Positions 1-64,000 of a DNA stretch of 64,000 nucleotides are shown here, piece by piece; within the stretch, counting starts at the first letter, position 1, and the number at the start of each line of letters is the position of its first letter. Source of the DNA: Actinomycetota bacterium (lineage in GTDB: Bacteria; Actinomycetota; Actinomycetes; Actinomycetales; Microbacteriaceae); the NCBI GenBank assembly GCA_020160915.1, contig JAIUPK010000001.1:89645-153644 (forward strand), read 5' to 3'. The notes under the pieces are model-generated. The model was not told the origin of the DNA. It did no database searches and worked only from the letters and a program-made list of their open reading frames with translations. Position numbers and translations under genes: made by a program.

Positions 1-1064
1 TCGCCGGCGAGCACTTCACCGGTCACCGGATCGGCGACGGCGACCTCGACGTGCGGGTAGGGCTTTCCCGCCGATCCGATCTTGCGACGAGCGTCATCAT
101 CGGGCAGGCACAGCACATTGGGCGAGGCCTCGGTGAGCCCATAGCCCTGGGTGAGGGCGACTCCGCGAGCGTGCCACACCCGCAGCAGCGGTTCGGGCAT
201 CGGCGCTCCCCCGACGACCGCGTGGGCCAGGCTGGACAGGTCAGCGGTGGCGAAATCCGGATGCTGCGCCAGCAGGAGGTAGTTCGCGGGAACCCCCATC
301 ATGGTCGTGATGCGGCGGTCCGCGATGAGCTGCAGAACCCGCCCGGGGTCGAACGTTCGCTCGAGCACCACCGAGGCACCCATCCACCAGGCCAGCAGCG
401 GCTGCACGTTCCAGCCGCCCACGTGATACTGCGGCATCACCGCGAGCACCGTGTCGGAACTGGTGATCTCTGCGATCCGAGACAGCGACAGGTTGGTCCA
501 GAAGCAGTTGGCGTGGGTGAGGATCGCCCCCTTGGCGCGGTCCAGTGTGCCCGACGTGAACATGATGAGTAGGGCATCGTCATCCTCGACAGCACGGCGG
601 ATGCCGCCCGCCCCACTTCCCCGCGCCGGTGCGACCATCTCGCGCTCGATGCCGCCCACGCCGAGGCCGCCCGTCGGCGGGCTGGACACGAGCAGTTCGA
701 GTGCTGCGGTGGCCAGTGAGTCGAACTCGTCCTCGACGAGGAGCAGGGCCGGGTGCGACTGTTCGAGTTGCTGCGCCAGTTCCCGCGGCGAGAGGCGCCA
801 CGACAGGGGAACGAGCACGAGTCCGGACTTCGCACACGCGAAGAACAGCACGACGTGGTCGGCACTGTTCCCGGTGAGCGTGGCAATGCGGTCGCCCACC
901 CCGTAGCCCGCGTCGATGAACGATTCGGCCAGGCGGGAGGCGCGGTGCTCGAGCTCCCGGTAGGTGAGCACCACACCTCGATCGTCGATCGCGATCCGGT
1001 CCGGTGTCGCGAGGGCGCGATCCATCGACCAGCGGCCGAGGGTGTGCAGTCCATCCGACGTCAT
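1..1064 (-). CDS. Acyl-CoA synthetase / AMP-dependent ligase (partial, C-terminus beyond window)
   Basis: Adenylate-forming enzyme expected to activate a carboxylic acid (probably a fatty or aromatic acid) with ATP and load it on CoA. The ATG at 1064 gives MTSDGLHTLGRWSMDRAL; about 354 codons are visible before the left edge. The P-loop-like A3 motif is TSGTLDRAKGA near residue 168, a variant of the usual TSGTTGxPKG. GYGLTEASP near residue 306 is the A5 motif. The C-terminal lid domain lies outside the window. The reading frame stays open to base 1, so this is truncation by the window, not a pseudogene. A 13-bp palindrome sits 19-31 bases upstream of the start, suggesting regulation by a TetR-type repressor. 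Substrate is unknown. Confidence 0.85.
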   Translation of the reverse strand, partial: MTSDGLHTLGRWSMDRALATPDRIAIDDRGVVLTYRELEHRASRLAESFIDAGYGVGDRIATLTGNSADHVVLFFACAKSGLVLVPLSWRLSPRELAQQLEQSHPALLLVEDEFDSLATAALELLVSSPPTGGLGVGGIEREMVAPARGSGAGGIRRAVEDDDALLIMFTSGTLDRAKGAILTHANCFWTNLSLSRIAEITSSDTVLAVMPQYHVGGWNVQPLLAWWMGASVVLERTFDPGRVLQLIADRRITTMMGVPANYLLLAQHPDFATADLSSLAHAVVGGAPMPEPLLRVWHARGVALTQGYGLTEASPNVLCLPDDDARRKIGSAGKPYPHVEVAVADPVTGEVLAG

Positions 1065-1082
1065 GAGGCTCCCATACCTGAG

Positions 1083-1095
1083 ACCTGATTCAGGT
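1083..1095. promoter_or_regulatory. 13-bp palindrome, putative operator of the acyl-CoA ligase gene
   Basis: ACCTGATTCAGGT is a perfect odd palindrome (ACCTGA-T-TCAGGT), with a further ACCTGAG half-site just beside it at 1076-1082. It lies directly upstream of the acyl-CoA ligase start at 1064, where the promoter of that gene would be. Symmetric sites of this size are typical for TetR-family regulators, which often control acyl-CoA metabolism; the regulator is not in the window. Function is inferred from symmetry and position only. Confidence 0.45.
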
Positions 1096-1155
1096 TTGAC
1101 TGACGGTATGCCGCCGAGCGCGACGGTGTCAAGCTCGGGCGGGGCGTTCGGTGAC

Positions 1156-2466
1156 CTACTGCAGTGTGATCGGCTTGACGATATCCGCGTACACGAGCAG
1201 CAGTGTCATGGCGCCCAAAAGCACCGTCACGACGAGCGTGACCGGCAGGATGCGGGTTGCGTCGATGGGTCCGGGCTCCGGGCGCTTGAAGATCTTGGCA
1301 AAGAACCGACGGATGCCGTCGATCAGCGCGATCGCGATGTGGCCACCGTCGAGCGGCACCAGAGGAATCAGGTTGAACACGAAGAGCGCGATGTTGAGCG
1401 ACGCGACAACCTCGATGATTCCCGCGGCGCGACTGGCGATCGGGATGTCGCTCATGCTGGTGATCTCGCCGGCGAGGCGCCCCACGCCGACGACGCCGAT
1501 CAGCCCGTTCGGATCCCGATCCCCCGGCCCGAACGCCGCGACAGCGACATCGACGAGGCGCTGCGGCAGCTGGGTGATCACCGCGAAGATGCCGACGACG
1601 CGGTCACCGATTGTCGGCAGCACCGCGGTCACGGGCTGCTGCACGATCGCCATGGCCGACCCGATCCCGAGGAATCCGACCTCCTCGGTGATCTGCTTGC
1701 CGTCGGCGCCCTTCACGGGAGCGCCCTTGTCGTCGTAGACGTAGCGCTCGGTGAGCAGGGGCGTCGCCGTCAGCGCGACCTCGGCACCAGCCCGATCGAC
1801 GACGATATCGATACTCTTGCCCGCCGAGGCTCGGATGATTGCTGTGGCTTCGTCCCAGGTGCCGATCGCCTGACCGTTCATGCTCACGATTCGGTCGCCG
1901 GGCTTGATGCCCGCTTCGACCCCCGGCGCGACGGGGTCTGAGCTCGTGCACTCCTGACTCTGACTGGATGCCGCGACGACGCACTGCGAGACACTACCGA
2001 TCGTCGTCGTGGTCTGAGCGATGCCGAATCCGCACAGGATGACGGTGTACAGCACCACCGCGATGAGCAGGTTCATGACCGGTCCCCCGAGCATGATGAT
2101 CACGCGCTTGAAGACGGGGAGCTGGAAGAAGGTGCGGCCCTCGTCGTCGTCGGCCTTGGTGTCATCCTGAACCAGGGTCTCGAACATGCTGGTGGTGGCA
2201 GTGCGGCCGCGCCCACCCTCGTGAGCCGGCGCATACATGCCCGACATCGAGATGTACCCGCCCAGCGGGATCGCCTTGAGCCCGTACTCGGTCTCGCCCT
2301 TGATCCTCGAGAAGATCGTCGGACCGAAGCCGATCATGTACTGACCGACGCGTACGCCGAAGCGCTTGGCGGGGATCAGGTGCCCGAGCTCGTGGAGACC
2401 GATCGACAATGCGAGCCCCACGACGATGATGAGGATGCCGAGGATGTACAGCAGGACAGTTTCCAC
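1156..2466 (-). CDS. M50 family site-2 (intramembrane) zinc protease, Rip1/RseP type
   Basis: Membrane-embedded zinc metalloprotease that cleaves substrates such as anti-sigma factors within the membrane (regulated intramembrane proteolysis). The 436-aa protein opens with a transmembrane helix carrying HELGH at residues 25-29, the zinc site. It continues with a PDZ domain at about 165-260 (GVEAGIKPGDRIVSMNGQ) and ends in helices carrying PLVPLDGGH near 372, the second zinc-ligand motif of the family. Length and architecture match mycobacterial Rip1 and E. coli RseP. It lies 18 bases downstream of dxr on the same strand, the usual actinobacterial pairing. Confidence 0.93.
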   Translation of the reverse strand: METVLLYILGILIIVVGLALSIGLHELGHLIPAKRFGVRVGQYMIGFGPTIFSRIKGETEYGLKAIPLGGYISMSGMYAPAHEGGRGRTATTSMFETLVQDDTKADDDEGRTFFQLPVFKRVIIMLGGPVMNLLIAVVLYTVILCGFGIAQTTTTIGSVSQCVVAASSQSQECTSSDPVAPGVEAGIKPGDRIVSMNGQAIGTWDEATAIIRASAGKSIDIVVDRAGAEVALTATPLLTERYVYDDKGAPVKGADGKQITEEVGFLGIGSAMAIVQQPVTAVLPTIGDRVVGIFAVITQLPQRLVDVAVAAFGPGDRDPNGLIGVVGVGRLAGEITSMSDIPIASRAAGIIEVVASLNIALFVFNLIPLVPLDGGHIAIALIDGIRRFFAKIFKRPEPGPIDATRILPVTLVVTVLLGAMTLLLVYADIVKPITLQ

Positions 2467-2484
2467 GGCGCAAGAATAGCCGGG

Positions 2485-3561
2485 CTAAACCGTGAGCAGC
2501 CTGTCTGCCTCGGCGCGTGCCCACCGTTCGGCCTCGAAGACCGATTCGAGGCTGAACTCATCTGCGGTGTGAGCGTCGACCACTCGCTCCACTGTGTCGA
2601 CGATATCGAGGTAGCCGATGCGTCCAGCGTGGAACGCGAGCACCGCCTGCTCGTTCGCGGCGTTGAAGACGGCGGGATAGGTGCGACCCGCCTCACCGAC
2701 GCGCTTGGCGAGGGCAACGGCGGGGAAGACTTCGGTGTCGAGCGGCTCGAAGCTCCACTGGCTGGAGACCGTCCAGTCGAGGGGGCGTCCGACGCCGGCG
2801 ACCCGGTTGGGCCAGTCGAGTCCGAGCGAGATGGGAAGCCTCATGTCGGGTGGGCTCGCCTGAGCGATCGTCGAGCCATCCACGAACTCCACCATCGAGT
2901 GCACGATCGACTGGGGATGAACCGTCACCTCGATCCGGTCGTAAGGCACGCCGAACAGAAGGTGCGCCTCGATCACCTCGAGGCCCTTGTTCACGAGGGT
3001 CGCCGAGTTCGTCGTGACCACGAGCCCCATGTCCCAGGTGGGATGCGCGAGCGCCTCGCGGGGCGTGACGTCTCGCAGCGACTCACGGCTGCGACCGCGG
3101 AAGGGTCCGCCGGAAGCGGTCAGCACCAGGCGTGAGACCTCGCCCGCGGTGCCCGAGCGCAACGCCTGGGCGATCGCCGAGTGCTCGGAGTCCACCGGCA
3201 CCAGCTGCCCCGGGCGCACTCGGGATGTCACGAGCTCACCGCCGACGATGAGGCTCTCCTTGTTGGCGAGCGCGAGAACCGCCTCGGTCTCGAGCACCGC
3301 GAGGGTGGGGCCGAGCCCGACCGAGCCCGTGATGCCGTTGAGCACCACGTCGGCCTGCACAGTGCGCACGAGCTGGCTCGCCTCGTCGGGCCCGAAGGCG
3401 ATGTGCTCCACCGAGAACTCGGCGGCCTGGGCGCTGACGGCCTCGCGGTTGCTGCCCGCCGCCAGCCCCACAACCTCGAAGAGGTGGGGGTTGGCGGCGA
3501 TGACCTCGAGCGCTTGAGTGCCGATCGAACCGGTCGAACCGAGGATGATCACTCTGCGCAT
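2485..3561 (-). CDS. dxr: 1-deoxy-D-xylulose 5-phosphate reductoisomerase
   Basis: Second enzyme of the MEP isoprenoid pathway: rearranges and reduces DXP to 2-C-methyl-D-erythritol 4-phosphate with NADPH and a divalent metal, in the cytoplasm. Visible signs are the NADPH-binding [13 protein letters not shown] at residues 8-20, the [12 protein letters not shown] segment, the metal/substrate region [21 protein letters not shown] and [13 protein letters not shown]. At 358 aa it is slightly short for the family (about 380-400) but ends in the expected small helical domain. The intramembrane protease gene follows 18 bases downstream, so the two are probably cotranscribed. Confidence 0.96.
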
Positions 3562-3579
3562 GTGATCAGGCTAGCTGGC

Positions 3580-4557
3580 TCAGCCGATGCCCAGAATGTC
3601 GATCACGAAGACCAGGGTGTCGGTGCCGCCGATGTCGGGCGGGCTGCCAGCCGAGCCGTAACCCTGGTCAGGCGGGATGATGACGATGACCTGCGAACCG
3701 ACAGTCTGGCCGACGAGTGCCGCGGTGAAGCCCGCGATGACCTGCCCGGTGTTGAAGGTTGCGGGCTCGCCGCGCGCCCAGCTCTCGTCGAAGATCACCT
3801 TGGTGTTCCAGTTGACGCCGACGTAGTGCACGGTGACGTCGTCACCGTCGGCGACCACCGCTCCGGTGCCCTTCTTCAGCACGGCGAGCTTCAGCTCAGT
3901 GGGGGGAGCCTCATCGGGGATCGTGACCGTGGGGCGGCCGGTGTCATCCAGCACCACCGTCGGGAAGCCGGGGGTCGCCGGCTGGTCGGCGCCATCGGCC
4001 TTGGGAAGCGCGGGAATCTTGGGTGCCGAGATCGACACGACGTCGACCACGAAGACGATGTCGTCACCCGGGGCGACACCGAGCTGGTCGGAGCCGGCCT
4101 CGCCGAACGAGTCGGCTGCGGGGATGACGCCGACCACGCGCGATCCGACGGTGGAGCACTCCAGGGTCTTCACGATGCCCACCAGGAACTGGGTGTCGTC
4201 AACCGGGAACTCGACGGTCGAACCCTCGGTGTACTCGGTGGCTGCGAGCTCAACGCCGGTCTCGCCGTCGAAGAGCGTGTAGTCGACATTCACGGTATCG
4301 CCCGACACCACGGTGTCACCGTCGCCGCCGATGATGACGGTGCGCTCGGTGGCGGGTGCGGCCGTCGGGAAGTTGATCGTGACATCCGGCTTCGTGCCGA
4401 AGTCGCCGGAGACCTTCACGGCGTTCGAGACGGAACCCGACGGCGTTGCAGCGCAATCTGAGGACCCGGTGGTGCCGGTGGTGCACCCGGCGAGCGAGGC
4501 AACGAGTCCGGCCGTGACGAGTAGGGAGAGTGCAGCGCGTCGCGGAGTGACGTTCAC
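3580..4557 (-). CDS. FKBP-type peptidyl-prolyl isomerase lipoprotein, two FKBP-like domains
   Basis: Extracytoplasmic lipoprotein expected to catalyse proline cis-trans isomerisation and assist folding outside the membrane. The GTG start at 4557 is chosen because AAGAAAG lies 7-8 bases upstream; it gives a lipoprotein signal with twin basic residues and the lipobox LAGC (Cys25). A start 17 codons further up is possible but would spoil the signal peptide. Two FKBP-like repeats follow: a divergent one at about 80-170 (SRVVGVIPAADSFGEAG) and a more canonical C-terminal one (VTVHYVG, VIAGFTAALVGQTVGSQV, IIPPDQGYG). The first copy may be inactive. It sits 18 bases upstream of dxr on the same strand. 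Confidence 0.88.
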   Translation of the reverse strand: MNVTPRRAALSLLVTAGLVASLAGCTTGTTGSSDCAATPSGSVSNAVKVSGDFGTKPDVTINFPTAAPATERTVIIGGDGDTVVSGDTVNVDYTLFDGETGVELAATEYTEGSTVEFPVDDTQFLVGIVKTLECSTVGSRVVGVIPAADSFGEAGSDQLGVAPGDDIVFVVDVVSISAPKIPALPKADGADQPATPGFPTVVLDDTGRPTVTIPDEAPPTELKLAVLKKGTGAVVADGDDVTVHYVGVNWNTKVIFDESWARGEPATFNTGQVIAGFTAALVGQTVGSQVIVIIPPDQGYGSAGSPPDIGGTDTLVFVIDILGIG

Positions 4558-4641
4558 AGGGCAACTTTCTTCAGGAATGGTGAGGGCAAGGCATCCATCA
4601 TGGCGCACCGAGCCTGAACGTGTGGTGCGAACGAGGGTGAG

Positions 4642-5115
4642 CTACGGGGCGACCACGTGAATGATCGGTTCGTGCGCAACGACGAAGTTCACCGACGATG
4701 CGATGAAGCACTTCTCATTGGCCTCACGGTGGAGCGCAAGCGCGAGCTCGGGATCCCCGGCCGAGATCTCCACCACGGGACGCAGGGTTGCTCCGGTGAA
4801 GTGTCCGCCGCCGTCGGCCGTCTGCTCGATCGTTCCGGTGGCGTCATCCCGGTAGCTCTCGACCACGATGCCGTTCGCGGTGGCGACGTGCAGGTAGCTG
4901 AGCATGTGGCACTGGCTGAGCGACGCGATGAGCAGCTCCTCGGGGTTCCAGCGGTCGGCATCACCGTGGAACACGCGCGCACTCGAACCCTGGATGGGCG
5001 GATTTCCTGGCGAACTGATCACGTGGTCGCGTCCGTAGGAGCGGTAGCTGCTGGTACCAGCCCCTCGATTGCCCTGCCACTCGAGTTGCACCTCGAACCG
5101 ATGCTCAATCTGCAT
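4642..5115 (-). CDS. OsmC/Ohr family protein
   Basis: 157-aa member of the OsmC superfamily, thiol-dependent proteins that reduce organic hydroperoxides or act in thiol stress. Conserved features are EELLIASLSQCHMLSYLHVA with the first cysteine and ANEKCFIASSVN with the second, the pair that forms the redox site in this fold. The HGDADRWNPEELL segment is typical of the actinobacterial OsmC subgroup rather than of Ohr proper. The gene is divergent from gabT with 40 bases between the two starts, so their promoters must overlap. The natural substrate is not evident. Confidence 0.85.
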   Translation of the reverse strand: MQIEHRFEVQLEWQGNRGAGTSSYRSYGRDHVISSPGNPPIQGSSARVFHGDADRWNPEELLIASLSQCHMLSYLHVATANGIVVESYRDDATGTIEQTADGGGHFTGATLRPVVEISAGDPELALALHREANEKCFIASSVNFVVAHEPIIHVVAP

Positions 5116-5155
5116 GGCTCGCTCCGGTCAATAGGCGGATAAACTTGAGCCCATT

Positions 5156-6499
5156 ATGACTGACACTCTTGCGCCCACGACCTCTGCCGTTGTTCAGGAA
5201 CGCCGCGTTGTCACGGCAATTCCCGGGCCCAAGTCACAGGCCCTCCACGAGCGACGACTCAAGGTCGTTCCGGTGGGCGTGACCGCCGCTCTTCCCGTCT
5301 ACATCGAGCGTGCTCACGGCGCGATCCTGGTCGACGTCGACGGCAACCAGTTCATCGACCTCGGTGCGGGCATCGGTGTGACCACGATCGGGCACACGGA
5401 TGACGCGGTGGTGGCCGGGGCAACCGAGCAGCTCGAGAAGCTCACCCACACCCTCTTCACCATCACGCCCTACGAGGGATACGTGCGGGTCGCCGAGTAC
5501 CTCGCCGCCCACACCCCCGGCGATTTCGCGAAGAAGACGGTGCTCGTCAACTCGGGTGCCGAGGCCGTGGAGAACGGCGTCAAGATCGCCCGCAAGTACA
5601 CGGGCCGCAATGGTGTCGCCGTACTCGAGCATGCGTACCACGGTCGCACCAACCTCACGATGGCCATGAACTTCAAGGCGTCTCCGTACTCACTGGGCTT
5701 CGGGCCCTTCGCCGGCGACGTCTACCGCGCGCCGAACTCGTACCCGTACCACGATGGTCTCAGCGGTGCGGATGCCGCGGCCCGCACGATCTCGTACCTC
5801 GAGAAGACCGTAGGCGCCGCCGACCTCGCCTGCCTCGTCGTCGAGCCCATCCAGGGCGAGGGCGGATTCCAGGTGCCCGCCGATGGCTACTTGCCGGCCC
5901 TTCAGGCGTGGTGCACGGCCAACGGCATCGTGTTCATCGCAGACGAGATCCAGAGTGGCATGGCCCGCACCGGCAAGTACTTCGCGAGTGAGCACTTCGG
6001 TCTCGTGCCCGATATGGTGCTCTCGGCCAAGGGCATCGCGGGCGGCCTGCCGCTGGCCGGCGTCACCGGTCGCGCCGAGATCATGGATTCGGCCCAGCCC
6101 GGCGGACTCGGCGGCACCTTCGGTGGCAACCCGGTGTCGGCGGCCGCTGCGATCGCCGTGTTCGAGCAGATCGAGCAGAAGAACCTGCTCGCCGAGGCCG
6201 TGCGCATCGAGAACGCCCTGAAGGGTGCTCTGCTCGAGCTGCAGAAGAAGTACCCGGTGATCGGCGACGTGCGCGGAATCGGTGCCATGATCGCGATCGA
6301 GTTGGTGCAGCCGGGAACTCACGAGCCCAATGCCGCAGCCGTCTCCGCGATCTCGGCGTTCGCCGCACAGAAGGGCGTGCTGCTGCTGACCGCGGGAACC
6401 TACGGCAATGTTCTTCGGTTCCTGCCGAGCCTCGCCATCAGCAATGAGCTGATCGCGGAGGCCGTGGGAGTCATCGACGAGGCCTTCGCGAGCCTGTGA
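5156..6499 (+). CDS. gabT: 4-aminobutyrate aminotransferase
   Basis: PLP-dependent class III aminotransferase that transfers the amino group of GABA to 2-oxoglutarate, giving succinic semialdehyde and glutamate. Diagnostic elements are NSGAEAVENGVKIARKYTG, EPIQGEGGF, DEIQSGMARTGKYF and the Schiff-base lysine in LSAKGIAGGLPLAG (Lys292). The 447-aa length fits GabT. No Shine-Dalgarno sequence precedes the ATG, and a TAAACT -10-like hexamer at 5141-5146 would start the transcript close to the ATG, so the message may be leaderless. The asparaginase gene overlaps its stop by 4 bases (GTGA). With the polyamine importer and the putrescine genes at 32-37 kb it completes the putrescine to GABA to succinic semialdehyde route. 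Confidence 0.92.
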   Translation: MTDTLAPTTSAVVQERRVVTAIPGPKSQALHERRLKVVPVGVTAALPVYIERAHGAILVDVDGNQFIDLGAGIGVTTIGHTDDAVVAGATEQLEKLTHTLFTITPYEGYVRVAEYLAAHTPGDFAKKTVLVNSGAEAVENGVKIARKYTGRNGVAVLEHAYHGRTNLTMAMNFKASPYSLGFGPFAGDVYRAPNSYPYHDGLSGADAAARTISYLEKTVGAADLACLVVEPIQGEGGFQVPADGYLPALQAWCTANGIVFIADEIQSGMARTGKYFASEHFGLVPDMVLSAKGIAGGLPLAGVTGRAEIMDSAQPGGLGGTFGGNPVSAAAAIAVFEQIEQKNLLAEAVRIENALKGALLELQKKYPVIGDVRGIGAMIAIELVQPGTHEPNAAAVSAISAFAAQKGVLLLTAGTYGNVLRFLPSLAISNELIAEAVGVIDEAFASL

Positions 6500-7473
6500 G
6501 CTGGAGCGCGGGAGACGACCCCGAGCTCGATAACCTGTCGGCGGCGGGAGTTGTACCCCTTGCCGCCGTGCACCGCTCGCGCATGCGCGAGTCGATCCAC
6601 CTCGGCGCCGCTGCCGTCGTCGGGCCCGACGGTGAGATCGTGCGTGCCCTCGGTGATATCGACGCGCTCATCTACCCGCGGTCGACGCTCAAGTTCCTTC
6701 AGGCGATCACCGTTCTGAGGTCCGGAGTTGATCTCGACGGCCCTGAGCTAGTGCTCGCCGCAGCCAGTCACACAGGCACGGCAGCGCACGTGGAGGTCGT
6801 GAGATCGATCCTCCACCGGGCCGGGTTGGATGAGTCGGCACTGCAGTGCCCAGCCGACTGGCCTTCCGATTCGAACTCTCGGGACGAGGCATCCGGCCCA
6901 GCGCGCCTCACGATGAACTGCTCCGGCAAGCACGCAGCCTTCCTGTTGGCCTGTGTCCGCAACGGATGGCCCATCGATTCGTACCTAGCTCCGCGTCACC
7001 CCCTGCAGCTGATCGTGCAGCGCACGGTCGAGGACTACACGGGAGAAACAGTGGATCACACCGGTATCGACGGTTGCGGCGCACCGCTGCACGCCGTCTC
7101 CCTGCGCGGGCTCGCCCGCGCGACCGGACTCGTGGCCCGCGGCGCCGACGCGGAGGCCGTGAGACTGTCGCGGGCGATCCGTCGGGATCCGTGGGCGCTC
7201 GACAGCCCTGCCGTCGCGAGTGTGATGAGCGAACTGGGCCTCATTGCGAAGAACGGTGCAGAGGGAGTCTTCGTCGCAGGGTCCCCCGATGGCACAGCAG
7301 TCGCCCTCAAGATCATCGACGGCTCGACCAGGGCCTCGATCCCAGTCGCCCTCGCCCTGTTGGAGGAGCAGGGCATCGTCAACTCCGAGCAAGCAGCCAC
7401 CATCCTCGCCGCCACGACCCAGCCCGTGCTCGGCGGCGGAGAACCAGTCGGACAGCTCATCGCCCTCGTGTGA
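6496..7473 (+). CDS. L-asparaginase II, Rhizobium etli (ReAV/PF06089) type
   Basis: 325-aa enzyme of the L-asparaginase II family that is unrelated in sequence to E. coli AnsA/AnsB and resembles the rhizobial class with a serine-lysine catalytic system and a zinc site. The motifs visible are YPRSTLKFLQAI (the SxxK pair), MNCSGKHAAFL (Cys and Lys) and GIDGCGAPLHAVSL (Asp and Cys), which match the residues reported as catalytic or metal-binding in that class. It would hydrolyse asparagine to aspartate and ammonia. The GTG start overlaps the gabT stop by 4 bases, so translation is probably coupled. It may serve nitrogen scavenging together with gabT. Confidence 0.85.
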   Translation: MSWSAGDDPELDNLSAAGVVPLAAVHRSRMRESIHLGAAAVVGPDGEIVRALGDIDALIYPRSTLKFLQAITVLRSGVDLDGPELVLAAASHTGTAAHVEVVRSILHRAGLDESALQCPADWPSDSNSRDEASGPARLTMNCSGKHAAFLLACVRNGWPIDSYLAPRHPLQLIVQRTVEDYTGETVDHTGIDGCGAPLHAVSLRGLARATGLVARGADAEAVRLSRAIRRDPWALDSPAVASVMSELGLIAKNGAEGVFVAGSPDGTAVALKIIDGSTRASIPVALALLEEQGIVNSEQAATILAATTQPVLGGGEPVGQLIALV

Positions 7474-7482
7474 CCCTACGAG

Positions 7483-8811
7483 CTAGTGCGCGGGCCCCTC
7501 GGCCTGCACCGCGTCGATGTAGTCCTTGATTGACGGCATCGCCACGAGCTTGTCGCGGTAGAAGGTGTTGATGAGGTTGACCACCTGCGCCTGAGCTGCC
7601 TCGACCTCGGAGCTGCGGGCCTCCCCCGAGTTCTGATCCTCGAGGGTGCGGCGCAACTGGAGCAGCGCCTGCACGATCGCGTCCTCCTGATCACCATCGA
7701 GGGCCTTCACGACGTCGACGATCAGCGTGTCGGCCTGGGCCTGCACGGCCTCGATGGGGATCGACGAGCCCGGCTCGGTCGCGTTCTCGAGCGTGACGAT
7801 GAGCGACCAGACCTGATACAGGATCGTCGTCGGCTCGTCGAAGAGCTCACGCACGAAGGCCGCATCCAGGTGACGCCCCGACAGGCGGAACACGTTGTAC
7901 ATGCGCTTGGCTGCCTTGCCGTAGTTCAGGTGGTCGGTGAGGTACTTGCGCACCTCACCCTCGAGCCGGTCGACGTACTCGTCGAGCGCGTCATCCGAGA
8001 CGAACTTCGCGAGCTTGGCGAACACCGGAACGTCGTCGGAGTCGAGGTAGACCTCCTGGAAGAAGGCGTCGAGGTAGCCGTCGAGGGAGACTATCTCGCC
8101 ACTCGGTGCCTCCCAGGTGACGTCGATGACATTGCTCGCGTTCGAGAGCTGGGTGCGCGCCGGGTCGGCGACGACCCAGTCAAGTTTGCACCATCCGGGA
8201 TCGAGGGCGACCTCGTCCCACCGAAGCGTCACCTCGGTGCCGTCGTCTTTGACAACGTCAATGCTGCCAGACGCGATGTCGGCGGCCTTCCAGGTGATGG
8301 GGCTGCCCTTCCAGCGCTTCTCACCGCCCTGGGTGCAATCCCAGGCGAATGAGCCGAGCTTGGCCTCGAGGAACTGGTAGGTCGGGCCCTGCAGGGTCGA
8401 GAGCACCTTGTCCCTCATCAGGCCGGCCATGATGGCGCAGGCCTCCTCGCGAGTGGTCGCCTTGATGTTGAGCCGTTGGAAGTAGTCGCAGTCGCCCGGG
8501 AAGCTCTGGATCTTCGACTGGGCCGCGGAACCGGAGAGAGCGAGGGCGCTCTCGGCCACGCCCTCGGGACCCGTCACCTCGACGATCTGACCGATGCGCC
8601 GGAACCGCTCGAGATCCCGCGGGCTGAAGTCCAGCATCGACACCTTGTGGCCGAAGGTGCCGCTTGCGGTGTCGACGACGATCTGGTCGTCGTCCTGGTT
8701 GGCGGCCATCGCGGTGAGCCACTGGATGGTGCCCGCCTCGTCGAGCTCAATGCCCAGGCGCCGGGCCGACTCGACGATGTTCCTGACGTCTGCGTCGCTG
8801 GTGTCGCTCAT
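7483..8811 (-). CDS. Uncharacterised 442-aa protein, possible nucleotidyltransferase-like motif
   Basis: Not a family I can name with confidence. No signal peptide or membrane segment is apparent, so it is probably cytoplasmic. The conserved-looking core is SKIQSFPGDCDYFQRLNIKA at about residue 98-117, which has a DxD pair after a Ser/Gly-rich turn as in nucleotidyltransferase folds. WCKLDWVVAD near residue 205 could supply a third acidic residue; this reading is inference. The C-terminal third is helical and acidic (KFVSDDALDEYVDRLEGEVRK). It converges on the asparaginase gene with only 9 bases between stops, and lies 28 bases downstream of a same-strand exonuclease gene, hinting at a shared transcript. 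Confidence 0.75.
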   Translation of the reverse strand: MSDTSDADVRNIVESARRLGIELDEAGTIQWLTAMAANQDDDQIVVDTASGTFGHKVSMLDFSPRDLERFRRIGQIVEVTGPEGVAESALALSGSAAQSKIQSFPGDCDYFQRLNIKATTREEACAIMAGLMRDKVLSTLQGPTYQFLEAKLGSFAWDCTQGGEKRWKGSPITWKAADIASGSIDVVKDDGTEVTLRWDEVALDPGWCKLDWVVADPARTQLSNASNVIDVTWEAPSGEIVSLDGYLDAFFQEVYLDSDDVPVFAKLAKFVSDDALDEYVDRLEGEVRKYLTDHLNYGKAAKRMYNVFRLSGRHLDAAFVRELFDEPTTILYQVWSLIVTLENATEPGSSIPIEAVQAQADTLIVDVVKALDGDQEDAIVQALLQLRRTLEDQNSGEARSSEVEAAQAQVVNLINTFYRDKLVAMPSIKDYIDAVQAEGPAH

Positions 8812-8839
8812 GCTCGTCCTCCCGATGCCGCGTGCTCGA

Positions 8840-9439
8840 TCAGACGCCCGGAGGCTGGCTCCTCGCCGATTCGGCCCGCACAGCGGCGAAGATCTCGGCC
8901 TGATCCCGGGCGTCGCCCAGGGCGTTGTGCGTCAACTTTCGCCCATTGAGGTACTTCGGCGCAAGGAAACGCATGCTCGTCTGCGCCCAGGTGATCCCCG
9001 CCATCCCCATCGTGTAGCTCTTGATGTCGAGCGCGGCGTGACCGAAGGGGTTGTGACCGAGGAACCGGTCGAAGTAGTCGGCCACGAACATCCAGTCGAA
9101 AGCGGCGTTGAAACCCACGAAGACCGGAACCGTGCCTGCGGGCACCTCGGCCTCGAGCCAGTCGGCGAAGCGCGCCATGGCTTCGGCTGGATCCACCCCG
9201 TCGCGAGCGAGGTCATCGAGGGAGAGCCCGCCCACGGCACGAGCTGACTCCACGACGAGCTGGGAGGTGGGCTTGAGCTCCACGTAGAAGCCGCGCTCCG
9301 GGGCATCCACGAGGCAGGCCCCGACGGAGAGCATCGAGTACCGGCCGGGCGTCGGCCCCGAGGTCTCGATGTCGACCGACACGAACGTCTCCGGCCGCGG
9401 CGGCGGAATGGGAGCAGCGATGTCCTCGGGATCAGGCAT
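8840..9439 (-). CDS. DEDDh-family 3'-5' exonuclease (DnaQ/RNase T-like)
   Basis: 199-aa stand-alone exonuclease domain. The three Exo motifs are readable: Exo I FVSVDIETSGPTPG near residue 20 (D and E), Exo II VGFNAAFDWMFVADYF near residue 110 (D), and Exo III LTHNALGDARDQAEIF near the C-terminus (H and D, the DEDDh subtype). Such proteins trim DNA or RNA 3' ends; substrate cannot be assigned from sequence. A proline-rich stretch (AAPIPPPRPE) precedes the domain. It is followed 28 bases later by the uncharacterised 442-aa gene on the same strand. Confidence 0.86.
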   Translation of the reverse strand: MPDPEDIAAPIPPPRPETFVSVDIETSGPTPGRYSMLSVGACLVDAPERGFYVELKPTSQLVVESARAVGGLSLDDLARDGVDPAEAMARFADWLEAEVPAGTVPVFVGFNAAFDWMFVADYFDRFLGHNPFGHAALDIKSYTMGMAGITWAQTSMRFLAPKYLNGRKLTHNALGDARDQAEIFAAVRAESARSQPPGV

Positions 9440-9523
9440 ACAGGCTCACGACTGCCTCACGGAGCGCAGACAGCCGCTGTCGGTCGTCATGCATGATGGT
9501 GCCGATCTGTTGCGTGGATGTCG

Positions 9524-10324
9524 CTACTGGGCGCGCGCGAGGCGCTTGCGCCGCGCCGCCGACGTGGTCTGGGCGACCACAACGATCACCAGCGCGAGGA
9601 TGAAGACCGCAGAGGCGATCACGTTGGCCTCGGGCGGCATGCCGCGCGCCGCGGCGGTGTACACGAAGACGGGGAACGTCTCCACGCCGCCATTGTTGAA
9701 GCGCGTGATGATGAAGTCGTCGAAGCTCAAGGCGAACGACAGCAGCGCCGCGGCGATGATGCCCGGCATCAGCAGGGGCAGAGTGATGCGGGTGAACACC
9801 TGGAACGCCGAACCGTAGAGGTCGCGACCGGCCTCCTCCAGTGCGGGGTCCAGGCTGGCGACGCGCGCCTTCACGGTGACCACCACGAAGCTGAGGCAGA
9901 ACAACGCGTGGGCGATGATGATCGTGCCCAGCCCCTTGGGAACTCCGGCCGTCAGGAACTGGGCCGCAAGCCCCGCACCCAGCACTACCTCAGGCGTGGC
10001 CATCGGCAGGAACAGCAGCAGGCTGATCACGGAACGCCCGCGGAAGCGGTACCGGGCCAGCGCAATCGCCAGCAGCGTGCCCAGAACAGTTGCGATCAGG
10101 GTGGCAACAACACCGACGAGGATGCTCGTGCCGAAGGCCGCACACACCCCCTGCGCATCGCAGACATTCGTCCAGTTGTCGAGCGTGAAGCCCACCCAGA
10201 CGATGTTGGACTTCACCGAATCGTTGAACGAGAAGACGAAGGTGTAGACGATCGGCGTGAGAAGGAAGATGAGCGCTAGCGCCGAATACAGCGGTAGCAG
10301 CCACTTGCCGAGTGAGAATCTCAC
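9524..10324 (-). CDS. potC: Polyamine ABC transporter permease, PotC-like
   Basis: Inner-membrane permease of a spermidine/putrescine-type importer. The 266-aa protein has about six transmembrane helices and the ABC coupling (EAA) loop, seen as ALEEAGRDLYGSAFQVFTRITLPLLMPGI. The GTG start overlaps the potB stop by 4 bases (GTGA), so the permeases are made together. It is the last gene of the potD-potA-potB-potC set on this strand. Confidence 0.9.
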   Translation of the reverse strand: MRFSLGKWLLPLYSALALIFLLTPIVYTFVFSFNDSVKSNIVWVGFTLDNWTNVCDAQGVCAAFGTSILVGVVATLIATVLGTLLAIALARYRFRGRSVISLLLFLPMATPEVVLGAGLAAQFLTAGVPKGLGTIIIAHALFCLSFVVVTVKARVASLDPALEEAGRDLYGSAFQVFTRITLPLLMPGIIAAALLSFALSFDDFIITRFNNGGVETFPVFVYTAAARGMPPEANVIASAVFILALVIVVVAQTTSAARRKRLARAQ

Positions 10325-11235
10325 AGCAGGTCCTCCGTTCCGGTGCGTCGCACGTAGATGCCGACGATCACGAGAATCAGACCCATCAGGATGACCGACA
10401 GAGCTGCGGCCTCCGGGTAGTTCAGCAAGCCGAGGAAGTTGGCTTCGATCGCGTTACCGACCATCTGGGTCTGCGCGGATCCGAGGAAGCTCGAACTCGC
10501 ATTGATGTAGTCACCGGACGCCGGGATGAAGGTCAGCAGCGTGCCCGAGACGATCCCGGGCAGCGACAGCGGCAGGGTGACCTTCCAGAATGTCGTCGCC
10601 GGACTCGCGTACAGGTCGGCTCCCGCCTCCAGGTAGCGGGTGTCGAGGCGCTCGAGCGTGGTGTAGATCGGCAGGGTCATGAACGGCAGGAAGTTGTAGG
10701 TCAGGCCGAAGATGACCGAGAAGGCGGTGCCAGTCAGGTGCCCGTCGGCGGGCAGCACGGAGAGCGACTTCAATGCCTGCACGAGAGGGGTGTCATCCGC
10801 CATCAACTGCTTCCAGGCAAGGGTGCGCAGCAGGAAGGAGATGAAGAACGGGGCGATGACGAGCGTCAGCAGCATCGCTTGCAGAAGAGGCTTCGACCGG
10901 CACTTCACGCCGATGAAGTAGGCGAGCGGGTAGCCGATGAGCAGCGCCGCGATCGTGGCCACGATCGCGTAGCCGAACGCGCGCAGGAAGTGCGGCCAGT
11001 AGGCCTCGATCACTGTGGCGTAGTTCTCGATCTTGAACGCCTGTTGGAACTGGCCGACATCGCCGAACTCGACCGGCTCCTGGAACGAGGTCAGAACGAG
11101 CGAGACGAGGGGCGTGAGAAAGAACAGGGCAAGGTAGGCGAGCCCCGGCAGCAGCAGGACAAGCGCCACCCAACTGCGCCGCCGTGGTGCCTGCTCGACC
11201 GGACCGGCCGTCGAGCCGAATGCAGCGAAGGCCAT
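10321..11235 (-). CDS. potB: Polyamine ABC transporter permease, PotB-like
   Basis: 304-aa permease subunit with six predicted membrane helices and the EAA loop YLEAGADLYASPATTFWKVTLPLSLPGI. It pairs with PotC to form the transmembrane channel and contacts PotA. It begins 3 bases after the potA stop and overlaps potC by 4 bases, showing one operon. Substrate (putrescine, spermidine or a related amine) is inferred from the solute-binding protein and the putrescine catabolic genes elsewhere in the window. Confidence 0.9.
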   Translation of the reverse strand: MAFAAFGSTAGPVEQAPRRRSWVALVLLLPGLAYLALFFLTPLVSLVLTSFQEPVEFGDVGQFQQAFKIENYATVIEAYWPHFLRAFGYAIVATIAALLIGYPLAYFIGVKCRSKPLLQAMLLTLVIAPFFISFLLRTLAWKQLMADDTPLVQALKSLSVLPADGHLTGTAFSVIFGLTYNFLPFMTLPIYTTLERLDTRYLEAGADLYASPATTFWKVTLPLSLPGIVSGTLLTFIPASGDYINASSSFLGSAQTQMVGNAIEANFLGLLNYPEAAALSVILMGLILVIVGIYVRRTGTEDLL

Positions 11236-11238
11236 GCG

Positions 11239-12438
11239 CTAGGCCTCCTCGATCTCCGCGAGAAGCTCGTGCCGGGTCTGCAGCGCGATCGTGGCGGTGT
11301 CGGTGTCAGCCGAGAACTTCGGTGTGTGCTCCGGCTCATCGAGTAGACCGAAACCGTGATCGACCGTCCAGCTGACCCAGGCCTCAGCCCCGAGGTTCAC
11401 GACGGGACCGAAGACCATGTTCTGGGCGAAGACGGTGATGAGCCCGATGCCGGGCACCGCGATCTGGTACTGGGTGCTGACGCCCGAGAACGAGACATCC
11501 GTCACCCGACCAGGGCCGAGGATGTTGACGCCCGGCGCCTTCTTCGGCGCCTCGGTGTGCAGCATGAGCTTCTCCGGACGCACGCCGATGGTGATCTCGC
11601 CCGTGTGACGCTGCGCCCGATCCTTCGGCACCTCGATCTTGACACCGGCAATGTCGACGACGATCGAGTCGCCCTTCGAGTTGGTGACGTCGCCCGTGAA
11701 CAGATTGGACTGGCCCAGGAAGTTGGCGACGAATGCCGTCTTGGGCAACTCGTACAGTTCCTCGGGGGCACCCATCTGCTCGATCTGGCCCTTGTTCATG
11801 ACCGCGACCGTGTCGGCCATGGTCATGGCCTCCTCCTGATCGTGGGTGACGTGGAGGAAGGTCAGTCCCACCTCGTTCTGAATGGCCTTGAGTTCGAGCT
11901 GCATCTGACGGCGCAGCTTGAGGTCGAGGGCGCCCAACGGCTCATCGAGCAGGAGCAGTGCCGGGCGGTTGACGACCGCTCGGGCGAGCGCGACGCGCTG
12001 CTGCTGCCCACCGGACAGCTGCTGAGGCTTGCGTGCCGAGAGGTGGTCGAGTTCCACCAGTCGCAGTGCTTCGTGGGCCTTGCCCGTGGCATCCGCGATT
12101 CCACGACGCTTGAGGCCGAACGACACATTCTCGAGCACGGTCATGTGCGGAAACAGCGCGTAGCTCTGGAACACCGTGTTGACCGGCCGCTTGAAACTCT
12201 TGACCGAGGTGACATCCTTGCCACCGATCAGGATGCGACCCGACGTCGGCTGCTCGAGCCCGGCGACCAGTCGCAGCGTGGTCGTCTTGCCGCACCCCGA
12301 CGGGCCGAGCAGTGCGAAGAACGAGCCCGCTGGGATGGTGAGATCGAGATCCTCGATCGCCGTGAACCCGGGGAACCGCTTGTGCAGACCAACCAGCTCA
12401 AGATCCGCGCCCGCCTCCGCGAATGCACCAGCGGCCAT
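11239..12438 (-). CDS. potA: Polyamine ABC transporter ATP-binding protein, PotA-like
   Basis: 399-aa ATPase that powers the importer. Visible are Walker A LLGPSGCGKTTTLRLVAG, the signature LSGGQQQRVALARAV, Walker B ALLLLDEPLGALD and the switch histidine in LHVTHDQEEAMTMAD. The C-terminal part is the TOBE-type regulatory domain found in PotA/MalK-like ATPases (EITIGVRPEKLML). The ATG overlaps the potD stop by one base (TGATG). Confidence 0.93.
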   Translation of the reverse strand: MAAGAFAEAGADLELVGLHKRFPGFTAIEDLDLTIPAGSFFALLGPSGCGKTTTLRLVAGLEQPTSGRILIGGKDVTSVKSFKRPVNTVFQSYALFPHMTVLENVSFGLKRRGIADATGKAHEALRLVELDHLSARKPQQLSGGQQQRVALARAVVNRPALLLLDEPLGALDLKLRRQMQLELKAIQNEVGLTFLHVTHDQEEAMTMADTVAVMNKGQIEQMGAPEELYELPKTAFVANFLGQSNLFTGDVTNSKGDSIVVDIAGVKIEVPKDRAQRHTGEITIGVRPEKLMLHTEAPKKAPGVNILGPGRVTDVSFSGVSTQYQIAVPGIGLITVFAQNMVFGPVVNLGAEAWVSWTVDHGFGLLDEPEHTPKFSADTDTATIALQTRHELLAEIEEA

Positions 12439-13652
12439 CAGGCGCCCAGCTTGACGCGCTGGAACTCCGCGTTGAACGCCTGATCGTCGGCCGAGTCGAG
12501 CGTGCGGAAGATATGGGCATTCGACAGCGTGTCAGCATCCGGGAAGATGAGCTGGTTGTCGGCGACCTCCGGGAACTTCTCGGCGGCGACCTCCTTGGCA
12601 CCGACGACCGGGGTGATGTAGTTGACCCAGGCGGCGACCTCGGCGGCGACCTCAGGCTCGTAGTAGTAGTTCATGAGCGTCTCGGCGTTGGCCTTGCGCG
12701 GGGAGCCCATGGGCACGACGAAGGTGTCGCCCCACAGAGTGCCGCCGGTCTCGGGCAGCGCGAACTTCCACTTCTCGTAGCCGGCCTCTGCGTTGAGCAC
12801 CGTGATGTCGCCAGACCAGGCGATCGCGGCGATGGCATCTCCGGAGACGAAGTCCTGCATGTACTCGTTGCCCTTGATGCCGAAGATCTGACCAGAAGCG
12901 ACGTTCTCCTCGAGCACAGCGATCGCGGCCTGGTACTCGTCGGTGCCCCAGTCCTCACTCGAGATGTCGACGCCTTGGCTCAGCAGGAGGATGCCCATGG
13001 TGTCGCGCATCTCGCTGAGCACCGTGACCTTGCCCTTGAGCGCGGGCTTCCACAGGTCGTCGACGCTCTTGATGCCGGCAGGGATCTCCTCGGTGTTCCA
13101 CGCGAGGCCCGCGAAACCGTTCTGCCAGGGCAGCGACTTGGCGCGACCGGGGTCGAAGTCGGGGTTGAGTAGGGCGGGGGCGAGGTTCTTCTTGTTCGGG
13201 ATGTTCGCGGCATCCAGATCCTGCACGTAACCGAAGCGAATGAGGCGGGCGACCATCCACTCGGTCAGGCAGAAGGTGTCTGCCCCGGTGAACTGACCGA
13301 GAGCCAGCTGATCCTTGATCGTGCCGTAGTAGGTGTTGTTGTCGTCGATATCGACCTTGTACTCGACGCTGATGCCCGTCTGATCCTGGAAACGCACGAG
13401 GGTCGGGTAGTTGCCGTCGTCATCCTCGTCGATGTAGGCAGGCCAGTTCGACCACGTCAGAGTCTTGTCGGTGGCTGAGATGTCCTCGGCCGGCTTCGGC
13501 GCTCCGGCGCTGGTCGGAGCACAGGCGGCAAGGGCAAGTGCACCGGCGCCGATACCAGCGCCCTGCAGAATGTTGCGCCGGGAGAACTGCATCCTCCGCG
13601 CCTGCACGACGAGCTCACGGACGATCGGGTCTTGGGGAAGTTGTCTGGTCAT
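12438..13652 (-). CDS. potD: Polyamine-binding lipoprotein (PotD/PotF-like) with twin-arginine signal
   Basis: 404-aa extracellular solute-binding protein that delivers polyamines to PotBC. The N-terminus has a Tat-type motif SRRNILQG (Arg25-Arg26) followed by a hydrophobic stretch and the lipobox LAAC (Cys44), so it is probably exported folded by Tat and lipid-anchored. ATG at 13652 is preceded by GAAGGAG 8 bases upstream; Met21 is an alternative start. Family features include TLTWSNWPAYID at the start of the mature domain and the ends of the two lobes. As first gene of the operon it faces alanine dehydrogenase across a 170-bp control region containing an inverted repeat. Confidence 0.9.
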   Translation of the reverse strand: MTRQLPQDPIVRELVVQARRMQFSRRNILQGAGIGAGALALAACAPTSAGAPKPAEDISATDKTLTWSNWPAYIDEDDDGNYPTLVRFQDQTGISVEYKVDIDDNNTYYGTIKDQLALGQFTGADTFCLTEWMVARLIRFGYVQDLDAANIPNKKNLAPALLNPDFDPGRAKSLPWQNGFAGLAWNTEEIPAGIKSVDDLWKPALKGKVTVLSEMRDTMGILLLSQGVDISSEDWGTDEYQAAIAVLEENVASGQIFGIKGNEYMQDFVSGDAIAAIAWSGDITVLNAEAGYEKWKFALPETGGTLWGDTFVVPMGSPRKANAETLMNYYYEPEVAAEVAAWVNYITPVVGAKEVAAEKFPEVADNQLIFPDADTLSNAHIFRTLDSADDQAFNAEFQRVKLGA

Positions 13653-13743
13653 CGGGGCAGCTCCTTCGGTTCACGCGTGCGTCGATACTGACACAGGTCA
13701 GTCCCCGGACACACCCCGAGGGAGCAAAAGGCGCACTTCGTAA

Positions 13744-13786
13744 CACAAATTTCACGAAATCAGCATGAAGACGCCCGAAATTTGTG
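13744..13786. promoter_or_regulatory. Long inverted repeat in the potD/ald divergent control region
   Basis: CACAAATTTC at 13744-13753 and its exact reverse complement GAAATTTGTG at 13777-13786 form 10-bp arms separated by 23 bases (33 bases centre to centre, about three helical turns). The region is AT-rich compared with its surroundings and lies 37 bases upstream of the ald start and about 92 bases upstream of potD. Lrp/AsnC proteins such as AldR control ald in other actinobacteria and bind repeated AT-rich sites, so this is a plausible binding site; regulator identity is inference. Confidence 0.5.
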
Positions 13787-13822
13787 CGGAATCCATGGTG
13801 TACGCCCAGTACGCTGTTGGGC

Positions 13823-14941
13823 ATGAAGGTCGCCGTTCCCCGAGAGATCAAGAACAACGAGTTCCGCGTAGCGATCACGCCCGCAGGCGTGCACGACCTG
13901 GTCGGGCACGGCCACGAGGTGCTGATCGAGACCGGTGCGGGCCTCGGCTCGTCAATCCCCGATGACGCCTACGTGGCCGCTGGCGCCTCCATCGCGCCGG
14001 ATGCGGCCACGGTCTGGGCTGCGGCCGAACTCCTGCTCAAGGTCAAGGAGCCGATCGAGTCCGAGTACGGCTACTTCCGCAGCGACCTGCTGCTGTTCAC
14101 CTACCTCCACCTCGCCGCCGAGCCCGAGTTGACCACCGCCCTCACCAGTTCTGGCGTCACCGCCATCGCGTACGAGACGGTGCAACTGCCGAACCGAGCA
14201 CTTCCGCTTCTCGCGCCGATGAGCGAGGTCGCGGGTCGCCTCGCTCCGATCGTGGGAGCGAACGCGATGCTCAAGCCCAATGGCGGGCCCGGCCTCCTCG
14301 TGCCTGGCGTCCCCGGAACTCACAACGCCCGTGTTGTCGTGCTCGGCGGCGGGGTGGCGGGCACGAACGCCGTCTCGGTCGCAGTCGGCCTGGGGGCCGA
14401 GGTGACAGTGCTCGACACCAACATCCAACGCCTGCGCGAACTCGACGCTCTCTACGCGGGCCGTGTGCACACGGTCGCCTCGAACGGATTCGAGATCGAA
14501 CGTGCCCTGCTCACCGCAGATCTCGTGATCGGTTCGGTGCTTGTGCCCGGAGCGAAGGCACCGAAGCTGGTGAGCAATGATCTGGTCTCGCGGATGAAGC
14601 CGGGCAGTGTGCTCGTGGACATCGCCGTCGACCAGGGTGGCTGTTTTGCCGACACACGCCCGACGACCCATGCCGACCCGACCTTCGCTGTGCACGGCTC
14701 GCTGTTCTACTGCGTCGCCAACATGCCCGGTGCTGTGCCGAACACCTCGACGTACGCGTTGACGAATGCGACCATGCCCTACGTGCGGGCGATCGCCAAC
14801 CATGGTTGGCTCGAAGCCCTGCGCGCAGATCCGGCCCTCGCACTCGGTCTCAATGCCCATGCGGGTTCGATCGTGAACGCGCCGGTTGCCGCGGCCCACG
14901 GCCTCAAGCACACCGAGCTCGCCGCGATTCTCGCAGCCTAG
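13823..14941 (+). CDS. ald: Alanine dehydrogenase
   Basis: NAD-dependent enzyme interconverting L-alanine with pyruvate and ammonia. The start at 13823 gives the canonical N-terminus MKVAVPREIKNNEFRVAITP; a longer reading from 13784 has no family support. Other signatures are LLKVKEP, LFTYLHLA, the Rossmann motif VVVLGGGVAGTNAVSVA and PGSVLVDIAVDQGGCF. 372 aa is the normal length. The gene is divergent from the polyamine operon. It could regenerate pyruvate used as amino acceptor by amine aminotransferases, which is an inference from context. It converges on the EccC-like gene, 24 bases between stops. Confidence 0.96.
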   Translation: MKVAVPREIKNNEFRVAITPAGVHDLVGHGHEVLIETGAGLGSSIPDDAYVAAGASIAPDAATVWAAAELLLKVKEPIESEYGYFRSDLLLFTYLHLAAEPELTTALTSSGVTAIAYETVQLPNRALPLLAPMSEVAGRLAPIVGANAMLKPNGGPGLLVPGVPGTHNARVVVLGGGVAGTNAVSVAVGLGAEVTVLDTNIQRLRELDALYAGRVHTVASNGFEIERALLTADLVIGSVLVPGAKAPKLVSNDLVSRMKPGSVLVDIAVDQGGCFADTRPTTHADPTFAVHGSLFYCVANMPGAVPNTSTYALTNATMPYVRAIANHGWLEALRADPALALGLNAHAGSIVNAPVAAAHGLKHTELAAILAA

Positions 14942-14965
14942 GACTACAGTTCAGTCGCGGGCGGG

Positions 14966-17737
14966 CTAGTCGAGGCGCACTCGGCGTGCCGATCCGTCCT
15001 CGTTGAGCTGCCAGCACTGACCCGGCGCAAGAGGCGGGGGCAGCTGCCGGGACCTCGTGATCGCGCGGAAGTCGGCGGGGGTGCATCCGTCGAGAATGAT
15101 GTCGGCCTGGGTTCGCAGGGCCGCTACCGCCCCCCATCGTGACTGCCACTCGTCGAGATCGCCGACGATTGTCACGCCGGGAAGAGCCACCGATCGGAGT
15201 TCGGGTCCGACGTCGGCGAGCGCAACTGCCGACGGCCACCTGGCCAACAGTGGTGCGACCCGGCTCGTCACGATGGCTCGCGCGCGCCGCGGGTCCAGTA
15301 GCGGCGCGACCGTCGGCCCGGTCACCGGTAGGGGCGGCGGGTCGGCCACCACCTGCATCCACTGCCCACGCCACAGTCCGCGCCCGGCGGGGAGTGCCGC
15401 GACGAACTGGCCACCCTCTCCCCCGGCCATCACGAAGTCCTGGCGGGAGGAATGGCGCAGCAGGAGCCGGCCGGGCACCAGCGCTGCGAGCCCCTGGGAC
15501 TCCCCCGTGATCCTCTGGGCGCTGAGCAGGGCCGTGATGCCCCGCCCCGGGCCCTCCCGGAGCAGGCGGGCCAGCAAATCCACGAATGCCGCTCGGTACT
15601 CTCCCGTGAACCGCGGAACCACTGCGTCGAGGTCGTCCAGAACGACACACGTCGCCGTGGACGCTGGGGTGTCAAGGGCTGCGACGAGATCGGTGATCAC
15701 ATCCCATGCTCCGTCGGGCTCAGCGGGAACGACCCGAATGCCAGGGTGACCGGTGGCCAGAGCGCGCAGCGCCGTCGACTTGCCGCTGGCGGGCGAACCG
15801 AGCACGAGCAGAGAACCCTCTGCCTCGAGGCTGTGGATGGCCGGCTCCTGATGCTGCTCGGATGGCAGGTCGACGAGGCCGAAACATCCGATGCCGTCGC
15901 GCGGAAGGGCGGCAGCCTTCAGCACGGCAGGAAGAGGCTCGCACCACGGCCGACGCGGCGGCGGAGAATCACTCCATCGTTGCGTGACGAGCGCGACGTC
16001 AGCCCCTGAGGCGAGGGCGAACTGAACCGAGCGTGGTGCTTCACCGGCGAGCCTGAGGACTCCGCGCCCGCGCGCCGTGAGTGGGATCCCCGCGGCGTCG
16101 TCGCACCCCACAACGGCCGAGCTGTCGGCTCGGTTGTTCACCCGAAGCGACACCCTCAGGTCGGCATTCGCCAGGACCCCGTCGCGAACGGCGCCCGCCG
16201 GCCGCTGCGTGCAGAGCACGAGGTGCATACCCAGCGAGCGCCCTCGCGCAGCGAGATCGGCGAACAGCCCGTGCAGATCGGGATGCTCGGCGAGCATCGC
16301 CGCGAATTCATCGACCACGATGACCAGCCGGGGAAGCGAGTCGATCTGTTCGATGGAACGAGCCCCACTGGTCACCAGCAGACGCTCCCGGTGACGCACC
16401 TCGGCCCGCAGGCTGTCGAGCGCGCGCGCCGCCATCATCGCGTCCAGATCGGTGATGATGCCGACGGTGTGCGGCAACCGAGCGAGAGCCGCGAACGTCG
16501 CCCCGCCCTTGTAGTCGATGAGCAGGAATGTGACGTGCTGCGGGGACCGCGACGCGGCCATGGCCAGTATCCACGCGACCAGCAGCTCGCTCTTGCCGCT
16601 TCCGGTGGTGCCCCCGATGACCGCGTGTGGACCGTGGGCCACCAGATCCAGCGTGACCGAGCCGCCAGCGTCCACACCGGGCTCGCACGCGAGGGAGGCG
16701 ACATCGGCAACCTCAGCCGGCCGCAGGAGCGGCGCGAGCTCGACGGCATCCGGCAGCAGGGCATGAGGAGACGTCATGCCCTCGCGGGCGGCATCCCGAG
16801 ACAGGCGGAGGGCCCACGCCGCCGCCTCGATCTCGGTGACCGGCAGCGGGTGAAGCGGATGACGATGGTCGGCGTCGGGATGACTCAGGATACGCAACTG
16901 CCCGTCCACGACACCGAGCACGATGGAGCAGGCGCCGGGGAGATGAGCTGGTGTTTCGGCAACGGCAACGATGGCCAGCGGTACCGCTTCGCCCCTCTGA
17001 CCGAACTCGACGAGGGAGCCGGGCACGCTCGTCGCCGCGGCTTCGTGGGGCAGGTCGTCAAGCCACGCGTCGAATGGTGCAGAACTTGCCGACCGCCAGC
17101 AGTCCGACGGGGATAGTCTCCGTGCGAGCTGGACGGCGATTCCGCGGGCGATCGCCCGGGCAAACACGGGCGGGCCGCTCACACCGATGCCGAGACGCGC
17201 GTCGACTGCCATCGGTGCACCTTCGAGCACCCTGGCCTGATCGGCGAGGTCGGCGATGGCTCGGTCCGAATCGGACGGCGGACCGGAGACGCGAGCTGGA
17301 GGCGAATCCACCGGCAGCATGCTCGGAATCGATGCGGTTCCGACGACAACCAGAATCGGAGACCGCCCATCGCCCCGCCAGCGATGAGGGTCTGGCCCCT
17401 CGTGTGCGACAAGCCGTGCGGGATCCGGGCTCGCGTCGAACAACCTGGTGCGCTCGTCGGCGTGGCGCCGCTCGATCTCGTGCGCGACCCGATCCCGATC
17501 GATCGCGAAGCGCGTGGTCTCGCGACGGCGCAGCTTGCGGGCAGTCCAGCGTGAATCGAAGTATCCGGCAATCGCGGTGGCGGGCCCGAGCGCCGCGAAT
17601 GCGAGAGTGAAGGCCGATCCTGTGACGACGAAGATTCCGACGGCGAGAATCACCGGCGCGGAGGCGGCAATGATCGGAAAGCGGAAGGGCGCCGGACGTT
17701 CGGGCGGGAGGGGCAGCTCGAGCGGTACCGGAGTCAC
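14966..17737 (-). CDS. EccC-like FtsK/SpoIIIE-family membrane ATPase
   Basis: 923-aa P-loop motor related to EccC of type VII secretion. Two transmembrane helices at about 20-62 are followed by a basic cytoplasmic segment. The first ATPase domain has Walker A GGTTGSGKSELL (Lys382), Walker B FLLIDYKGG and VIVVDEFAAML; the second has LGSPASGKSTALRALA (Lys653) and CVVLDDLDAVV. Genuine EccC proteins are longer (about 1200-1400 aa, three ATPase domains), so this is a shortened form. The GTG at 17737 is the only reasonable in-frame start; the SD-like GGGAAG lies unusually close to it. It is the last gene of the kinase/FN3/MoxR operon, 90 bases after the zinc-ribbon/FHA gene. No WXG100 substrate gene is visible nearby. 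Confidence 0.85.
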   Translation of the reverse strand: MTPVPLELPLPPERPAPFRFPIIAASAPVILAVGIFVVTGSAFTLAFAALGPATAIAGYFDSRWTARKLRRRETTRFAIDRDRVAHEIERRHADERTRLFDASPDPARLVAHEGPDPHRWRGDGRSPILVVVGTASIPSMLPVDSPPARVSGPPSDSDRAIADLADQARVLEGAPMAVDARLGIGVSGPPVFARAIARGIAVQLARRLSPSDCWRSASSAPFDAWLDDLPHEAAATSVPGSLVEFGQRGEAVPLAIVAVAETPAHLPGACSIVLGVVDGQLRILSHPDADHRHPLHPLPVTEIEAAAWALRLSRDAAREGMTSPHALLPDAVELAPLLRPAEVADVASLACEPGVDAGGSVTLDLVAHGPHAVIGGTTGSGKSELLVAWILAMAASRSPQHVTFLLIDYKGGATFAALARLPHTVGIITDLDAMMAARALDSLRAEVRHRERLLVTSGARSIEQIDSLPRLVIVVDEFAAMLAEHPDLHGLFADLAARGRSLGMHLVLCTQRPAGAVRDGVLANADLRVSLRVNNRADSSAVVGCDDAAGIPLTARGRGVLRLAGEAPRSVQFALASGADVALVTQRWSDSPPPRRPWCEPLPAVLKAAALPRDGIGCFGLVDLPSEQHQEPAIHSLEAEGSLLVLGSPASGKSTALRALATGHPGIRVVPAEPDGAWDVITDLVAALDTPASTATCVVLDDLDAVVPRFTGEYRAAFVDLLARLLREGPGRGITALLSAQRITGESQGLAALVPGRLLLRHSSRQDFVMAGGEGGQFVAALPAGRGLWRGQWMQVVADPPPLPVTGPTVAPLLDPRRARAIVTSRVAPLLARWPSAVALADVGPELRSVALPGVTIVGDLDEWQSRWGAVAALRTQADIILDGCTPADFRAITRSRQLPPPLAPGQCWQLNEDGSARRVRLD

Positions 17738-17827
17738 CTTCCCACAACACCATGCGGGCGCTCTCGTCAGAACGGCATCGCGCTGCGTCGTGCAGAAATC
17801 GGTGCAGCGCCGGATGGTGCGGAGGTG

Positions 17828-18787
17828 TCAGCTGACCACGAAGAACTGCTCGCCGATGTCCACCCGGGTGCCACGAACGATGCGGTAGCGCTTGCCCGGT
17901 TCGCAGCGCCGGGGCTGGGCATCGGGTTCGCGCACCACGGTTCCGTTGCCGGAGTACCGATCGCTGATCCAGAACGCACCACCGTCCTGGCCGAACTCGA
18001 GGTGTGTCTTGGATACCGACTTGCCGGGATCGGAGATGGCGACGAGCGCGTCGAAGTATTCGCCCGGCTCGGGCATCGGATTGCGCCCGAGCAGACCGGC
18101 GCTGGTCACACTCACACTCTCGCCGGTGCTGAACTGAAGGACGAAACGCTCCCCACGCCGACTTCGATCCACGATGCGGGTGTCATCGATGTCGTCATAC
18201 TCGCCGCGTGCGGAATCCCCCGGGTTCTCACTGATCTCGACTGAGGGGGCGTGCAGTGGCGCGCCGGCCGGAGTACCCCACGGAAATGGATCCAGGGCGA
18301 CGGTATCGCGCGGCCGATTGGAGGCGGACTGTCTAACGAAGCCACACTCGGGGCAGAAGATGTCGGCGGCATCAAGCCGAGTGCCGCACTGCGCACAGGA
18401 TTCCGGCTGAACACTCGAGGATGGCGCCGGATCGTCCGCGAAGTCGTGCTGGGGTTGAGGCTCAGGCTGAGGGACGACCTCCGGTTCCGGTTCCGGTTCC
18501 GGTTCCGGCGATACGTCAACCACGGGTTCCGGTTCCGGCTCAACCTCAGGCTCCGGTTCCGGCTCAACCCCAGGCTCACGTTCCGGCTCGAGTTCAGATC
18601 CGGAGAGGATGTGGGCTTCGTCACGCACTGACGACCCCGGCTCGACCAGCTCGGCGCCCTCGTGCACCGGCGTGGCCGTCGGCGCCGGCGTGGTCCTCGG
18701 CGTCGCCGCGCTCGCGACGGATCGGCCACATTCGCCGCAGAACATCGCCCCCAACGGAAGCTCTGTCGCGCAGTAGGAGCAGTTCAC
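17828..18787 (-). CDS. Zinc-ribbon and FHA-domain protein with Glu-Pro repeat linker
   Basis: 319-aa soluble protein. An N-terminal zinc ribbon (CSYCATEL...FCGECG, residues 3-20) is followed by a long Glu-Pro linker (about 70-125). A second zinc ribbon (CAQCGTRL...FCPECGF, about 137-155) and a C-terminal FHA domain (LLGRNPMPEPGE, SKTHLEF, NGTVV; about 225-319) come next. FHA domains bind phosphothreonine, so it is a likely reader of the kinase encoded in the same operon. IDDTRIVDRS, just before the FHA domain, resembles the threonine motifs of the other FHA protein here. GTG start with AGGA 8 bases upstream. Linker length may vary because of DNA repeats. Confidence 0.86.
   Translation of the reverse strand: MNCSYCATELPLGAMFCGECGRSVASAATPRTTPAPTATPVHEGAELVEPGSSVRDEAHILSGSELEPEREPGVEPEPEPEVEPEPEPVVDVSPEPEPEPEPEVVPQPEPQPQHDFADDPAPSSSVQPESCAQCGTRLDAADIFCPECGFVRQSASNRPRDTVALDPFPWGTPAGAPLHAPSVEISENPGDSARGEYDDIDDTRIVDRSRRGERFVLQFSTGESVSVTSAGLLGRNPMPEPGEYFDALVAISDPGKSVSKTHLEFGQDGGAFWISDRYSGNGTVVREPDAQPRRCEPGKRYRIVRGTRVDIGEQFFVVS
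18451..18597. repeat. Hexanucleotide-type repeats coding for the Glu-Pro linker
   Basis: A run of GGTTCC/GGCTCA-type hexamers, including four consecutive GGTTCC-like units around 18481-18508, encodes alternating Glu-Pro in the FHA/zinc-ribbon protein. The unit is in frame (two codons), so slippage would lengthen or shorten the linker without destroying the gene. Confidence 0.75.
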
Positions 18788-18796
18788 GGTGCAGTC

Positions 18797-21079
18797 CTAT
18801 CGCTTGAACAGGTCTCTGACACTATAACCACCGAGTGAGCGAAGCGAGATTCGTGCCTTCAGTCTCTGCCAGCGGGTGAGTCCCTCGTCGAGTGACACGT
18901 GCAGCTCATCCACTGCCCGCCACACGCTGTCGACATCGGATGCCGCCGACTCATCCGGCGAGAAGATCGCCCGATCGGCAACCGCCGCCAGAACCTGGGA
19001 CTGGACACCGCCCGCGATAGTAGCCACTTCACTGCGCGTGGCGGATGCGGCGGGGCTGAGTCCGTGATCGATGACGGCGTCCTCGAACTCCTGCCAACCC
19101 CCGCTGATCTGTTCGATGGCGCTGGGAGCGTGCCTGCGCAAACGCCGCCGCCGGAGCTTGGCGGCGATGATCAACAGGAACGGCGCCACGACGATTGCTG
19201 CGGCCAGCAGCACCCAGCCGATCACGCGGAGCAGCACCAGCAGGACCTGGAGCACCGGATCGAGATCGGGCGGAAGCTCCTGCTCGCTGTCGGGAGTGGT
19301 CTGTCGGTCGAACCGTTCGGAGTCCACGACGGGCGGGGGAACGATTGTGGGAGGACGCGACACCTGTGCATTGTCGGGAGGCTGCTCATCCGGGATCTCT
19401 CGCAACGGCGGAGTGGGGTCGAGGGCCACCCACCCGAACTGGGCCGTGCTGACCTCGATCCATGCCGACACGTCTGACCCCCGCACCACCCCGGACTGGG
19501 GCTGGAACCCGAGGACGACACGGGCCGGAAAGCCGAGCTGATCGGCCATGAGCGCCGCGGCCACCGCGTACTGCTCCGCGTCGCCGATCATTCGCGGCGC
19601 ACTGAGCAGCTCGGCGATGCGGTCAGCGGCATGGCCGGAGCGGCTGGCGGGCTCGTCCGCGCCGACTCCGTGACTGATGTACCCCTCGGCGGTGAGGCCG
19701 GCGATCATCGCGACGAGCTTCGGGCCGGCACCATCGACATCCGCGGTGTACTCGTCGAGCTTGGTCGCGACCTCCGCAGGGACCGAACTCGGGGTGGGCA
19801 CCGTGGCCGAGCCGGGCGTCAGAGTGTCCCACTGGTCGTCCGTCGGCTGGCGCGGTACTACAGCGGTAAGGGTGTACGAATCGCCCTGGCTCAGGCCTCC
19901 GATGACTGCCGCTGTGCCCGTCACGTCGTTGTAGTAGAACGCGTTGCGCAGATCAGCGGCGTCGCCACCGGCGAACTCGATCGACTCGAACTGACCGATC
20001 GTGGGTAGCCAGACTCCGGAGTAGGCGTCGATGGTGACGGTGACGCTCACCCGATCGCCGCTCACGCCCGACTGGTCGAATCGGTAGGGAACCCGGGTGA
20101 ATGAGCCCGACTCCGTGCTGACGTCGCCGCTCCCGACGGAGAAGACGATGCCGTCGTAGGTGTCCAAGGTGGCGAGGCGGATGCGATCGCCGGCCGCCAG
20201 GCCGTCCACCGAGAACTGAGACGCGTCCACCTGGTTTGGGCGCCAGAAGCTACGGAATCCGGCGAGCGGACTGACGTAGTCCCGCGGATCGAAGGGCTGA
20301 ACGATGGTCGTGCGAAGAACAGTGCGATCGGCGGACGGAGGAAGCGCAGCGGCACCCGCGACAGCCCCCACGGATGCCACCGCCATGATGACACCAGCAG
20401 CGACCACCGTGCGCAGGCCTGCTATCGGAGTCTCGGCACCGCCAGCGCCGTCACCGGTTCGGCTGAGGAGCATCCTGATCGCCGTCCGGCGTCGATACCA
20501 CCGAAACCACACGAGCCAGAAGAGCACGATGACCATGAGGGCGATCGGGGCGATCAGCGGCCGGTCGGGGAACTCGGGACCGAACGCAGTTGCAACGATG
20601 AACACGACGATCGGGGCGAGCACACCGAGTTCGCCCCACTGCGCGCGCAGCGCAACCGTCAGGCCCACGACGGTGCTCACAAGCACCAGTACGAATGCGG
20701 GAACCAGCAGCGCCTCATAGTCACCCACGGGAAGGGTGATCGTGAGAAGTTGCTTCCACCCGAGGGCGACGCCGGCGACAAGATCGATAAGCCCCTCGAG
20801 AGTCGGCAGAACGCCGAACTGGGTCTTGGACGGCACGGCAACCGGTACTCCGACAGCGAAGAACCCCACAACGGTCGCGAGCATCACGACGAAAGCCGGC
20901 CACCGGAATAGTGCTCCGAGGATGGCGATCAGGGTTCCCACCGCGAGGGCGACCGCCACCATCACGAGGAACGCCGTGCTCGCGTAGATGGGCCAGAGTG
21001 CGCTGGCCGCCACCACTGTCGCCAGCCACAGCATGAGGGTGTTGACCGCCACCACCATGGCGCTCGGCCGCGAGGACAT
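18797..21079 (-). CDS. TgpA-type transglutaminase-like membrane protein, catalytic residues apparently lost
   Basis: 760-aa protein with an N-terminal block of six or so transmembrane helices (DUF3488/TgpA_N-like, residues 1-215). An extracytoplasmic region containing a transglutaminase-like fold (about 470-560) is followed by another helix near 625 and a cytoplasmic tail. In active family members a GxCEQ/EHFA motif supplies the Cys and a HAW motif the His. Here the corresponding segments read IGDAEQYAVAAALM (Ala501) and DVSAWIEV (Ser538), while the Asp in VALDPTPP (Asp554) is kept. It is therefore probably a non-catalytic scaffold. ATG overlaps the DUF58 stop by one base. MoxR, DUF58 and TgpA genes commonly travel together. 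Confidence 0.85.
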   Translation of the reverse strand: MSSRPSAMVVAVNTLMLWLATVVAASALWPIYASTAFLVMVAVALAVGTLIAILGALFRWPAFVVMLATVVGFFAVGVPVAVPSKTQFGVLPTLEGLIDLVAGVALGWKQLLTITLPVGDYEALLVPAFVLVLVSTVVGLTVALRAQWGELGVLAPIVVFIVATAFGPEFPDRPLIAPIALMVIVLFWLVWFRWYRRRTAIRMLLSRTGDGAGGAETPIAGLRTVVAAGVIMAVASVGAVAGAAALPPSADRTVLRTTIVQPFDPRDYVSPLAGFRSFWRPNQVDASQFSVDGLAAGDRIRLATLDTYDGIVFSVGSGDVSTESGSFTRVPYRFDQSGVSGDRVSVTVTIDAYSGVWLPTIGQFESIEFAGGDAADLRNAFYYNDVTGTAAVIGGLSQGDSYTLTAVVPRQPTDDQWDTLTPGSATVPTPSSVPAEVATKLDEYTADVDGAGPKLVAMIAGLTAEGYISHGVGADEPASRSGHAADRIAELLSAPRMIGDAEQYAVAAALMADQLGFPARVVLGFQPQSGVVRGSDVSAWIEVSTAQFGWVALDPTPPLREIPDEQPPDNAQVSRPPTIVPPPVVDSERFDRQTTPDSEQELPPDLDPVLQVLLVLLRVIGWVLLAAAIVVAPFLLIIAAKLRRRRLRRHAPSAIEQISGGWQEFEDAVIDHGLSPAASATRSEVATIAGGVQSQVLAAVADRAIFSPDESAASDVDSVWRAVDELHVSLDEGLTRWQRLKARISLRSLGGYSVRDLFKR

Positions 21080-22515
21080 CAGGCAGCCACCGATCGCGCG
21101 AGAGACTTCTGCAGGTCCTCGAGATACCCGATCGTTAGCACGCTGAGGCCCGAGACCCGCCGCAGGCCCGGGGTTCGGTCGGGGTCGCAGACAATCGCGA
21201 TCACCTCGACGCCCACCGGGAACGCGACCGAAGCCGCGCGCAGTTCCTGCGGGTTGACCGTGGACCCGCAGACAAGGAAGGCAACCGAGACACCGGTCGC
21301 CTGATCCCCCGCGACTTTCGCGACATCGGTGATGCTCAGGGCCGTCTCCGATTTCTCGACCACGGCGAGATCGTCGAGCAACCTCGACCTGGTCAGAGTC
21401 GACAGCAATCGCACCGCGAAGACCTTGCGTTTGGCGAATTGAGGCGTGTACTCGCTCGCCACAACCGAGACCGTACGGGCATCCCGAATGGCGCGAGCAC
21501 CGAGCGAACCCGCAACACTCACCGCCATCTCGAACTCGGCGTCGGTTCCGTAGTCGGAACTCGCCAGACTCAACGCGACCACGAGATGACTGCGTCGGGT
21601 CTCCTCGAATTGCCGCACCATGTACTTGCCCGTGCGGGCGGTGGACTTCCAGTGGATGTAGCGCCGCTCGTCGCCGGGAAGGTACTCACGGAGGGCGTGG
21701 AACGACACGTCGTTGTTGGACAGATCCCTCGTGGGCTTGCCCTCGAGGTCCCGGATCAGCCCGGTGCTGAGGCTCGGGATGCCGATGGTGCGCGGATGAA
21801 CGAACAGTTCGGCGACCTCCGCCCAGATCAGTTCGCGGCGAACGAGCCCCACGGGATCGGCGCGCACAGTTCGCACGGGACCCACGGGCACGACACCTCG
21901 GCGCCCGGTGGGGATGGGGAACTCGCGTCGGACGCTGGCGCCGCGCGCCAGACCGGGAAGCACCAGTTCGGCCAATCCGGGGCCAACCGGCACCTCCACG
22001 GTCACGCCGAGGGCACGGCGTCGGCCGGGGTTGGTGGCAACGAGTTGGCCGGACGCCGGCTCGCCGACAACGACACGACTGTGTTCGACGGTCAGTGCGA
22101 TGCTCACGGGGCTCCGCCCGATCAGGTAGAGGGCCGCAATGACGAGCATGGCCAGACCCGCGAATCCCACGACGATGAGCTCGATCCAGCCCAGCCCGTA
22201 GCCGAACCCCAGCGTCAGCGGCACAAGCAGCACGACGGTCCACCCGAGTGGAGTGACCACCGCAGCGACTCGCCCGAACACGCGGCTGAGAGCCGCACCG
22301 AATGCCGTTGCGAGCCGTACGACGGTGACTATCGCGTCGGCGAGGAATCCCGTGCGCTCGCCGACTATCCGGGTTCGCGCATTGGTGAGCCCCTTCGTTG
22401 ACGTCGTCGAGTGAAGGTCTGTGCGCGATCCGGTCGTGCTGCCAGCGGGGCGCGACGATGAGCGCGTCGATCCGCGAACGGATGACACGCTGCCGGGCAC
22501 CTTCGCCCGAGCCAT
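21079..22515 (-). CDS. DUF58 domain protein
   Basis: 478-aa membrane protein. About 50 disordered Ser/Arg/Thr-rich residues precede two adjacent transmembrane helices (about 82-130). A beta-rich segment and the DUF58 core follow: DVSFHALREYLPGDERRYIHWKSTA is spread around residues 265-290. The DUF58 core normally leads into a von Willebrand A-like domain; here the metal-site start reads VVALSLASSDY, without the usual Asp of DxSxS. DUF58 proteins work with MoxR ATPases. The start overlaps the moxR stop by one base and its own stop overlaps the tgpA-like start, so all three are coupled. Confidence 0.88.
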   Translation of the reverse strand: MARAKVPGSVSSVRGSTRSSSRPAGSTTGSRTDLHSTTSTKGLTNARTRIVGERTGFLADAIVTVVRLATAFGAALSRVFGRVAAVVTPLGWTVVLLVPLTLGFGYGLGWIELIVVGFAGLAMLVIAALYLIGRSPVSIALTVEHSRVVVGEPASGQLVATNPGRRRALGVTVEVPVGPGLAELVLPGLARGASVRREFPIPTGRRGVVPVGPVRTVRADPVGLVRRELIWAEVAELFVHPRTIGIPSLSTGLIRDLEGKPTRDLSNNDVSFHALREYLPGDERRYIHWKSTARTGKYMVRQFEETRRSHLVVALSLASSDYGTDAEFEMAVSVAGSLGARAIRDARTVSVVASEYTPQFAKRKVFAVRLLSTLTRSRLLDDLAVVEKSETALSITDVAKVAGDQATGVSVAFLVCGSTVNPQELRAASVAFPVGVEVIAIVCDPDRTPGLRRVSGLSVLTIGYLEDLQKSLARSVAA

Positions 22516-23486
22516 TACACGGCTTGCCGCTCGCTCGGCGGGGGCGTCTCGATCAGGATCTGGCCCATGATGCTGGGCGCGGTGACACCGTCGAACTCAG
22601 CTTCCGGGTCGATGATCAGTCGGTGGGCGAGCACCGGCTCGGCGAGCGCCTTGACGTCGTCCGGAATCACGTAGTGGCGACCGCTCGCGGCTGCCAGCGT
22701 CTTCGCCGTGCGGATGAGGGCGAGCGCTCCCCGCACACTGGCGCCCAGCCGGACTTCGGACGCCGTGCGGGTCGCCTCCACCAACCGGCTCACGTAGTCG
22801 TTGATGGTCGGATCGACGTGAACCGTGCGAGCCAGTTGCCCCATCTCGACGACCACATCCGCGGTCACGATCGGGGGGACGACGACCTCGTGGGCCTTGT
22901 TGCCGGCGCCCTCGAGGATTCGCAGCGTCGACGAGTGGTCGGGGTATCCGATCGACGCCTTCATGATGAAGCGGTCGAGTTGGGCTTCGGGTAGACGGTA
23001 GGTGCCGGCCTGCTCGATCGGATTCTGCGTGGCGATCACCATGAAGGGCGCTCCCACCGGGTGGGTGACGCCATCGACCGTGACGTGTGCCTCCTCCATG
23101 ACCTCCAGCAAGGCCGACTGGGTCTTCGGGCTCGCCCGGTTGATCTCGTCGGCGAGCACGATGTTTGCGAAGATCGGCCCCGCGTGGAATTCGAATGCCG
23201 ACTTGGACTGGTCGTAGATGCTCACCCCCGTGATGTCGCCGGGAAGCAGGTCGGGAGTGAATTGGATGCGGCTGGTCGTGCCGGCGACGCTCTGCGCCAT
23301 AGCCCTGGCGAACGAGGTCTTGCCGGTTCCCGGGAAGTCCTCGAGCAGCAGGTGCCCTTCAGAGAGCAACGCGGTGAAACCGAGTCGGATGACGAACGTC
23401 TTGCCCAGCAGTACCTGGTCGACGTTGGCCACCAGCCGGTTGAAGATGTCGGAGAACCACGTCGCCTGCTCCGGTGTCATGGTCAT
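22515..23486 (-). CDS. MoxR-family AAA+ ATPase
   Basis: 323-aa cytoplasmic AAA+ ATPase of the MoxR branch, chaperone-like factors that act on von Willebrand A-domain proteins. Visible are Walker A LEDFPGTGKTSFARAMA, Walker B NIVLADEINRASPKTQSALL and the sensor region MVIATQNPIEQAGTYRLPEAQ with its arginine-rich LDRFIMK. The ATG at 23486 is chosen because GAAGGG lies 6 bases upstream. An ATG at 23519, overlapping the stop of the upstream giant gene, is an alternative that would add 11 residues. It is followed directly by DUF58. Confidence 0.94.
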   Translation of the reverse strand: MTMTPEQATWFSDIFNRLVANVDQVLLGKTFVIRLGFTALLSEGHLLLEDFPGTGKTSFARAMAQSVAGTTSRIQFTPDLLPGDITGVSIYDQSKSAFEFHAGPIFANIVLADEINRASPKTQSALLEVMEEAHVTVDGVTHPVGAPFMVIATQNPIEQAGTYRLPEAQLDRFIMKASIGYPDHSSTLRILEGAGNKAHEVVVPPIVTADVVVEMGQLARTVHVDPTINDYVSRLVEATRTASEVRLGASVRGALALIRTAKTLAAASGRHYVIPDDVKALAEPVLAHRLIIDPEAEFDGVTAPSIMGQILIETPPPSERQAV

Positions 23487-23511
23487 GGAATGCCCTTCAT
23501 TCGTGATGCTG

Positions 23512-26500
23512 TCAGTCATAGTCGAAGCCGTTGTACGAGATCGTGTAGGTCTGCCCACCGTTGGCGGTGACCCTGATGGTGAGCCACGGCGTCTGTGCAG
23601 GGTTCGCCGAGACGTGGCAGGTCGGATCGCTCCCCGCGACAAGGAACGTCCCATCCCCCGGCGCCGTGCCGCAGGCGTACTCGACCAGCTCGTAGGTTCC
23701 GGAGGGAAAGCCTAGCCACGCGAACGTTCCATCGTTCTGCGGATCGCCCGAGTCATCCTGAGTGAAGGTCAACGGGCCGGCGACCTGGGGGTCGACTGGA
23801 ACACCCAACGGGAAGGCCGACGACATGGTCGGCTGGCACACGAGTTGTCCGCCGTAATCGCGGCACGCCCTGAGCTCCACCGAGACGGACTGGCCAAATT
23901 GAAGGGGCTCGGCCGCCAGGAACCCGGGGATGCTGACGGGGCCGTACTCCGTGCCGCCATTCAACCGGTAGTACACCGAGTAGCCGCTGGAGACCATGCC
24001 GCCGCCGAGGTCGATGCCCTGCAGGACGAAGTCGAACACGGACCCGTTGGCTGAGGGCCCCGAGACCGAGAGGTCGACCACGACAGACGGAGGCGTGCGG
24101 GCGATCACGGTCTGACTCTGGGTGCAGCCCTGTCCGTTGTAGGCGAAGACGACCAGCGTGTACTCGACTTCAGGTGACAGGCCGCTGAAGATCGTCGACG
24201 TGCCGGTTCCTGCGGCGAAGAGTGTCGCTCCGTTGTCGGTGACTGTGCCGTCGGAATCGCAACTCGGACCGGCGCCCGTGTAGATCGCCGCCGTATAGTC
24301 GGAGACCGCGCGCCCGTTGGCGGAGAATGTCCCGCTCCAGTCCAGGGCGATACTCGTGTCACTCGTCGACGTCGCGATCGGTGGGGCGATCGCCAGCGGG
24401 GCGCCCGCCGGCGTCCCCTGCTGGGACGTGGAGTTCCAGGCCGCCAGTGGACCGAAGGCGTCGTTGCGGGCGCTGACCGAGTACGTGACGAGGGTGCCGT
24501 TGGCGAGGGATGAGTCGACGACGGAGGTCGTGCAGGTTGCGGTGGAGCATCCGACAGACGTCGACACCCCGCCCACGTCGACGACGTAGGTCGATACTGG
24601 CGTGCCGCCGGCGGGTGTCGGGACCGCGTTCCAGGTGACGCGCAGTCCGTGGTCGAGGGGCTCCGCTGAGACGCCGCTCGGCGCAGCGGGCACGATGTCG
24701 GACCAGACCCCTGAACCGGTGGATACGGCGTCGGAGTCGCCGATGGCGTTGGTCGACACCACGGAGAATCTCACCGCGTTGGCGGATCCGTTTCCGGGGG
24801 TGGGCACGGTGCAGGTGGTTCCACCGCAGGTGACGGTGGTGAAGGTGGACCCCGAGGTGGTGCTCACGACGACTCGATAGCCGGTGATCGGCGAGTTGTT
24901 GAATGCGCCGGCATTCCAGCGCAACGAGATCTCGCGATCACCGAAGCCCGTGGCGGTCAGGTTCGTGACCGGATCCGGGCGATCCTGCACGGAAATCGTG
25001 ACGAGGCCCCACACGAACCGATCCGGATCGTTGGTCGCGTCGGCCACCTGGTACTGGAGGGTGACGTCGCCCGGCGCGGCAGTCGAGGAGACCGTGACCG
25101 ACAGGGAACTCTTGTTGGCGCTAGGGACGATCTCCACCCCCGCGGGAAGGGCGTCGCCGTCGAGGCCCCGAATAGCGACGACCTGCAGGGGCTTGCCTGC
25201 GAACGGGTTCGTCGCCTCGTCGTTCACGAGCACGTCGACGGTCGTCGTCGAGCTGCGCTTCACGATGGCCTGGTCGGCGCCCGGACGCACCAGCGGCCGC
25301 GTTGACTGGACGACGCTCAACTCGATTCGACCGGACTGACCCACCGACAGGTCGTCCTTCACCCCGAGGGTCATCGCCGTTGCCGAGCCCTTGACCGCGT
25401 CATCGTCGGCGCGCAGGGTGAGCTGCGAGCCATTCAGGGCGTAGCTGAAGCCGATGGGGAGCGGATCGATGACCGAGTAGGCGAGCTCAGCTAGGTCGTC
25501 AGGATAGGGGTAGTTGGTCAGCTTGAGCAGGTCGATCTCCTTCTCCTGACCCGGCTCGAAGCTGATGACGGCGCCGCGGAAGACCGGAGGCTGATTGTCT
25601 CGGGGCAGGACCGTGATCGGCAGCACGAGGATCGCGGTGCGCCCGTTCGGATCCGTGGCCGATGTGCCGTCGGTCACCTCGAAGGAGATCGATGCTGGTC
25701 CGAAGTACTTGTCGGCCGAGGTGAAGGCGAGGGTGTCGTCATCCACCACGAGGTTGCTGCCGTCGGAGTGGGTCGCCCGCACGCTATTTGCGTCGGTGAG
25801 CCTCACCTGCTTGCCGCCGACTGCGATCACGTAGTCGTTGAGATCGATGGTCAGTGTGTCCTCGCTATTGACGCGCAGAGCTGGAGCGCGGCGATCGACC
25901 TGGGGCAGGGCATCATCTGATCCCGGAACCCGGATGAAACCGTAGCTGACCACTGACGGGTCGTCCGGGTGGGTGACCTTGAACGGGATGATCTGGCTCT
26001 TCTTGCCGACGGTCACGGTGACGCGCTTACCGCTGGTCACCGACGCGTTCGCGCCGTAGCCGGGGTAGATCGACAGGCCGAGCGTACGCGGGTCGCCGTC
26101 GGCGAAGAAGACGTTGGCGAGAACATCCACAGTGACCTGATCACGGTCGAGCACGTCGGACAGAGTGAGCACGGTGTCGGATACCAGCGGATAAGCCAGC
26201 GCCGCGTCGGCCTTCACGGTGATGCGGATGAAGTTCTGGCTGCTGCCGCCGGAGGCGTTGGCGATCGAGTAGATCACGCCATAAGTGCCGGGGGTGCGGG
26301 GCGGGGTGACCTGCACGAGGTCGCCGACGATCTCCGCGGTCGTCACCGTGTCGTTGGGTTCGGCGGAGACGATGGTGAGCGGGCTTCCGTCGGGATCCGA
26401 ATCGTTGGCGAGCACCTGCACCGAGACGGTCACGCCCGGCCGCACGGTGACCTCGTCGACGATTGCGACCGGGTTGCGAGCACCCTCGAGCCGTGGGCTG

Positions 26501-29388
26501 ATGCCCACGCGGATGGTTCCGGTGGAGCGTGCACCGAGGGAGTCGATGACCGTGTAGGTGAAGGTGTCGGTTCCCGCCGAGTAGTCGCCGGCCTGATAGG
26601 AGATCCTGTCAGCCTGGGTGTCGATGACCGCACCCTTCTCCGGGTTGCTGGCCTGACCGAGCAATTGCACCGAGTCGCCGTCCGGATCGATCCCCGTCAG
26701 CGGAATCTTCACCCGAACCGTCTCACCCGCCAGCACCCGAGCGGTGACCGTCGCAGGCACCGGCGCGTTGTTGGTGGCCTGGTCCTCCTCGCGGACGTTG
26801 ATCCTCACCACGGCCGTCGCGGCCTGCCCATCGGGTCCGGTGACCCGGTAGCTCGCGGTGAAGTTGCCGGTGCGATCGGGAGCGAGGTAGCGCAACACGT
26901 TGCCCGACGCGAAGAGCAGACCCGAGTTCGCGGGCAGCTGCTGTTCGAGCGTGGGTTGCAGGGTGAGATCCAGGCCGTCGGGATGCTCGTCGTTGCGCAA
27001 CACAGGGATGTCGATCGCCTGCCCCACGCGCACCGTCACGCTGTCGTCAGTGGCGATCGGCGCCTGAACGCGGGTCGGAGTCGGGATCTCGATCACTGTG
27101 ATCACGCCCTCGGCCTCGGCGAGGCCGTTGCTGATTCGGTAGTTGAAGGTCACAGGGTGATCCAGCGGCGCCTCGAGGCTCACGCGAACGAGACGTTGTT
27201 CGAGCACCTCAGCACGAACTCCCGAGTTCGCGGGCAGATTGGTGATTCCCGTGACCAACAGCACGCCGCCGGCCGGATCGACGTCAGTGCCGGCGACATC
27301 GATGCGCTCGTTGCGCAGAGTCTTGACGAATACGGTCTTGGGCACCGTGATGGGCTTGGTGTTCGCGTCGGGCGGGGCTGCGACATCCACGCGCACGAGC
27401 CCTGTAACCGTCTGCGTTCCATCGGTGACGACGAATTCCAAGTAGTGGGTGCGTACCGCCGAGCTCGTGAAACGGAAGGTTCCGGTCTCGTAGCTCGGGG
27501 TGATCGTGACATCCGCTTTGGCGGGCACGCTGTTGAGCCGCAGGGTGCCCGATCCACCACGAACGTGGTCGAGTGGACTCAGGGTGACTTCTTGTCCGGC
27601 GTACGCGAGCACCGCGAAGGGCTCGGCCACGATGGGCACCTCGCCCGCGGCCTTCACTGTGACGGTGAGCGTGCCGGTAGCCTCGGCGCTGCCGTCTGAA
27701 ACGACAATGGTCACAACCTTGAGGTCGCCGCCGGCGCCAGCATCGGTGAAGACGACCGAGCCGCCCGGCTTGTAGCTGACGGAGTCTGGTTCGGCCGTAC
27801 TGGCGCTCGTGAGGTAGAACGCGTCGCCGTCGGGATCGACCCAATCCGAGAGCACCTGGGAGGCGACGCGGCCGCCTGCTTGCACGACGGCCTTGGTTGT
27901 GCGCACCTGCTGCGGCGCCGAGTTCTCGGCTTCGCCTCGAATGGTGACGACGACGCTCGCCGTTGCGGTTCCGCCCCGCCCGTCGGTGATGGAGTAGTCG
28001 AACCGCAGCTGTCCCGAGGCACCGGGAGAGAGGGTGAGTTGGATCTGCTGCCGTTCGGTGATGAGGTCGATGCGACCGACAGCCTCATCGATGGGCGTTA
28101 GCTCTGAGACCACGAGAACGTCGCCGTTCGGGTCATAGTCATTGAGCAGTACCGGAAGCACCGTGGACCTGCCGGGACGCGCACCGAACTCGTCGTCGAG
28201 AGCGACGGGAGGCTGCTGAGCCTTCTCCACCTCGGGAGGGATCTCCTCGTCGTTCTGCTGCTCCTGGGGCGTCTGGTCGTCGACCGTGATGAGCTCGTCC
28301 CAGTTGTCGATGAGCTCCCCGGCGCGTTGCACCGCCCAGGTGGCCCCCGACCGCCGATCGTTGAGAACGGCCCGGGCACCATTCGTTTCGAAGCTCAGTC
28401 GGGCGGTACCGGGCATGGAGGCGAGCACCGCAGTCGTGCCCTCGGATTCACCACCGCACCTGCGCCAGTTCTGCCCGTTCGACCACGCGGCATAGTCGCA
28501 TCCCGCAAGGCTCAGCGGGCGAGCCGGGCTGCCGGCGGTGTCCGTGACCAGGGATGACACAGCACCACTGCCCAGCGAGACAGCGATGAGTCCGCCCGAG
28601 TAGCCAATGAGCACCCGCTCACCGTCGATGCTCGGCCACTGCAGCACCGCACCCGTGCCGGATCCCAGCTCGGCCGAGAGGTCGACGGTGCGTCCGTCGA
28701 GAAGGAGCGCGTCGGTCTGCGTGTCGAGAATCACCCAGTGTCCGCCGACGGACGTGATGCTGCGGCTGGACGACGTGCCGGGCACTGTCACCGACTGCGA
28801 ACTGTCAACACCGTCGGAGGATGCGGCGTTCACTCGATAGACGAGCCCGGCAGACGGCGAATAGGCGTAGAGCACGCCCGCCGGATCCATGCTCACCATG
28901 GCGTCGGTGCCCAGGCTCAACGTCGAATCGGACTGGGCGTCGAAGGTGGACAGGTCGGCTGAGTTCAGCAGCCAGAGTTCGCCGGTGCCCTGCTCGAAGA
29001 CGGCAACACGCGTGCCAGCCAGGAGCACCTGGGGCTGGTTGGGTGGGAGCGCGACGCTGTCGCTGATCTCAGAGGTCGCGGCATCCACGATATCGATCTT
29101 GTTCTCGGTGCGATCGACCAGCAGCACCGTGGACCCCTGCTGGAGCACCTGGATGTCGTTGCCTGTCGACGCGACAACGGTGTTGAGCTCGAGGACCTCG
29201 GTGTTGGCGCGACCGATAGCCTGCTGCTGGCTGTTGGCGACCCAGACCGAGCCGTCACCCAGTTCGAGTTGCTGCGCCGGGTAGCCCGTCGACACGATGG
29301 CAACAGCCCCGACCAGGGCCGCGATGACGACACCGCTGGTCACACTGATGACGAGCGACGCGTGGGCGGAAATCCACTTCCTGATCAC
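23512..29388 (-). CDS. Giant cell-surface protein: beta-propeller-like region, Ig/cadherin-like repeats, FN3 domains
   Basis: 1958-aa membrane-anchored protein. The GTG at 29388 (10 bases after the kinase stop) gives a short basic N-terminus and one transmembrane helix (about 10-33), so the bulk is outside the cell. Residues about 40-350 look like a beta-propeller of short repeats. An acidic linker (QTPQEQQNDEEIPPEVEKA) follows. Tandem Ig/cadherin-like domains then carry calcium-type loops such as LPVLLNDYDPNGD, LTGIDPDGDSV and VLANDSDPDGSP. At least two or three C-terminal FN3 domains begin at about 1490 (PVTNLTATGFGDREISLRWN), with several Cys pairs. There is no LPXTG or other sorting signal at the end. 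It is the likely effector or adhesin of the operon, comparable with the FN3 protein of bifidobacterial PFNA clusters. Confidence 0.85.
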   Translation of the reverse strand: MIRKWISAHASLVISVTSGVVIAALVGAVAIVSTGYPAQQLELGDGSVWVANSQQQAIGRANTEVLELNTVVASTGNDIQVLQQGSTVLLVDRTENKIDIVDAATSEISDSVALPPNQPQVLLAGTRVAVFEQGTGELWLLNSADLSTFDAQSDSTLSLGTDAMVSMDPAGVLYAYSPSAGLVYRVNAASSDGVDSSQSVTVPGTSSSRSITSVGGHWVILDTQTDALLLDGRTVDLSAELGSGTGAVLQWPSIDGERVLIGYSGGLIAVSLGSGAVSSLVTDTAGSPARPLSLAGCDYAAWSNGQNWRRCGGESEGTTAVLASMPGTARLSFETNGARAVLNDRRSGATWAVQRAGELIDNWDELITVDDQTPQEQQNDEEIPPEVEKAQQPPVALDDEFGARPGRSTVLPVLLNDYDPNGDVLVVSELTPIDEAVGRIDLITERQQIQLTLSPGASGQLRFDYSITDGRGGTATASVVVTIRGEAENSAPQQVRTTKAVVQAGGRVASQVLSDWVDPDGDAFYLTSASTAEPDSVSYKPGGSVVFTDAGAGGDLKVVTIVVSDGSAEATGTLTVTVKAAGEVPIVAEPFAVLAYAGQEVTLSPLDHVRGGSGTLRLNSVPAKADVTITPSYETGTFRFTSSAVRTHYLEFVVTDGTQTVTGLVRVDVAAPPDANTKPITVPKTVFVKTLRNERIDVAGTDVDPAGGVLLVTGITNLPANSGVRAEVLEQRLVRVSLEAPLDHPVTFNYRISNGLAEAEGVITVIEIPTPTRVQAPIATDDSVTVRVGQAIDIPVLRNDEHPDGLDLTLQPTLEQQLPANSGLLFASGNVLRYLAPDRTGNFTASYRVTGPDGQAATAVVRINVREEDQATNNAPVPATVTARVLAGETVRVKIPLTGIDPDGDSVQLLGQASNPEKGAVIDTQADRISYQAGDYSAGTDTFTYTVIDSLGARSTGTIRVGISPRLEGARNPVAIVDEVTVRPGVTVSVQVLANDSDPDGSPLTIVSAEPNDTVTTAEIVGDLVQVTPPRTPGTYGVIYSIANASGGSSQNFIRITVKADAALAYPLVSDTVLTLSDVLDRDQVTVDVLANVFFADGDPRTLGLSIYPGYGANASVTSGKRVTVTVGKKSQIIPFKVTHPDDPSVVSYGFIRVPGSDDALPQVDRRAPALRVNSEDTLTIDLNDYVIAVGGKQVRLTDANSVRATHSDGSNLVVDDDTLAFTSADKYFGPASISFEVTDGTSATDPNGRTAILVLPITVLPRDNQPPVFRGAVISFEPGQEKEIDLLKLTNYPYPDDLAELAYSVIDPLPIGFSYALNGSQLTLRADDDAVKGSATAMTLGVKDDLSVGQSGRIELSVVQSTRPLVRPGADQAIVKRSSTTTVDVLVNDEATNPFAGKPLQVVAIRGLDGDALPAGVEIVPSANKSSLSVTVSSTAAPGDVTLQYQVADATNDPDRFVWGLVTISVQDRPDPVTNLTATGFGDREISLRWNAGAFNNSPITGYRVVVSTTSGSTFTTVTCGGTTCTVPTPGNGSANAVRFSVVSTNAIGDSDAVSTGSGVWSDIVPAAPSGVSAEPLDHGLRVTWNAVPTPAGGTPVSTYVVDVGGVSTSVGCSTATCTTSVVDSSLANGTLVTYSVSARNDAFGPLAAWNSTSQQGTPAGAPLAIAPPIATSTSDTSIALDWSGTFSANGRAVSDYTAAIYTGAGPSCDSDGTVTDNGATLFAAGTGTSTIFSGLSPEVEYTLVVFAYNGQGCTQSQTVIARTPPSVVVDLSVSGPSANGSVFDFVLQGIDLGGGMVSSGYSVYYRLNGGTEYGPVSIPGFLAAEPLQFGQSVSVELRACRDYGGQLVCQPTMSSAFPLGVPVDPQVAGPLTFTQDDSGDPQNDGTFAWLGFPSGTYELVEYACGTAPGDGTFLVAGSDPTCHVSANPAQTPWLTIRVTANGGQTYTISYNGFDYD

Positions 29389-29398
29389 GTGATCACCG

Positions 29399-30829
29399 TC
29401 ATCGCGGTACGTCAGCGCACTTCTCGCTGCTGGGCATTCCGGTCTTGCCCTCACGGTTCACTGCGACGGTGATGCACACCCGGTCGCCGGGCTCCGCGTC
29501 GACCACGAAGCTCGTGCCGCGCTGCTGAACGGGTGCGCCGCCGTCTGAGGTGCTCACCTGATACGTGTCGGTGGCACCGAGGCCCGGGTCACTCCACGTG
29601 AACTCGACGGTGTTGTCGGTGACCTGCGTCTCGATTGCGGTCACCATCGGGATGTCCGACGATGCCGACCGCAGCAGCACCAGTGTCGCAACGGTGCCGA
29701 GGACGACCGCGAGGACCGCCGCCGCCACCAGGATCCACGCGATTGTCTGGAATCGGCCACCGCGATCCTGGGGTCGCGTGCCCGAACTCCGAGGCAACGG
29801 GGCGTCTTCCTTGATGAGTGTTCCCACCGCGCTGTAGTCGCCGGTGGTCTCCCCGGTGCGCCGCCGACGCCGGCGCTGGGAGACCGTGCCCCGCGGAACG
29901 ACCCCACCACGGATCCTGGTGCGATCTTCCAGGTCGGCGACCGTCGCGAGGGCCCAGTCGTCCATGACGACTTCCACGGGAGTCTGCGGCACACCGATTT
30001 CGGTCTCCACCGCCTGCAATTCCCTCACCAGTTCCAGGATGCTGGACTGGCGGTTCTCGGGCTTGCGCGACATGGCCCGCCAGAGGGCGCGCTCCAGGCT
30101 CTGGGGCACATCATTGCGATCCATCGGCTGCGGCTTCGCACGGTTGATGCGCGAGATCAGATCGGTCGACTTGTTCGAGTCACCGGGCACCTCGAATGGC
30201 GAGCGGCCCGCCAGCAGCGAGTACACCGTCGCCGCGAAGGCCCACACCTCGGATGCCACGGTGCCGGCCGTCTCGTCCATGAGCACCTCCGGCGCCGACC
30301 ACGGGATCGACATGCCCACGGCCTCGCGATCGTCGGACTCGCTCAGGGTGGCGGCGATGCCGAAATCGGACAGCACGGGGTGTCCGTAGGCGGTAAGGAG
30401 GATGTTGGACGGCTTGATGTCGCGGTGCAGGACACCAGCACGGTGCGCAGTCTCGATCGCGCTACCGATCTTGACCGCGATGCGCAGCACCTCGGCGACG
30501 GGCAGGCGTTCGATGCGATATCGCTGACTCAGCGCCGACGAACACAGTTCCATGACCAGGTAGGGGCGGCCGTCGGATGACACGCTCGCCTGGTACACCG
30601 TGAGGATCGAGGGGTGCGCGCTCAACTGGGCCATCAGGTTGGCCTCGGCCTGGAACATCTGCCGCACCTGGTCGTTGACGACCTCGCTGAGCATGACCTT
30701 GACTGCGACCTGTCGACGAGGCATGTTCTGCTCGTACAGGAAGACGTCCGCGAAACCGCCGGAGCCCAGAATGTGAATGTGGGAGAATCCCGGCAGCGTC
30801 GGGGGTTGGGATGGCAGTCGGCGCGCCAC
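29399..30829 (-). CDS. Membrane Ser/Thr protein kinase with extracellular FN3-like domain
   Basis: 476-aa receptor-type Hanks kinase. From the GTG at 30829 (GAGGGG 7 bases upstream; GTG at 30835 is an alternative) the catalytic features are the Gly loop GSGGFADV (22-29), Lys44, Glu62, HRDIKPSN with Asp137, SDFG with Asp155 and WSAPEVL. A basic juxtamembrane linker contains DRTRIRGG and RRRRRRTGETTGDYSAVGT, probable autophosphorylation sites. A transmembrane helix lies at about 365-390. The outside domain is FN3-like (VEFTWSDPGLGATDTYQVS), not the PASTA repeats of PknB. It should phosphorylate the FHA proteins encoded in the same operon. The giant FN3 gene follows after 10 bases. Confidence 0.93.
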   Translation of the reverse strand: MARRLPSQPPTLPGFSHIHILGSGGFADVFLYEQNMPRRQVAVKVMLSEVVNDQVRQMFQAEANLMAQLSAHPSILTVYQASVSSDGRPYLVMELCSSALSQRYRIERLPVAEVLRIAVKIGSAIETAHRAGVLHRDIKPSNILLTAYGHPVLSDFGIAATLSESDDREAVGMSIPWSAPEVLMDETAGTVASEVWAFAATVYSLLAGRSPFEVPGDSNKSTDLISRINRAKPQPMDRNDVPQSLERALWRAMSRKPENRQSSILELVRELQAVETEIGVPQTPVEVVMDDWALATVADLEDRTRIRGGVVPRGTVSQRRRRRRTGETTGDYSAVGTLIKEDAPLPRSSGTRPQDRGGRFQTIAWILVAAAVLAVVLGTVATLVLLRSASSDIPMVTAIETQVTDNTVEFTWSDPGLGATDTYQVSTSDGGAPVQQRGTSFVVDAEPGDRVCITVAVNREGKTGMPSSEKCADVPR

Positions 30830-30861
30830 GAACACCCCCTCGCCTCTGGACGTATCCGACC

Positions 30862-30867
30862 ATTCTA
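30862..30867 (-). promoter_or_regulatory. Possible -10 element for an internal promoter before the kinase gene
   Basis: On the minus strand this reads TAGAAT, close to the TATAAT consensus, about 27 bases before the kinase SD. No good -35 hexamer is seen 17 bases upstream. It would allow the kinase and downstream genes to be expressed separately from the FHA and phosphatase genes. Confidence 0.3.
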
Positions 30868-30899
30868 GGCAGGTACCCCGCGGGCTGGGTCGCCGTGTA

Positions 30900-30941
30900 C
30901 CCCGAAGAGGGGTCGTGCGGCCGACCCCCACTTCTGGGTCG
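30900..30941. other. Mutually exclusive hairpins between phosphatase and kinase genes
   Basis: In the 140-base gap between the PP2C stop and the kinase start, CCCC (30900-30903) can pair with GGGG (30909-30912). GGGGTCG (30909-30915) can instead pair with CGACCCC (30922-30928) around a 6-base loop. CGACCC (30922-30927) can also pair with GGGTCG (30936-30941). The stems share bases and so exclude one another, as in an attenuator. There is no clear U-run on the transcript, so intrinsic termination is not demonstrated. Confidence 0.45.
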
Positions 30942-30969
30942 TCGGGAGCCGCTTTCGATACCTGCGAGC

Positions 30970-31803
30970 TCAGTGCGAGCGGGCTGAACGCGGTGCCGTG
31001 TCGTCGTCGGGCACTGACTCGGGGGCATCCAGCACATCGATCACGATCGCCGTGATGTTGTCGCGGCCCCCCGCGGCGAGCGCAGCGTCGATGAGTGCGC
31101 CAGCGGTCTCGAGCGCCGACAACCCGGCCGCCAGGTGCAGTCGGAGGCGTTCGGTGCTGACCTCCTTGGTGAGCCCGTCAGAGCACAGCAGTAGACGCAG
31201 TCCGGCGTGAGCGCGGATCATCCAGAAGTCCGGGATGGGCGCCGCGTTGAACCCGACGGCGCGCGTGATGATGTTGCTGTCCGGATGATGCTCGGCCTCG
31301 TCGCGCGTGAGGGTGCCCGACTCCACCAGTTCCTGAACCACCGAGTGATCGACCGTCACCTGAGTGAGCTCGTTGCGTTCGAACGAATAGACCCGGCTGT
31401 CGCCGACATTGAAGATTGCGAAATACGGCTCGTCATCCTGAAGGGTCAGGAGGGCCCCCGTGACAGTGGTGCCGACGCCGAGCTCGCTCTCCCCCGAGAT
31501 CACCGAGATGTCGTCGGTTGCCGCCTCAAGGGCGCGCTCGATGGCGCGAGGGGCAGCGAAGTCCCCCACCGCGGCCTCGGCGAGCCGGCGCACGACGGCC
31601 GCACTGGCCAGGTCGCCCGCCGAGTGGCCGCCCATCCCGTCTGCCACGGCGAACATGGGCGACTGCGCGACGTAACTGTCCTCGTTTGCGGCACGCCTGC
31701 GACCGGTGTCGGTGGCCGCCGCCCATGCGATCACGAACGCGTCGGCAGGGTGCCCGGGGATGGGCACGGCCAAGCGCGCCGTGCTGGCGCCGATCTCGGT
31801 CAC
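30970..31803 (-). CDS. PP2C-family Ser/Thr protein phosphatase
   Basis: 277-aa metal-dependent (Mg/Mn) phosphatase expected to reverse the action of the kinase encoded next to it. The family motifs are complete: RRRAANEDSYVA (N-terminal Asp), FAVADGMGGHSAGDLAS, NVGDSRVYSF, LLLCSDGLTKEV and the C-terminal GGRDNITAIVI with the metal-binding Asp. No membrane segment is present, unlike PstP of mycobacteria, so it is cytosolic. It starts 18 bases after the upstream FHA gene stop. Confidence 0.95.
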   Translation of the reverse strand: MTEIGASTARLAVPIPGHPADAFVIAWAAATDTGRRRAANEDSYVAQSPMFAVADGMGGHSAGDLASAAVVRRLAEAAVGDFAAPRAIERALEAATDDISVISGESELGVGTTVTGALLTLQDDEPYFAIFNVGDSRVYSFERNELTQVTVDHSVVQELVESGTLTRDEAEHHPDSNIITRAVGFNAAPIPDFWMIRAHAGLRLLLCSDGLTKEVSTERLRLHLAAGLSALETAGALIDAALAAGGRDNITAIVIDVLDAPESVPDDDTAPRSARSH

Positions 31804-31821
31804 GACTGCCTCTCCGCCCTG

Positions 31822-32361
31822 CTAGGCCGGGCGTTGCATCGGGAGGATCTGGAGGATGTTGTCGTCACCAATATCCACCAGTGTGCCCGGAGACACTACC
31901 ACCGACTCACCCTGACGCAGCTTGCGTGGCACACTGCCCGGCACCATGACGATCGACCCGTTCGTGGATCTGAGGTCAGTGACCACCACCGTGGCACCCA
32001 GCTGACGTACCTCGACGTGCGATGCTGAGACCTCCCGCTGGGGCGACGGAACTCGAATCAGACGCGGCGGCGCTCCGGTGACCACTCTGGGTGCCGAAGG
32101 ATTGCGACCGACGTAGCACGGGGCGTCGAGCACAATCGGTTCGGCGCGCGACGACACCCGCACCGCGTAGTAGCGCAGTGGCGCAATCTCCTCAGTCTGT
32201 TGAGGCTCGTCGACGATCGGAAGCCCTGTGGCGTGGTCGATCCGCCTTGGCGCGGGCTTCGGCACGATGCGGGTGTGCTCGACGTCGGGCTCGCTCGATC
32301 GCGCGACGGACGGCAGATCGCGCGGGGGCACGATCACCGTGTCGTCGAGGTCCTCACTCAC
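31822..32361 (-). CDS. FHA-domain phosphothreonine-binding protein
   Basis: 179 aa from the GTG at 32361; a TTG at 32403 inside the 38-bp repeats would add 14 residues (METHDQQ...) that are translated repeat DNA. The GTG is preferred because removing the repeats restores a GTGA overlap with the aldehyde dehydrogenase stop, although no SD is visible. The N-terminal tail has two threonine motifs, DDTVIVPP (Thr8) and EHTRIVPKP. The FHA domain fills about residues 75-175: YVGRNPSAP, SASHVEVRQ, TDLRSTNGS, GTLVDIGDDNILQIL. It is the first gene of the phosphatase/kinase operon and a probable kinase substrate and adaptor. Confidence 0.85.
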   Translation of the reverse strand: MSEDLDDTVIVPPRDLPSVARSSEPDVEHTRIVPKPAPRRIDHATGLPIVDEPQQTEEIAPLRYYAVRVSSRAEPIVLDAPCYVGRNPSAPRVVTGAPPRLIRVPSPQREVSASHVEVRQLGATVVVTDLRSTNGSIVMVPGSVPRKLRQGESVVVSPGTLVDIGDDNILQILPMQRPA

Positions 32362-32364
32362 CCG

Positions 32365-32451
32365 ATGAAACTCATACGGTATCTGCTGGTCATGAGTTTC
32401 CAATGAAACTCATACGGTATCTGCTGGTCATGAGTTTCCAATGAAACTCAT
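32365..32451. repeat. 38-bp direct repeat, two full copies plus 11 bases of a third
   Basis: The units at 32365-32402 and 32403-32440 are identical, and 32441-32451 repeats the first 11 bases (ATGAAACTCAT). Each unit begins with ATGAAACTCAT and ends with ATGAGTTTCCA, nearly its own reverse complement, so copies can form hairpins. The array covers the 3' end of the aldehyde dehydrogenase gene and abuts the FHA start. It is clearly more AT-rich than the flanking genes. Confidence 0.9.
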
Positions 32452-32454
32452 GAC
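32427..32454. other. Perfect hairpin over the aldehyde dehydrogenase stop codon
   Basis: GTCATGAGTTTC (32427-32438) and GAAACTCATGAC (32443-32454) are exact reverse complements around a 4-base loop, giving a 12-bp stem. It includes the last codons and the TGA of the aldehyde dehydrogenase gene. There is no T-run after it in the transcription direction, so it may protect or attenuate the transcript rather than terminate it. Confidence 0.6.
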
Positions 32455-33861
32455 GTGCTTGATCCGGGTGTAGTCCTCGAAGCCGTAGCTGGAGAGGTCC
32501 TTGCCGTAGCCCGAGTGCTTGAAGCCTCCGTGGGGCATCTCGGCGACCAGCGGAATGTGGGTGTTGATCCACACGCAACCGAAGTCGAGATGCTTGGCGA
32601 AGCGCATCGCGCGGGCGTGATCCTTGGTCCAGACACTGGATGACAGCCCGTACTGCACCCCGTTGGCCCACTCGAGGGCCTGCTTCTCGTCGGTGAACGA
32701 CTGCACGGTGATCACGGGTCCGAAGATCTCGTTCTGGATCGCGTCATCCGTCTGCGTGAGGCCCGACACGATCGTGGCCTCGTAGAAGTAGCCCTTGTCG
32801 CCCTGACGGGCCCCGCCGAGCTCGACCTTCGCGTTGGACGGCAGCGCGTCGATGATGCCGGAGACGCGCTCGAGCTGATTCGCGTTGTTGACCGGACCGA
32901 ACAGGATGTCCTCGCGGTCGGGAGCGCCCGTCTTGGCGTTGTCCTTCGCCCAGGCGGCGAGCGCCGCCACGAACTCGTCGTGAACGTTCTTGTGCACGAG
33001 CACGCGGGTCGCCGCGGTGCAGTCCTGCCCGGCGTTGAAGTACCCGGCGATGCCGATGCCCTCAACGGCGGCCTCGATGTCGGCGTCGTCGAACACGATG
33101 ACCGGTGCCTTGCCGCCGAGTTCGAGGTGCACGCGCTTCAGATCGGATGCCGCGGCCTTCGCGACCTCCATACCCGCCCGCACCGAACCGGTGATCGACA
33201 CCATCTGGGGAGTCTTGTGGTCGATCATGAGGCCACCGGTCGTGCGGTCACCTGTGATCACGTTGAGCACACCGGCAGGTAGGAACTCTGCGGCGACCTC
33301 TGCCAGCAGCAGCGTCGACGACGGTGTCGTGTCGCTGGGCTTGAGAACCGTGGTGTTGCCGGCGGCGATGGCCGGGGCGAACTTCCACACTGCCATGTTG
33401 AGCGGATAGTTCCAGGGGGTGACCTGACCGATGACGCCGATCGGCTCACGGCGGATCGAGGAGGTGTGGTCCTTCATGTACTCGCCGGTGGCGACGCCGC
33501 TGAGGTGGCGCGCCTCGCCGGCGAAGAACCTGATCTGGTCGACCGAGAGCATGATCTCGTCGGCGACGAGGGAGGCGCGAGGCTTGCCGGTGTCCTTCGA
33601 CTCCAGGTCGGCGAACTCGTCCGCGCGAGCCTCCATCGCATCGGCGATGCGGAACAGTGCGAGCTGGCGCTCCGCGGGAGTGGTCTCGCCCCACTCCTCG
33701 AACGCTGCGGCGGCCGCGGAGTAGGCCGCATCGACGTCGGCCTTGCCCGACACAGGGGATGTCGCGTATGCCTCCTCTGTCGCCGGGTCGATGACCTCGA
33801 AACTCGAGTCGCCGCGCGCGGAGACGAATTCGCCGTTGATGAAGTTACGAATCTCTGCCAT
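32428..33861 (-). CDS. Gamma-aminobutyraldehyde dehydrogenase-like aldehyde dehydrogenase
   Basis: 477-aa NAD-dependent aldehyde dehydrogenase that would oxidise 4-aminobutanal, the product of putrescine deamination, to GABA. Key elements are TPWNYPLNMAVWK, the nucleotide-binding SITGSVRAGMEVAKAAA, HLELGGKAP with the general base Glu near 247, AGQDCTAATRVLV with catalytic Cys281, and EIFGPVITV. The C-terminus HVMSFIGNS ends within the 38-bp repeat; the ancestral end was probably HVMSFIG. It is divergent from the Lrp regulator and the diamine aminotransferase and so belongs to the putrescine set. PatD/Prr is the closest functional analogy. Confidence 0.9.
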   Translation of the reverse strand: MAEIRNFINGEFVSARGDSSFEVIDPATEEAYATSPVSGKADVDAAYSAAAAAFEEWGETTPAERQLALFRIADAMEARADEFADLESKDTGKPRASLVADEIMLSVDQIRFFAGEARHLSGVATGEYMKDHTSSIRREPIGVIGQVTPWNYPLNMAVWKFAPAIAAGNTTVLKPSDTTPSSTLLLAEVAAEFLPAGVLNVITGDRTTGGLMIDHKTPQMVSITGSVRAGMEVAKAAASDLKRVHLELGGKAPVIVFDDADIEAAVEGIGIAGYFNAGQDCTAATRVLVHKNVHDEFVAALAAWAKDNAKTGAPDREDILFGPVNNANQLERVSGIIDALPSNAKVELGGARQGDKGYFYEATIVSGLTQTDDAIQNEIFGPVITVQSFTDEKQALEWANGVQYGLSSSVWTKDHARAMRFAKHLDFGCVWINTHIPLVAEMPHGGFKHSGYGKDLSSYGFEDYTRIKHVMSFIGNS

Positions 33862-33985
33862 GGCACTAACTTAGCCGGGCGTCGGCCGTGGCATCCACCG
33901 TCGACACTAACGATTTCAGCAGTCATTTCGCGGCTGAGGTGCGGAATCGCTTGTGACTACCCTCGCGCACTGACAGAATCGAGCC

Positions 33986-34468
33986 ATGAGCCGTCCTCCG
34001 CGCCCTCCGGGATCGAAGCCGATAGCGCTCGATGACGTCTCGAAGGCGATCATCGAACAGCTGCAGGGCGATGGACGGCGCTCCTACGCTGAGATCGGCA
34101 AGGCCGTAGGGCTCAGCGAGGCCGCCGTGCGCCAGCGCGTGCAGAAGCTGACCGACTCCGGCGTCATGCAGGTCGTCGCCGTCACCGACCCGATGCAACT
34201 GGGCTTCTACCGCCAGGCAATGATCGGCATCCGCGTGACCGGCGACACCACCAGCGTCGCGGAGAAGCTCGGACGCCTTCCCGCGGTCGACTACGTCGTG
34301 CTGACCGCCGGAAGCTTCGACATCCTCGCGGAGGTCGTGTGCGAGAACGACGAAGACCTCATCGAGCTGCTCAACAAGCAGATCCGCGGCATCGAGGGCG
34401 TGCAGTCGACGGAGACCTTCGTCTACCTGAAGCTGCTCAAGCAGTTCTACAACTGGGGAACGAGATAG
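33986..34468 (+). CDS. Lrp/AsnC-family transcriptional regulator
   Basis: 160-aa regulator with an N-terminal helix-turn-helix (IIEQLQGDGRRSYAEIGKAVGLSEAAVRQRVQKL, given here as the span of residues 17-50) and a C-terminal RAM ligand-sensing domain. It is transcribed with the diamine aminotransferase gene, which starts 2 bases after its stop, and divergently from the aldehyde dehydrogenase, with 124 bases between. It most likely controls both in response to an amine or amino acid. ATG start; only weak SD similarity upstream. Confidence 0.93.
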   Translation: MSRPPRPPGSKPIALDDVSKAIIEQLQGDGRRSYAEIGKAVGLSEAAVRQRVQKLTDSGVMQVVAVTDPMQLGFYRQAMIGIRVTGDTTSVAEKLGRLPAVDYVVLTAGSFDILAEVVCENDEDLIELLNKQIRGIEGVQSTETFVYLKLLKQFYNWGTR

Positions 34469-34470
34469 AG

Positions 34471-35898
34471 ATGACAATGACCGAACCAACCCTGACCACC
34501 TACAACGAGGCGGACCTTCAGCAGAAGGCCAAGGACCACCTCTGGATGCACTTCTCCCGCCAGTCCGTCATGGAGAGCGGTGCGGGAGTGCCCATCATCG
34601 TCAAGGGCGAGGGGCACCACATCTGGGACTCGACCGGCCGCAAATACATCGACGGGCTCAGCGGCCTGTTCGTCGTCAACGCAGGGCACGGTCGTAAGCG
34701 CCTCGCGGATGTCGCCGCCCGCCAGGCCGAGGAACTCGCGTTCTTCCCGATCTGGTCGTACGCGCACCCCAACGCCATCGAGCTCGCCGACCGCCTGGCC
34801 TCCTACGCGCCCGGCGATCTCAACCGGGTCTTCTTCTCCACCGGCGGCGGCGAGGCGGTCGAGACCGCGTTCAAGCTCGCCAAGTACTACTGGAAGCTGC
34901 AGGGGCGACCCACCAAGCACAAGGTGATCTCCCGGTCGATCGCGTACCACGGTACGCCGCAGGGAGCGCTTGCCATCACGGGCATCCCGGGCATGAAGGA
35001 GATGTTCGAGCCCCTGGTTCCCGGCGGTTTCCGGGTTCCGAACACCAACTTCTACCGCTCCGAGGAGATGGGCTTCGTTGCCTCCCCCGGTGCCGACTCG
35101 GCCACCGCCGAACGCGAGTTCGGGCTGTGGGCCGCCAACCGCATCGAGGAGATGATCCTCTTCGAAGGCCCCGAGACGGTTGCCGCCGTCTTCCTGGAAC
35201 CGGTGCAGAACTCGGGCGGATGCTTCCCCCCGCCCCCCGGATACTTCCAGCGAGTGCGCGAGATCTGCGACCAGTACGACGTGCTGCTCGTGAGCGACGA
35301 GGTGATCTGCGCCTTCGGACGCATCGGCCACATGTTCGCCTGCGACGAGTTCGGCTACGTGCCCGACATGATCACGTGCGCCAAGGGAATGACCAGCGGA
35401 TACTCCCCCATCGGCGCCACGATCGTGAGCGACCGGGTGTACGAGCCGTTCAAGCACGGCACGACGTCGTTCTACCACGGCTACACGTTCGGCGGGCACC
35501 CCGTGTCATCCGCTGTAGCGCTGGCAAACCTCGACATCTTCGAGGAGGAGAAGCTCAACGAGCGCGTCCGTGAGAACTCGCCGCTGTTCCGATCGGCGCT
35601 CGAGCGGCTGAACGATCTGCCGATCGTGGGTAACGTGCGCGGCGACGGCTACTTCTTCGGAATCGAACTCGTCAAGGACAAGGCCACCAAGGAGACCTTC
35701 AACGATGCGGAGTCCGAGCGCCTGCTGCGCGGGTTCCTGTCGAAGGCCCTCTTCGAGGCGGGCCTGTACTGCCGCGCCGATGACCGCGGCGACCCGGTGA
35801 TCCAGCTCGCGCCGCCGCTGACGATCGGGCCGGCTGAGTTCGACGAGATTGAGGGCATCCTGCGCGGCGTGCTCACCGAGGCGTGGTCCCGGCTCTGA
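34471..35898 (+). CDS. Class III aminotransferase, putrescine/diamine-pyruvate type (SpuC-like)
   Basis: 475-aa PLP enzyme expected to move an amino group from putrescine or a related amine to pyruvate. The start at 34471 (MTMTEPTLTTYNEADLQQ) directly follows the regulator gene; longer readings run through it in another frame. Typical of this omega-aminotransferase group are HHIWDSTGRKYIDGLSGLF, FFSTGGGEAVETAFKLAKYY, EPVQNSGGC, SDEVICAFGRIGHMF and the PLP lysine in TCAKGMTSGYSPIG (Lys305). Its product aldehyde is the substrate for the dehydrogenase encoded divergently. Substrate specificity is inferred from context and family. Confidence 0.88.
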   Translation: MTMTEPTLTTYNEADLQQKAKDHLWMHFSRQSVMESGAGVPIIVKGEGHHIWDSTGRKYIDGLSGLFVVNAGHGRKRLADVAARQAEELAFFPIWSYAHPNAIELADRLASYAPGDLNRVFFSTGGGEAVETAFKLAKYYWKLQGRPTKHKVISRSIAYHGTPQGALAITGIPGMKEMFEPLVPGGFRVPNTNFYRSEEMGFVASPGADSATAEREFGLWAANRIEEMILFEGPETVAAVFLEPVQNSGGCFPPPPGYFQRVREICDQYDVLLVSDEVICAFGRIGHMFACDEFGYVPDMITCAKGMTSGYSPIGATIVSDRVYEPFKHGTTSFYHGYTFGGHPVSSAVALANLDIFEEEKLNERVRENSPLFRSALERLNDLPIVGNVRGDGYFFGIELVKDKATKETFNDAESERLLRGFLSKALFEAGLYCRADDRGDPVIQLAPPLTIGPAEFDEIEGILRGVLTEAWSRL

Positions 35899-37292
35899 GC
35901 GCCGGGGCGAACGCTGCCACGGGTGGGGATGCGCAGCGCGAGTACCGGCGGCTGAGCTTCTGGCACGACACCGTGCCCGACGACCTCAGCCCCCGGTCGG
36001 CTCTCGCGGGCGACCTCGACGTCGATGTCGCCATCGTGGGTGGCGGACTGACCGGACTCTGGACGGCGTGGTACCTGCTCGACCGTGACCCGAAGTTGCG
36101 GATCGCCATCCTCGAGAAGGAGATCGTCGGGTTCGGCGCATCGGGGCGCAACGGCGGCTGGTGCAGCGCGCTGTTCCCGCGGTCCACGGCGTCGCTGGAG
36201 CGCGCCCACGGGCGTGATGCTGCACTGGCGATGCGGCGAGCGATGGTGCAGACCGTCGACGAGGTCGGGCGGGTCGCGGCATCCGCTGACATCGATATCG
36301 ACTACGCCAAGGGCGGCACCATCGCCTTCGCGCGGTCGACAGTTCAGCTGGAGGCCGCCCGCGAGGAGGTCGCTGAGGCCGAGCGCTACGGTGTCGACGA
36401 GACCGAGTTGTGGGGCATCCATCGGGTCAAGGCCGCTGGCGCGCTGGGGGCGAGCTACGACCCGGCCTGTGCGCGCATCCACCCCGCGAAGCTCGTGCGC
36501 GGGCTTGCACGCTCCCTCGAGAAGCGCGGCGCGACGATCTTCGAGCAGACCGAGGTGCTCGACTACGCGCCGCGCACGGTCTTCACGTCCGCAGGAACGG
36601 TTCGCGCCGAGAACGTCGTCATCGCGACAGAGGGCTACGGTGCGACCCTGCGGGCCACCCGCCGCCGTGTGCTGCCCCTGTATTCGCTGATGATCGCCAG
36701 CGAGCCCATGACGGATGCCGCGTGGGACGAGATCGGCATCGCCCACGGGCAGACCTTCACCGACTACCGCCACCTCCTGGTCTACGGCCAGCGCACCGCA
36801 GACAATCGTTTTGCCTTCGGTGGACGAGGCGCGCGCTACCACTGGGGCAGCGCGATCAGACCCGAGTACGACAGGGTGCGTGGCGTCTTCGACCACCTGC
36901 GGGCGACGCTGCGCGACTTCTTTCCGTCGATCGGCGATCTGGGCGTGACTCACACGTGGGGCGGACCGCTCGGCGTGCCGAGGGATTGGCATGCGACCGC
37001 CAGCTACGACCCGGCCAAGGGCTTGGCCTGGGCCGGCGGCTACGTGGGTGACGGGCTGAGCACGACCAATCTGGCGGGTCGCACCCTGGCCGATCTGATC
37101 ACGGGAACCGACTCGGAGCTGGTGCGCCTGCCCTGGGTGAACCACTCGTCGCCGTCCTGGGAACCGGAGCCGTTACGGTTCCTCGGTGCCAACGCGGGTC
37201 TGCTGGCCATGACGGTGGCTGATGCTGAGGAGCGGATGACGAGGCGGCCGTCCCTCGCGGCAAGGCTGATGGGACCGCTCGTCGGGCATTGA
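35883..37292 (+). CDS. FAD-dependent oxidoreductase (DAO family, PuuB-like)
   Basis: 469-aa flavoprotein of the glycine/D-amino-acid oxidase superfamily. The dinucleotide motif VDVAIVGGGLTGLWTAWYL (near residue 47) is followed by LEKEIVGFGASGRNGGWCSA, the signature of gamma-glutamylputrescine oxidase-like proteins. WAGGYVGDGLSTTNLAGRTLADLI near the C-terminus completes the FAD site. The GTG start overlaps the aminotransferase gene by 16 bases. It probably oxidises an amine in the same pathway, but no gamma-glutamylputrescine synthetase is present in the window, so a free amine may be the substrate. Confidence 0.87.
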   Translation: MVPALSAGANAATGGDAQREYRRLSFWHDTVPDDLSPRSALAGDLDVDVAIVGGGLTGLWTAWYLLDRDPKLRIAILEKEIVGFGASGRNGGWCSALFPRSTASLERAHGRDAALAMRRAMVQTVDEVGRVAASADIDIDYAKGGTIAFARSTVQLEAAREEVAEAERYGVDETELWGIHRVKAAGALGASYDPACARIHPAKLVRGLARSLEKRGATIFEQTEVLDYAPRTVFTSAGTVRAENVVIATEGYGATLRATRRRVLPLYSLMIASEPMTDAAWDEIGIAHGQTFTDYRHLLVYGQRTADNRFAFGGRGARYHWGSAIRPEYDRVRGVFDHLRATLRDFFPSIGDLGVTHTWGGPLGVPRDWHATASYDPAKGLAWAGGYVGDGLSTTNLAGRTLADLITGTDSELVRLPWVNHSSPSWEPEPLRFLGANAGLLAMTVADAEERMTRRPSLAARLMGPLVGH

Positions 37293-37309
37293 TTGTTACG
37301 GCTACGTAA

Positions 37310-37333
37310 ATTTAGTTGACGCGTCCACTAAAT
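37310..37333. promoter_or_regulatory. 24-bp near-perfect palindrome overlapping a -35-like TTGACG before the YceI gene
   Basis: ATTTAGT at 37310-37316 and ACTAAAT at 37327-37333 flank the palindromic core GACGCGTC (37318-37325); 11 of 12 pairs match. TTGACG at 37316-37321 resembles a -35 box. Symmetry and the position 37 bases before the YceI start suggest a repressor operator, perhaps for a MarR-type regulator. Confidence 0.55.
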
Positions 37334-37370
37334 CGGGAATGATCCCGCGATCGATGCGCTTTCATGCATC

Positions 37371-37928
37371 ATGACTACATCAACCAGCATTCACCCTGAC
37401 TACATCACCGGCACCTGGAAGCTCGACCCGAGCCACTCCGAGGTGTCGTTCACGGTGAAGCACCTCATGATCAGCAAGGTCCGCGGCATCTTCGAGACCT
37501 TCGATGTCACGATCGTCACGGCCGAGAACCCGCACGACAGCACGATCGAGGCAACCATCGACGTCGCATCCGTCAACACCGGCAACGAGGGGCGCGACAA
37601 CCACCTGCGCACGAGCGACTTCTTCCTCGTCGAGGAGCACCCGACGATGACCTTCGTCTCCACGTCGTTCGACGGGGAGCCGGACGACTTCTCGGTGACC
37701 GGTGACCTGACCCTGAGGGGTGTCACCAAGAGCGTCGTGCTGAAGGGCGAATTCGGTGGCGTCATCACCGACAGCTATGGCAACACCCGCGCCGGGGCGA
37801 CGGCCACCACGAAGATCAACCGGCGCGACTTCGGGGTCAACTGGAACGCCGCGCTCGAGGCTGGCGGCATGACCCTGGGCGATGACGTGACCATCACGCT
37901 CGACCTGCAGGTGATCCTCCAGAAGTAG
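37371..37928 (+). CDS. YceI-family protein
   Basis: 185-aa lipocalin-like protein; the family binds isoprenoid-type lipids or quinones, and many members are stress-induced. Motifs are GTWKLDPSHSEVSFTVKHLMISKVRGIFETFDVTI (span of residues 11-45), HLRTSDFFLVEEHPTMTF, LTLRGVTKSVVL and INRRDFGVNWNAALEAGG. Unlike periplasmic E. coli YceI there is no signal peptide, so it is probably cytoplasmic. No SD precedes the ATG. The palindrome at 37310-37333 is the likely control site. It converges with the ABC exporter operon. Confidence 0.93.
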   Translation: MTTSTSIHPDYITGTWKLDPSHSEVSFTVKHLMISKVRGIFETFDVTIVTAENPHDSTIEATIDVASVNTGNEGRDNHLRTSDFFLVEEHPTMTFVSTSFDGEPDDFSVTGDLTLRGVTKSVVLKGEFGGVITDSYGNTRAGATATTKINRRDFGVNWNAALEAGGMTLGDDVTITLDLQVILQK

Positions 37929-37957
37929 GCCGGCCGCTCGCGGCGGCGACACAGAGG

Positions 37958-39931
37958 CTACTCCGTGATCGCCGCCGCGAACTGAGAGGTGTACAGCTCG
38001 AAGTAGGCACCCCGAGCGGCGAGCAACTCGTCGTGGGTGCCCTTCTCGACGATGGCACCGTTCTCCATCACCAGGATCAGATCCGCATCACGAATCGTCG
38101 ACAGCCGGTGAGCGATGACGAAGCTCGTGCGGTCCTGCCGCAGCGCCTTCATCGCCTGCTGCACGAGCACCTCGGTGCGAGTGTCCACCGAGCTGGTGGC
38201 CTCATCCAGGATGAGCACACTCGGTCGCGCGAGGAAGGCCCGCGCGATCGTGAGCAGTTGCTTCTCGCCCGCGCTGACGTTCGAGCCCTCGTCATCGAGC
38301 AGGGTGTCGTAGCCGTCGGGCAGCGAGTGCACGAAGCGGTCGACGTAGGTTGCGCGGGCGGCATCCATGATCTCCTCCTCCGTCGCCTCCGGCCGGCCGT
38401 ACGCGATGTTCGCACGGATCGTGCCCGCGAACAGCCAGGTGTCCTGCAGCACCATGCCCATGCGCGAGCGCAGCGCGTCGCGCGACATGGTCGCGATGTC
38501 GACCCCGTCGAGAGTGATGCGTCCGGAGTCGATCTCGTAGAAGCGCATCATGAGGTTGACGAGGGTCGTCTTGCCTGCGCCGGTCGGTCCCACGATCGCG
38601 ATCGTCTGGCCCGGTTCCGCGACGAGCGACAGGTCGTCGATGAGCGGCTTCTCCGGCTCGTAGCGGAACGAGACGTTCTCGAAGGTGAGGCGGCCTGACG
38701 CACCGCCATACTCACCCAGGGCCTGCGTCTCGGAGCCCTCAGGGTCGGGCGACTGCTCGGGCGCATCCAGCAGCTCGAACACCCGCTCCGCCGACGCGAC
38801 GCCCGACTGCAGGAGATTCGCCATCGATCCGAGCTGGCTGAGCGGCTGGGTGAACTGACGCGAGTACTGGATGAAGGCCTGCACGTCACCGAGGCTCATC
38901 GTGCCGTTGGACACGAACAGCCCGCCGACCACCGCGATCGCGACGTAGACCAGGTTTCCCACGAACATCATGGCGGGCATGATGATGCCGCTCACGAACT
39001 GTGCGCCGAAGCTGGCTTCGTAGAGCTCGGCGTTCTTCTCGGCGAAGCGGCTCTCCACCTCGCGGTGGCGACCGAACACCTTCACGAGCGCGTGACCCGA
39101 GTAGGCCTCCTCGATCTGTCCGTTGAGGGCACCCGTGTGAGTCCACTGGGCGACGAAGAGCTTCTGCGATCGCTTGGCGATGACCGCTGTGATGCCGAGG
39201 GTCAGCGGGATGGTGATGAGGGCGATCAGAGCCAGCACTGGCGAGATGATGAACATCATCACGAGCACACCCACGACTGTCAGCAGCGACGTGATCACCT
39301 GGCTCAGGGTCTGCTGCATGCTCTGCCCGATGTTGTCCACGTCGTTGGTGACGCGGCTGAGCAGCTCGCCCCGCTGCATCCCGTCGAAGTACCGCAGCGG
39401 CAGTACGTTGACCTTCGCCTCGACGTCTGCCCGCAGGCGGTAGACCGTGCGCTGCACGATGCCGTTGAGAAGGTAGCTGGAGAGCCAGGAGAACACCGAC
39501 GCGAGCACGTAGATGAGCAGAACGATCCCTAGCACCATCTGCAGAGCCGAGAAGTCGATGCCCTGCCCGGGCGTCAGTGTCATGCCGCTGATGAAGTCAG
39601 CCTTCTGGTTGTCGCCGGATGCCCGGAGCTGGTCGATCACCTGCTGCTGGGTCACCCCAGTCGGGAGGGTCTTCGAGATGATCCCCGAGAAGATGATGTT
39701 CGTGGCCTCACCGAGGAGCTTCGGCCCCAGCACGGACAGCGTGACGCTGACGACCGAGAGCGCGATCACGATGATCACTCCCGCGCGGTGCGGGCTGAGC
39801 CGCGCGAGCAGCCTCTTCGCCGAAGGACCGAAGTTCATCGACTTCTCGGCGGGCATCCCCATGCCACCGAAGGGACCGCCACCGCCGGGGCCGCGCCTCA
39901 TCGGGGGGCGCGCGGGTGTGGTGGTGCTCAT
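37958..39931 (-). CDS. ABC exporter half-transporter (permease-ATPase fusion), second subunit
   Basis: 657-aa protein with six transmembrane helices (about 55-370) and a C-terminal nucleotide-binding domain: Walker [17 protein letters not shown], signature [16 protein letters not shown], Walker [14 protein letters not shown] and the H-loop [14 protein letters not shown]. The signature reads SAGEKQ rather than SGGQ, normal for one half of heterodimeric exporters. A Gly/Met/Pro-rich N-terminal tail (residues 10-30) precedes the first helix. It overlaps the preceding exporter gene by 4 bases (ATGA) and completes a heterodimeric multidrug-type exporter. Confidence 0.93.
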
Positions 39932-41661
39932 GCTGCCTCCTCGGCCTTCAGCTGGCTGTCGACGATCTCGGCGTACGTCTCGTTCGACGCGAGCAGCTCG
40001 TCATGGGTTCCCCGGCCGACGATCTCACCGTCCTCGATCACGAGAATCTGGTCGGCATCGACGATCGTCGACACCCGCTGGGCAACGATGATCTTGGTGG
40101 TGGCCTTCTCGGCGCGGGACAGTGCTCGTCGGAGGCGGGCATCCGTGGCGGTGTCGAGGGCGGAGAACGAGTCGTCGAAGACGAGGATCTCGCTGCGCTT
40201 CACCAGCGCCCGGGCAATCGCCAAGCGTTGTCGCTGACCACCCGAGACGTTGGTACCACCCTGCGCTATCGGCGACTCCAGCCCCTCGGGCATCGCCTCG
40301 ACGAACTCCTTGGCCTGCGCGACCTCGAGCGCCCGCCAGAGTTCCTCGTCGGTGGCATCCGGCTTGCCGTAGCGCAGGTTGCTGGCCACGGTTCCGGAGA
40401 ACAGGTACGCCTTCTGTGGCACCAGACCGATGCGCCCCCAGAGCAGGTCGGCGTCGAGCAGCTTCACGTCGACACCGTCGAGCATCACGCTGCCCCCGGT
40501 CGCGTCGAACAGGCGCGGGAGCAGGTTGACCAGCGTGGTCTTTCCCGCGCCGGTGCTGCCGATGATGGCGGTGGTCTGGCCCGGGCGAGCCTCGAAGGAG
40601 ATGTTGCGCAGCACCGGATGCTCGGCGCCGGGGTAGGTGAACTCCACGTCGCGCAGCTCGATGTGCCCCTTGCCGACGAGGTCGGTGACCGGATGCTCCG
40701 GCAGCACCACCGACGTCTCGGTGGCCAGCACCTGCCCGATCCGATCGGCCGACACCGCCGCGCGCGGGATGAGGATCGCCATGAAGGTCGCCATCATGAC
40801 CGCCATCAGAATCTGGATCAGGTAGGTGAGGAAGGCCGTGAGGGCGCCGATCTGCATGGATCCGTCATCGATGCGGAAGGCACCGAACCAGAGCACGGCG
40901 ACGCTCGACACGTTCATGATCAGCAGCACGACGGGGAAGACCAGGGCGAACAGGCGGCCTGCGCTGATGGCGGTCTGGGTGACATCCTCGTTGGCCTTCG
41001 CAAACCGCTCTGTCTCGAGGCCCTCGCGCACGAACGCGCGCACCACCCGGATGCCCGCGAGCTGTTCGCGCAGTACGCGGTTGACCGTGTCGATCCGGGT
41101 TTGCATGAGGCGGAACAGCGGAACCATGCGCGAGATGATCAACCCGATCGAGAGCAGAAGCACGGGAATCGCGATCACCATGATCCACGACAGCTCCAGA
41201 TCCTGCTGAAGAGCCATGATGATGCCGCCGATCGCGAGGATCGGTGCCGACACCAGCAGCGTGCAGGTCATGAGCACGAGCAGTTGCACCTGCTGCACGT
41301 CGTTGGTGGTGCGGGTGATGAGCGAGGGCGCCCCGAACTTGGAGACCTCCCGCTCGGAGAACTCGCCCACGCGCTGGAAGATCGCGCCGCGCATGTCCCG
41401 CCCGACCTTCATCGCTGCCTTGGCACCGAAGTACACCGCCGTGATCGCCGCAGCGACCTGAACGAGCGTGATGCCGAGCATGACCGCCCCGACACCGAGG
41501 ATGTAGTTGGTGTCGCCTGTGGCGATGCCCTTGTCGATGATGTCGGCGTTCAGACTCGGCAGGTAGAGCGAGGCTATCGACTGTGCGAGTTGGAAGACCA
41601 CGACACCCACGATGAGCGGCCAGTGCGGCTTGAGAAACCGCAGGATGAGTGAGATCAGCAT
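39928..41661 (-). CDS. ABC exporter half-transporter (permease-ATPase fusion), first subunit
   Basis: 577 aa from the ATG at 41661 ([20 protein letters not shown]), which starts one base after the TetR stop; longer readings overlap the regulator. Six membrane helices are followed by an ATPase domain: Walker [19 protein letters not shown], signature [16 protein letters not shown], Walker [13 protein letters not shown] and the H-loop region [15 protein letters not shown]. The catalytic Glu after Walker B is replaced (FDDSFSALD has Asp and Ser), and the H-loop carries Gln (AQR). This marks the degenerate ATPase site of a heterodimeric exporter. Substrate unknown. Confidence 0.93.
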
Positions 41662-41662
41662 G

Positions 41663-42250
41663 TCAGTCCTTCTTCGGGTGGGCGGCCTCGGGTGAGACCA
41701 GGATGCCGCGGGTGATGAGTTCGACGATCTCCGCGTCGGTGAGTTCGGGGCCACCGACCGGAATCGAGGTCGCGATCGCGAGGACCCGCACATACTGAGC
41801 GAGGCGCTCGGGTGCCACCCTCAGGCGGTGGGCGTCGGGAGCGAAGGCATCGGAGATGACCCGGTTGAAGCGCTCGAGCTGCTCCGCGCTCGGAGTCGGT
41901 CCGCGACGGCCGGTGAGCATCGCCATTCTCATGACGTCCCGCACGCGGTGGCGCATGACATCCACGAGAATCTCCAACTTCTCTTCGAGATCGAGTGAGG
42001 CGTCGATGAGTGGACCCGATTCGCCGCTGGCGCCTCGCTCGAAGAACGCGTCGGCAGCGGCCGCGATCAGGCTCTCCTTGTCACCGAAGGCGCGAAAGAC
42101 CGTACCTTCGGCGACACCCGCCGCCTCGGCGATCTGCCGCGAGGTGATGCCCACACCGTGCTCGAGGATGAGCGGGATCACGGCGTCGATGATCATCTCC
42201 CGACGGTCCTCGGGGGCGAGGGGCCGCGCGCGCGAACCTGTGGTGGACAC
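41663..42250 (-). CDS. TetR-family transcriptional repressor of the ABC exporter operon
   Basis: 195-aa regulator with an N-terminal helix-turn-helix (ITSRQIAEAAGVAEGTVFRAF, residues about 35-55) and a variable ligand-binding domain. It is the first gene of the exporter operon, TGA being one base from the next ATG. The GTG at 42250 has no SD; a TACTAT -10-like box at 42257-42262 would put the transcript start at or near the GTG, so a leaderless message is likely. The operator at 42266-42281 lies just upstream, implying autoregulation. Confidence 0.92.
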   Translation of the reverse strand: MSTTGSRARPLAPEDRREMIIDAVIPLILEHGVGITSRQIAEAAGVAEGTVFRAFGDKESLIAAAADAFFERGASGESGPLIDASLDLEEKLEILVDVMRHRVRDVMRMAMLTGRRGPTPSAEQLERFNRVISDAFAPDAHRLRVAPERLAQYVRVLAIATSIPVGGPELTDAEIVELITRGILVSPEAAHPKKD

Positions 42251-42265
42251 CGCACCATAGTAAGT

Positions 42266-42281
42266 GAGTGAGTGCTCACTC
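42266..42281. promoter_or_regulatory. Putative TetR operator, autoregulatory
   Basis: GAGTGAGTGCTCACTC has 7-bp perfectly complementary arms around a 2-base centre, a size and sequence style typical of TetR-family operators. It sits in the 92-base gap between the divergent TetR gene and the HELLH membrane protein gene, right behind the -10-like box of the former, so binding would block transcription of the exporter operon. Confidence 0.6.
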
Positions 42282-42342
42282 CGCCACTCCCGGAGGCATC
42301 CACCATGAGGAATCTTGACGCCGGGTCGGATAGAGTCCTGCG

Positions 42343-43407
42343 GTGATGATCGACCAGAACGGGGCGCTGCTCCCCAACGGCCTGCCCCAGGCCCGCGCCC
42401 GACTGGGAGTCGGCCAGGGCATCGCCATCGCGGTAGGCCTCGTGATCTCGGTGGCAGCGTCCGCCGGGGTCGGCTGGGTCGCGTTCAACCAGCAGCGTGT
42501 GGTCGATCAGGCTGCGGTCTGGCAGTACACACCCGACGCTGCGATCGCGTCCTATGCTCAGCGCACCGACCTCACCGACGAGGGCGCGTTCCTGTTCTTC
42601 GCGAGTCGACCGCAGGTCTCGACCGGCCAGCTCTTCAACGACATCTGCTCCGCGCACCAGGAGGATGTGGGGATCCTCGGATGCTACGTGCCCACCACCC
42701 GGCAGATTCACCTCTACGACGTGACCGATCCCCGCCTCGACGGTCTCGAAGAGGTCGTTGCCGCACACGAGTTGCTCCACGCGGCATGGGATCGCATGAG
42801 CGCCGCGGAGCGTAATGCCCTCGCCCCGCTGCTGGAGGCCGAGGCAGCCGAGCACGCCGACGACGCCGATTTCGCCGCCACACTCGAGTTCTACCAGCGC
42901 ACCGAGCCCGGTGAGCGACTGAACGAGCTGCACTCGATCATCGGCACGGAATTCACCGGGCTGGATGACGCGCTGGAGGCGCACTACGCCCGCTACTTCG
43001 CCGATCGCTCAGCGGTGACCGCCCTTCACGAGCAATCGAATCGGGTGTTTCTCGAACAGGCCGCGGCAGTGCGGGGGCTCACCGCGCAGATCGACGCGCT
43101 CGCGACATCCATCGACTCTGACTATTCCGCGTACAACTCGGCCTACGACCAACTCAACTCCGACATCGATGCCTTCAACGCGCGGGCGAGCGCCGGAGAC
43201 TTCAGCTCGCAGGATCAGTTCGATCGCGCTCGGGGCGAACTCGTCGAGCGCCAAGATGAGCTCGACGCCCAGTACGCCGCGATCGAGGCGAACGTGAACC
43301 AGTACAACTCGCTGGTCGCCCAGCTTGACGCCCTCAACGCCACGACCGAGGAACTCAACGCAGCCATCAATATCGCGCCCCACCCCACCGCTGAATCGGC
43401 GGGCTAG
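42343..43407 (+). CDS. Membrane-anchored protein with HELLH metalloprotease-like motif and coiled-coil tail
   Basis: 354-aa protein of no family I can name. One N-terminal transmembrane helix (about 24-47) leaves the rest outside. The middle domain has AAHELLHAAWDRMS, with HExxH at residues 142-146, the zinc motif of many metallopeptidases; Glu195 or Glu203 (NELHSIIGTE) could be the third ligand. Two cysteines nearby (NDICSA, ILGCYV) may form a disulfide. Residues about 225-340 are predicted coiled coil with Gln/Asp/Asn repeats. Start is GTG 42343 or ATG 42346, without SD. It converges with and overlaps the aldo/keto reductase gene by 4 bases. Confidence 0.78.
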   Translation: MMIDQNGALLPNGLPQARARLGVGQGIAIAVGLVISVAASAGVGWVAFNQQRVVDQAAVWQYTPDAAIASYAQRTDLTDEGAFLFFASRPQVSTGQLFNDICSAHQEDVGILGCYVPTTRQIHLYDVTDPRLDGLEEVVAAHELLHAAWDRMSAAERNALAPLLEAEAAEHADDADFAATLEFYQRTEPGERLNELHSIIGTEFTGLDDALEAHYARYFADRSAVTALHEQSNRVFLEQAAAVRGLTAQIDALATSIDSDYSAYNSAYDQLNSDIDAFNARASAGDFSSQDQFDRARGELVERQDELDAQYAAIEANVNQYNSLVAQLDALNATTEELNAAINIAPHPTAESAG

Positions 43408-44366
43408 GCGAAGATCCCCGAGATTGTCGCGACCTGGTCTGCGGTCGGCGTCCACTCCCGGGATGCCGCGGCGTTCTGGCGCAGCTGCTCCGGACCGGTC
43501 GCCCCGGCAATCACGCTGGTGAGCCCCGGCTGAGCCAGGAGCCAGCCGATCGTCGCCGAGAGCATCGTCACACCGTGTTCTGCACAGAACACCTCGTAGC
43601 GTTCGATGGTGTCCCAGGGAGCGGTGTCTGCGAGGTGCGGTCGCTGGCGCATGATCCGGGTGTCACTGGGGCGCTCGGTTCGGGTGAACTTGCCCGTGAA
43701 CAGTCCGTTGTACAGCGGGAAGAACGGCAGAAACCCCAGCCCGTAGCGTCGCACGCTCGGCAGGAGCTCACGTTCGGCGTCTCGAACGAGCAGGCTGAAC
43801 TCGTTCTGAGCTGACTCGAAGCGCGCTCCCCCCAACCGGACCGCCGCCTCTTCGGCCTCGGTGACCTGCTCGGCCGTGAAGTTGGAATGCCCGAATGCCC
43901 TGATCGTGCCCTCGGTGACCAGCTCGGCCAGAGCCCCGATCGTCTCCTCGATCGGCGTGACCGGGTCGGGTGTGTGCAGCTGATACAGATCGATGTGATC
44001 GGTCTGCAGTCGACGCAGGGAGTCGGCGACGGCCGCCCGAATGTAGGCGCGCGATCCCTTGGTAGCTCCGTCGGCGATCCCCATGTCTCCCTGCGCGTGA
44101 CCGAACTTCGTGGCCAGCACGAATCGATCCCGCCGGCCGGCCAAGGCGACCCCGAGATAGGTCTCACTCTGACCGGGATGACCGCCGTAGATGTCTGCGG
44201 TGTCGAGCAGGGTGACGCCCAGATCGTCAGCCGCGTCGATGACTGCCGTCGTGCCCTCCTGGCTCGCGGTGCGACTGCCCGGTCGGCCGAAGTTGTTGCA
44301 ACCGAGCCCCACGACCGAGACCTGAAGACCCGAGCGGCCGAGTTCACGATGAGGGAGAGTGATCAT
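43404..44366 (-). CDS. Aldo/keto reductase
   Basis: 320-aa NADPH-dependent oxidoreductase with a TIM-barrel fold. The ATG at 44366 is chosen for GGAGG 8 bases upstream and the family-like start MITLPHRELGRSGLQVSVVG. Catalytic signs are DTADIYGG (Asp and Tyr), ATKFGH (Lys) and the LYQLHTPDP segment (His); GYGL-type nucleotide contacts occur in the C-terminal third (TSVIAGATGPEQL). Members reduce aldehydes and ketones; the physiological substrate is not evident. Its stop overlaps the convergent HELLH gene. Confidence 0.92.
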   Translation of the reverse strand: MITLPHRELGRSGLQVSVVGLGCNNFGRPGSRTASQEGTTAVIDAADDLGVTLLDTADIYGGHPGQSETYLGVALAGRRDRFVLATKFGHAQGDMGIADGATKGSRAYIRAAVADSLRRLQTDHIDLYQLHTPDPVTPIEETIGALAELVTEGTIRAFGHSNFTAEQVTEAEEAAVRLGGARFESAQNEFSLLVRDAERELLPSVRRYGLGFLPFFPLYNGLFTGKFTRTERPSDTRIMRQRPHLADTAPWDTIERYEVFCAEHGVTMLSATIGWLLAQPGLTSVIAGATGPEQLRQNAAASREWTPTADQVATISGIFA

Positions 44367-44460
44367 GCTCCCATCCTCCCCCAGCGGCGCCCAAGCCACG
44401 TTTTCTCCCATGTCCGAAAAGTGCCAGTGGGCCGTCGGATGACGCGGCTAGGGTCAAAGC

Positions 44461-44982
44461 ATGCAGAACCACACCACCATCGACTCGCCGCCCCCGCCGT
44501 CGATCCACATCGCCCGCGTCGACTCCCCCATCGGGCGCATCGAGCTCACCAGCGACGGCACCTCGATCACCTCGCTCGCCATCGAGCGCGACGGCCACCT
44601 GCCCCACGACGGCCAGCCCGAGGCCAGCACGGCGGTCATCGACACGGCAATCGCTCAACTGTCCGAATACTTCGCGGGCAGCCGACGCGAATTCGATGTG
44701 CCGGTCACGTTGGGCGGCACGGACTTCCAGCGCTCGGTGTGGCGCGAGCTCACCGACATCCCGTTCGGAGAGGTCGCGTCTTACGGGGAGATCGGCATGG
44801 CAACCGGTCGTCCCACGGCGGGGCGAGCCGTGGGCGGCGCGGTCGGCGCCAACCCGGTACCGATCATCATCCCCTGCCACCGCGTGCTGGCCTCCAACGG
44901 ACGCATCACCGGCTACAGCGGCGGTAACGGCATCCCGACGAAGGAATGGCTGCTGGATCACGAAGGCATCGAGCACCGGTGA
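44461..44982 (+). CDS. ogt: Methylated-DNA-protein cysteine S-methyltransferase
   Basis: 173-aa suicide DNA repair protein that takes alkyl groups from O6-alkylguanine onto a cysteine. The active site IIIPCHRVLASNG and the helix-turn-helix region FQRSVWRELTDIPFGEVASYGEIG are intact, as is the substrate loop GRITGYSGGNGIPTKEWLL. No Ada domain is fused. TAGGGT at 44449-44454 could be a -10 box for a leaderless transcript. The glycosylase gene overlaps its stop by 4 bases, forming a two-gene alkylation-repair operon. Confidence 0.95.
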   Translation: MQNHTTIDSPPPPSIHIARVDSPIGRIELTSDGTSITSLAIERDGHLPHDGQPEASTAVIDTAIAQLSEYFAGSRREFDVPVTLGGTDFQRSVWRELTDIPFGEVASYGEIGMATGRPTAGRAVGGAVGANPVPIIIPCHRVLASNGRITGYSGGNGIPTKEWLLDHEGIEHR

Positions 44983-45560
44983 CCGATCGCGCAAGTGCTG
45001 TTGTCGGCGAAGACGGCCTGACCCGCTGCGCATGGGTGGGCAACGATCCCGAGTACCGCCGGTACCACGACGAGGAGTGGGGGCGACCCCTGCACGGTGA
45101 CCAGCGCCTGTTCGAGAAGATCGCGCTCGAGGGCTTTCAGGCCGGCCTATCCTGGATCACCATATTGAGGCGCCGCGCGGGCTTCAGGGAGGCGTTCCTC
45201 GGGTTCGACGTCGCGCGAGTTGCCGCCATGGGGCCGCACGACGTGGAGGCGCTGATGCTCGACGCGCGCATCATCCGCAACCGCGCGAAGATCGAGGCCA
45301 CGATCTCCAACGCGCGGGTGACCCTCGAGATGAACGAGGGTGAGCTCGACGAGCTGGTCTGGAGCTTCGCACCGTCCGCGCGCAGGCGCAGGCCCAACTC
45401 ACTCGGGGACATACCGGCGGTCACGACCGAGTCCACGGCGCTGAGCAAGACGTTGCGCTCTCGCGGGTTCCGGTTCGTCGGACCCACCACGATGTACGCG
45501 CTCATGCAGTCCGCTGGGCTCGTCGACGACCACGTTGTGGGATGCCACCGGGCCGACTGA
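44979..45560 (+). CDS. tag: DNA-3-methyladenine glycosylase I
   Basis: 193-aa base-excision repair enzyme removing 3-methyladenine. The GTG start at 44979 overlaps the ogt stop (GTGA). Family features are LTRCAWVGNDPEYRRYHDEEWG at the N-terminus (spanning residues 10-31, first zinc Cys), LFEKIALEGFQAGLSWITIL, RRAGFREAF and the C-terminal zinc-ligand region ALMQSAGLVDDHVVGCHR. Translation is probably coupled to ogt, so both alkylation-repair activities are made together. Confidence 0.95.
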   Translation: MTDRASAVVGEDGLTRCAWVGNDPEYRRYHDEEWGRPLHGDQRLFEKIALEGFQAGLSWITILRRRAGFREAFLGFDVARVAAMGPHDVEALMLDARIIRNRAKIEATISNARVTLEMNEGELDELVWSFAPSARRRRPNSLGDIPAVTTESTALSKTLRSRGFRFVGPTTMYALMQSAGLVDDHVVGCHRAD

Positions 45561-45590
45561 CTCGAGGGCTGAGCGCCGAAGCGAACGTGG

Positions 45591-46331
45591 CTACTGCACG
45601 AGATCGAGCTCGCCGGTGCCCTGCTTCTCCAGCCGGATGCCCGCCGACCGAGCCCAGTCGATGAGCGAGTCGACGCCGTCATGATCGATCCCGGTCGAGA
45701 GCACTGCCTTCACGAACTCGCCCTTGGCCTTCTTGTTGAAGTGCGACAGAGCGACCTTGCGCCCTGCGGCATCCTCGGCGACCACGCGCACGTACCAGGC
45801 GCCGTCGGGTGCCGGTCCCAGCGACGCGTACGACTCACTGCGCAGGTCGATCAGCAGTCCGGACCGGGCGGCGAGCTCCGTGGTCACCGCGGACCGCCAA
45901 TGGCTGCGCAGGGACAGACCCGGAAGGCGTGAGTCATGCGACAGGCGGTAGGCCGGGATCGGGTCATCCGAGCGAAGGAGGCCAAACAGGGCGGAGTGGA
46001 TGGCGACATGACGCCCCGCGAAGTCCCGCTCGGCGGTCGTGAGGGATGCCGCATCCAGGCCGTCGTAGAGCACACCGGTGTACCGATCGATCGCCGGCAT
46101 CACGGGCGAGCTGCGCACCTGACGATTGCGGTCGATCTCCGCGCGCTGCGTGGGTCCGAGGCCGAGAGCGGTCATCGAGTCCCGCACGCTCCGGGAGAGC
46201 CGCGCGAGAGCTGCGAGAGCGGCTCGGCGCTGCGGAGTGAGGGCGGGGAACCCCAGTTCGGCGAGATCGAGCCGACGGGCATCCGCTCCCCCGTCGCGCT
46301 TCGTCTCGGAGGGGGGAAGCAGCAGAAGCAC
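45591..46331 (-). CDS. yaaA: Peroxide stress protein YaaA (DUF328)
   Basis: 246-aa member of the YaaA family, DNA-binding proteins that in E. coli lower free iron and protect against hydrogen peroxide. Family landmarks are the N-terminal LLLLPPSETKRDGG, PAIDRYTGVLYDGLD, LSGLFGLLR-like HSALFGLLRSDDPIPAYRL and the C-terminal LSHFNKKAKGEFVKAVL. The GTG start overlaps the stop of the upstream P-loop kinase gene by one base (TAGTG). It converges with tag, about 30 bases apart. Confidence 0.93.
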   Translation of the reverse strand: MLLLLPPSETKRDGGADARRLDLAELGFPALTPQRRAALAALARLSRSVRDSMTALGLGPTQRAEIDRNRQVRSSPVMPAIDRYTGVLYDGLDAASLTTAERDFAGRHVAIHSALFGLLRSDDPIPAYRLSHDSRLPGLSLRSHWRSAVTTELAARSGLLIDLRSESYASLGPAPDGAWYVRVVAEDAAGRKVALSHFNKKAKGEFVKAVLSTGIDHDGVDSLIDWARSAGIRLEKQGTGELDLVQ

Positions 46332-46849
46332 TAGCTCTTGAGGAAGGCGATCGCGCGCTCGACGTTCACGCCGAGCGGGTCGACGGAGTCGAGGGTGATC
46401 CGGGCGACGGCTGCGCTCGATCCGGTCCAGTCCGCGTAGTCATCGAAGCTCTGCTCGACCGCGTTCCACGTCAGCTGGATGTGAGGCATGCGCTTGCGCC
46501 AGCCCTCGATGCGACTGCGGTGCAGCTCGGGATCTGAGCAGATCACTTCGATGAACCTGATCGGTTCCTGCATGCGCTCGGCCAGGGCGACCCACTGCTC
46601 CCGCGCGGGCGCGACAGCGTTGACGGCATCGACCATCACACCGATTCCGGTGCTGAGGACCCGCTCGGCAAGGGTCTCAGCGACGAGGTACGCCGCGAGA
46701 CCCGTCGGCTGGTCGGCAGCGATACCGGCCTGCAGGATGGCGGTCTCAATGGGGTCGACCGACACCACGGGGATGTTCAGCCGACTCGCGACAACCTGCC
46801 CGATCGTCGACTTGCCCGTGCCGGGGAGGCCTGCCATCGCGACGAGCAC
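46331..46849 (-). CDS. Small P-loop kinase-like ATPase
   Basis: 172-aa protein with a Walker A at its very start (AGLPGTGKSTIGQVVA, residues 6-21) and a small-kinase fold similar to AAA_33/zeta-type P-loop enzymes. A DxD-like site (VVSVDPIE) and an Arg-rich lid region (HRSRIEGWRKRMP) are visible. It would phosphorylate a small molecule; the substrate is unknown. GTG start 5 bases after the atpC stop, and one-base overlap with yaaA, so it may be read through from the ATP synthase operon. No antitoxin gene accompanies it, making a toxin role unlikely. Confidence 0.85.
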   Translation of the reverse strand: MLVAMAGLPGTGKSTIGQVVASRLNIPVVSVDPIETAILQAGIAADQPTGLAAYLVAETLAERVLSTGIGVMVDAVNAVAPAREQWVALAERMQEPIRFIEVICSDPELHRSRIEGWRKRMPHIQLTWNAVEQSFDDYADWTGSSAAVARITLDSVDPLGVNVERAIAFLKS

Positions 46850-46854
46850 GGTTG

Positions 46855-47124
46855 CTACCCCTGACTGACCAGCTCGGCGTTACGGGCGACGACGGTGACG
46901 TTGTTGTTGTCGACCGAGAGGAACCCATCGTCGGCTGTTGCCGTGATGAGCTCGCCGTCGATCGTCGTCACGCGCACCTCGCCAGTGCCGAGAATAGCCA
47001 GAATCGGCTCGTGGCCCGCCAGAATACCGATCTCACCCACGAGAGTGCGGGCAATGATCTGCTTCGCCTTGCCCGACCAGACCTCCTGATCGGCCGAGAC
47101 GATGCTGACCTTGAGCTCGGCCAT
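46855..47124 (-). CDS. atpC: ATP synthase epsilon subunit
   Basis: 89-aa F1 epsilon subunit. Only the N-terminal beta-sandwich is present (LKVSIVSADQEVWSGKAKQI, GILAGHEPILAIL); the C-terminal helical hairpin that inhibits ATP hydrolysis in longer versions is missing, which is usual for actinobacterial short forms. It starts 2 bases after atpD and is the last gene of the operon. Confidence 0.95.
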   Translation of the reverse strand: MAELKVSIVSADQEVWSGKAKQIIARTLVGEIGILAGHEPILAILGTGEVRVTTIDGELITATADDGFLSVDNNNVTVVARNAELVSQG

Positions 47125-47126
47125 GG

Positions 47127-49527
<2,401 letters not shown>

Positions 49528-49592
49528 GTGTCTTTCTTCCCTTAGTGGTTATCGGTGATCGAGCTTGTCGAGATCAGTCGAGTTCGATAGCC

Positions 49593-51236
49593 CTACTTGC
49601 CGCGCTTCTGCTTGACGATCTTCTCCTGCTCGATGTCCTCTTCGGCGATCTCCTCGAACACCTCGGTGCCGACGGAGATCAGCGAGCGACCGTCACCGGT
49701 CTGGAACTCGAGCTTGAACTTGTCGATCGCGGCATCGAGCGCAGCGGTCGTGTCGTCGTCGAGCACGTTGGTGTCGCGCAGGGTGTCGAGCACCTTCGTG
49801 TTGCGCGCGAGGTAGTCGTGCAGTTCGGACTCGAATCGCAGGATGTCCTCGACCGCGACCTCGTCGAGCTTGCCGTTGGTGCCGGCCCAGATCGAGACGA
49901 CCTGCTTCTCAACCGGGAACGGGGAGTACTGCGGCTGGCGCAGCAGCTCGGTGAGGCGGGCACCGCGGGCGAGCTGACGGCGGCTCGCGGCATCCAGGTC
50001 GGAGGCGAACATCGCGAATGCCTCGAGCGAGCGGTACTGGGCGAGCTCGAGCTTGAGCGTTCCGGAGACCTTCTTGATCGACTTGACCTGGGCGTCACCA
50101 CCAACGCGGGACACCGAGATGCCCACGTCAACAGCGGGGCGCTGGTTGGCGTTGAACAGGTCGGACTGGAGGAAGATCTGGCCGTCGGTGATCGAGATCA
50201 CGTTGGTCGGAATGTAGGCGGAGACGTCGTTGGCCTTCGTCTCGATGATCGGAAGTCCGGTCATCGATCCGGCACCCAGCTCGTCGGAGAGCTTGGCACA
50301 ACGCTCCAGCAGACGGGAGTGTAGGTAGAACACGTCACCGGGGTATGCCTCACGTCCCGGCGGGCGACGCAGCAGCAGCGACACGGCGCGGTAGGCCTCG
50401 GCCTGCTTGGACAGGTCATCGAAGATGATGAGGACGTGCTTGCCGTCGTACATCCACTGCTGGCCGATGGCCGACCCGGTGTACGGCGCGAGGTACTTGA
50501 AGCCGGCGGGGTCGGAGGCGGGAGCCGCGACGATGGTCGTGTACTCCATGGCGCCCGCATCCTCGAGCGCGCCCTTGACGGCCGCGATCGTGGAGCCCTT
50601 CTGTCCGATGGCGACGTAGATGCAGCGCACCTGCTTGTTGGTATCGCCCGACTCCCAGTTGGCCTTCTGGTTGATGATCGTGTCGATCGCGATGGCCGTC
50701 TTACCGGTCTGGCGGTCGCCGATGATGAGCTGGCGCTGGCCGCGACCGATCGGGATCATCGCGTCGATGGCCTTGATGCCGGTCTGCATGGGCTCGTGCA
50801 CGCTCTTGCGCTGCATGACGCCGGGCGCTTGGAGCTCGAGGGCACGACGAGTGGATGCCTTGATCTCGCCCAGACCGTCGATGGGAGCGCCGAGCGGGTC
50901 GACGACGCGACCGAGGAACGCGTCACCGACGGGGACGGACAGAACCTCGCCGGTGCGGGTCACCTCCATGCCCTCGACGATGCCCGTGAACTCACCGAGG
51001 ATGACGACACCGATCTCGTCCTCGTCGAGGTTCTGGGCCAGGCCCAGGGTGCCGTCGGCGAAGCGCAGGAGCTCGTTGGCCATGGCGCCGGGCAGGCCCT
51101 CGACGTGGGCGATGCCGTCTGCGGCATCCACGACGTAGCCGACCTCGGTCGTCGTCGCCTTGCCGGGCTCGTAAGCCTTGACGAACTCCTTGAGCGCGTC
51201 GCGGATCTCGTCCGGGCTGATGGTCAGTTCTGCCAT
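49593..51236 (-). CDS. atpA: ATP synthase alpha subunit
   Basis: 547-aa non-catalytic nucleotide-binding F1 subunit. Walker [18 protein letters not shown], the [12 protein letters not shown]-like [31 protein letters not shown] and the family signature [14 protein letters not shown] are present. The C-terminal tail is acidic and extended ([20 protein letters not shown]), resembling actinobacterial alpha subunits, where a C-terminal extension contributes to suppressing ATP hydrolysis in mycobacteria. Gap of 42 bases from atpH. Confidence 0.98.
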
Positions 51237-51278
51237 TGGTTCATTCCTCTTTCGTGGAAACTTCTCGTGCCACTCGCG

Positions 51279-52067
51279 CTAGGCGAGCTGAAGCCTGAGG
51301 TCGGTGAGTCGGGTCGCGATGCTGCCGTCGATGACGTCGTCACCGATCTGCACACGCATGCCGCCAAGAACGGCGGGGTCAACGAGTTCGTTGATGCGGA
51401 TTGTGGTGCCGTATCGAGCAGACAGCGCCTTCTCGAGGCGTGCAGTCTGGTCGGCGGCCAGAGGCGTGGCGACCGTGATGGTCGCAATCGTGTGACCGAA
51501 GGCCTCGGCGACGATGGTCGACGCGTACCGCACGAGTTCGCCGATGCGGCGACCCCGGGGCTGCGCGAGAAGTGCCTTCAGGATCGCGACAGTCTGCTCG
51601 CTCGCCTTGCCTGCGAGCAGCTTCGTGACCAGGGCCACCTTGCCCTCGGATGATCCGAGCTTGCTGCCCAGAGCGAGCTCCAGCTCGGCGTTCGACGAGA
51701 CGGCGTTCGAGAACGCGAACAGCTCGTCGTCGACCGACACCGACTTCGGTGCCGACGAAGCGACGGCACGGATGCCCAGGCGCTCGATGCTTGCGACGAA
51801 GTCATCTTCACTCGACCAGCGTCCGCTCGCGAGCGACTCCAGCACGGCCTGCGCCGCGGGAGTGTAGGAGCCGAACACCGACTTCACGATGGAGCGACGG
51901 CTCTCCACCGGTGCCGTGTCATCGGACAGGGCCGAGCGCAACGGCGCCGATCCGTCGACGACAAGAGCGGCCGCCAGAAGCTGCTCGCCGGTGGCGAGAT
52001 CGACCGTGCGCTGCTCGCTCAGCGTGGCGGTTGCCGCGCTGAGTGCCTCTCGTGTCGCTGAACCCAT
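51279..52067 (-). CDS. atpH: ATP synthase delta subunit
   Basis: 262-aa peripheral-stalk subunit linking b subunits to F1. It is longer than the usual 180 aa because of a helical N-terminal portion, as in related actinobacteria. The OSCP/delta domain ends in the conserved VATPLAADQTARLEKALSAR and NELVDPAVLGGMRVQIGDDVIDGS (two adjacent segments). It begins 2 bases after atpF. Confidence 0.94.
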   Translation of the reverse strand: MGSATREALSAATATLSEQRTVDLATGEQLLAAALVVDGSAPLRSALSDDTAPVESRRSIVKSVFGSYTPAAQAVLESLASGRWSSEDDFVASIERLGIRAVASSAPKSVSVDDELFAFSNAVSSNAELELALGSKLGSSEGKVALVTKLLAGKASEQTVAILKALLAQPRGRRIGELVRYASTIVAEAFGHTIATITVATPLAADQTARLEKALSARYGTTIRINELVDPAVLGGMRVQIGDDVIDGSIATRLTDLRLQLA

Positions 52068-52069
52068 GG

Positions 52070-52618
52070 TTACGCCTTGGCCTTCGACTCGGTCTCGAGG
52101 TCAGCCAGCAGGCGGTCGACGATGTCCTTCGACCGCTTGTCGTTGAGGCTCTCGCCCACGACGCCCGACGCGAGATCGATCGCGATCGCGCCCACCTCGG
52201 CGCGCAGCGATACGAGAGCGCTCTGACGCTCCGCCTCGATCTGAGCCTGAGCGCTCGTGACGATGCGCGCGGCATCAGCCTGAGCCTGCTCGACGAGCTC
52301 GGCGCGGATGCGCTTCGCGTCCTCGCGGGCGGCATCGCGGATCGTCGCAGCCTCGGCACGGGCCTCGGCCAGCTGAGCCTTGTACTCCTCGAGTGCCGAC
52401 TGGGCTCCCGCCTGCGCCTCCTCGGCGCGCTTGAGGCCGCCTTCGATAGCATCGGCGCGCGCGTCGAGCGCGGCGTTCAGTCGCGGGACGACCCTCCAGA
52501 TGAAGAACGCCAGGATGATGACGAAGACGATCGTGCCCCAGATGAGGTCGGGCAGCGTCGGCAGCAGCAGGCTGGGTGCCTCTTCTTCAGCGGCTTTCAC
52601 AGCGAATGCGGTGAGCAT
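52070..52618 (-). CDS. atpF: ATP synthase b subunit
   Basis: 182-aa peripheral stalk subunit with one N-terminal membrane helix (LIWGTIVFVIILAFFIWRVV, about 25-45) and a long charged coiled coil (ALDARADAIEGGLKRAEEAQ and following). Lies between atpE and atpH with the usual spacing. Confidence 0.96.
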   Translation of the reverse strand: MLTAFAVKAAEEEAPSLLLPTLPDLIWGTIVFVIILAFFIWRVVPRLNAALDARADAIEGGLKRAEEAQAGAQSALEEYKAQLAEARAEAATIRDAAREDAKRIRAELVEQAQADAARIVTSAQAQIEAERQSALVSLRAEVGAIAIDLASGVVGESLNDKRSKDIVDRLLADLETESKAKA

Positions 52619-52646
52619 TCGGACTCCTTTGAGTGGCGGGTGGGGG

Positions 52647-52880
<234 letters not shown>

Positions 52881-52914
52881 TCAGGGGTGATTGCTTGTCC
52901 GAGGAGCGTGAGGC

Positions 52915-53811
52915 TCAGTGCTCTTCGGCCAGCGCCATCTGGATGTAGATGGCGGCGAGGATGGTGATGACGTAGGCCTGCAGCGCGGCGACGAAGATCT
53001 CGAGCAGCGTGAAGGCGATGCCGAACGCGAAGGTACCGACCCCGAGTAGACCGAGGAAGTTGCCGTCAGCAAGAACGGTGAAGAGGAAGAAGTCAGTAGC
53101 CGCGAAGCAGAGCACGAGCAGCATGTGACCGGCGACCATGTTCATGAGAAGTCGCAGCGTCAGGGTGACTGGGCGCAGGATGAACGTGGAGAGGAACTCG
53201 AGGATCGCCAGGAACGGCACGAGCGCGATCGGCACACCCGGCAGGATCAGCGCGTTCTTGAAGTACCTGAAGCCGAACTTGCGGATGCCTGCGTAGATGA
53301 ACAGCACGTAGGCGACGATCGACATGATGAGCGGGAGGCCGATGACCGACGTGCCCGCGATCTGCAGGGGTGGGATGACGCCGGTGATGTTCATGCCCAA
53401 CGTGACGAAGAAGATCGTCATGAGCACCGGCATGAAGCGCTTGCCGTCTTTCTCACCGAGGGTGCCCACGATGATGTTGTTGCGCACGAAGCCGGTGATG
53501 AACTCGAAGGCAACCTGGCCACGGGTCGGCACGAGCTTCATGCTGCGAGTACCGAGCCAGAAGACAATGATCAGCACCGTCATGACGAGCAGCCGGATCA
53601 ACATGATGCGGTTCAACTCGAAGGGGGTCCCGGCGAAGAGGACGGCCGGCGGGAAGAACTCGTCGATGGACGGACCGTGAAAACCACCGTCCGAGTCGTC
53701 ACCGGTGACGAGCGGGAGAAGCGAGACGAGCGTCGAGGTAATCAGTTGGGGACTCCGGGAGCAGGCGTTCGAAACGGTGCGATCAAGACAGCGGTTACTC
53801 CACCCTAGCAA
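52915..53811 (-). CDS. atpB: ATP synthase a subunit
   Basis: Membrane stator subunit that forms the proton half-channels. Conserved parts are HGPSIDEFFPPAVLFAGTPF, LVTRGQ-like VPTRGQVAFEFITGFVRNNI, and the helix with the essential Arg in RPVTLTLRLLMNMVAGHML. The start is uncertain: the frame has a TTG at 53811 without SD and then no ATG, GTG or TTG until well inside the conserved protein. A CTG at 53745, 7 bases after GGAG, would give the natural-looking LITSTLVSLLPLVTGDD (277 aa) and may be the real start. Coordinates here use the TTG (298 aa). Confidence 0.93.
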   Translation of the reverse strand: MLGWSNRCLDRTVSNACSRSPQLITSTLVSLLPLVTGDDSDGGFHGPSIDEFFPPAVLFAGTPFELNRIMLIRLLVMTVLIIVFWLGTRSMKLVPTRGQVAFEFITGFVRNNIIVGTLGEKDGKRFMPVLMTIFFVTLGMNITGVIPPLQIAGTSVIGLPLIMSIVAYVLFIYAGIRKFGFRYFKNALILPGVPIALVPFLAILEFLSTFILRPVTLTLRLLMNMVAGHMLLVLCFAATDFFLFTVLADGNFLGLLGVGTFAFGIAFTLLEIFVAALQAYVITILAAIYIQMALAEEH

Positions 53812-53844
53812 AAGTATTTCGAGGGGATAACCGCCGAGGACGTG

Positions 53845-54309
53845 CTAGGCGGGCGGATTCGCGGATGCTTCGGCCGCGGCATCCGGTGCGGGGCTCGTCT
53901 GAGCAGGAATCGCGCTCACCCGCGCGCCAGCGAGGGCCACGACATCGGCGACCAGGGATCCCAGAACCGCGGCGATGAGGGCGTAGAAGAACACGAACGG
54001 ATTCAGCCACTCGGCACCCCGGGTCACGAGCAGGACCACGACGAACACGACGAACTTCAGCAGCCACGCCCCGATGACGATGCCGAAATAGACACCCATC
54101 GACTTCGAGGTGCGGGTGACCCGCTCCGCGACCACGATGCTCACCGTGGTCATACCGAGGAACAGGGCGGTCAGTGCGGCTGCGAACAGGGCGCTGACCA
54201 GTCCCGATGTTCCTGCCGCGAGAAGTCCGACGATCGAACCGATCACAGCGACGGCCGCGAGCACGATCCCGCCGAACACGAGCGCTCGGTGGACGACTGA
54301 GGATGTCAT
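53845..54309 (-). CDS. Small membrane protein upstream of atpB (AtpI-position)
   Basis: 154-aa protein with four predicted membrane helices and a C-terminal Ala/Pro-rich tail (PAQTSPAPDAAAEASANPPA). It occupies the place of AtpI/UncI in the operon; helices such as GVYFGIVIGAWLLKFVVFVVV resemble the ATP synthase I family, which assists assembly of the c-ring. Sequence support is modest, so AtpI-like is a positional inference. The ATG overlaps the wecA-like stop by 4 bases. Confidence 0.8.
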   Translation of the reverse strand: MTSSVVHRALVFGGIVLAAVAVIGSIVGLLAAGTSGLVSALFAAALTALFLGMTTVSIVVAERVTRTSKSMGVYFGIVIGAWLLKFVVFVVVLLVTRGAEWLNPFVFFYALIAAVLGSLVADVVALAGARVSAIPAQTSPAPDAAAEASANPPA

Positions 54310-55553
54310 GGGTTCTCCTTGTGCAGCGTTGTCGGCAGCGGCAGCTCGTCCGGGTCGACTCCGGCGGCGTCCAGACCGTCGAACTTGGCGACCTCGGGGT
54401 CGATGGCAGCGTCATCCGCCTCGGTGGACTGGGCGACCACCTCGAGCGCCTTGCGCTTGGACAGCGGCGACAGCGTGATCACGGTGCAGATGGCGAGCCC
54501 CACGAGGATGAGCAGCGCTGCAACCCAGAAGGGCAGGAACATGAAGCCGAGGCATCCGACCGAGACGACCAGGGTCCAGGCGTAGAAGATCAGCACGGCA
54601 TGCATGTGGGAGTGACCCATGTCGAGCAGGCGGTGGTGGAGGTGCTTGCGATCGGCGGTGAACGGCGACTTGCCGGCGCGAAGGCGGCGAGTGACCGCGA
54701 GACCGAAGTCGAGAAGCGGCACGATGAGCACCGCGAACGGCAGCAGGATCGGGATGAACGCGGGCAGGAAGTAGGCGGTGTAGACGTCCGGTCGATCGAC
54801 GACCTCGGGGTTGACCTGCCCCGTGACGAGGATGGCGGAGGCGGCCATGAGGAGCCCGACGAGCAGTGCACCGGCATCACCCATGAACAGCTTGGCGGGG
54901 TGGAAGTTGAGCGGCAGGAAGCCGATGCACGCGCCGACCAGCACCGCGGAGGTGAGCGAGGCGAGGTTGAAGTATTCGGTCTGTGCCTGCAACTGGAGCA
55001 GGTAGGTGTAGACGAAGAAGACGCTGTTGGCGATGAGCGCGACCCCGGCGACGAGACCGTCGAGACCGTCGATGAAGTTGATGGCGTTCATCACCAGCAC
55101 GACGGCCAGCACGGTGATGATGAGCGAGATGTAGGGCGAGACGATGGTCTGGCCGCCGATCGGCAGGGTCTGCAGTTGCACGCCCTGCCAGGCGAGCACG
55201 CCCGCGGCGATGATCTGGCCGGCGAGCTTGGTGACCCAGTCCAGATCCCAGATGTCGTCGGCGACGCCGATCAGCACGATGATCAGAGCCGCCCCGAGGA
55301 TGCCGAGCACCTTGCCCGCGTCGGAGAAGACGAGGCTGAGCTCGGGCACCTGGGATGCCACGCCGAAGGCGACGACCATGCCGAGGAACATCGCCACGCC
55401 ACCCAGCCGCGGAGTCGGGCGGGTGTGAACGTCGCGCTCACGGATCTTCGGGTACAGCCGGTACTTGGTGGACAGCTTCCAGATGAGAATCGCGAGCCCG
55501 TAGGTCACGACGGCGGCGATGCCGGTGACGAGCGCGTAGAGGACTATTCGCAT
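54306..55553 (-). CDS. WecA/MraY-family undecaprenyl-phosphate sugar-1-phosphate transferase
   Basis: 415-aa polytopic enzyme that transfers a sugar-1-phosphate (often GlcNAc-1-P) from a UDP-sugar to a polyprenyl phosphate, starting cell-wall glycopolymer synthesis. Signature motifs are RPTPRLGGVAMFLGM, GVADDIWDLDW (Mg-binding DD), NAINFIDGLDGLVAGVALI (NxxNxxDGxDGL), FMGDAGALLVG and RKHLHHRLLDMGHSH (HIHHR-like). The gene order tsaC-wecA-atpB is standard in actinobacteria. It overlaps tsaC by 10 bases and the AtpI-position gene by 4. Confidence 0.93.
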   Translation of the reverse strand: MRIVLYALVTGIAAVVTYGLAILIWKLSTKYRLYPKIRERDVHTRPTPRLGGVAMFLGMVVAFGVASQVPELSLVFSDAGKVLGILGAALIIVLIGVADDIWDLDWVTKLAGQIIAAGVLAWQGVQLQTLPIGGQTIVSPYISLIITVLAVVLVMNAINFIDGLDGLVAGVALIANSVFFVYTYLLQLQAQTEYFNLASLTSAVLVGACIGFLPLNFHPAKLFMGDAGALLVGLLMAASAILVTGQVNPEVVDRPDVYTAYFLPAFIPILLPFAVLIVPLLDFGLAVTRRLRAGKSPFTADRKHLHHRLLDMGHSHMHAVLIFYAWTLVVSVGCLGFMFLPFWVAALLILVGLAICTVITLSPLSKRKALEVVAQSTEADDAAIDPEVAKFDGLDAAGVDPDELPLPTTLHKENP

Positions 55554-56200
55554 CGATCCGCTCCGACGAGGGCACGGATGTCGTCGGACGGGATGGCACC
55601 CTCGCGCACGATGCGCAGCTTGCCGTCGGGCAGGGCGAGGGCCATGGCATCCACGATGGTCGAAGCTATGGTTCCGGCCTCTCCCCCATCGAGGTAGACC
55701 GCCACGGAGTCACCGAGCATCGCCTCAGCCTCCGCGGCCGTGGTGGCGGCGGGCTGACCGGTGAGGTTGGCGCTCGAGACCGCGAGCGGACCGGTCTCGC
55801 TCAGCAGTTCGAGGGCGATGCGGTTGTCGGGCATGCGCAGAGCTACGGTGCCGCGAGTGTCGCCGAGATCCCAAGCCAGCGCGGAGTTGGCGGCGACGAT
55901 TACCGTCAGGCCACCCGGCCAGAACTTCGCCACGAGGGCGCGAACCTCGTCGGGCACACCCTCGGCCAGAGCATCCAGAGTCGGGATGCCCGGGATCAGC
56001 ACCGGGGGCGGCGACTGCCTCGTGCGACCCTTCGTGTCGATCAACTTCTGCACTGCGGCCGGGTTGAATGCGTCGGCCGCGAGCCCGTAGACGGTGTCGG
56101 TCGGAAGAACCACGAGATCACCGCGACCGATCGCGGTTCTGGCGAGGCGCATACCGGTGAGGAGCTCAGCCTCGACCGAGCAGTCGTAGATGGGGGCCAT
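55544..56200 (-). CDS. tsaC: L-threonylcarbamoyladenylate synthase (Sua5/YrdC/YwlC)
   Basis: 218-aa enzyme making threonylcarbamoyl-AMP from threonine, bicarbonate and ATP, the first step of the tRNA t6A37 modification. The family start DLVVLPTDTVYGLAADAFNP, KGRTRQSPPPVLIPG, FWPGGLTVIV and AVSSANLTGQPAATT are clear. No Sua5 C-terminal domain, so the short YrdC form. It overlaps the wecA-like gene and starts 46 bases from the divergent HAD gene. Confidence 0.94.
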   Translation of the reverse strand: MAPIYDCSVEAELLTGMRLARTAIGRGDLVVLPTDTVYGLAADAFNPAAVQKLIDTKGRTRQSPPPVLIPGIPTLDALAEGVPDEVRALVAKFWPGGLTVIVAANSALAWDLGDTRGTVALRMPDNRIALELLSETGPLAVSSANLTGQPAATTAAEAEAMLGDSVAVYLDGGEAGTIASTIVDAMALALPDGKLRIVREGAIPSDDIRALVGADRCE

Positions 56201-56246
56201 GTCCCCATCATCGTACCGGTCGATTCGGTGACAGACTTGAGAGCCC

Positions 56247-56879
56247 GTGGACGTTTACTTCTTCGATCTCGACAAGACGCTGTACGCGTACGACTTCCGC
56301 CGACGTCTGCCGGCGCTCGCAGTGCTGACGGGCGCGAGCCAGTACCACCTCGCACGCACGTGGTGGGCCGACGGGTACGAGGCCCGCGCCGAGGCTGGCG
56401 AGTGGCCGACGCCGGCCGCCTACCTCGCCGAGTTCGCGCGGGTCACCGAGACCCGACGGCTCACCCTCGCCGAGTGGGCCTCGGCGCGCGCTGCTGCGAT
56501 GACCCGCATCGACGGGAGCATGGATGCCCTGCGTCGAGCCTCGGAGCTCGGCACGGTCTCGCTGCTCTCCAACAACCCCGCGGCGACCGCGAGCGCCTTG
56601 CCCATACTCGCCCCCGACGTCGTCGAGATCCTCGGCCGCAATCAGCTGTTCAGCTACATGCTCGGTGCACGCAAGCCGGGCGAGGAGATCTACCGCCGCG
56701 CGCTCGACCACTACGGCGTGGACGCCGCTGACGCGTTTCTCGCCGACGATTCGCTCGCCAACGTCGAGGGTGCTCGATCGGTGGGCATGACCGCGTTCCA
56801 GCTGCTCCGAGTCGACGGGCAATACCAGACAGACGCGCTCCTGGCGGCCGTCGAGGCATTCGCGGGGAGGCCCCGATGA
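56247..56879 (+). CDS. HAD-family phosphatase (pyrimidine 5'-nucleotidase-like), paralogue 1
   Basis: 210-aa haloacid dehalogenase hydrolase resembling SDT1-type pyrimidine nucleotidases. Motif I is FFDLDKTLYAYD (nucleophile Asp7 and Asp9), motif II SLLSNN, motif III GARKPGEEIY (Lys) and motif IV AFLADDSLANVEG. The GTG at 56247 starts the protein; it has no strong SD. The next gene, a paralogue, overlaps it by 4 bases (ATGA). The pair lies on the plus strand between prmC and tsaC, which are usually adjacent in related genomes. Substrate unknown. Confidence 0.88.
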   Translation: MDVYFFDLDKTLYAYDFRRRLPALAVLTGASQYHLARTWWADGYEARAEAGEWPTPAAYLAEFARVTETRRLTLAEWASARAAAMTRIDGSMDALRRASELGTVSLLSNNPAATASALPILAPDVVEILGRNQLFSYMLGARKPGEEIYRRALDHYGVDAADAFLADDSLANVEGARSVGMTAFQLLRVDGQYQTDALLAAVEAFAGRPR

Positions 56880-57490
56880 GCCTGCTCTTCATCTTCGACA
56901 TGGACGACGTGCTCTACGACTACGACTGGCGCCTGCGCATGTCGGCCATGACCGACATCACCGGCCTGCCGCTCGATGAGCTGCGCCGCCGGTGGTGGCA
57001 CAACGACGGCGAGTGGGCGGCCGAGGCTGGCGGCTTCGCGTCGGCGGCCGAATACCTGTCCGCGTTCGAGAAGGCCATCGGGATGCCCGTGGACGAAGCG
57101 CAATTCGTCGAGGCCCGTGCCGGGGCGATGACGGTGTGGCCGGAGTCGCTCGCGGCGGTGCGGCGGGCATCCGAACTGGGCACGATCACGCTGCTCACGA
57201 ACAACGGTCCCCTGGTGTCGAAGCACCTGCGCGCGATCGCCCCCGAACTCGTCGACCTGTTCGGCGACCACCTCTTCACGTCGAGCGACTACGGAGCGCG
57301 CAAGCCCGACCCCGTGGTGTTCGAACGCGTGCTGGCGGCCTACGACGTGCAGCCCGAGAACACGTTCTTCGCCGACGACATGCGGGTGAACGTGGAGGGG
57401 GCCGCGTCACTGGGCATCACGACGTACCACTTCGGCACGCCGCAGGGGTTGCACGCGGCGATCGAGGAGTTCGCTGCGGCGCGAACCTGA
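56876..57490 (+). CDS. HAD-family phosphatase (pyrimidine 5'-nucleotidase-like), paralogue 2
   Basis: 204-aa tandem paralogue of the preceding gene with the same architecture: FIFDMDDVLYDYDWRLRMS (motif I), TLLTNN (II), GARKPDPVVFE (III), FFADDMRVNVEGA (IV). Shared stretches such as RRASELGT and the WADGYE/WWHNDGEWAAEAG region show a duplication. In motif I the residue after the DxD pair differs (Val for Thr). Translational coupling by the ATGA overlap suggests the two work together or as a heterodimer. It converges on prmC with about 22 bases between. Confidence 0.88.
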   Translation: MSLLFIFDMDDVLYDYDWRLRMSAMTDITGLPLDELRRRWWHNDGEWAAEAGGFASAAEYLSAFEKAIGMPVDEAQFVEARAGAMTVWPESLAAVRRASELGTITLLTNNGPLVSKHLRAIAPELVDLFGDHLFTSSDYGARKPDPVVFERVLAAYDVQPENTFFADDMRVNVEGAASLGITTYHFGTPQGLHAAIEEFAAART

Positions 57491-57512
57491 CCGGTGCCGC
57501 GGCCTGGCGCGG

Positions 57513-58370
57513 CTAGCGCAGAGCGGTCGTTGACCGGTCCCGCCCGAGCAGGTCGCGGTGGTGGGCGATCGCGCGCCAGCCGTCCTGCGTGAGCAGCTCG
57601 CCGATGGCCGCGGCCTGCAGCTCGCCGTGCTCGAGCACGAGGGTGCCGCCGGCATGGAGCAGCCGGAGGGCTGTCGCGGAGACTTGGCGCACCACATCCA
57701 ACCCATCGTCGCCGCCGTACAGAGCGATCTCGGGATCGTGCAGACGCACCTCGGGATCGCGTGGGATGGCACCCAGAGGAATGTAGGGCGGGTTGGAGAT
57801 GACGACGTCAACGGTGCCGTCCAGCTCGGGCAGGGCGTGGGCGAGGTCGATGAAGACGGCTCGCGCATTGTCGATGCCTCGGAAGTTCTGCTTCGTCCAC
57901 ACGAAGGCTCGCGGCGAGACCTCCACGCCGTAGACAAAGGAGTGCGGCACCTCGGTGGCCATCGCGAGGGCGATCGCTCCGCTGCCGGTGCCGAGATCCA
58001 CACCGATCGGTTGCGGGGTTGCGGATGCCGCGAGCGCGTCGATCGCGTACTGCGCAACCTGCTCGGTCTCGGGCCGCGGAACGAACACCCCCGGGCCGAC
58101 GGCGAGTTCGCGACTGCGGAACGGCGCGACCCCGGTGATGTGCTGCAGTGGCTCGCGGGCAGCCCGGCGCTCCACGAGGCCCGCGATCGTGACGGAGTCC
58201 TCGGCGCTCAGCGCGGAGTCAGTGGCGACCTTCGCCTGCACTCCCCCGCGGCTGAGCCCCAGCACGTGGCCCATGAGCAGCTCGGCATCGACCCTGGCCG
58301 ACGGCACTCCGGCCTCCTCGAGCACGGCTGTGGCGTGGTCGAGGGCGTAGGCGATGGTGTTCGGGTTCAT
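57513..58370 (-). CDS. prmC: Release factor glutamine methyltransferase
   Basis: 285-aa SAM-dependent enzyme that methylates the Gln of the GGQ motif in release factors. It has the N-terminal helical domain (residues 1-75), VGPGVFVPRPETEQV, the SAM site GVDLGTGSGAIALAMA and the catalytic VVISNPPYIPLGAI. It follows prfA, its substrate gene, the normal arrangement. A 31-bp repetitive palindrome fills the gap to prfA. Confidence 0.95.
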   Translation of the reverse strand: MNPNTIAYALDHATAVLEEAGVPSARVDAELLMGHVLGLSRGGVQAKVATDSALSAEDSVTIAGLVERRAAREPLQHITGVAPFRSRELAVGPGVFVPRPETEQVAQYAIDALAASATPQPIGVDLGTGSGAIALAMATEVPHSFVYGVEVSPRAFVWTKQNFRGIDNARAVFIDLAHALPELDGTVDVVISNPPYIPLGAIPRDPEVRLHDPEIALYGGDDGLDVVRQVSATALRLLHAGGTLVLEHGELQAAAIGELLTQDGWRAIAHHRDLLGRDRSTTALR

Positions 58371-58401
58371 GGTTTCGATACGGGCTTCGCCCTACTCAAC
58401 C
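58371..58401. repeat. REP-like intergenic palindrome
   Basis: The 31 bases between the prfA stop and the prmC start run from GGTTTCGATACGGGC to GCCCTACTCAACC. Outer ends GGTT/AACC and the inner GGGC-TTC-GCCC stem form a hairpin. Elements of the form GGTTTCGATA...TACTCAACC are, to my knowledge, dispersed through Microbacteriaceae genomes; only this copy is seen in the window. Confidence 0.5.
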
Positions 58402-58404
58402 GGC

Positions 58405-59481
58405 CTACTCGGAGCCGAGCTCGGCGAGCCGGCCTTCCTCATCGAAAATGATGCACGACTGGATGACGGGTTCGAGTGCCCCGTTCATCACCTGATCGAG
58501 GTTGTAGGCCTTGTACCCGGTGCGGTGGTCGGCGATGCGATTCTCGGGGAAGTTGTACGTGCGGATGCGCTCCGAGCGATCCATGGTGCGGATCTGGCTC
58601 TTGCGGTACTCGCTGGCCTCCGCGTCCGCTTCTTCCTGGTATCGGGCCAGGATGCGCGCACGCAGCACTCGCATGCCTGCCTCGCGGTTCTGCAGCTGCG
58701 ACTTCTCGTTCTGCATCGCCACGACAATTCCGGTCGGGATGTGCGTGATGCGCACGGCGGAGTCGGTCGTGTTGACCGACTGGCCGCCCGGGCCGCTCGA
58801 GCGGTAGACGTCGATCTTGAGGTCGTTCTGGTTGATCTCGACCTCCTCAGGCTCGTCCACCTCGGGGAACACGAGCACGCCGGCGGCCGACGTGTGGATG
58901 CGGCCCTGCGACTCCGTCGCCGGTACGCGCTGCACGCGGTGCACGCCACCCTCGTACTTGAGGTGGGCCCAGACGCCCTCGGCGGGGTCGGTGGACGACC
59001 CCTTGAAGGCGACCTGGACATCCTTGATGCCGCCCAGATCGCTCGAGGTCTGCTCGATGATCTCGGTCTTCCACTTCTTGGATTCCGCGTAGTGCAGGTA
59101 CATGCGCAGCAGGTCGCCGGCGAAGAGCGCGGACTCCGCGCCACCCTCCCCCATCTTGATCTCCATGATCACGTCACGGGCGTCGTTGGGGTCGCGCGGG
59201 ATGAGCAGACGGCGCAGCTTCTCCTGCGCGGCATCCAGTGCCTCGGTGAGCCCGGGGATCTCGGCCGCGAACGACTCGTCGTCGGTCGCCATCTCGGTGG
59301 CCGCCGCGAGGTCGTCGGTCAGCGTGCGCCACTCGGTGTACGCGGCGACGATGCGCGCGAGTTCCGCGTAGCGCCGGTTGACCTTCTTCGACCTGACCGG
59401 GTCTGAGTGGAGTTCCGGGTCAGCAAGCTGAGCCTGGAGCTCGTCATGTTCGGCCAGCAACTGTTGCACTGACTCGAACAT
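58405..59481 (-). CDS. prfA: Peptide chain release factor 1
   Basis: 358-aa class I release factor that reads UAA and UAG. It carries the peptidyl hydrolysis motif [19 protein letters not shown] (GGQ near residue 231), the RF1-type anticodon-like tripeptide PAT in [10 protein letters not shown] (RF2 would have SPF), and the [16 protein letters not shown] segment. Typical RF1 length. It follows rho by 2 bases and precedes prmC. Confidence 0.97.
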
Positions 59482-59483
59482 GG

Positions 59484-61535
59484 CTAGTCCTCTTTGGCGC
59501 CAGCGGCGGTCGGCATCGACTTCTGGATCTGCATGAGGAACTCGACGTTCGACTGCGTCTCCTTGAGCTTGCCGAGCACGATCTCGAGCGCCTGCTGCTG
59601 GTCGAGGCCCGCGAGGGCGCGACGCAGCTTCCAGGTGACCTTGACCTCGTCGGCGCCCATGAGCATCTCCTCACGGCGGGTTCCGGATGCGTTGACATCC
59701 ACCGCGGGGAAGATCCGCTTGTCGGCCAGCTGGCGCGACAGGCGCAGCTCCATGTTGCCCGTGCCCTTGAACTCCTCGAAGATGACCTCGTCCATCTTGG
59801 ACCCGGTCTCGACGAGCGCGGTCGCGATGATGGTCAGCGAGCCGCCCTCCTCGATGTTGCGCGCGGCACCGAAGAAACGCTTGGGCGGGTAGAGGGCCGA
59901 CGAGTCGACGCCGCCCGAGAGGATGCGCCCCGAGGCGGGAGCCGCAAGGTTGTAGGCACGGCCCAGGCGGGTGATCGAGTCGAGGAGCACGACCACGTCG
60001 TGTCCCAGCTCGACTAGACGCTTGGCGCGCTCGATGGCGAGCTCAGCGACGGTCGTGTGGTCCTCGGCGGGCCGGTCGAAGGTGGAGGCGATAACCTCAC
60101 CCTTGACCGTGCGCTGCATGTCGGTCACCTCTTCGGGACGCTCGTCGACGAGCACGACCATGAGGTGGACCTCGGGGTTGTTCTTGGCGATCGCGTTCGC
60201 AATGGCCTGCAGAACGAGGGTCTTACCCGCCTTGGGCGGCGAGACGATGAGTCCGCGCTGGCCCTTGCCGATCGGCGACACGAGGTCGATGATGCGGGTC
60301 GAGAGCTTGCCGGGCTCGGTCTCCAGACGCAGGCGCTCCTGCGGGTAGAGGGGCGTCAGCTTGCCGAACTCGACACGGTTGGTGGCCTCCTCGACGGGCA
60401 AACCGTTGATCGAGTCGATGCGCACGATCGCGTTGTACTTCTGGCGACCCTGGTTGTTGTCGCCCTCGCGCGGCTGGCGGATGGCGCCGACCACGGCGTC
60501 ACCCTTGCGCAGGTTGTACTTCTTGACCTGGCCGAGGGAGACGTAGACGTCGTTGTTGCCCGGCAGGTAGCCGGAGGTGCGCACGAAGGCGTAGTTGTCG
60601 AGCACGTCGAGGATGCCGGCGACCGGGATGAGCACGTCATCCTCGGTGATCTCCGGCTCGAAGTCGTCGCCGACCGGGCCACGGCCGCGCTTGCGGTCGC
60701 GGTAGCGGTTGCGGCCGCTGCGCTCGTTGTCACCGTCGACATCGAGGCGGGGCTGCTGGTTGCCGCCCTGGCCGTTCTGGTTCTGTCCGTTGCCGCCCTG
60801 GCCGTTCTGGCCGTTGCGGTTCTGGCCGTTCAGGTTCTGGCCGTTCTGGTTCTGGCCGTTCTGGCGCTGGGCGCCCTGACCGTTGTCGGCGCCCTGGCGC
60901 TCACCGCCATTGCGGTTGCGGTTGCGATTGCGCGAGTTGCGGCTGGAGCCGCCCTGCTCGCCCTCGCCGGACTCGTCGCCAGCGGATGCGGGCGCGTCGG
61001 AGTCGGACGTCTCAATGTCGGGGCTCTCGCCCTGCGAGTCATCGTCGGCGGCGAAGTCGGCCTGAGCAACCGGCGCGGCCGAGGAACGGCGGCGGCTGGG
61101 CGCGGGCTCGACAGCCTCAGCGGTGACAGCGGTCTCGGACGGGGCGGCAGATTCGGCGACCTCGACCTCGGGTGCGCCGGCCAGCACGGGAGCTGCGGCG
61201 ATGGCCTCGGTGTCGGCACTCGTCACTCGACGCGAGGTGCGCTTCTTCACTGCAACCGGCTCGGAGATCGGCTCGGGGGCCGGCACGACTGCGGCCTCGG
61301 CCTCGTCGGTGGGGGGCTGCCAGGTCTGAAGCTGCGGTGCTTCGAACTCGGCGTCAGCCGTGCCCTGGTTGTCGTTGTCGTGCTCTTCGATTGCGTTCAC
61401 GAGGTCTCCTTTACGAAGTTTCGTTGCGCCGACGATGCCCAGCGAACTCGCGAGAGCCTGGAGCTCGGCAAGCTTGAGGGCGCTCAGGTCAGCGCGGGAA
61501 TCCGCACCGGTGGCGCGGATGTTGACGTCAGTCAC
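59484..61535 (-). CDS. rho: Transcription termination factor Rho with disordered Asn/Gln/Arg-rich insertion
   Basis: 683-aa hexameric RNA helicase ending transcription. The GTG at 61535 is preceded by AAAGGA about 10 bases upstream; a start at 61556 is less likely. Rho_N ([18 protein letters not shown]) is at residues 8-45. An actinobacterial insertion follows (about 60-275), acidic then rich in Asn, Gln, Gly and Arg, with NGQNQNGQ-type repeats at about 220-258. The primary RNA-binding domain ([20 protein letters not shown]), Walker [13 protein letters not shown], Walker [18 protein letters not shown] and the Q/R loops are intact. Such insertions bind RNA and let actinobacterial Rho act on structured transcripts. 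Confidence 0.96.
60760..60873. repeat. Short repeats coding the Asn-Gly-Gln tract of Rho
   Basis: Tandem GCCGTTCTG/GTTCTG units, read on the minus strand as CAGAACGGC/CAGAAC codons, give Gln-Asn-Gly repeats in the disordered part of Rho. In-frame units mean tract length can vary without loss of the reading frame. Confidence 0.7.
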
Positions 61536-61692
61536 TACTTGGGTTCCTTTCCCCACCTCGAGAGTTAGTCACTCGATGTGGAGAGCTGATCGCCTCACAC
61601 GCTCTGCGAGTCGAGCCGTGATGATGACGGCGCGAGCGCACAGGAATTCTTATGCGATGAGGCGAGGGTGATGGTGCAACCGGGAATAGCGG

Positions 61693-62631
61693 CTAGGCCG
61701 TTGCTTCTACCTGGTGCGTGACCACTGTAGCACCTTTGAAATCGACGGCCAGCATGAGCGACTCCCACGGCGTGGTGGCGTGCGAGGCCACCAACTCGGC
61801 CGCGACGAGTCGCTGGGAGGGATCGCTGGCGAGCACGAGAACCGACGGACCGGCGCCCGATACCACCGCAGCCAACCCGTGCTTGCGCAGAACCTGGATG
61901 AGCGCATCGGTCTCCGGCATTGCGCTCGCCCGGTAGTTCTGGTGCAGCTTGTCCTCCGTCGCTTCGAGCAGCAGTTCGGGACTCTGGATGAGCGCGGCAA
62001 TGAGCAGAGCGCTGCGGGACACGTTGAAGACGGCATCCGCGTGGGGAACCGACGCCGGCTGAAGGCTGCGGGCCAGCGCGGTCGACATCGTCGCCGCGGG
62101 AACGCAGACCACCGGCGACACTCCGCGGTGCACGATGAGCTTCTTGGCCTTGGGACCGTCGGCCGTCGTCCAGGCGATCGTCAGGCCGCCGAAGAGCGCG
62201 GGCGCGACATTGTCGGGGTGGCCCTCGAGCTCGGTCGCGAGCGTGAGCAGGGCATCCGAATCGATGTCGACGACGCCCTCGAGCAGCCCCTTCGCCGCCA
62301 TGATGCCGGAGACGATCGCGGCACCGGAGGAGCCGAGGCCGCGACCGTGCGGGATCACGTTGTGAGCCTGGAGTGCCAGACCGGGCATGGGCAGCCCGTA
62401 GCGGTCGAAGGTGTGCTTGATCGAACGCACCACGAGGTTGGTCTCGTCGGTCGGCACCTCGCCGGCACCGACTCCGACGACCTCCACGTGCACGCCCGGT
62501 TCGGCGGTGGCGGTGACCGTCAACTCGTCGTAGAGCGCCAGGGCGAGTCCGAGGGTGTCGAATCCCGGGCCCAGATTCGCGGATGTCGCAGGCACTCGCA
62601 CGGTGACAGAGCGACCGGCGAGGTCGGTCAT
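61693..62631 (-). CDS. thrB: Homoserine kinase
   Basis: 312-aa GHMP kinase phosphorylating homoserine in threonine synthesis. The ATG at 62631 overlaps the thrC stop by 4 bases and gives the expected start VTVRVPATSANLGPGFDTLG. The ATP-binding glycine loop NVIPHGRGLGSSGAAIVSGI and the C-terminal AVVSGAGPSVLVLA are present. Longer readings through thrC are not supported. The rho promoter region follows after a 157-base gap. Confidence 0.96.
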   Translation of the reverse strand: MTDLAGRSVTVRVPATSANLGPGFDTLGLALALYDELTVTATAEPGVHVEVVGVGAGEVPTDETNLVVRSIKHTFDRYGLPMPGLALQAHNVIPHGRGLGSSGAAIVSGIMAAKGLLEGVVDIDSDALLTLATELEGHPDNVAPALFGGLTIAWTTADGPKAKKLIVHRGVSPVVCVPAATMSTALARSLQPASVPHADAVFNVSRSALLIAALIQSPELLLEATEDKLHQNYRASAMPETDALIQVLRKHGLAAVVSGAGPSVLVLASDPSQRLVAAELVASHATTPWESLMLAVDFKGATVVTHQVEATA

Positions 62632-63704
62632 GCGCGCACCAGGCCGAGAACCCCTGCCACCTCGTCGGTGTCGACGGAGACGATCGTGGGCTGCACCTCG
62701 GAGCCGTCGGCGGTGCGCAGTGCCCACTGCGGGTCCTTGAGGCCGTGGCCAGTCACGGTGAGAACGACCGTCGACCCCTTCGGGATCTCCCCCGCCTCTG
62801 CGCGCTCGAGGAGACCTGCGACGCTGATCGCGCTCGCGGGCTCGACGAAGATTCCGACTTCGGCCGACAGGATGCGGTGAGCCTCCAGGATCTTGTCGTC
62901 GGTGATGGAACCGAAGTACCCGTCGCTATCGGCCTGTGCCTTCAGCGCGAGCTCCCAGGAGGCCGGGTTGCCGATGCGGATCGCCGAGGCGATGGTGTCG
63001 GGATCCTTGACGACGTGACCGAGCACCATCGGTGCGCTGCCGGCGGCCTGGAAGCCGAACATGCGCGGCATGCGAGTGGTGGCGGAGATCGCGAGCTCCT
63101 CGGTGTAGCCGCGGTGGTACGCGGTGTAGTTGCCCGCGTTGCCGACCGGTACGAAGTGGAAGTCGGGTGCATCGCCGAGCACCTCGACGACCTCGAATGC
63201 GGCCGTCTTCTGGCCCTCGATACGGTCGTTGTTGACCGAGTTCACCAGATGCACTGGGTAGTTCTCGGCGAGCTCGCGGGCGATCTCGAGGCAGTCGTCG
63301 AAGTTGCCGCGCAGCTGGATGAGCTGGCCGTTGTGGGCGACGGCTTGGCTGAGCTTGCCCATGGCGATCTTGCCCTCGGGTACCAGCACAGCGGCGGTGA
63401 TGCCGGCGTGGGCGGCGTACGCGGCAGCCGACGCAGAGGTGTTGCCCGTCGAGGCGCAGATGATCGCCTTCGCGCCGTGCTCGACCGCCTTCGACACCGC
63501 CATCGTCATTCCGCGGTCCTTGAAGGAGCCGGTGGGGTTCATGCCCTCGAACTTGACCCAGACCTTCGCACCGGTGCGGTGCGAGAGTGCGTCGGCGGGA
63601 ATCAGCGGGGTGCCACCCTCACCGAGGGTGATGATCGGCGTCGCATCCGAGATGTCGAGACGGTCGGCGTATTCGCGCAGAACTCCGCGCCACTGGTGGG
63701 CCAC
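62628..63704 (-). CDS. thrC: Threonine synthase
   Basis: 358-aa PLP enzyme converting O-phosphohomoserine to threonine. The PLP lysine is in NPTGSFKDRGMTMAVS, the phosphate-binding loop is VGNAGNYTAYHRG and the substrate-contacting ASTGNTSASAAAYAAH is clear. This is the short actinobacterial form. It lies 3 bases downstream of hom and overlaps thrB by 4 bases: the standard hom-thrC-thrB operon. Confidence 0.97.
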   Translation of the reverse strand: MAHQWRGVLREYADRLDISDATPIITLGEGGTPLIPADALSHRTGAKVWVKFEGMNPTGSFKDRGMTMAVSKAVEHGAKAIICASTGNTSASAAAYAAHAGITAAVLVPEGKIAMGKLSQAVAHNGQLIQLRGNFDDCLEIARELAENYPVHLVNSVNNDRIEGQKTAAFEVVEVLGDAPDFHFVPVGNAGNYTAYHRGYTEELAISATTRMPRMFGFQAAGSAPMVLGHVVKDPDTIASAIRIGNPASWELALKAQADSDGYFGSITDDKILEAHRILSAEVGIFVEPASAISVAGLLERAEAGEIPKGSTVVLTVTGHGLKDPQWALRTADGSEVQPTIVSVDTDEVAGVLGLVRA

Positions 63705-63707
63705 TGA

Positions 63708-64000
63708 TTACAGTCCTTCAACTCGTAGAACGGAAACGACGCTGGAAACGACGGGGCTCGCCGCAAGCGCCGTCACGGTGGAGGCGAGCGCAGACTCGGC
63801 CGCCTCGTGGGTGACTATGACAAGGGTAGCGGTGGGAGCATCCGCGCCGTCGCGCACCGACTGCGACACCGCCTCGACCGAGACGCCGTGATCGCTGAAC
63901 AGCGTGGCGATGGCGGCGAGCACCCCCGGCTCGTCGACCACCGACAGGGTGATCTGGTAGCGGGTGGTGACGCTCGAGATCGGCAGCACCGGAAGGTTGG
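63708..64000 (-). CDS. hom: Homoserine dehydrogenase, C-terminal ACT domain (partial, N-terminus beyond window)
   Basis: About 97 codons at the right edge. The sequence YQITLSVVDEPGVLAAIATL with FSDHGVSVEAVSQSVRDG and VIVTHEAAESALASTVTAL is an ACT regulatory domain as found at the end of actinobacterial homoserine dehydrogenase, where threonine binds for feedback inhibition. The catalytic domain lies outside the window. The position just before thrC supports the call; a stand-alone ACT protein cannot be excluded from this fragment alone, but the frame stays open to the edge. Confidence 0.88.
   Translation of the reverse strand, partial: NLPVLPISSVTTRYQITLSVVDEPGVLAAIATLFSDHGVSVEAVSQSVRDGADAPTATLVIVTHEAAESALASTVTALAASPVVSSVVSVLRVEGL

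Follow-up and report, generated by a model that had tools for sequence, protein, structure and literature searches.

The analysed stretch of 64,000 nucleotides (the window), from a Microbacteriaceae genome, carries a minus-strand operon of nine genes that is confirmed as real and conserved beyond chance, and that ties a gene cluster known from bifidobacteria, PFNA, to type VII secretion. With about an even chance, the block is an envelope module of PFNA type, in the version that goes together with a type VII secretion motor (reduced in this case), and works as a phospho-gated envelope machine that resembles a type VII secretion system (T7SS). Until now the PFNA cluster has been interpreted as a means by which bifidobacteria communicate with the host immune system. 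If the present reading is true, PFNA would serve actinomycetes at large as an envelope module docking to type VII motors, which would alter the roles expected of its kinase, its FN3 protein and its 'transglutaminase'.

Operon organization

All nine minus-strand ORFs of the operon are present in the ORF list of the window, and two genes outside the system bound it on either side:

32428..33861, minus strand: aminobutyraldehyde dehydrogenase, upstream boundary gene outside the system (NCBIfam PRK13473 5.9e-207)
31822..32403, minus strand: FHA protein 1 (FHA1), 193 aa as the longest ORF (start at 32361 in the initial annotation; Pfam FHA 5.6e-5)
30970..31803, minus strand: PP2C-type Ser/Thr phosphatase, 277 aa (Pfam PP2C_2 3.4e-11; metal-binding motifs by eye)
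29399..30931, minus strand: transmembrane Ser/Thr kinase (Pfam Pkinase 7.3e-40; HRD and DFG intact in the sequence)
23512..29388, minus strand: giant protein, 1958 aa (Pfam Big_9 4.2e-61, fn3 3e-15; NCBIfam tand_rpt_95 6e-30)
22515..23486, minus strand: MoxR AAA+ ATPase, 323 aa (Pfam AAA_3 9.2e-62; Walker A and B by eye)
21079..22515, minus strand: DUF58 membrane protein (Pfam DUF58 1.9e-12; transmembrane segments by hydropathy)
18797..21079, minus strand: TgpA-like polytopic protein, pseudo-transglutaminase (Pfam TgpA_N 1.4e-15, Transglut_core 1.1e-11)
17828..18787, minus strand: zinc-ribbon and FHA protein (FHA2; Pfam Zn_Ribbon_1 1e-9, DZR 1.8e-8, FHA 2.4e-6)
14966..17737, minus strand: short EccC (Pfam FtsK_SpoIIIE 1.4e-36)
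13784..14941, plus strand: alanine dehydrogenase, convergent boundary gene outside the system (Pfam AlaDh_PNT), which marks the shared locus

FHA1 shows, by eye, the GR, S..H and TNG motifs that characterize phosphothreonine-binding FHA domains. The phosphatase matches NCBIfam Stp1 at 5.2e-60, yet stays below the Stp1 cut-off, and the kinase has one transmembrane segment near residue 401 (hydropathy) followed by a short external C-terminal part. By sequence, Pfam and hydropathy, the giant consists of a hydrophobic N-terminal membrane segment, Big_9/cadherin-like (tandem-95) repeats and FN3. The MoxR start at 23486 is the one used by many homologues, judged from their lengths, and the longest ORF reaches 23654.

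From the ORF coordinates, FHA1 and PP2C are separated by 18 nt and PP2C and kinase by 38 nt, while the kinase-giant gap is 10 nt if the giant starts at 29388 and the giant-MoxR gap is 25 nt if MoxR starts at 23486. MoxR, DUF58 and TgpA are joined by 1-nt overlaps, followed by gaps of 9 nt (TgpA-FHA2) and 90 nt (FHA2-EccC). The last is the largest in the operon, which therefore has no room for a further gene. A sequence scan of the operon revealed nothing terminator-like on its minus strand, and a scan for sigma-70-like promoter sites found none, this pattern being uninformative for the bacterial group.

Architecture of the motor

By its predicted structure, the motor is an EccC with a membrane part, a stalk and a conserved D1. 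The AF2 model (pLDDT 84.9, from an alignment of 20 sequences) matches PDB 4nh0, 7b9f and 6umm in a comparison that covers the listed structures only, so that folds outside the list could still match. Its sequence divides into a membrane and stalk region (about residues 1-319), the D1 ATPase (about 346-600), a degenerate D2 (about 601-800) and a remnant of D3 (about 803-923), and most other actinobacterial EccCs continue for about 220 residues more after D1. The catalytic residues of D1 are invariant among the short EccCs, whose D2 is degenerate (conservation analysis), and a profile comparison shows the third ATPase domain (D3) reduced to a remnant without a P-loop. The motor thus has D1 and D2 without the full C-terminal nucleotide-binding domain set of type VII ATPases, which number four in EccC/EssC according to the accessible text of PMC11217815. 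Passages of PMC9436818 and PMC6986878 report that WXG100 substrates dock at the third ATPase domain of EccC. With this docking domain lost, the short EccC provides a natural test of which share of a type VII motor is indispensable.

NCBIfam relates the motor to EssC, EccCa and EccCb, with none of the matches reaching its cut-off. It is the only EccC found in its own genome, where the other match is a separate FtsK with alpha and gamma domains. Short and long EccCs were split at 1200 aa, a division whose shorter class also catches a few truncated ORFs and two EccCs of Bifidobacteriaceae. The EccC of one locus (L045, genome G009) groups with the short EccCs despite an ORF call of 1393 aa. Short EccCs of other families were searched for at E 1e-60, a threshold at which diverged ones could escape.

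Conservation and linkage

For comparison, 74 loci with a short EccC were fetched, all from other Microbacteriaceae genomes, and four of them lie on contigs too short for judgement; the fetched filler loci L088 and L108 were left unused. Kinase, giant, MoxR, DUF58 and TgpA were defined as the core, and a locus was called linked when at least four of these five genes lie upstream on the same strand. The core stands beside the short EccC in 42 of the 74 loci, and 34 of these 42 have the exact order FHA1-PP2C-STPK-GIANT-MoxR-DUF58-TgpA-FHA2-EccC. The remainder comprises three loci with part of the core on truncated contigs, one partial locus, 24 without the core and the four that are not judgeable. 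The initial annotation had described nine same-strand genes in this content and order, with a PFNA-like arrangement, phosphothreonine signalling parts and an EccC-type motor. The ORFs, the Pfam and NCBIfam matches, the structure matches, the spacing and the shared order at 34 of 74 loci bear this description out. By its own account the initial annotation would fall if EccC homologues were normally separate from the other eight genes, and they are not, with the core present at 42 loci and absent from 24. The steadiest partner of the short EccC is PP2C, not the giant, as PP2C is kept in 20 of the 24 unlinked loci.

Linkage was also counted on the EccC tree, with L043 and L083 set to 'linked' by hand (TgpA is present) and the partial L031 taken as linked. 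Core/short-EccC linkage switched at least 13 times, with 8-9 of the switches forced by well-supported branches. Separately, five rows linked to a short EccC do not belong to the main core group. That every 'unlinked' genome had lost the core en bloc was rejected as an explanation, five of them (G086, G002, G033, G108 and G077) having the core elsewhere.

Among 120 genomes, with the giant taken as a match of at least 1000 bits and the short EccCs of G074 (L197) and G056 included, a profile search gave 52 with both giant and short EccC, 25 with the motor only, 18 with the giant and no intact short EccC, and 25 with neither. One partner thus occurs without the other in 43 of 120 genomes. In four of the 25 motor-only genomes (G009, G049, G113 and G119), core genes do stand at the locus and the giant is broken, diverged or cut off; moving these four gives 56/21/18/25 (p 0.0016, a value that ignores species kinship). 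Giant and short EccC therefore co-occur to a modest degree. Genomes that miss either the core or the motor are ready natural experiments.

PFNA genes beside long EccCs

In a congener, the gene set recurs at a second locus, there with a full-length FHA-EccC and WXG100 genes. PFNA genes also occur at 9 of 58 other named EccC loci, the other 49 not being counted with core genes within reach. Together these loci argue that the PFNA-type cluster repeatedly accompanies type VII motors. PFNA genes, a long EccC and WXG100 are combined at L092/L214, L138, L145, L148, L149, L154, L158, L165, L261 and L264, which differ from the window in their longer EccC and in the WXG100 ORFs within the stretch. L092/L214 has the whole gene set, and the EccC of L092 has a fused FHA and three P-loops. 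A D1 tree was built from 125 of 177 rows; 11 loci, fragments for the most part, and roughly one in two of the short rows were left out. The eight rows labelled as long EccC with two or more core genes show no significant clustering in this tree: they need 7 changes, against a mean of 7.8 after shuffling, and 77 of 500 shuffles gave a value as low. Six of the eight lie in one 17-row group (support 90, not starred). A literature search of open-licence papers found none that connects type VII secretion with PFNA or with MoxR-DUF58-transglutaminase.

TgpA as a pseudo-transglutaminase

In the catalytic columns, the TgpA of the window has Ala in place of Cys and Ser in place of His, with the Asp kept. 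Cys is found in the column in 0 of 103 aligned TgpA rows (one row being a gap) and His in 7 of 103; the Cys is also missing from TgpA in seven of seven further loci. As controls, two of five TgpA-like proteins, both of them distant, show the Cys motif, and no match to it was found in the other three (Cellulomonas, Aeromicrobium and Actinoplanes). By these alignments, the PFNA-type TgpA lacks the catalytic Cys, and with it the complete Cys-His-Asp triad of an active transglutaminase. Transglutaminase cross-linking of the giant was rejected for the PFNA-type TgpA because the catalytic Cys is missing.

Alternative explanations

The main idea of the initial annotation, that the motor exports or inserts the giant, was not borne out and is now very improbable. 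The shared operon at 42 of 74 loci and the modest co-occurrence speak for it, and the 18 genomes with a giant and no intact short EccC speak against it, with the reservation that their long EccCs could substitute. At its N-terminus the giant carries a membrane segment of its own, which would suit ordinary membrane insertion. Three orthologous operons (L194-L196) have no EccC match at the locus and three others (L198, L199 and L201) have only weak ones of 25-62 bits; when the rest of the six genomes was searched with a profile, no intact short EccC turned up. Conversely, a giant query that matched in 98 of 120 genomes gave nothing at E <= 1e-10 in nine short-EccC genomes, seven with a locus long enough for judgement and two (G038 and G113) with truncated loci. 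Export of the giant was rejected as the main reading because giant and motor each occur without the other. A DNA translocase of the FtsK/HerA/TcpA type is the least credible alternative, since the N-terminal part of the motor fits EccC membrane-plus-stalk structures and Pfam finds in it no FtsK alpha or gamma domain, both of which the separate FtsK of the genome has.

A reduced but working type VII system, with a lone WXG100 protein as its substrate, is improbable. The genome has a single WXG100 match (67 bits), which ends in a YxxxE motif, and the short EccC is its sole EccC. This WXG100 is unlinked to the operon and adjoins groEL; a groEL-type gene stands beside the WXG100 in 19 of the 21 loci viewed, its own included (exceptions L237 and L247). 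Its candidacy as a dedicated substrate is weakened by G013, G066, G081 and G095, where the groEL-linked WXG100 persists and the best motor match (E 1e-12 to 1e-14) is at FtsK level. The profile made for this analysis detects a WXG100 ORF at 0 of 74 short-EccC loci, and the domain reported as the docking site in the available portions of PMC9436818 and PMC6986878 has no P-loop here. A greater, still doubtful, probability attaches to a separate unit of two or three genes (PP2C, zinc-ribbon FHA and EccC) that has its own job and shares with the PFNA core the slot between the aldehyde and alanine dehydrogenases. Such a unit would fit the retention of PP2C at unlinked loci, the nine genomes that gave no giant, the core located elsewhere without EccC in L209-L213, and the alanine dehydrogenase within the stretch of 40 of 74 loci. 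It would also fit the absence of a PFNA-type kinase orthologue from six short-EccC genomes, in which the best match scores 90-109 bits; four PFNA genomes reach 642-738. Against it, the eight genes keep their co-linearity with the motor across 34 genomes, in a family that is diverse, and PFNA genes lie beside long EccCs in families other than Microbacteriaceae too, so the association is not solely due to the chromosomal slot.

Proposed mechanism

In the preferred reading of a PFNA-type module paired with a reduced type VII motor, the giant would enter the membrane via its own N-terminal segment and span the wall. The kinase with its external part, the PP2C and the two FHA proteins would set a phosphothreonine state, and this state would control the docking or activity of the EccC ring and of a MoxR-DUF58-pseudo-TgpA assembly unit. 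The short EccC would move or extract a non-WXG100 substrate, or serve as the regulated membrane motor of the module. Core and short EccC would each retain a separate job, because each is often found without the other. Given the at least 13 linkage changes and the 43 genomes with one alone, they may be neighbours and not one machine. Further points against the preferred reading are the steadier partnership of PP2C, the 49 of 58 other EccC loci not counted with core genes, the lack of significant clustering on the D1 tree and the five linked rows beyond the main core group.

A wider proposal, tentative and held at less than even weight, is that the PFNA core forms the envelope component of an actinomycete type VII subtype composed of kinase, PP2C, FHA, giant wall-spanning protein, MoxR, DUF58, pseudo-transglutaminase, FHA-EccC and WXG100. 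A Microbacteriaceae branch would have dropped WXG100 and the third ATPase domain to become a WXG100-independent, phosphothreonine-gated export motor, and bifidobacterial PFNA would be the motor-less end.

Comparison with known systems

In the available text of PMC8430577 and PMC6803598, the bifidobacterial PFNA operon comprises a kinase, an FN3 protein, a MoxR AAA ATPase, DUF58 and a transglutaminase-like gene, joined in certain species by prpC (PP2C) and fha, and co-transcription is reported in B. longum. The window has the same kinase/FN3/MoxR/DUF58/transglutaminase-like order on one strand and differs by the upstream PP2C and FHA and the downstream zinc-ribbon FHA and short EccC; the terms EccC, FtsK, ESX and type VII do not occur in the available text of either paper. 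One of the two calls the linked genes unique to bifidobacteria, in the text available. The wide occurrence of the PFNA-type set in Microbacteriaceae speaks against this claim, for a set matched by gene content and order, not by homology. No TgpA match was found in the two Bifidobacteriaceae genomes searched (G314 and G315).

The EccC of T7SSa (4nh0, 7b9f and 6umm) has the membrane segment, stalk, D1 and D2 in common with the short EccC, whose third ATPase is a P-loop-less remnant and whose locus has no WXG100 ORF. EccB, a T7SSa/ESX component, has no match in the genome of the window and matches in 12 of 120 genomes of the family. T7SSd of Actinomycetota (Garrett et al. 2024) has WXG100, an FHA fused to the ATPase, TsdH, and TsdI with a signal peptide and a C-terminal transmembrane segment, according to the accessible text of PMC11217815, in which MoxR, DUF58 and transglutaminase do not occur. 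In the window, by contrast, the FHA genes are separate and the short EccC has no FHA match, no WXG100 counterpart of TsdA is present and no gap exceeds 90 nt for a small transmembrane protein like TsdH, and the membrane segment of the giant is at its N-terminus. BLASTP of the giant against one TsdI-like protein, from a Bombiscardovia locus whose T7SSd label was assigned here, gave no significant similarity. Plain T7SSd or T7SSa identity was rejected on the defining features (no WXG100 at the locus, no EccB, no ATPase-fused FHA). What the window and T7SSd have in common is a membrane Ser/Thr kinase, a giant Ig-like envelope protein, an FtsK/EssC-type ATPase and the phosphothreonine theme.

Gene content and boundaries

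The source genome (2.93 Mb in 8 contigs, with the window at C1:89645-153644) carries an operon of nine genes, all on the minus strand. It belongs to the family Microbacteriaceae; between one member genome and Leifsonia flava, the EccC and core proteins that were compared are identical (L068 and L132). In transcription order they encode FHA1, PP2C, a transmembrane Ser/Thr kinase, a giant envelope protein, MoxR, DUF58, a TgpA-like protein, a zinc-ribbon FHA2 and an EccC-like ATPase (short EccC). The open reading frames of the window and their Pfam and NCBIfam matches bear out the gene order of the initial annotation. The giant protein has 1958 residues, an N-terminal membrane segment and Big_9/tandem-95 and fn3 domains. 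The operon is bounded by an aminobutyraldehyde dehydrogenase gene on one side and a convergent alanine dehydrogenase gene on the other.

18797-21079, minus strand: TgpA-like gene
32428-33861, minus strand: aminobutyraldehyde dehydrogenase gene, flanking the operon
11239-13652, minus strand: genes for an ABC transporter ATPase and a solute-binding protein, flanking the operon

The flanking transporter and dehydrogenase genes possibly serve polyamine uptake and breakdown.

Linkage of motor and core

A match to the motor was found in 119 of 120 family genomes, a count that mixes short EccC, full-length (long) EccC and FtsK. Linkage of short EccC to the PFNA core (kinase, giant protein, MoxR, DUF58, TgpA) was scored at 74 loci, all from other genomes. 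The earlier proposal that motor and core form one block agrees with the neighbourhoods across the family: 42 of the 74 loci, as counted on 20-kb stretches with profiles built from Microbacteriaceae itself, have four or all five core genes upstream of short EccC, and 34 of these 42 keep the window's gene order. The core is partly seen on truncated contigs at 3 loci and partial at 1, 24 loci have no core gene in stretches of 9.6 kb or longer, and 4 are not judgeable. None of the 74 yielded a WXG100 reading frame. Among 198 genomes drawn from the order and searched at 1e-60, matches covering most of short EccC occur in family members only; in 17 genomes of other families the match spans the D1 domain and the sequence around it, and most of these frames are 1250-1820 aa long.

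The two parts also occur separately. Loci L194-L196 hold the full operon with alanine dehydrogenase directly 3' of FHA2 and no detected EccC match, and at L198, L199 and L201 the operon is otherwise complete, and the weak EccC matches that follow it (62, 25 and 51 bits) suggest that the motor alone is decaying. In five further genomes (L209-L213) the core sits apart from short EccC. A profile search of 19 genomes first counted as having the giant protein only recovered one short EccC (in G056), no intact copy in the remaining 18, and fragments at the old place in G035 and G110. Conversely, no giant protein was found at 1e-10 in nine short-EccC genomes, two of which have truncated loci. The EccC tree has 95 rows, of which 57 are linked, 34 unlinked and 4 of unknown state, and it requires at least 13 changes of linkage, 8-9 of them forced by well-supported branches; this tree and the D1 tree below are of a quick type with no mixture models. 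Across 120 genomes, 52 have short EccC and the orthologous giant protein, 25 the motor only, 18 the giant protein only and 25 neither (Fisher p 0.007, not corrected for kinship). From this table and the separate occurrences, motor and giant protein are associated, yet in some lineages each would function alone. PP2C is kept at 20 of the 24 unlinked loci, and the PFNA-type kinase was not found in six genomes with unlinked short EccC. At L038 and L060, from one genus, a family-type short EccC follows a strongly diverged kinase-giant-MoxR-DUF58-TgpA set, which looks like replacement or rapid evolution of the core.

PFNA genes beside long EccC

The same gene set has a second locus in the congener G082.

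C1:1219000-1247999 of G082: second locus (L214/L092)

It encodes PP2C, FHA, kinase, a 239-aa protein with no Pfam match, the giant protein, MoxR, DUF58, TgpA, an RDD-FHA protein, a full-length EccC of 1497 aa with fused FHA, WXG100, a WXG-like frame with no Pfam match and a 421-aa protein bearing membrane segments, which could be a secreted substrate. PFNA genes were also found at 9 of 58 named loci of other EccCs (Aeromicrobium, Paenarthrobacter, Demequina, Pseudoclavibacter, two Microbacterium, two Arthrobacter and Pseudarthrobacter), with WXG100 in the stretch at 7 of the 9; the other 49, some on short contigs, were counted as having none. Among 296 genomes drawn from the class, 15 outside the family have a TgpA match at 1e-30, and all seven loci fetched from these carry giant-MoxR-DUF58-TgpA, two of them with long EccC and WXG100. 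Taken together, the G082 locus, the nine named loci and these two therefore show that in actinomycetes the PFNA core repeatedly adjoins type VII motors, though the majority of long EccC loci have no core. In the D1 tree, eight rows bear the label long with two or more core genes; 6 of them fall within a single group of 17 (support 90), but the label as a whole shows no significant clustering (77 of 500 shuffles as low). A further arrangement, with PFNA-like genes adjoining long EccC divergently, is seen at L222 (G004) and L100 (G050).

Substrate, catalytic residues and proposed working

The genome's only WXG100 match lies outside the window at C1:619007-619258 (locus L013:7999-8289, plus strand), adjoins a groEL-type gene and has a YxxxE-like motif at its C-terminus. 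This pair is present at 19 of 21 family loci examined, and also in genomes whose best EccC match reaches FtsK level only. The EccC substrate is probably something other than WXG100.

The window's TgpA has Ala at the catalytic Cys position and Ser at His, and retains Asp. Catalytic Cys occurs in 0 of 103 aligned TgpA rows (one a gap) and at 0 of 7 further loci from other families; His is retained in 7 of the 103. Distant TgpA-like proteins of Egibacteraceae and Kineosporia have the Cys motif (GYCEQYA/GFCEHYA). The PFNA-type TgpA of the window and its aligned relatives is thus a pseudo-transglutaminase.

Judged by sequence motifs, the kinase, PP2C and FHA proteins appear to be active. The kinase would sense external cues and set a phosphothreonine state, which the FHA proteins may read to direct assembly or gating of a membrane EccC ring. 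MoxR, DUF58 and the inactive TgpA fold could form an assembly or remodelling unit, and the giant protein, inserted by its own N-terminal segment, would span the wall beside the ring.

Comparison with known systems

In gene order the window matches the PFNA operon, which PMC8430577 calls unique to bifidobacteria. In two PFNA papers searched by term, neither EccC nor type VII secretion is mentioned. The Actinomycetota type VII subtype T7SSd, as described in PMC11217815, shares a kinase, a giant Ig protein and an ATPase with the window; MoxR, DUF58 and transglutaminase do not occur in that text, and the window locus differs in having neither the fused FHA nor the WXG100 of T7SSd. The locus reads as a PFNA-type module joined to a reduced type VII motor.
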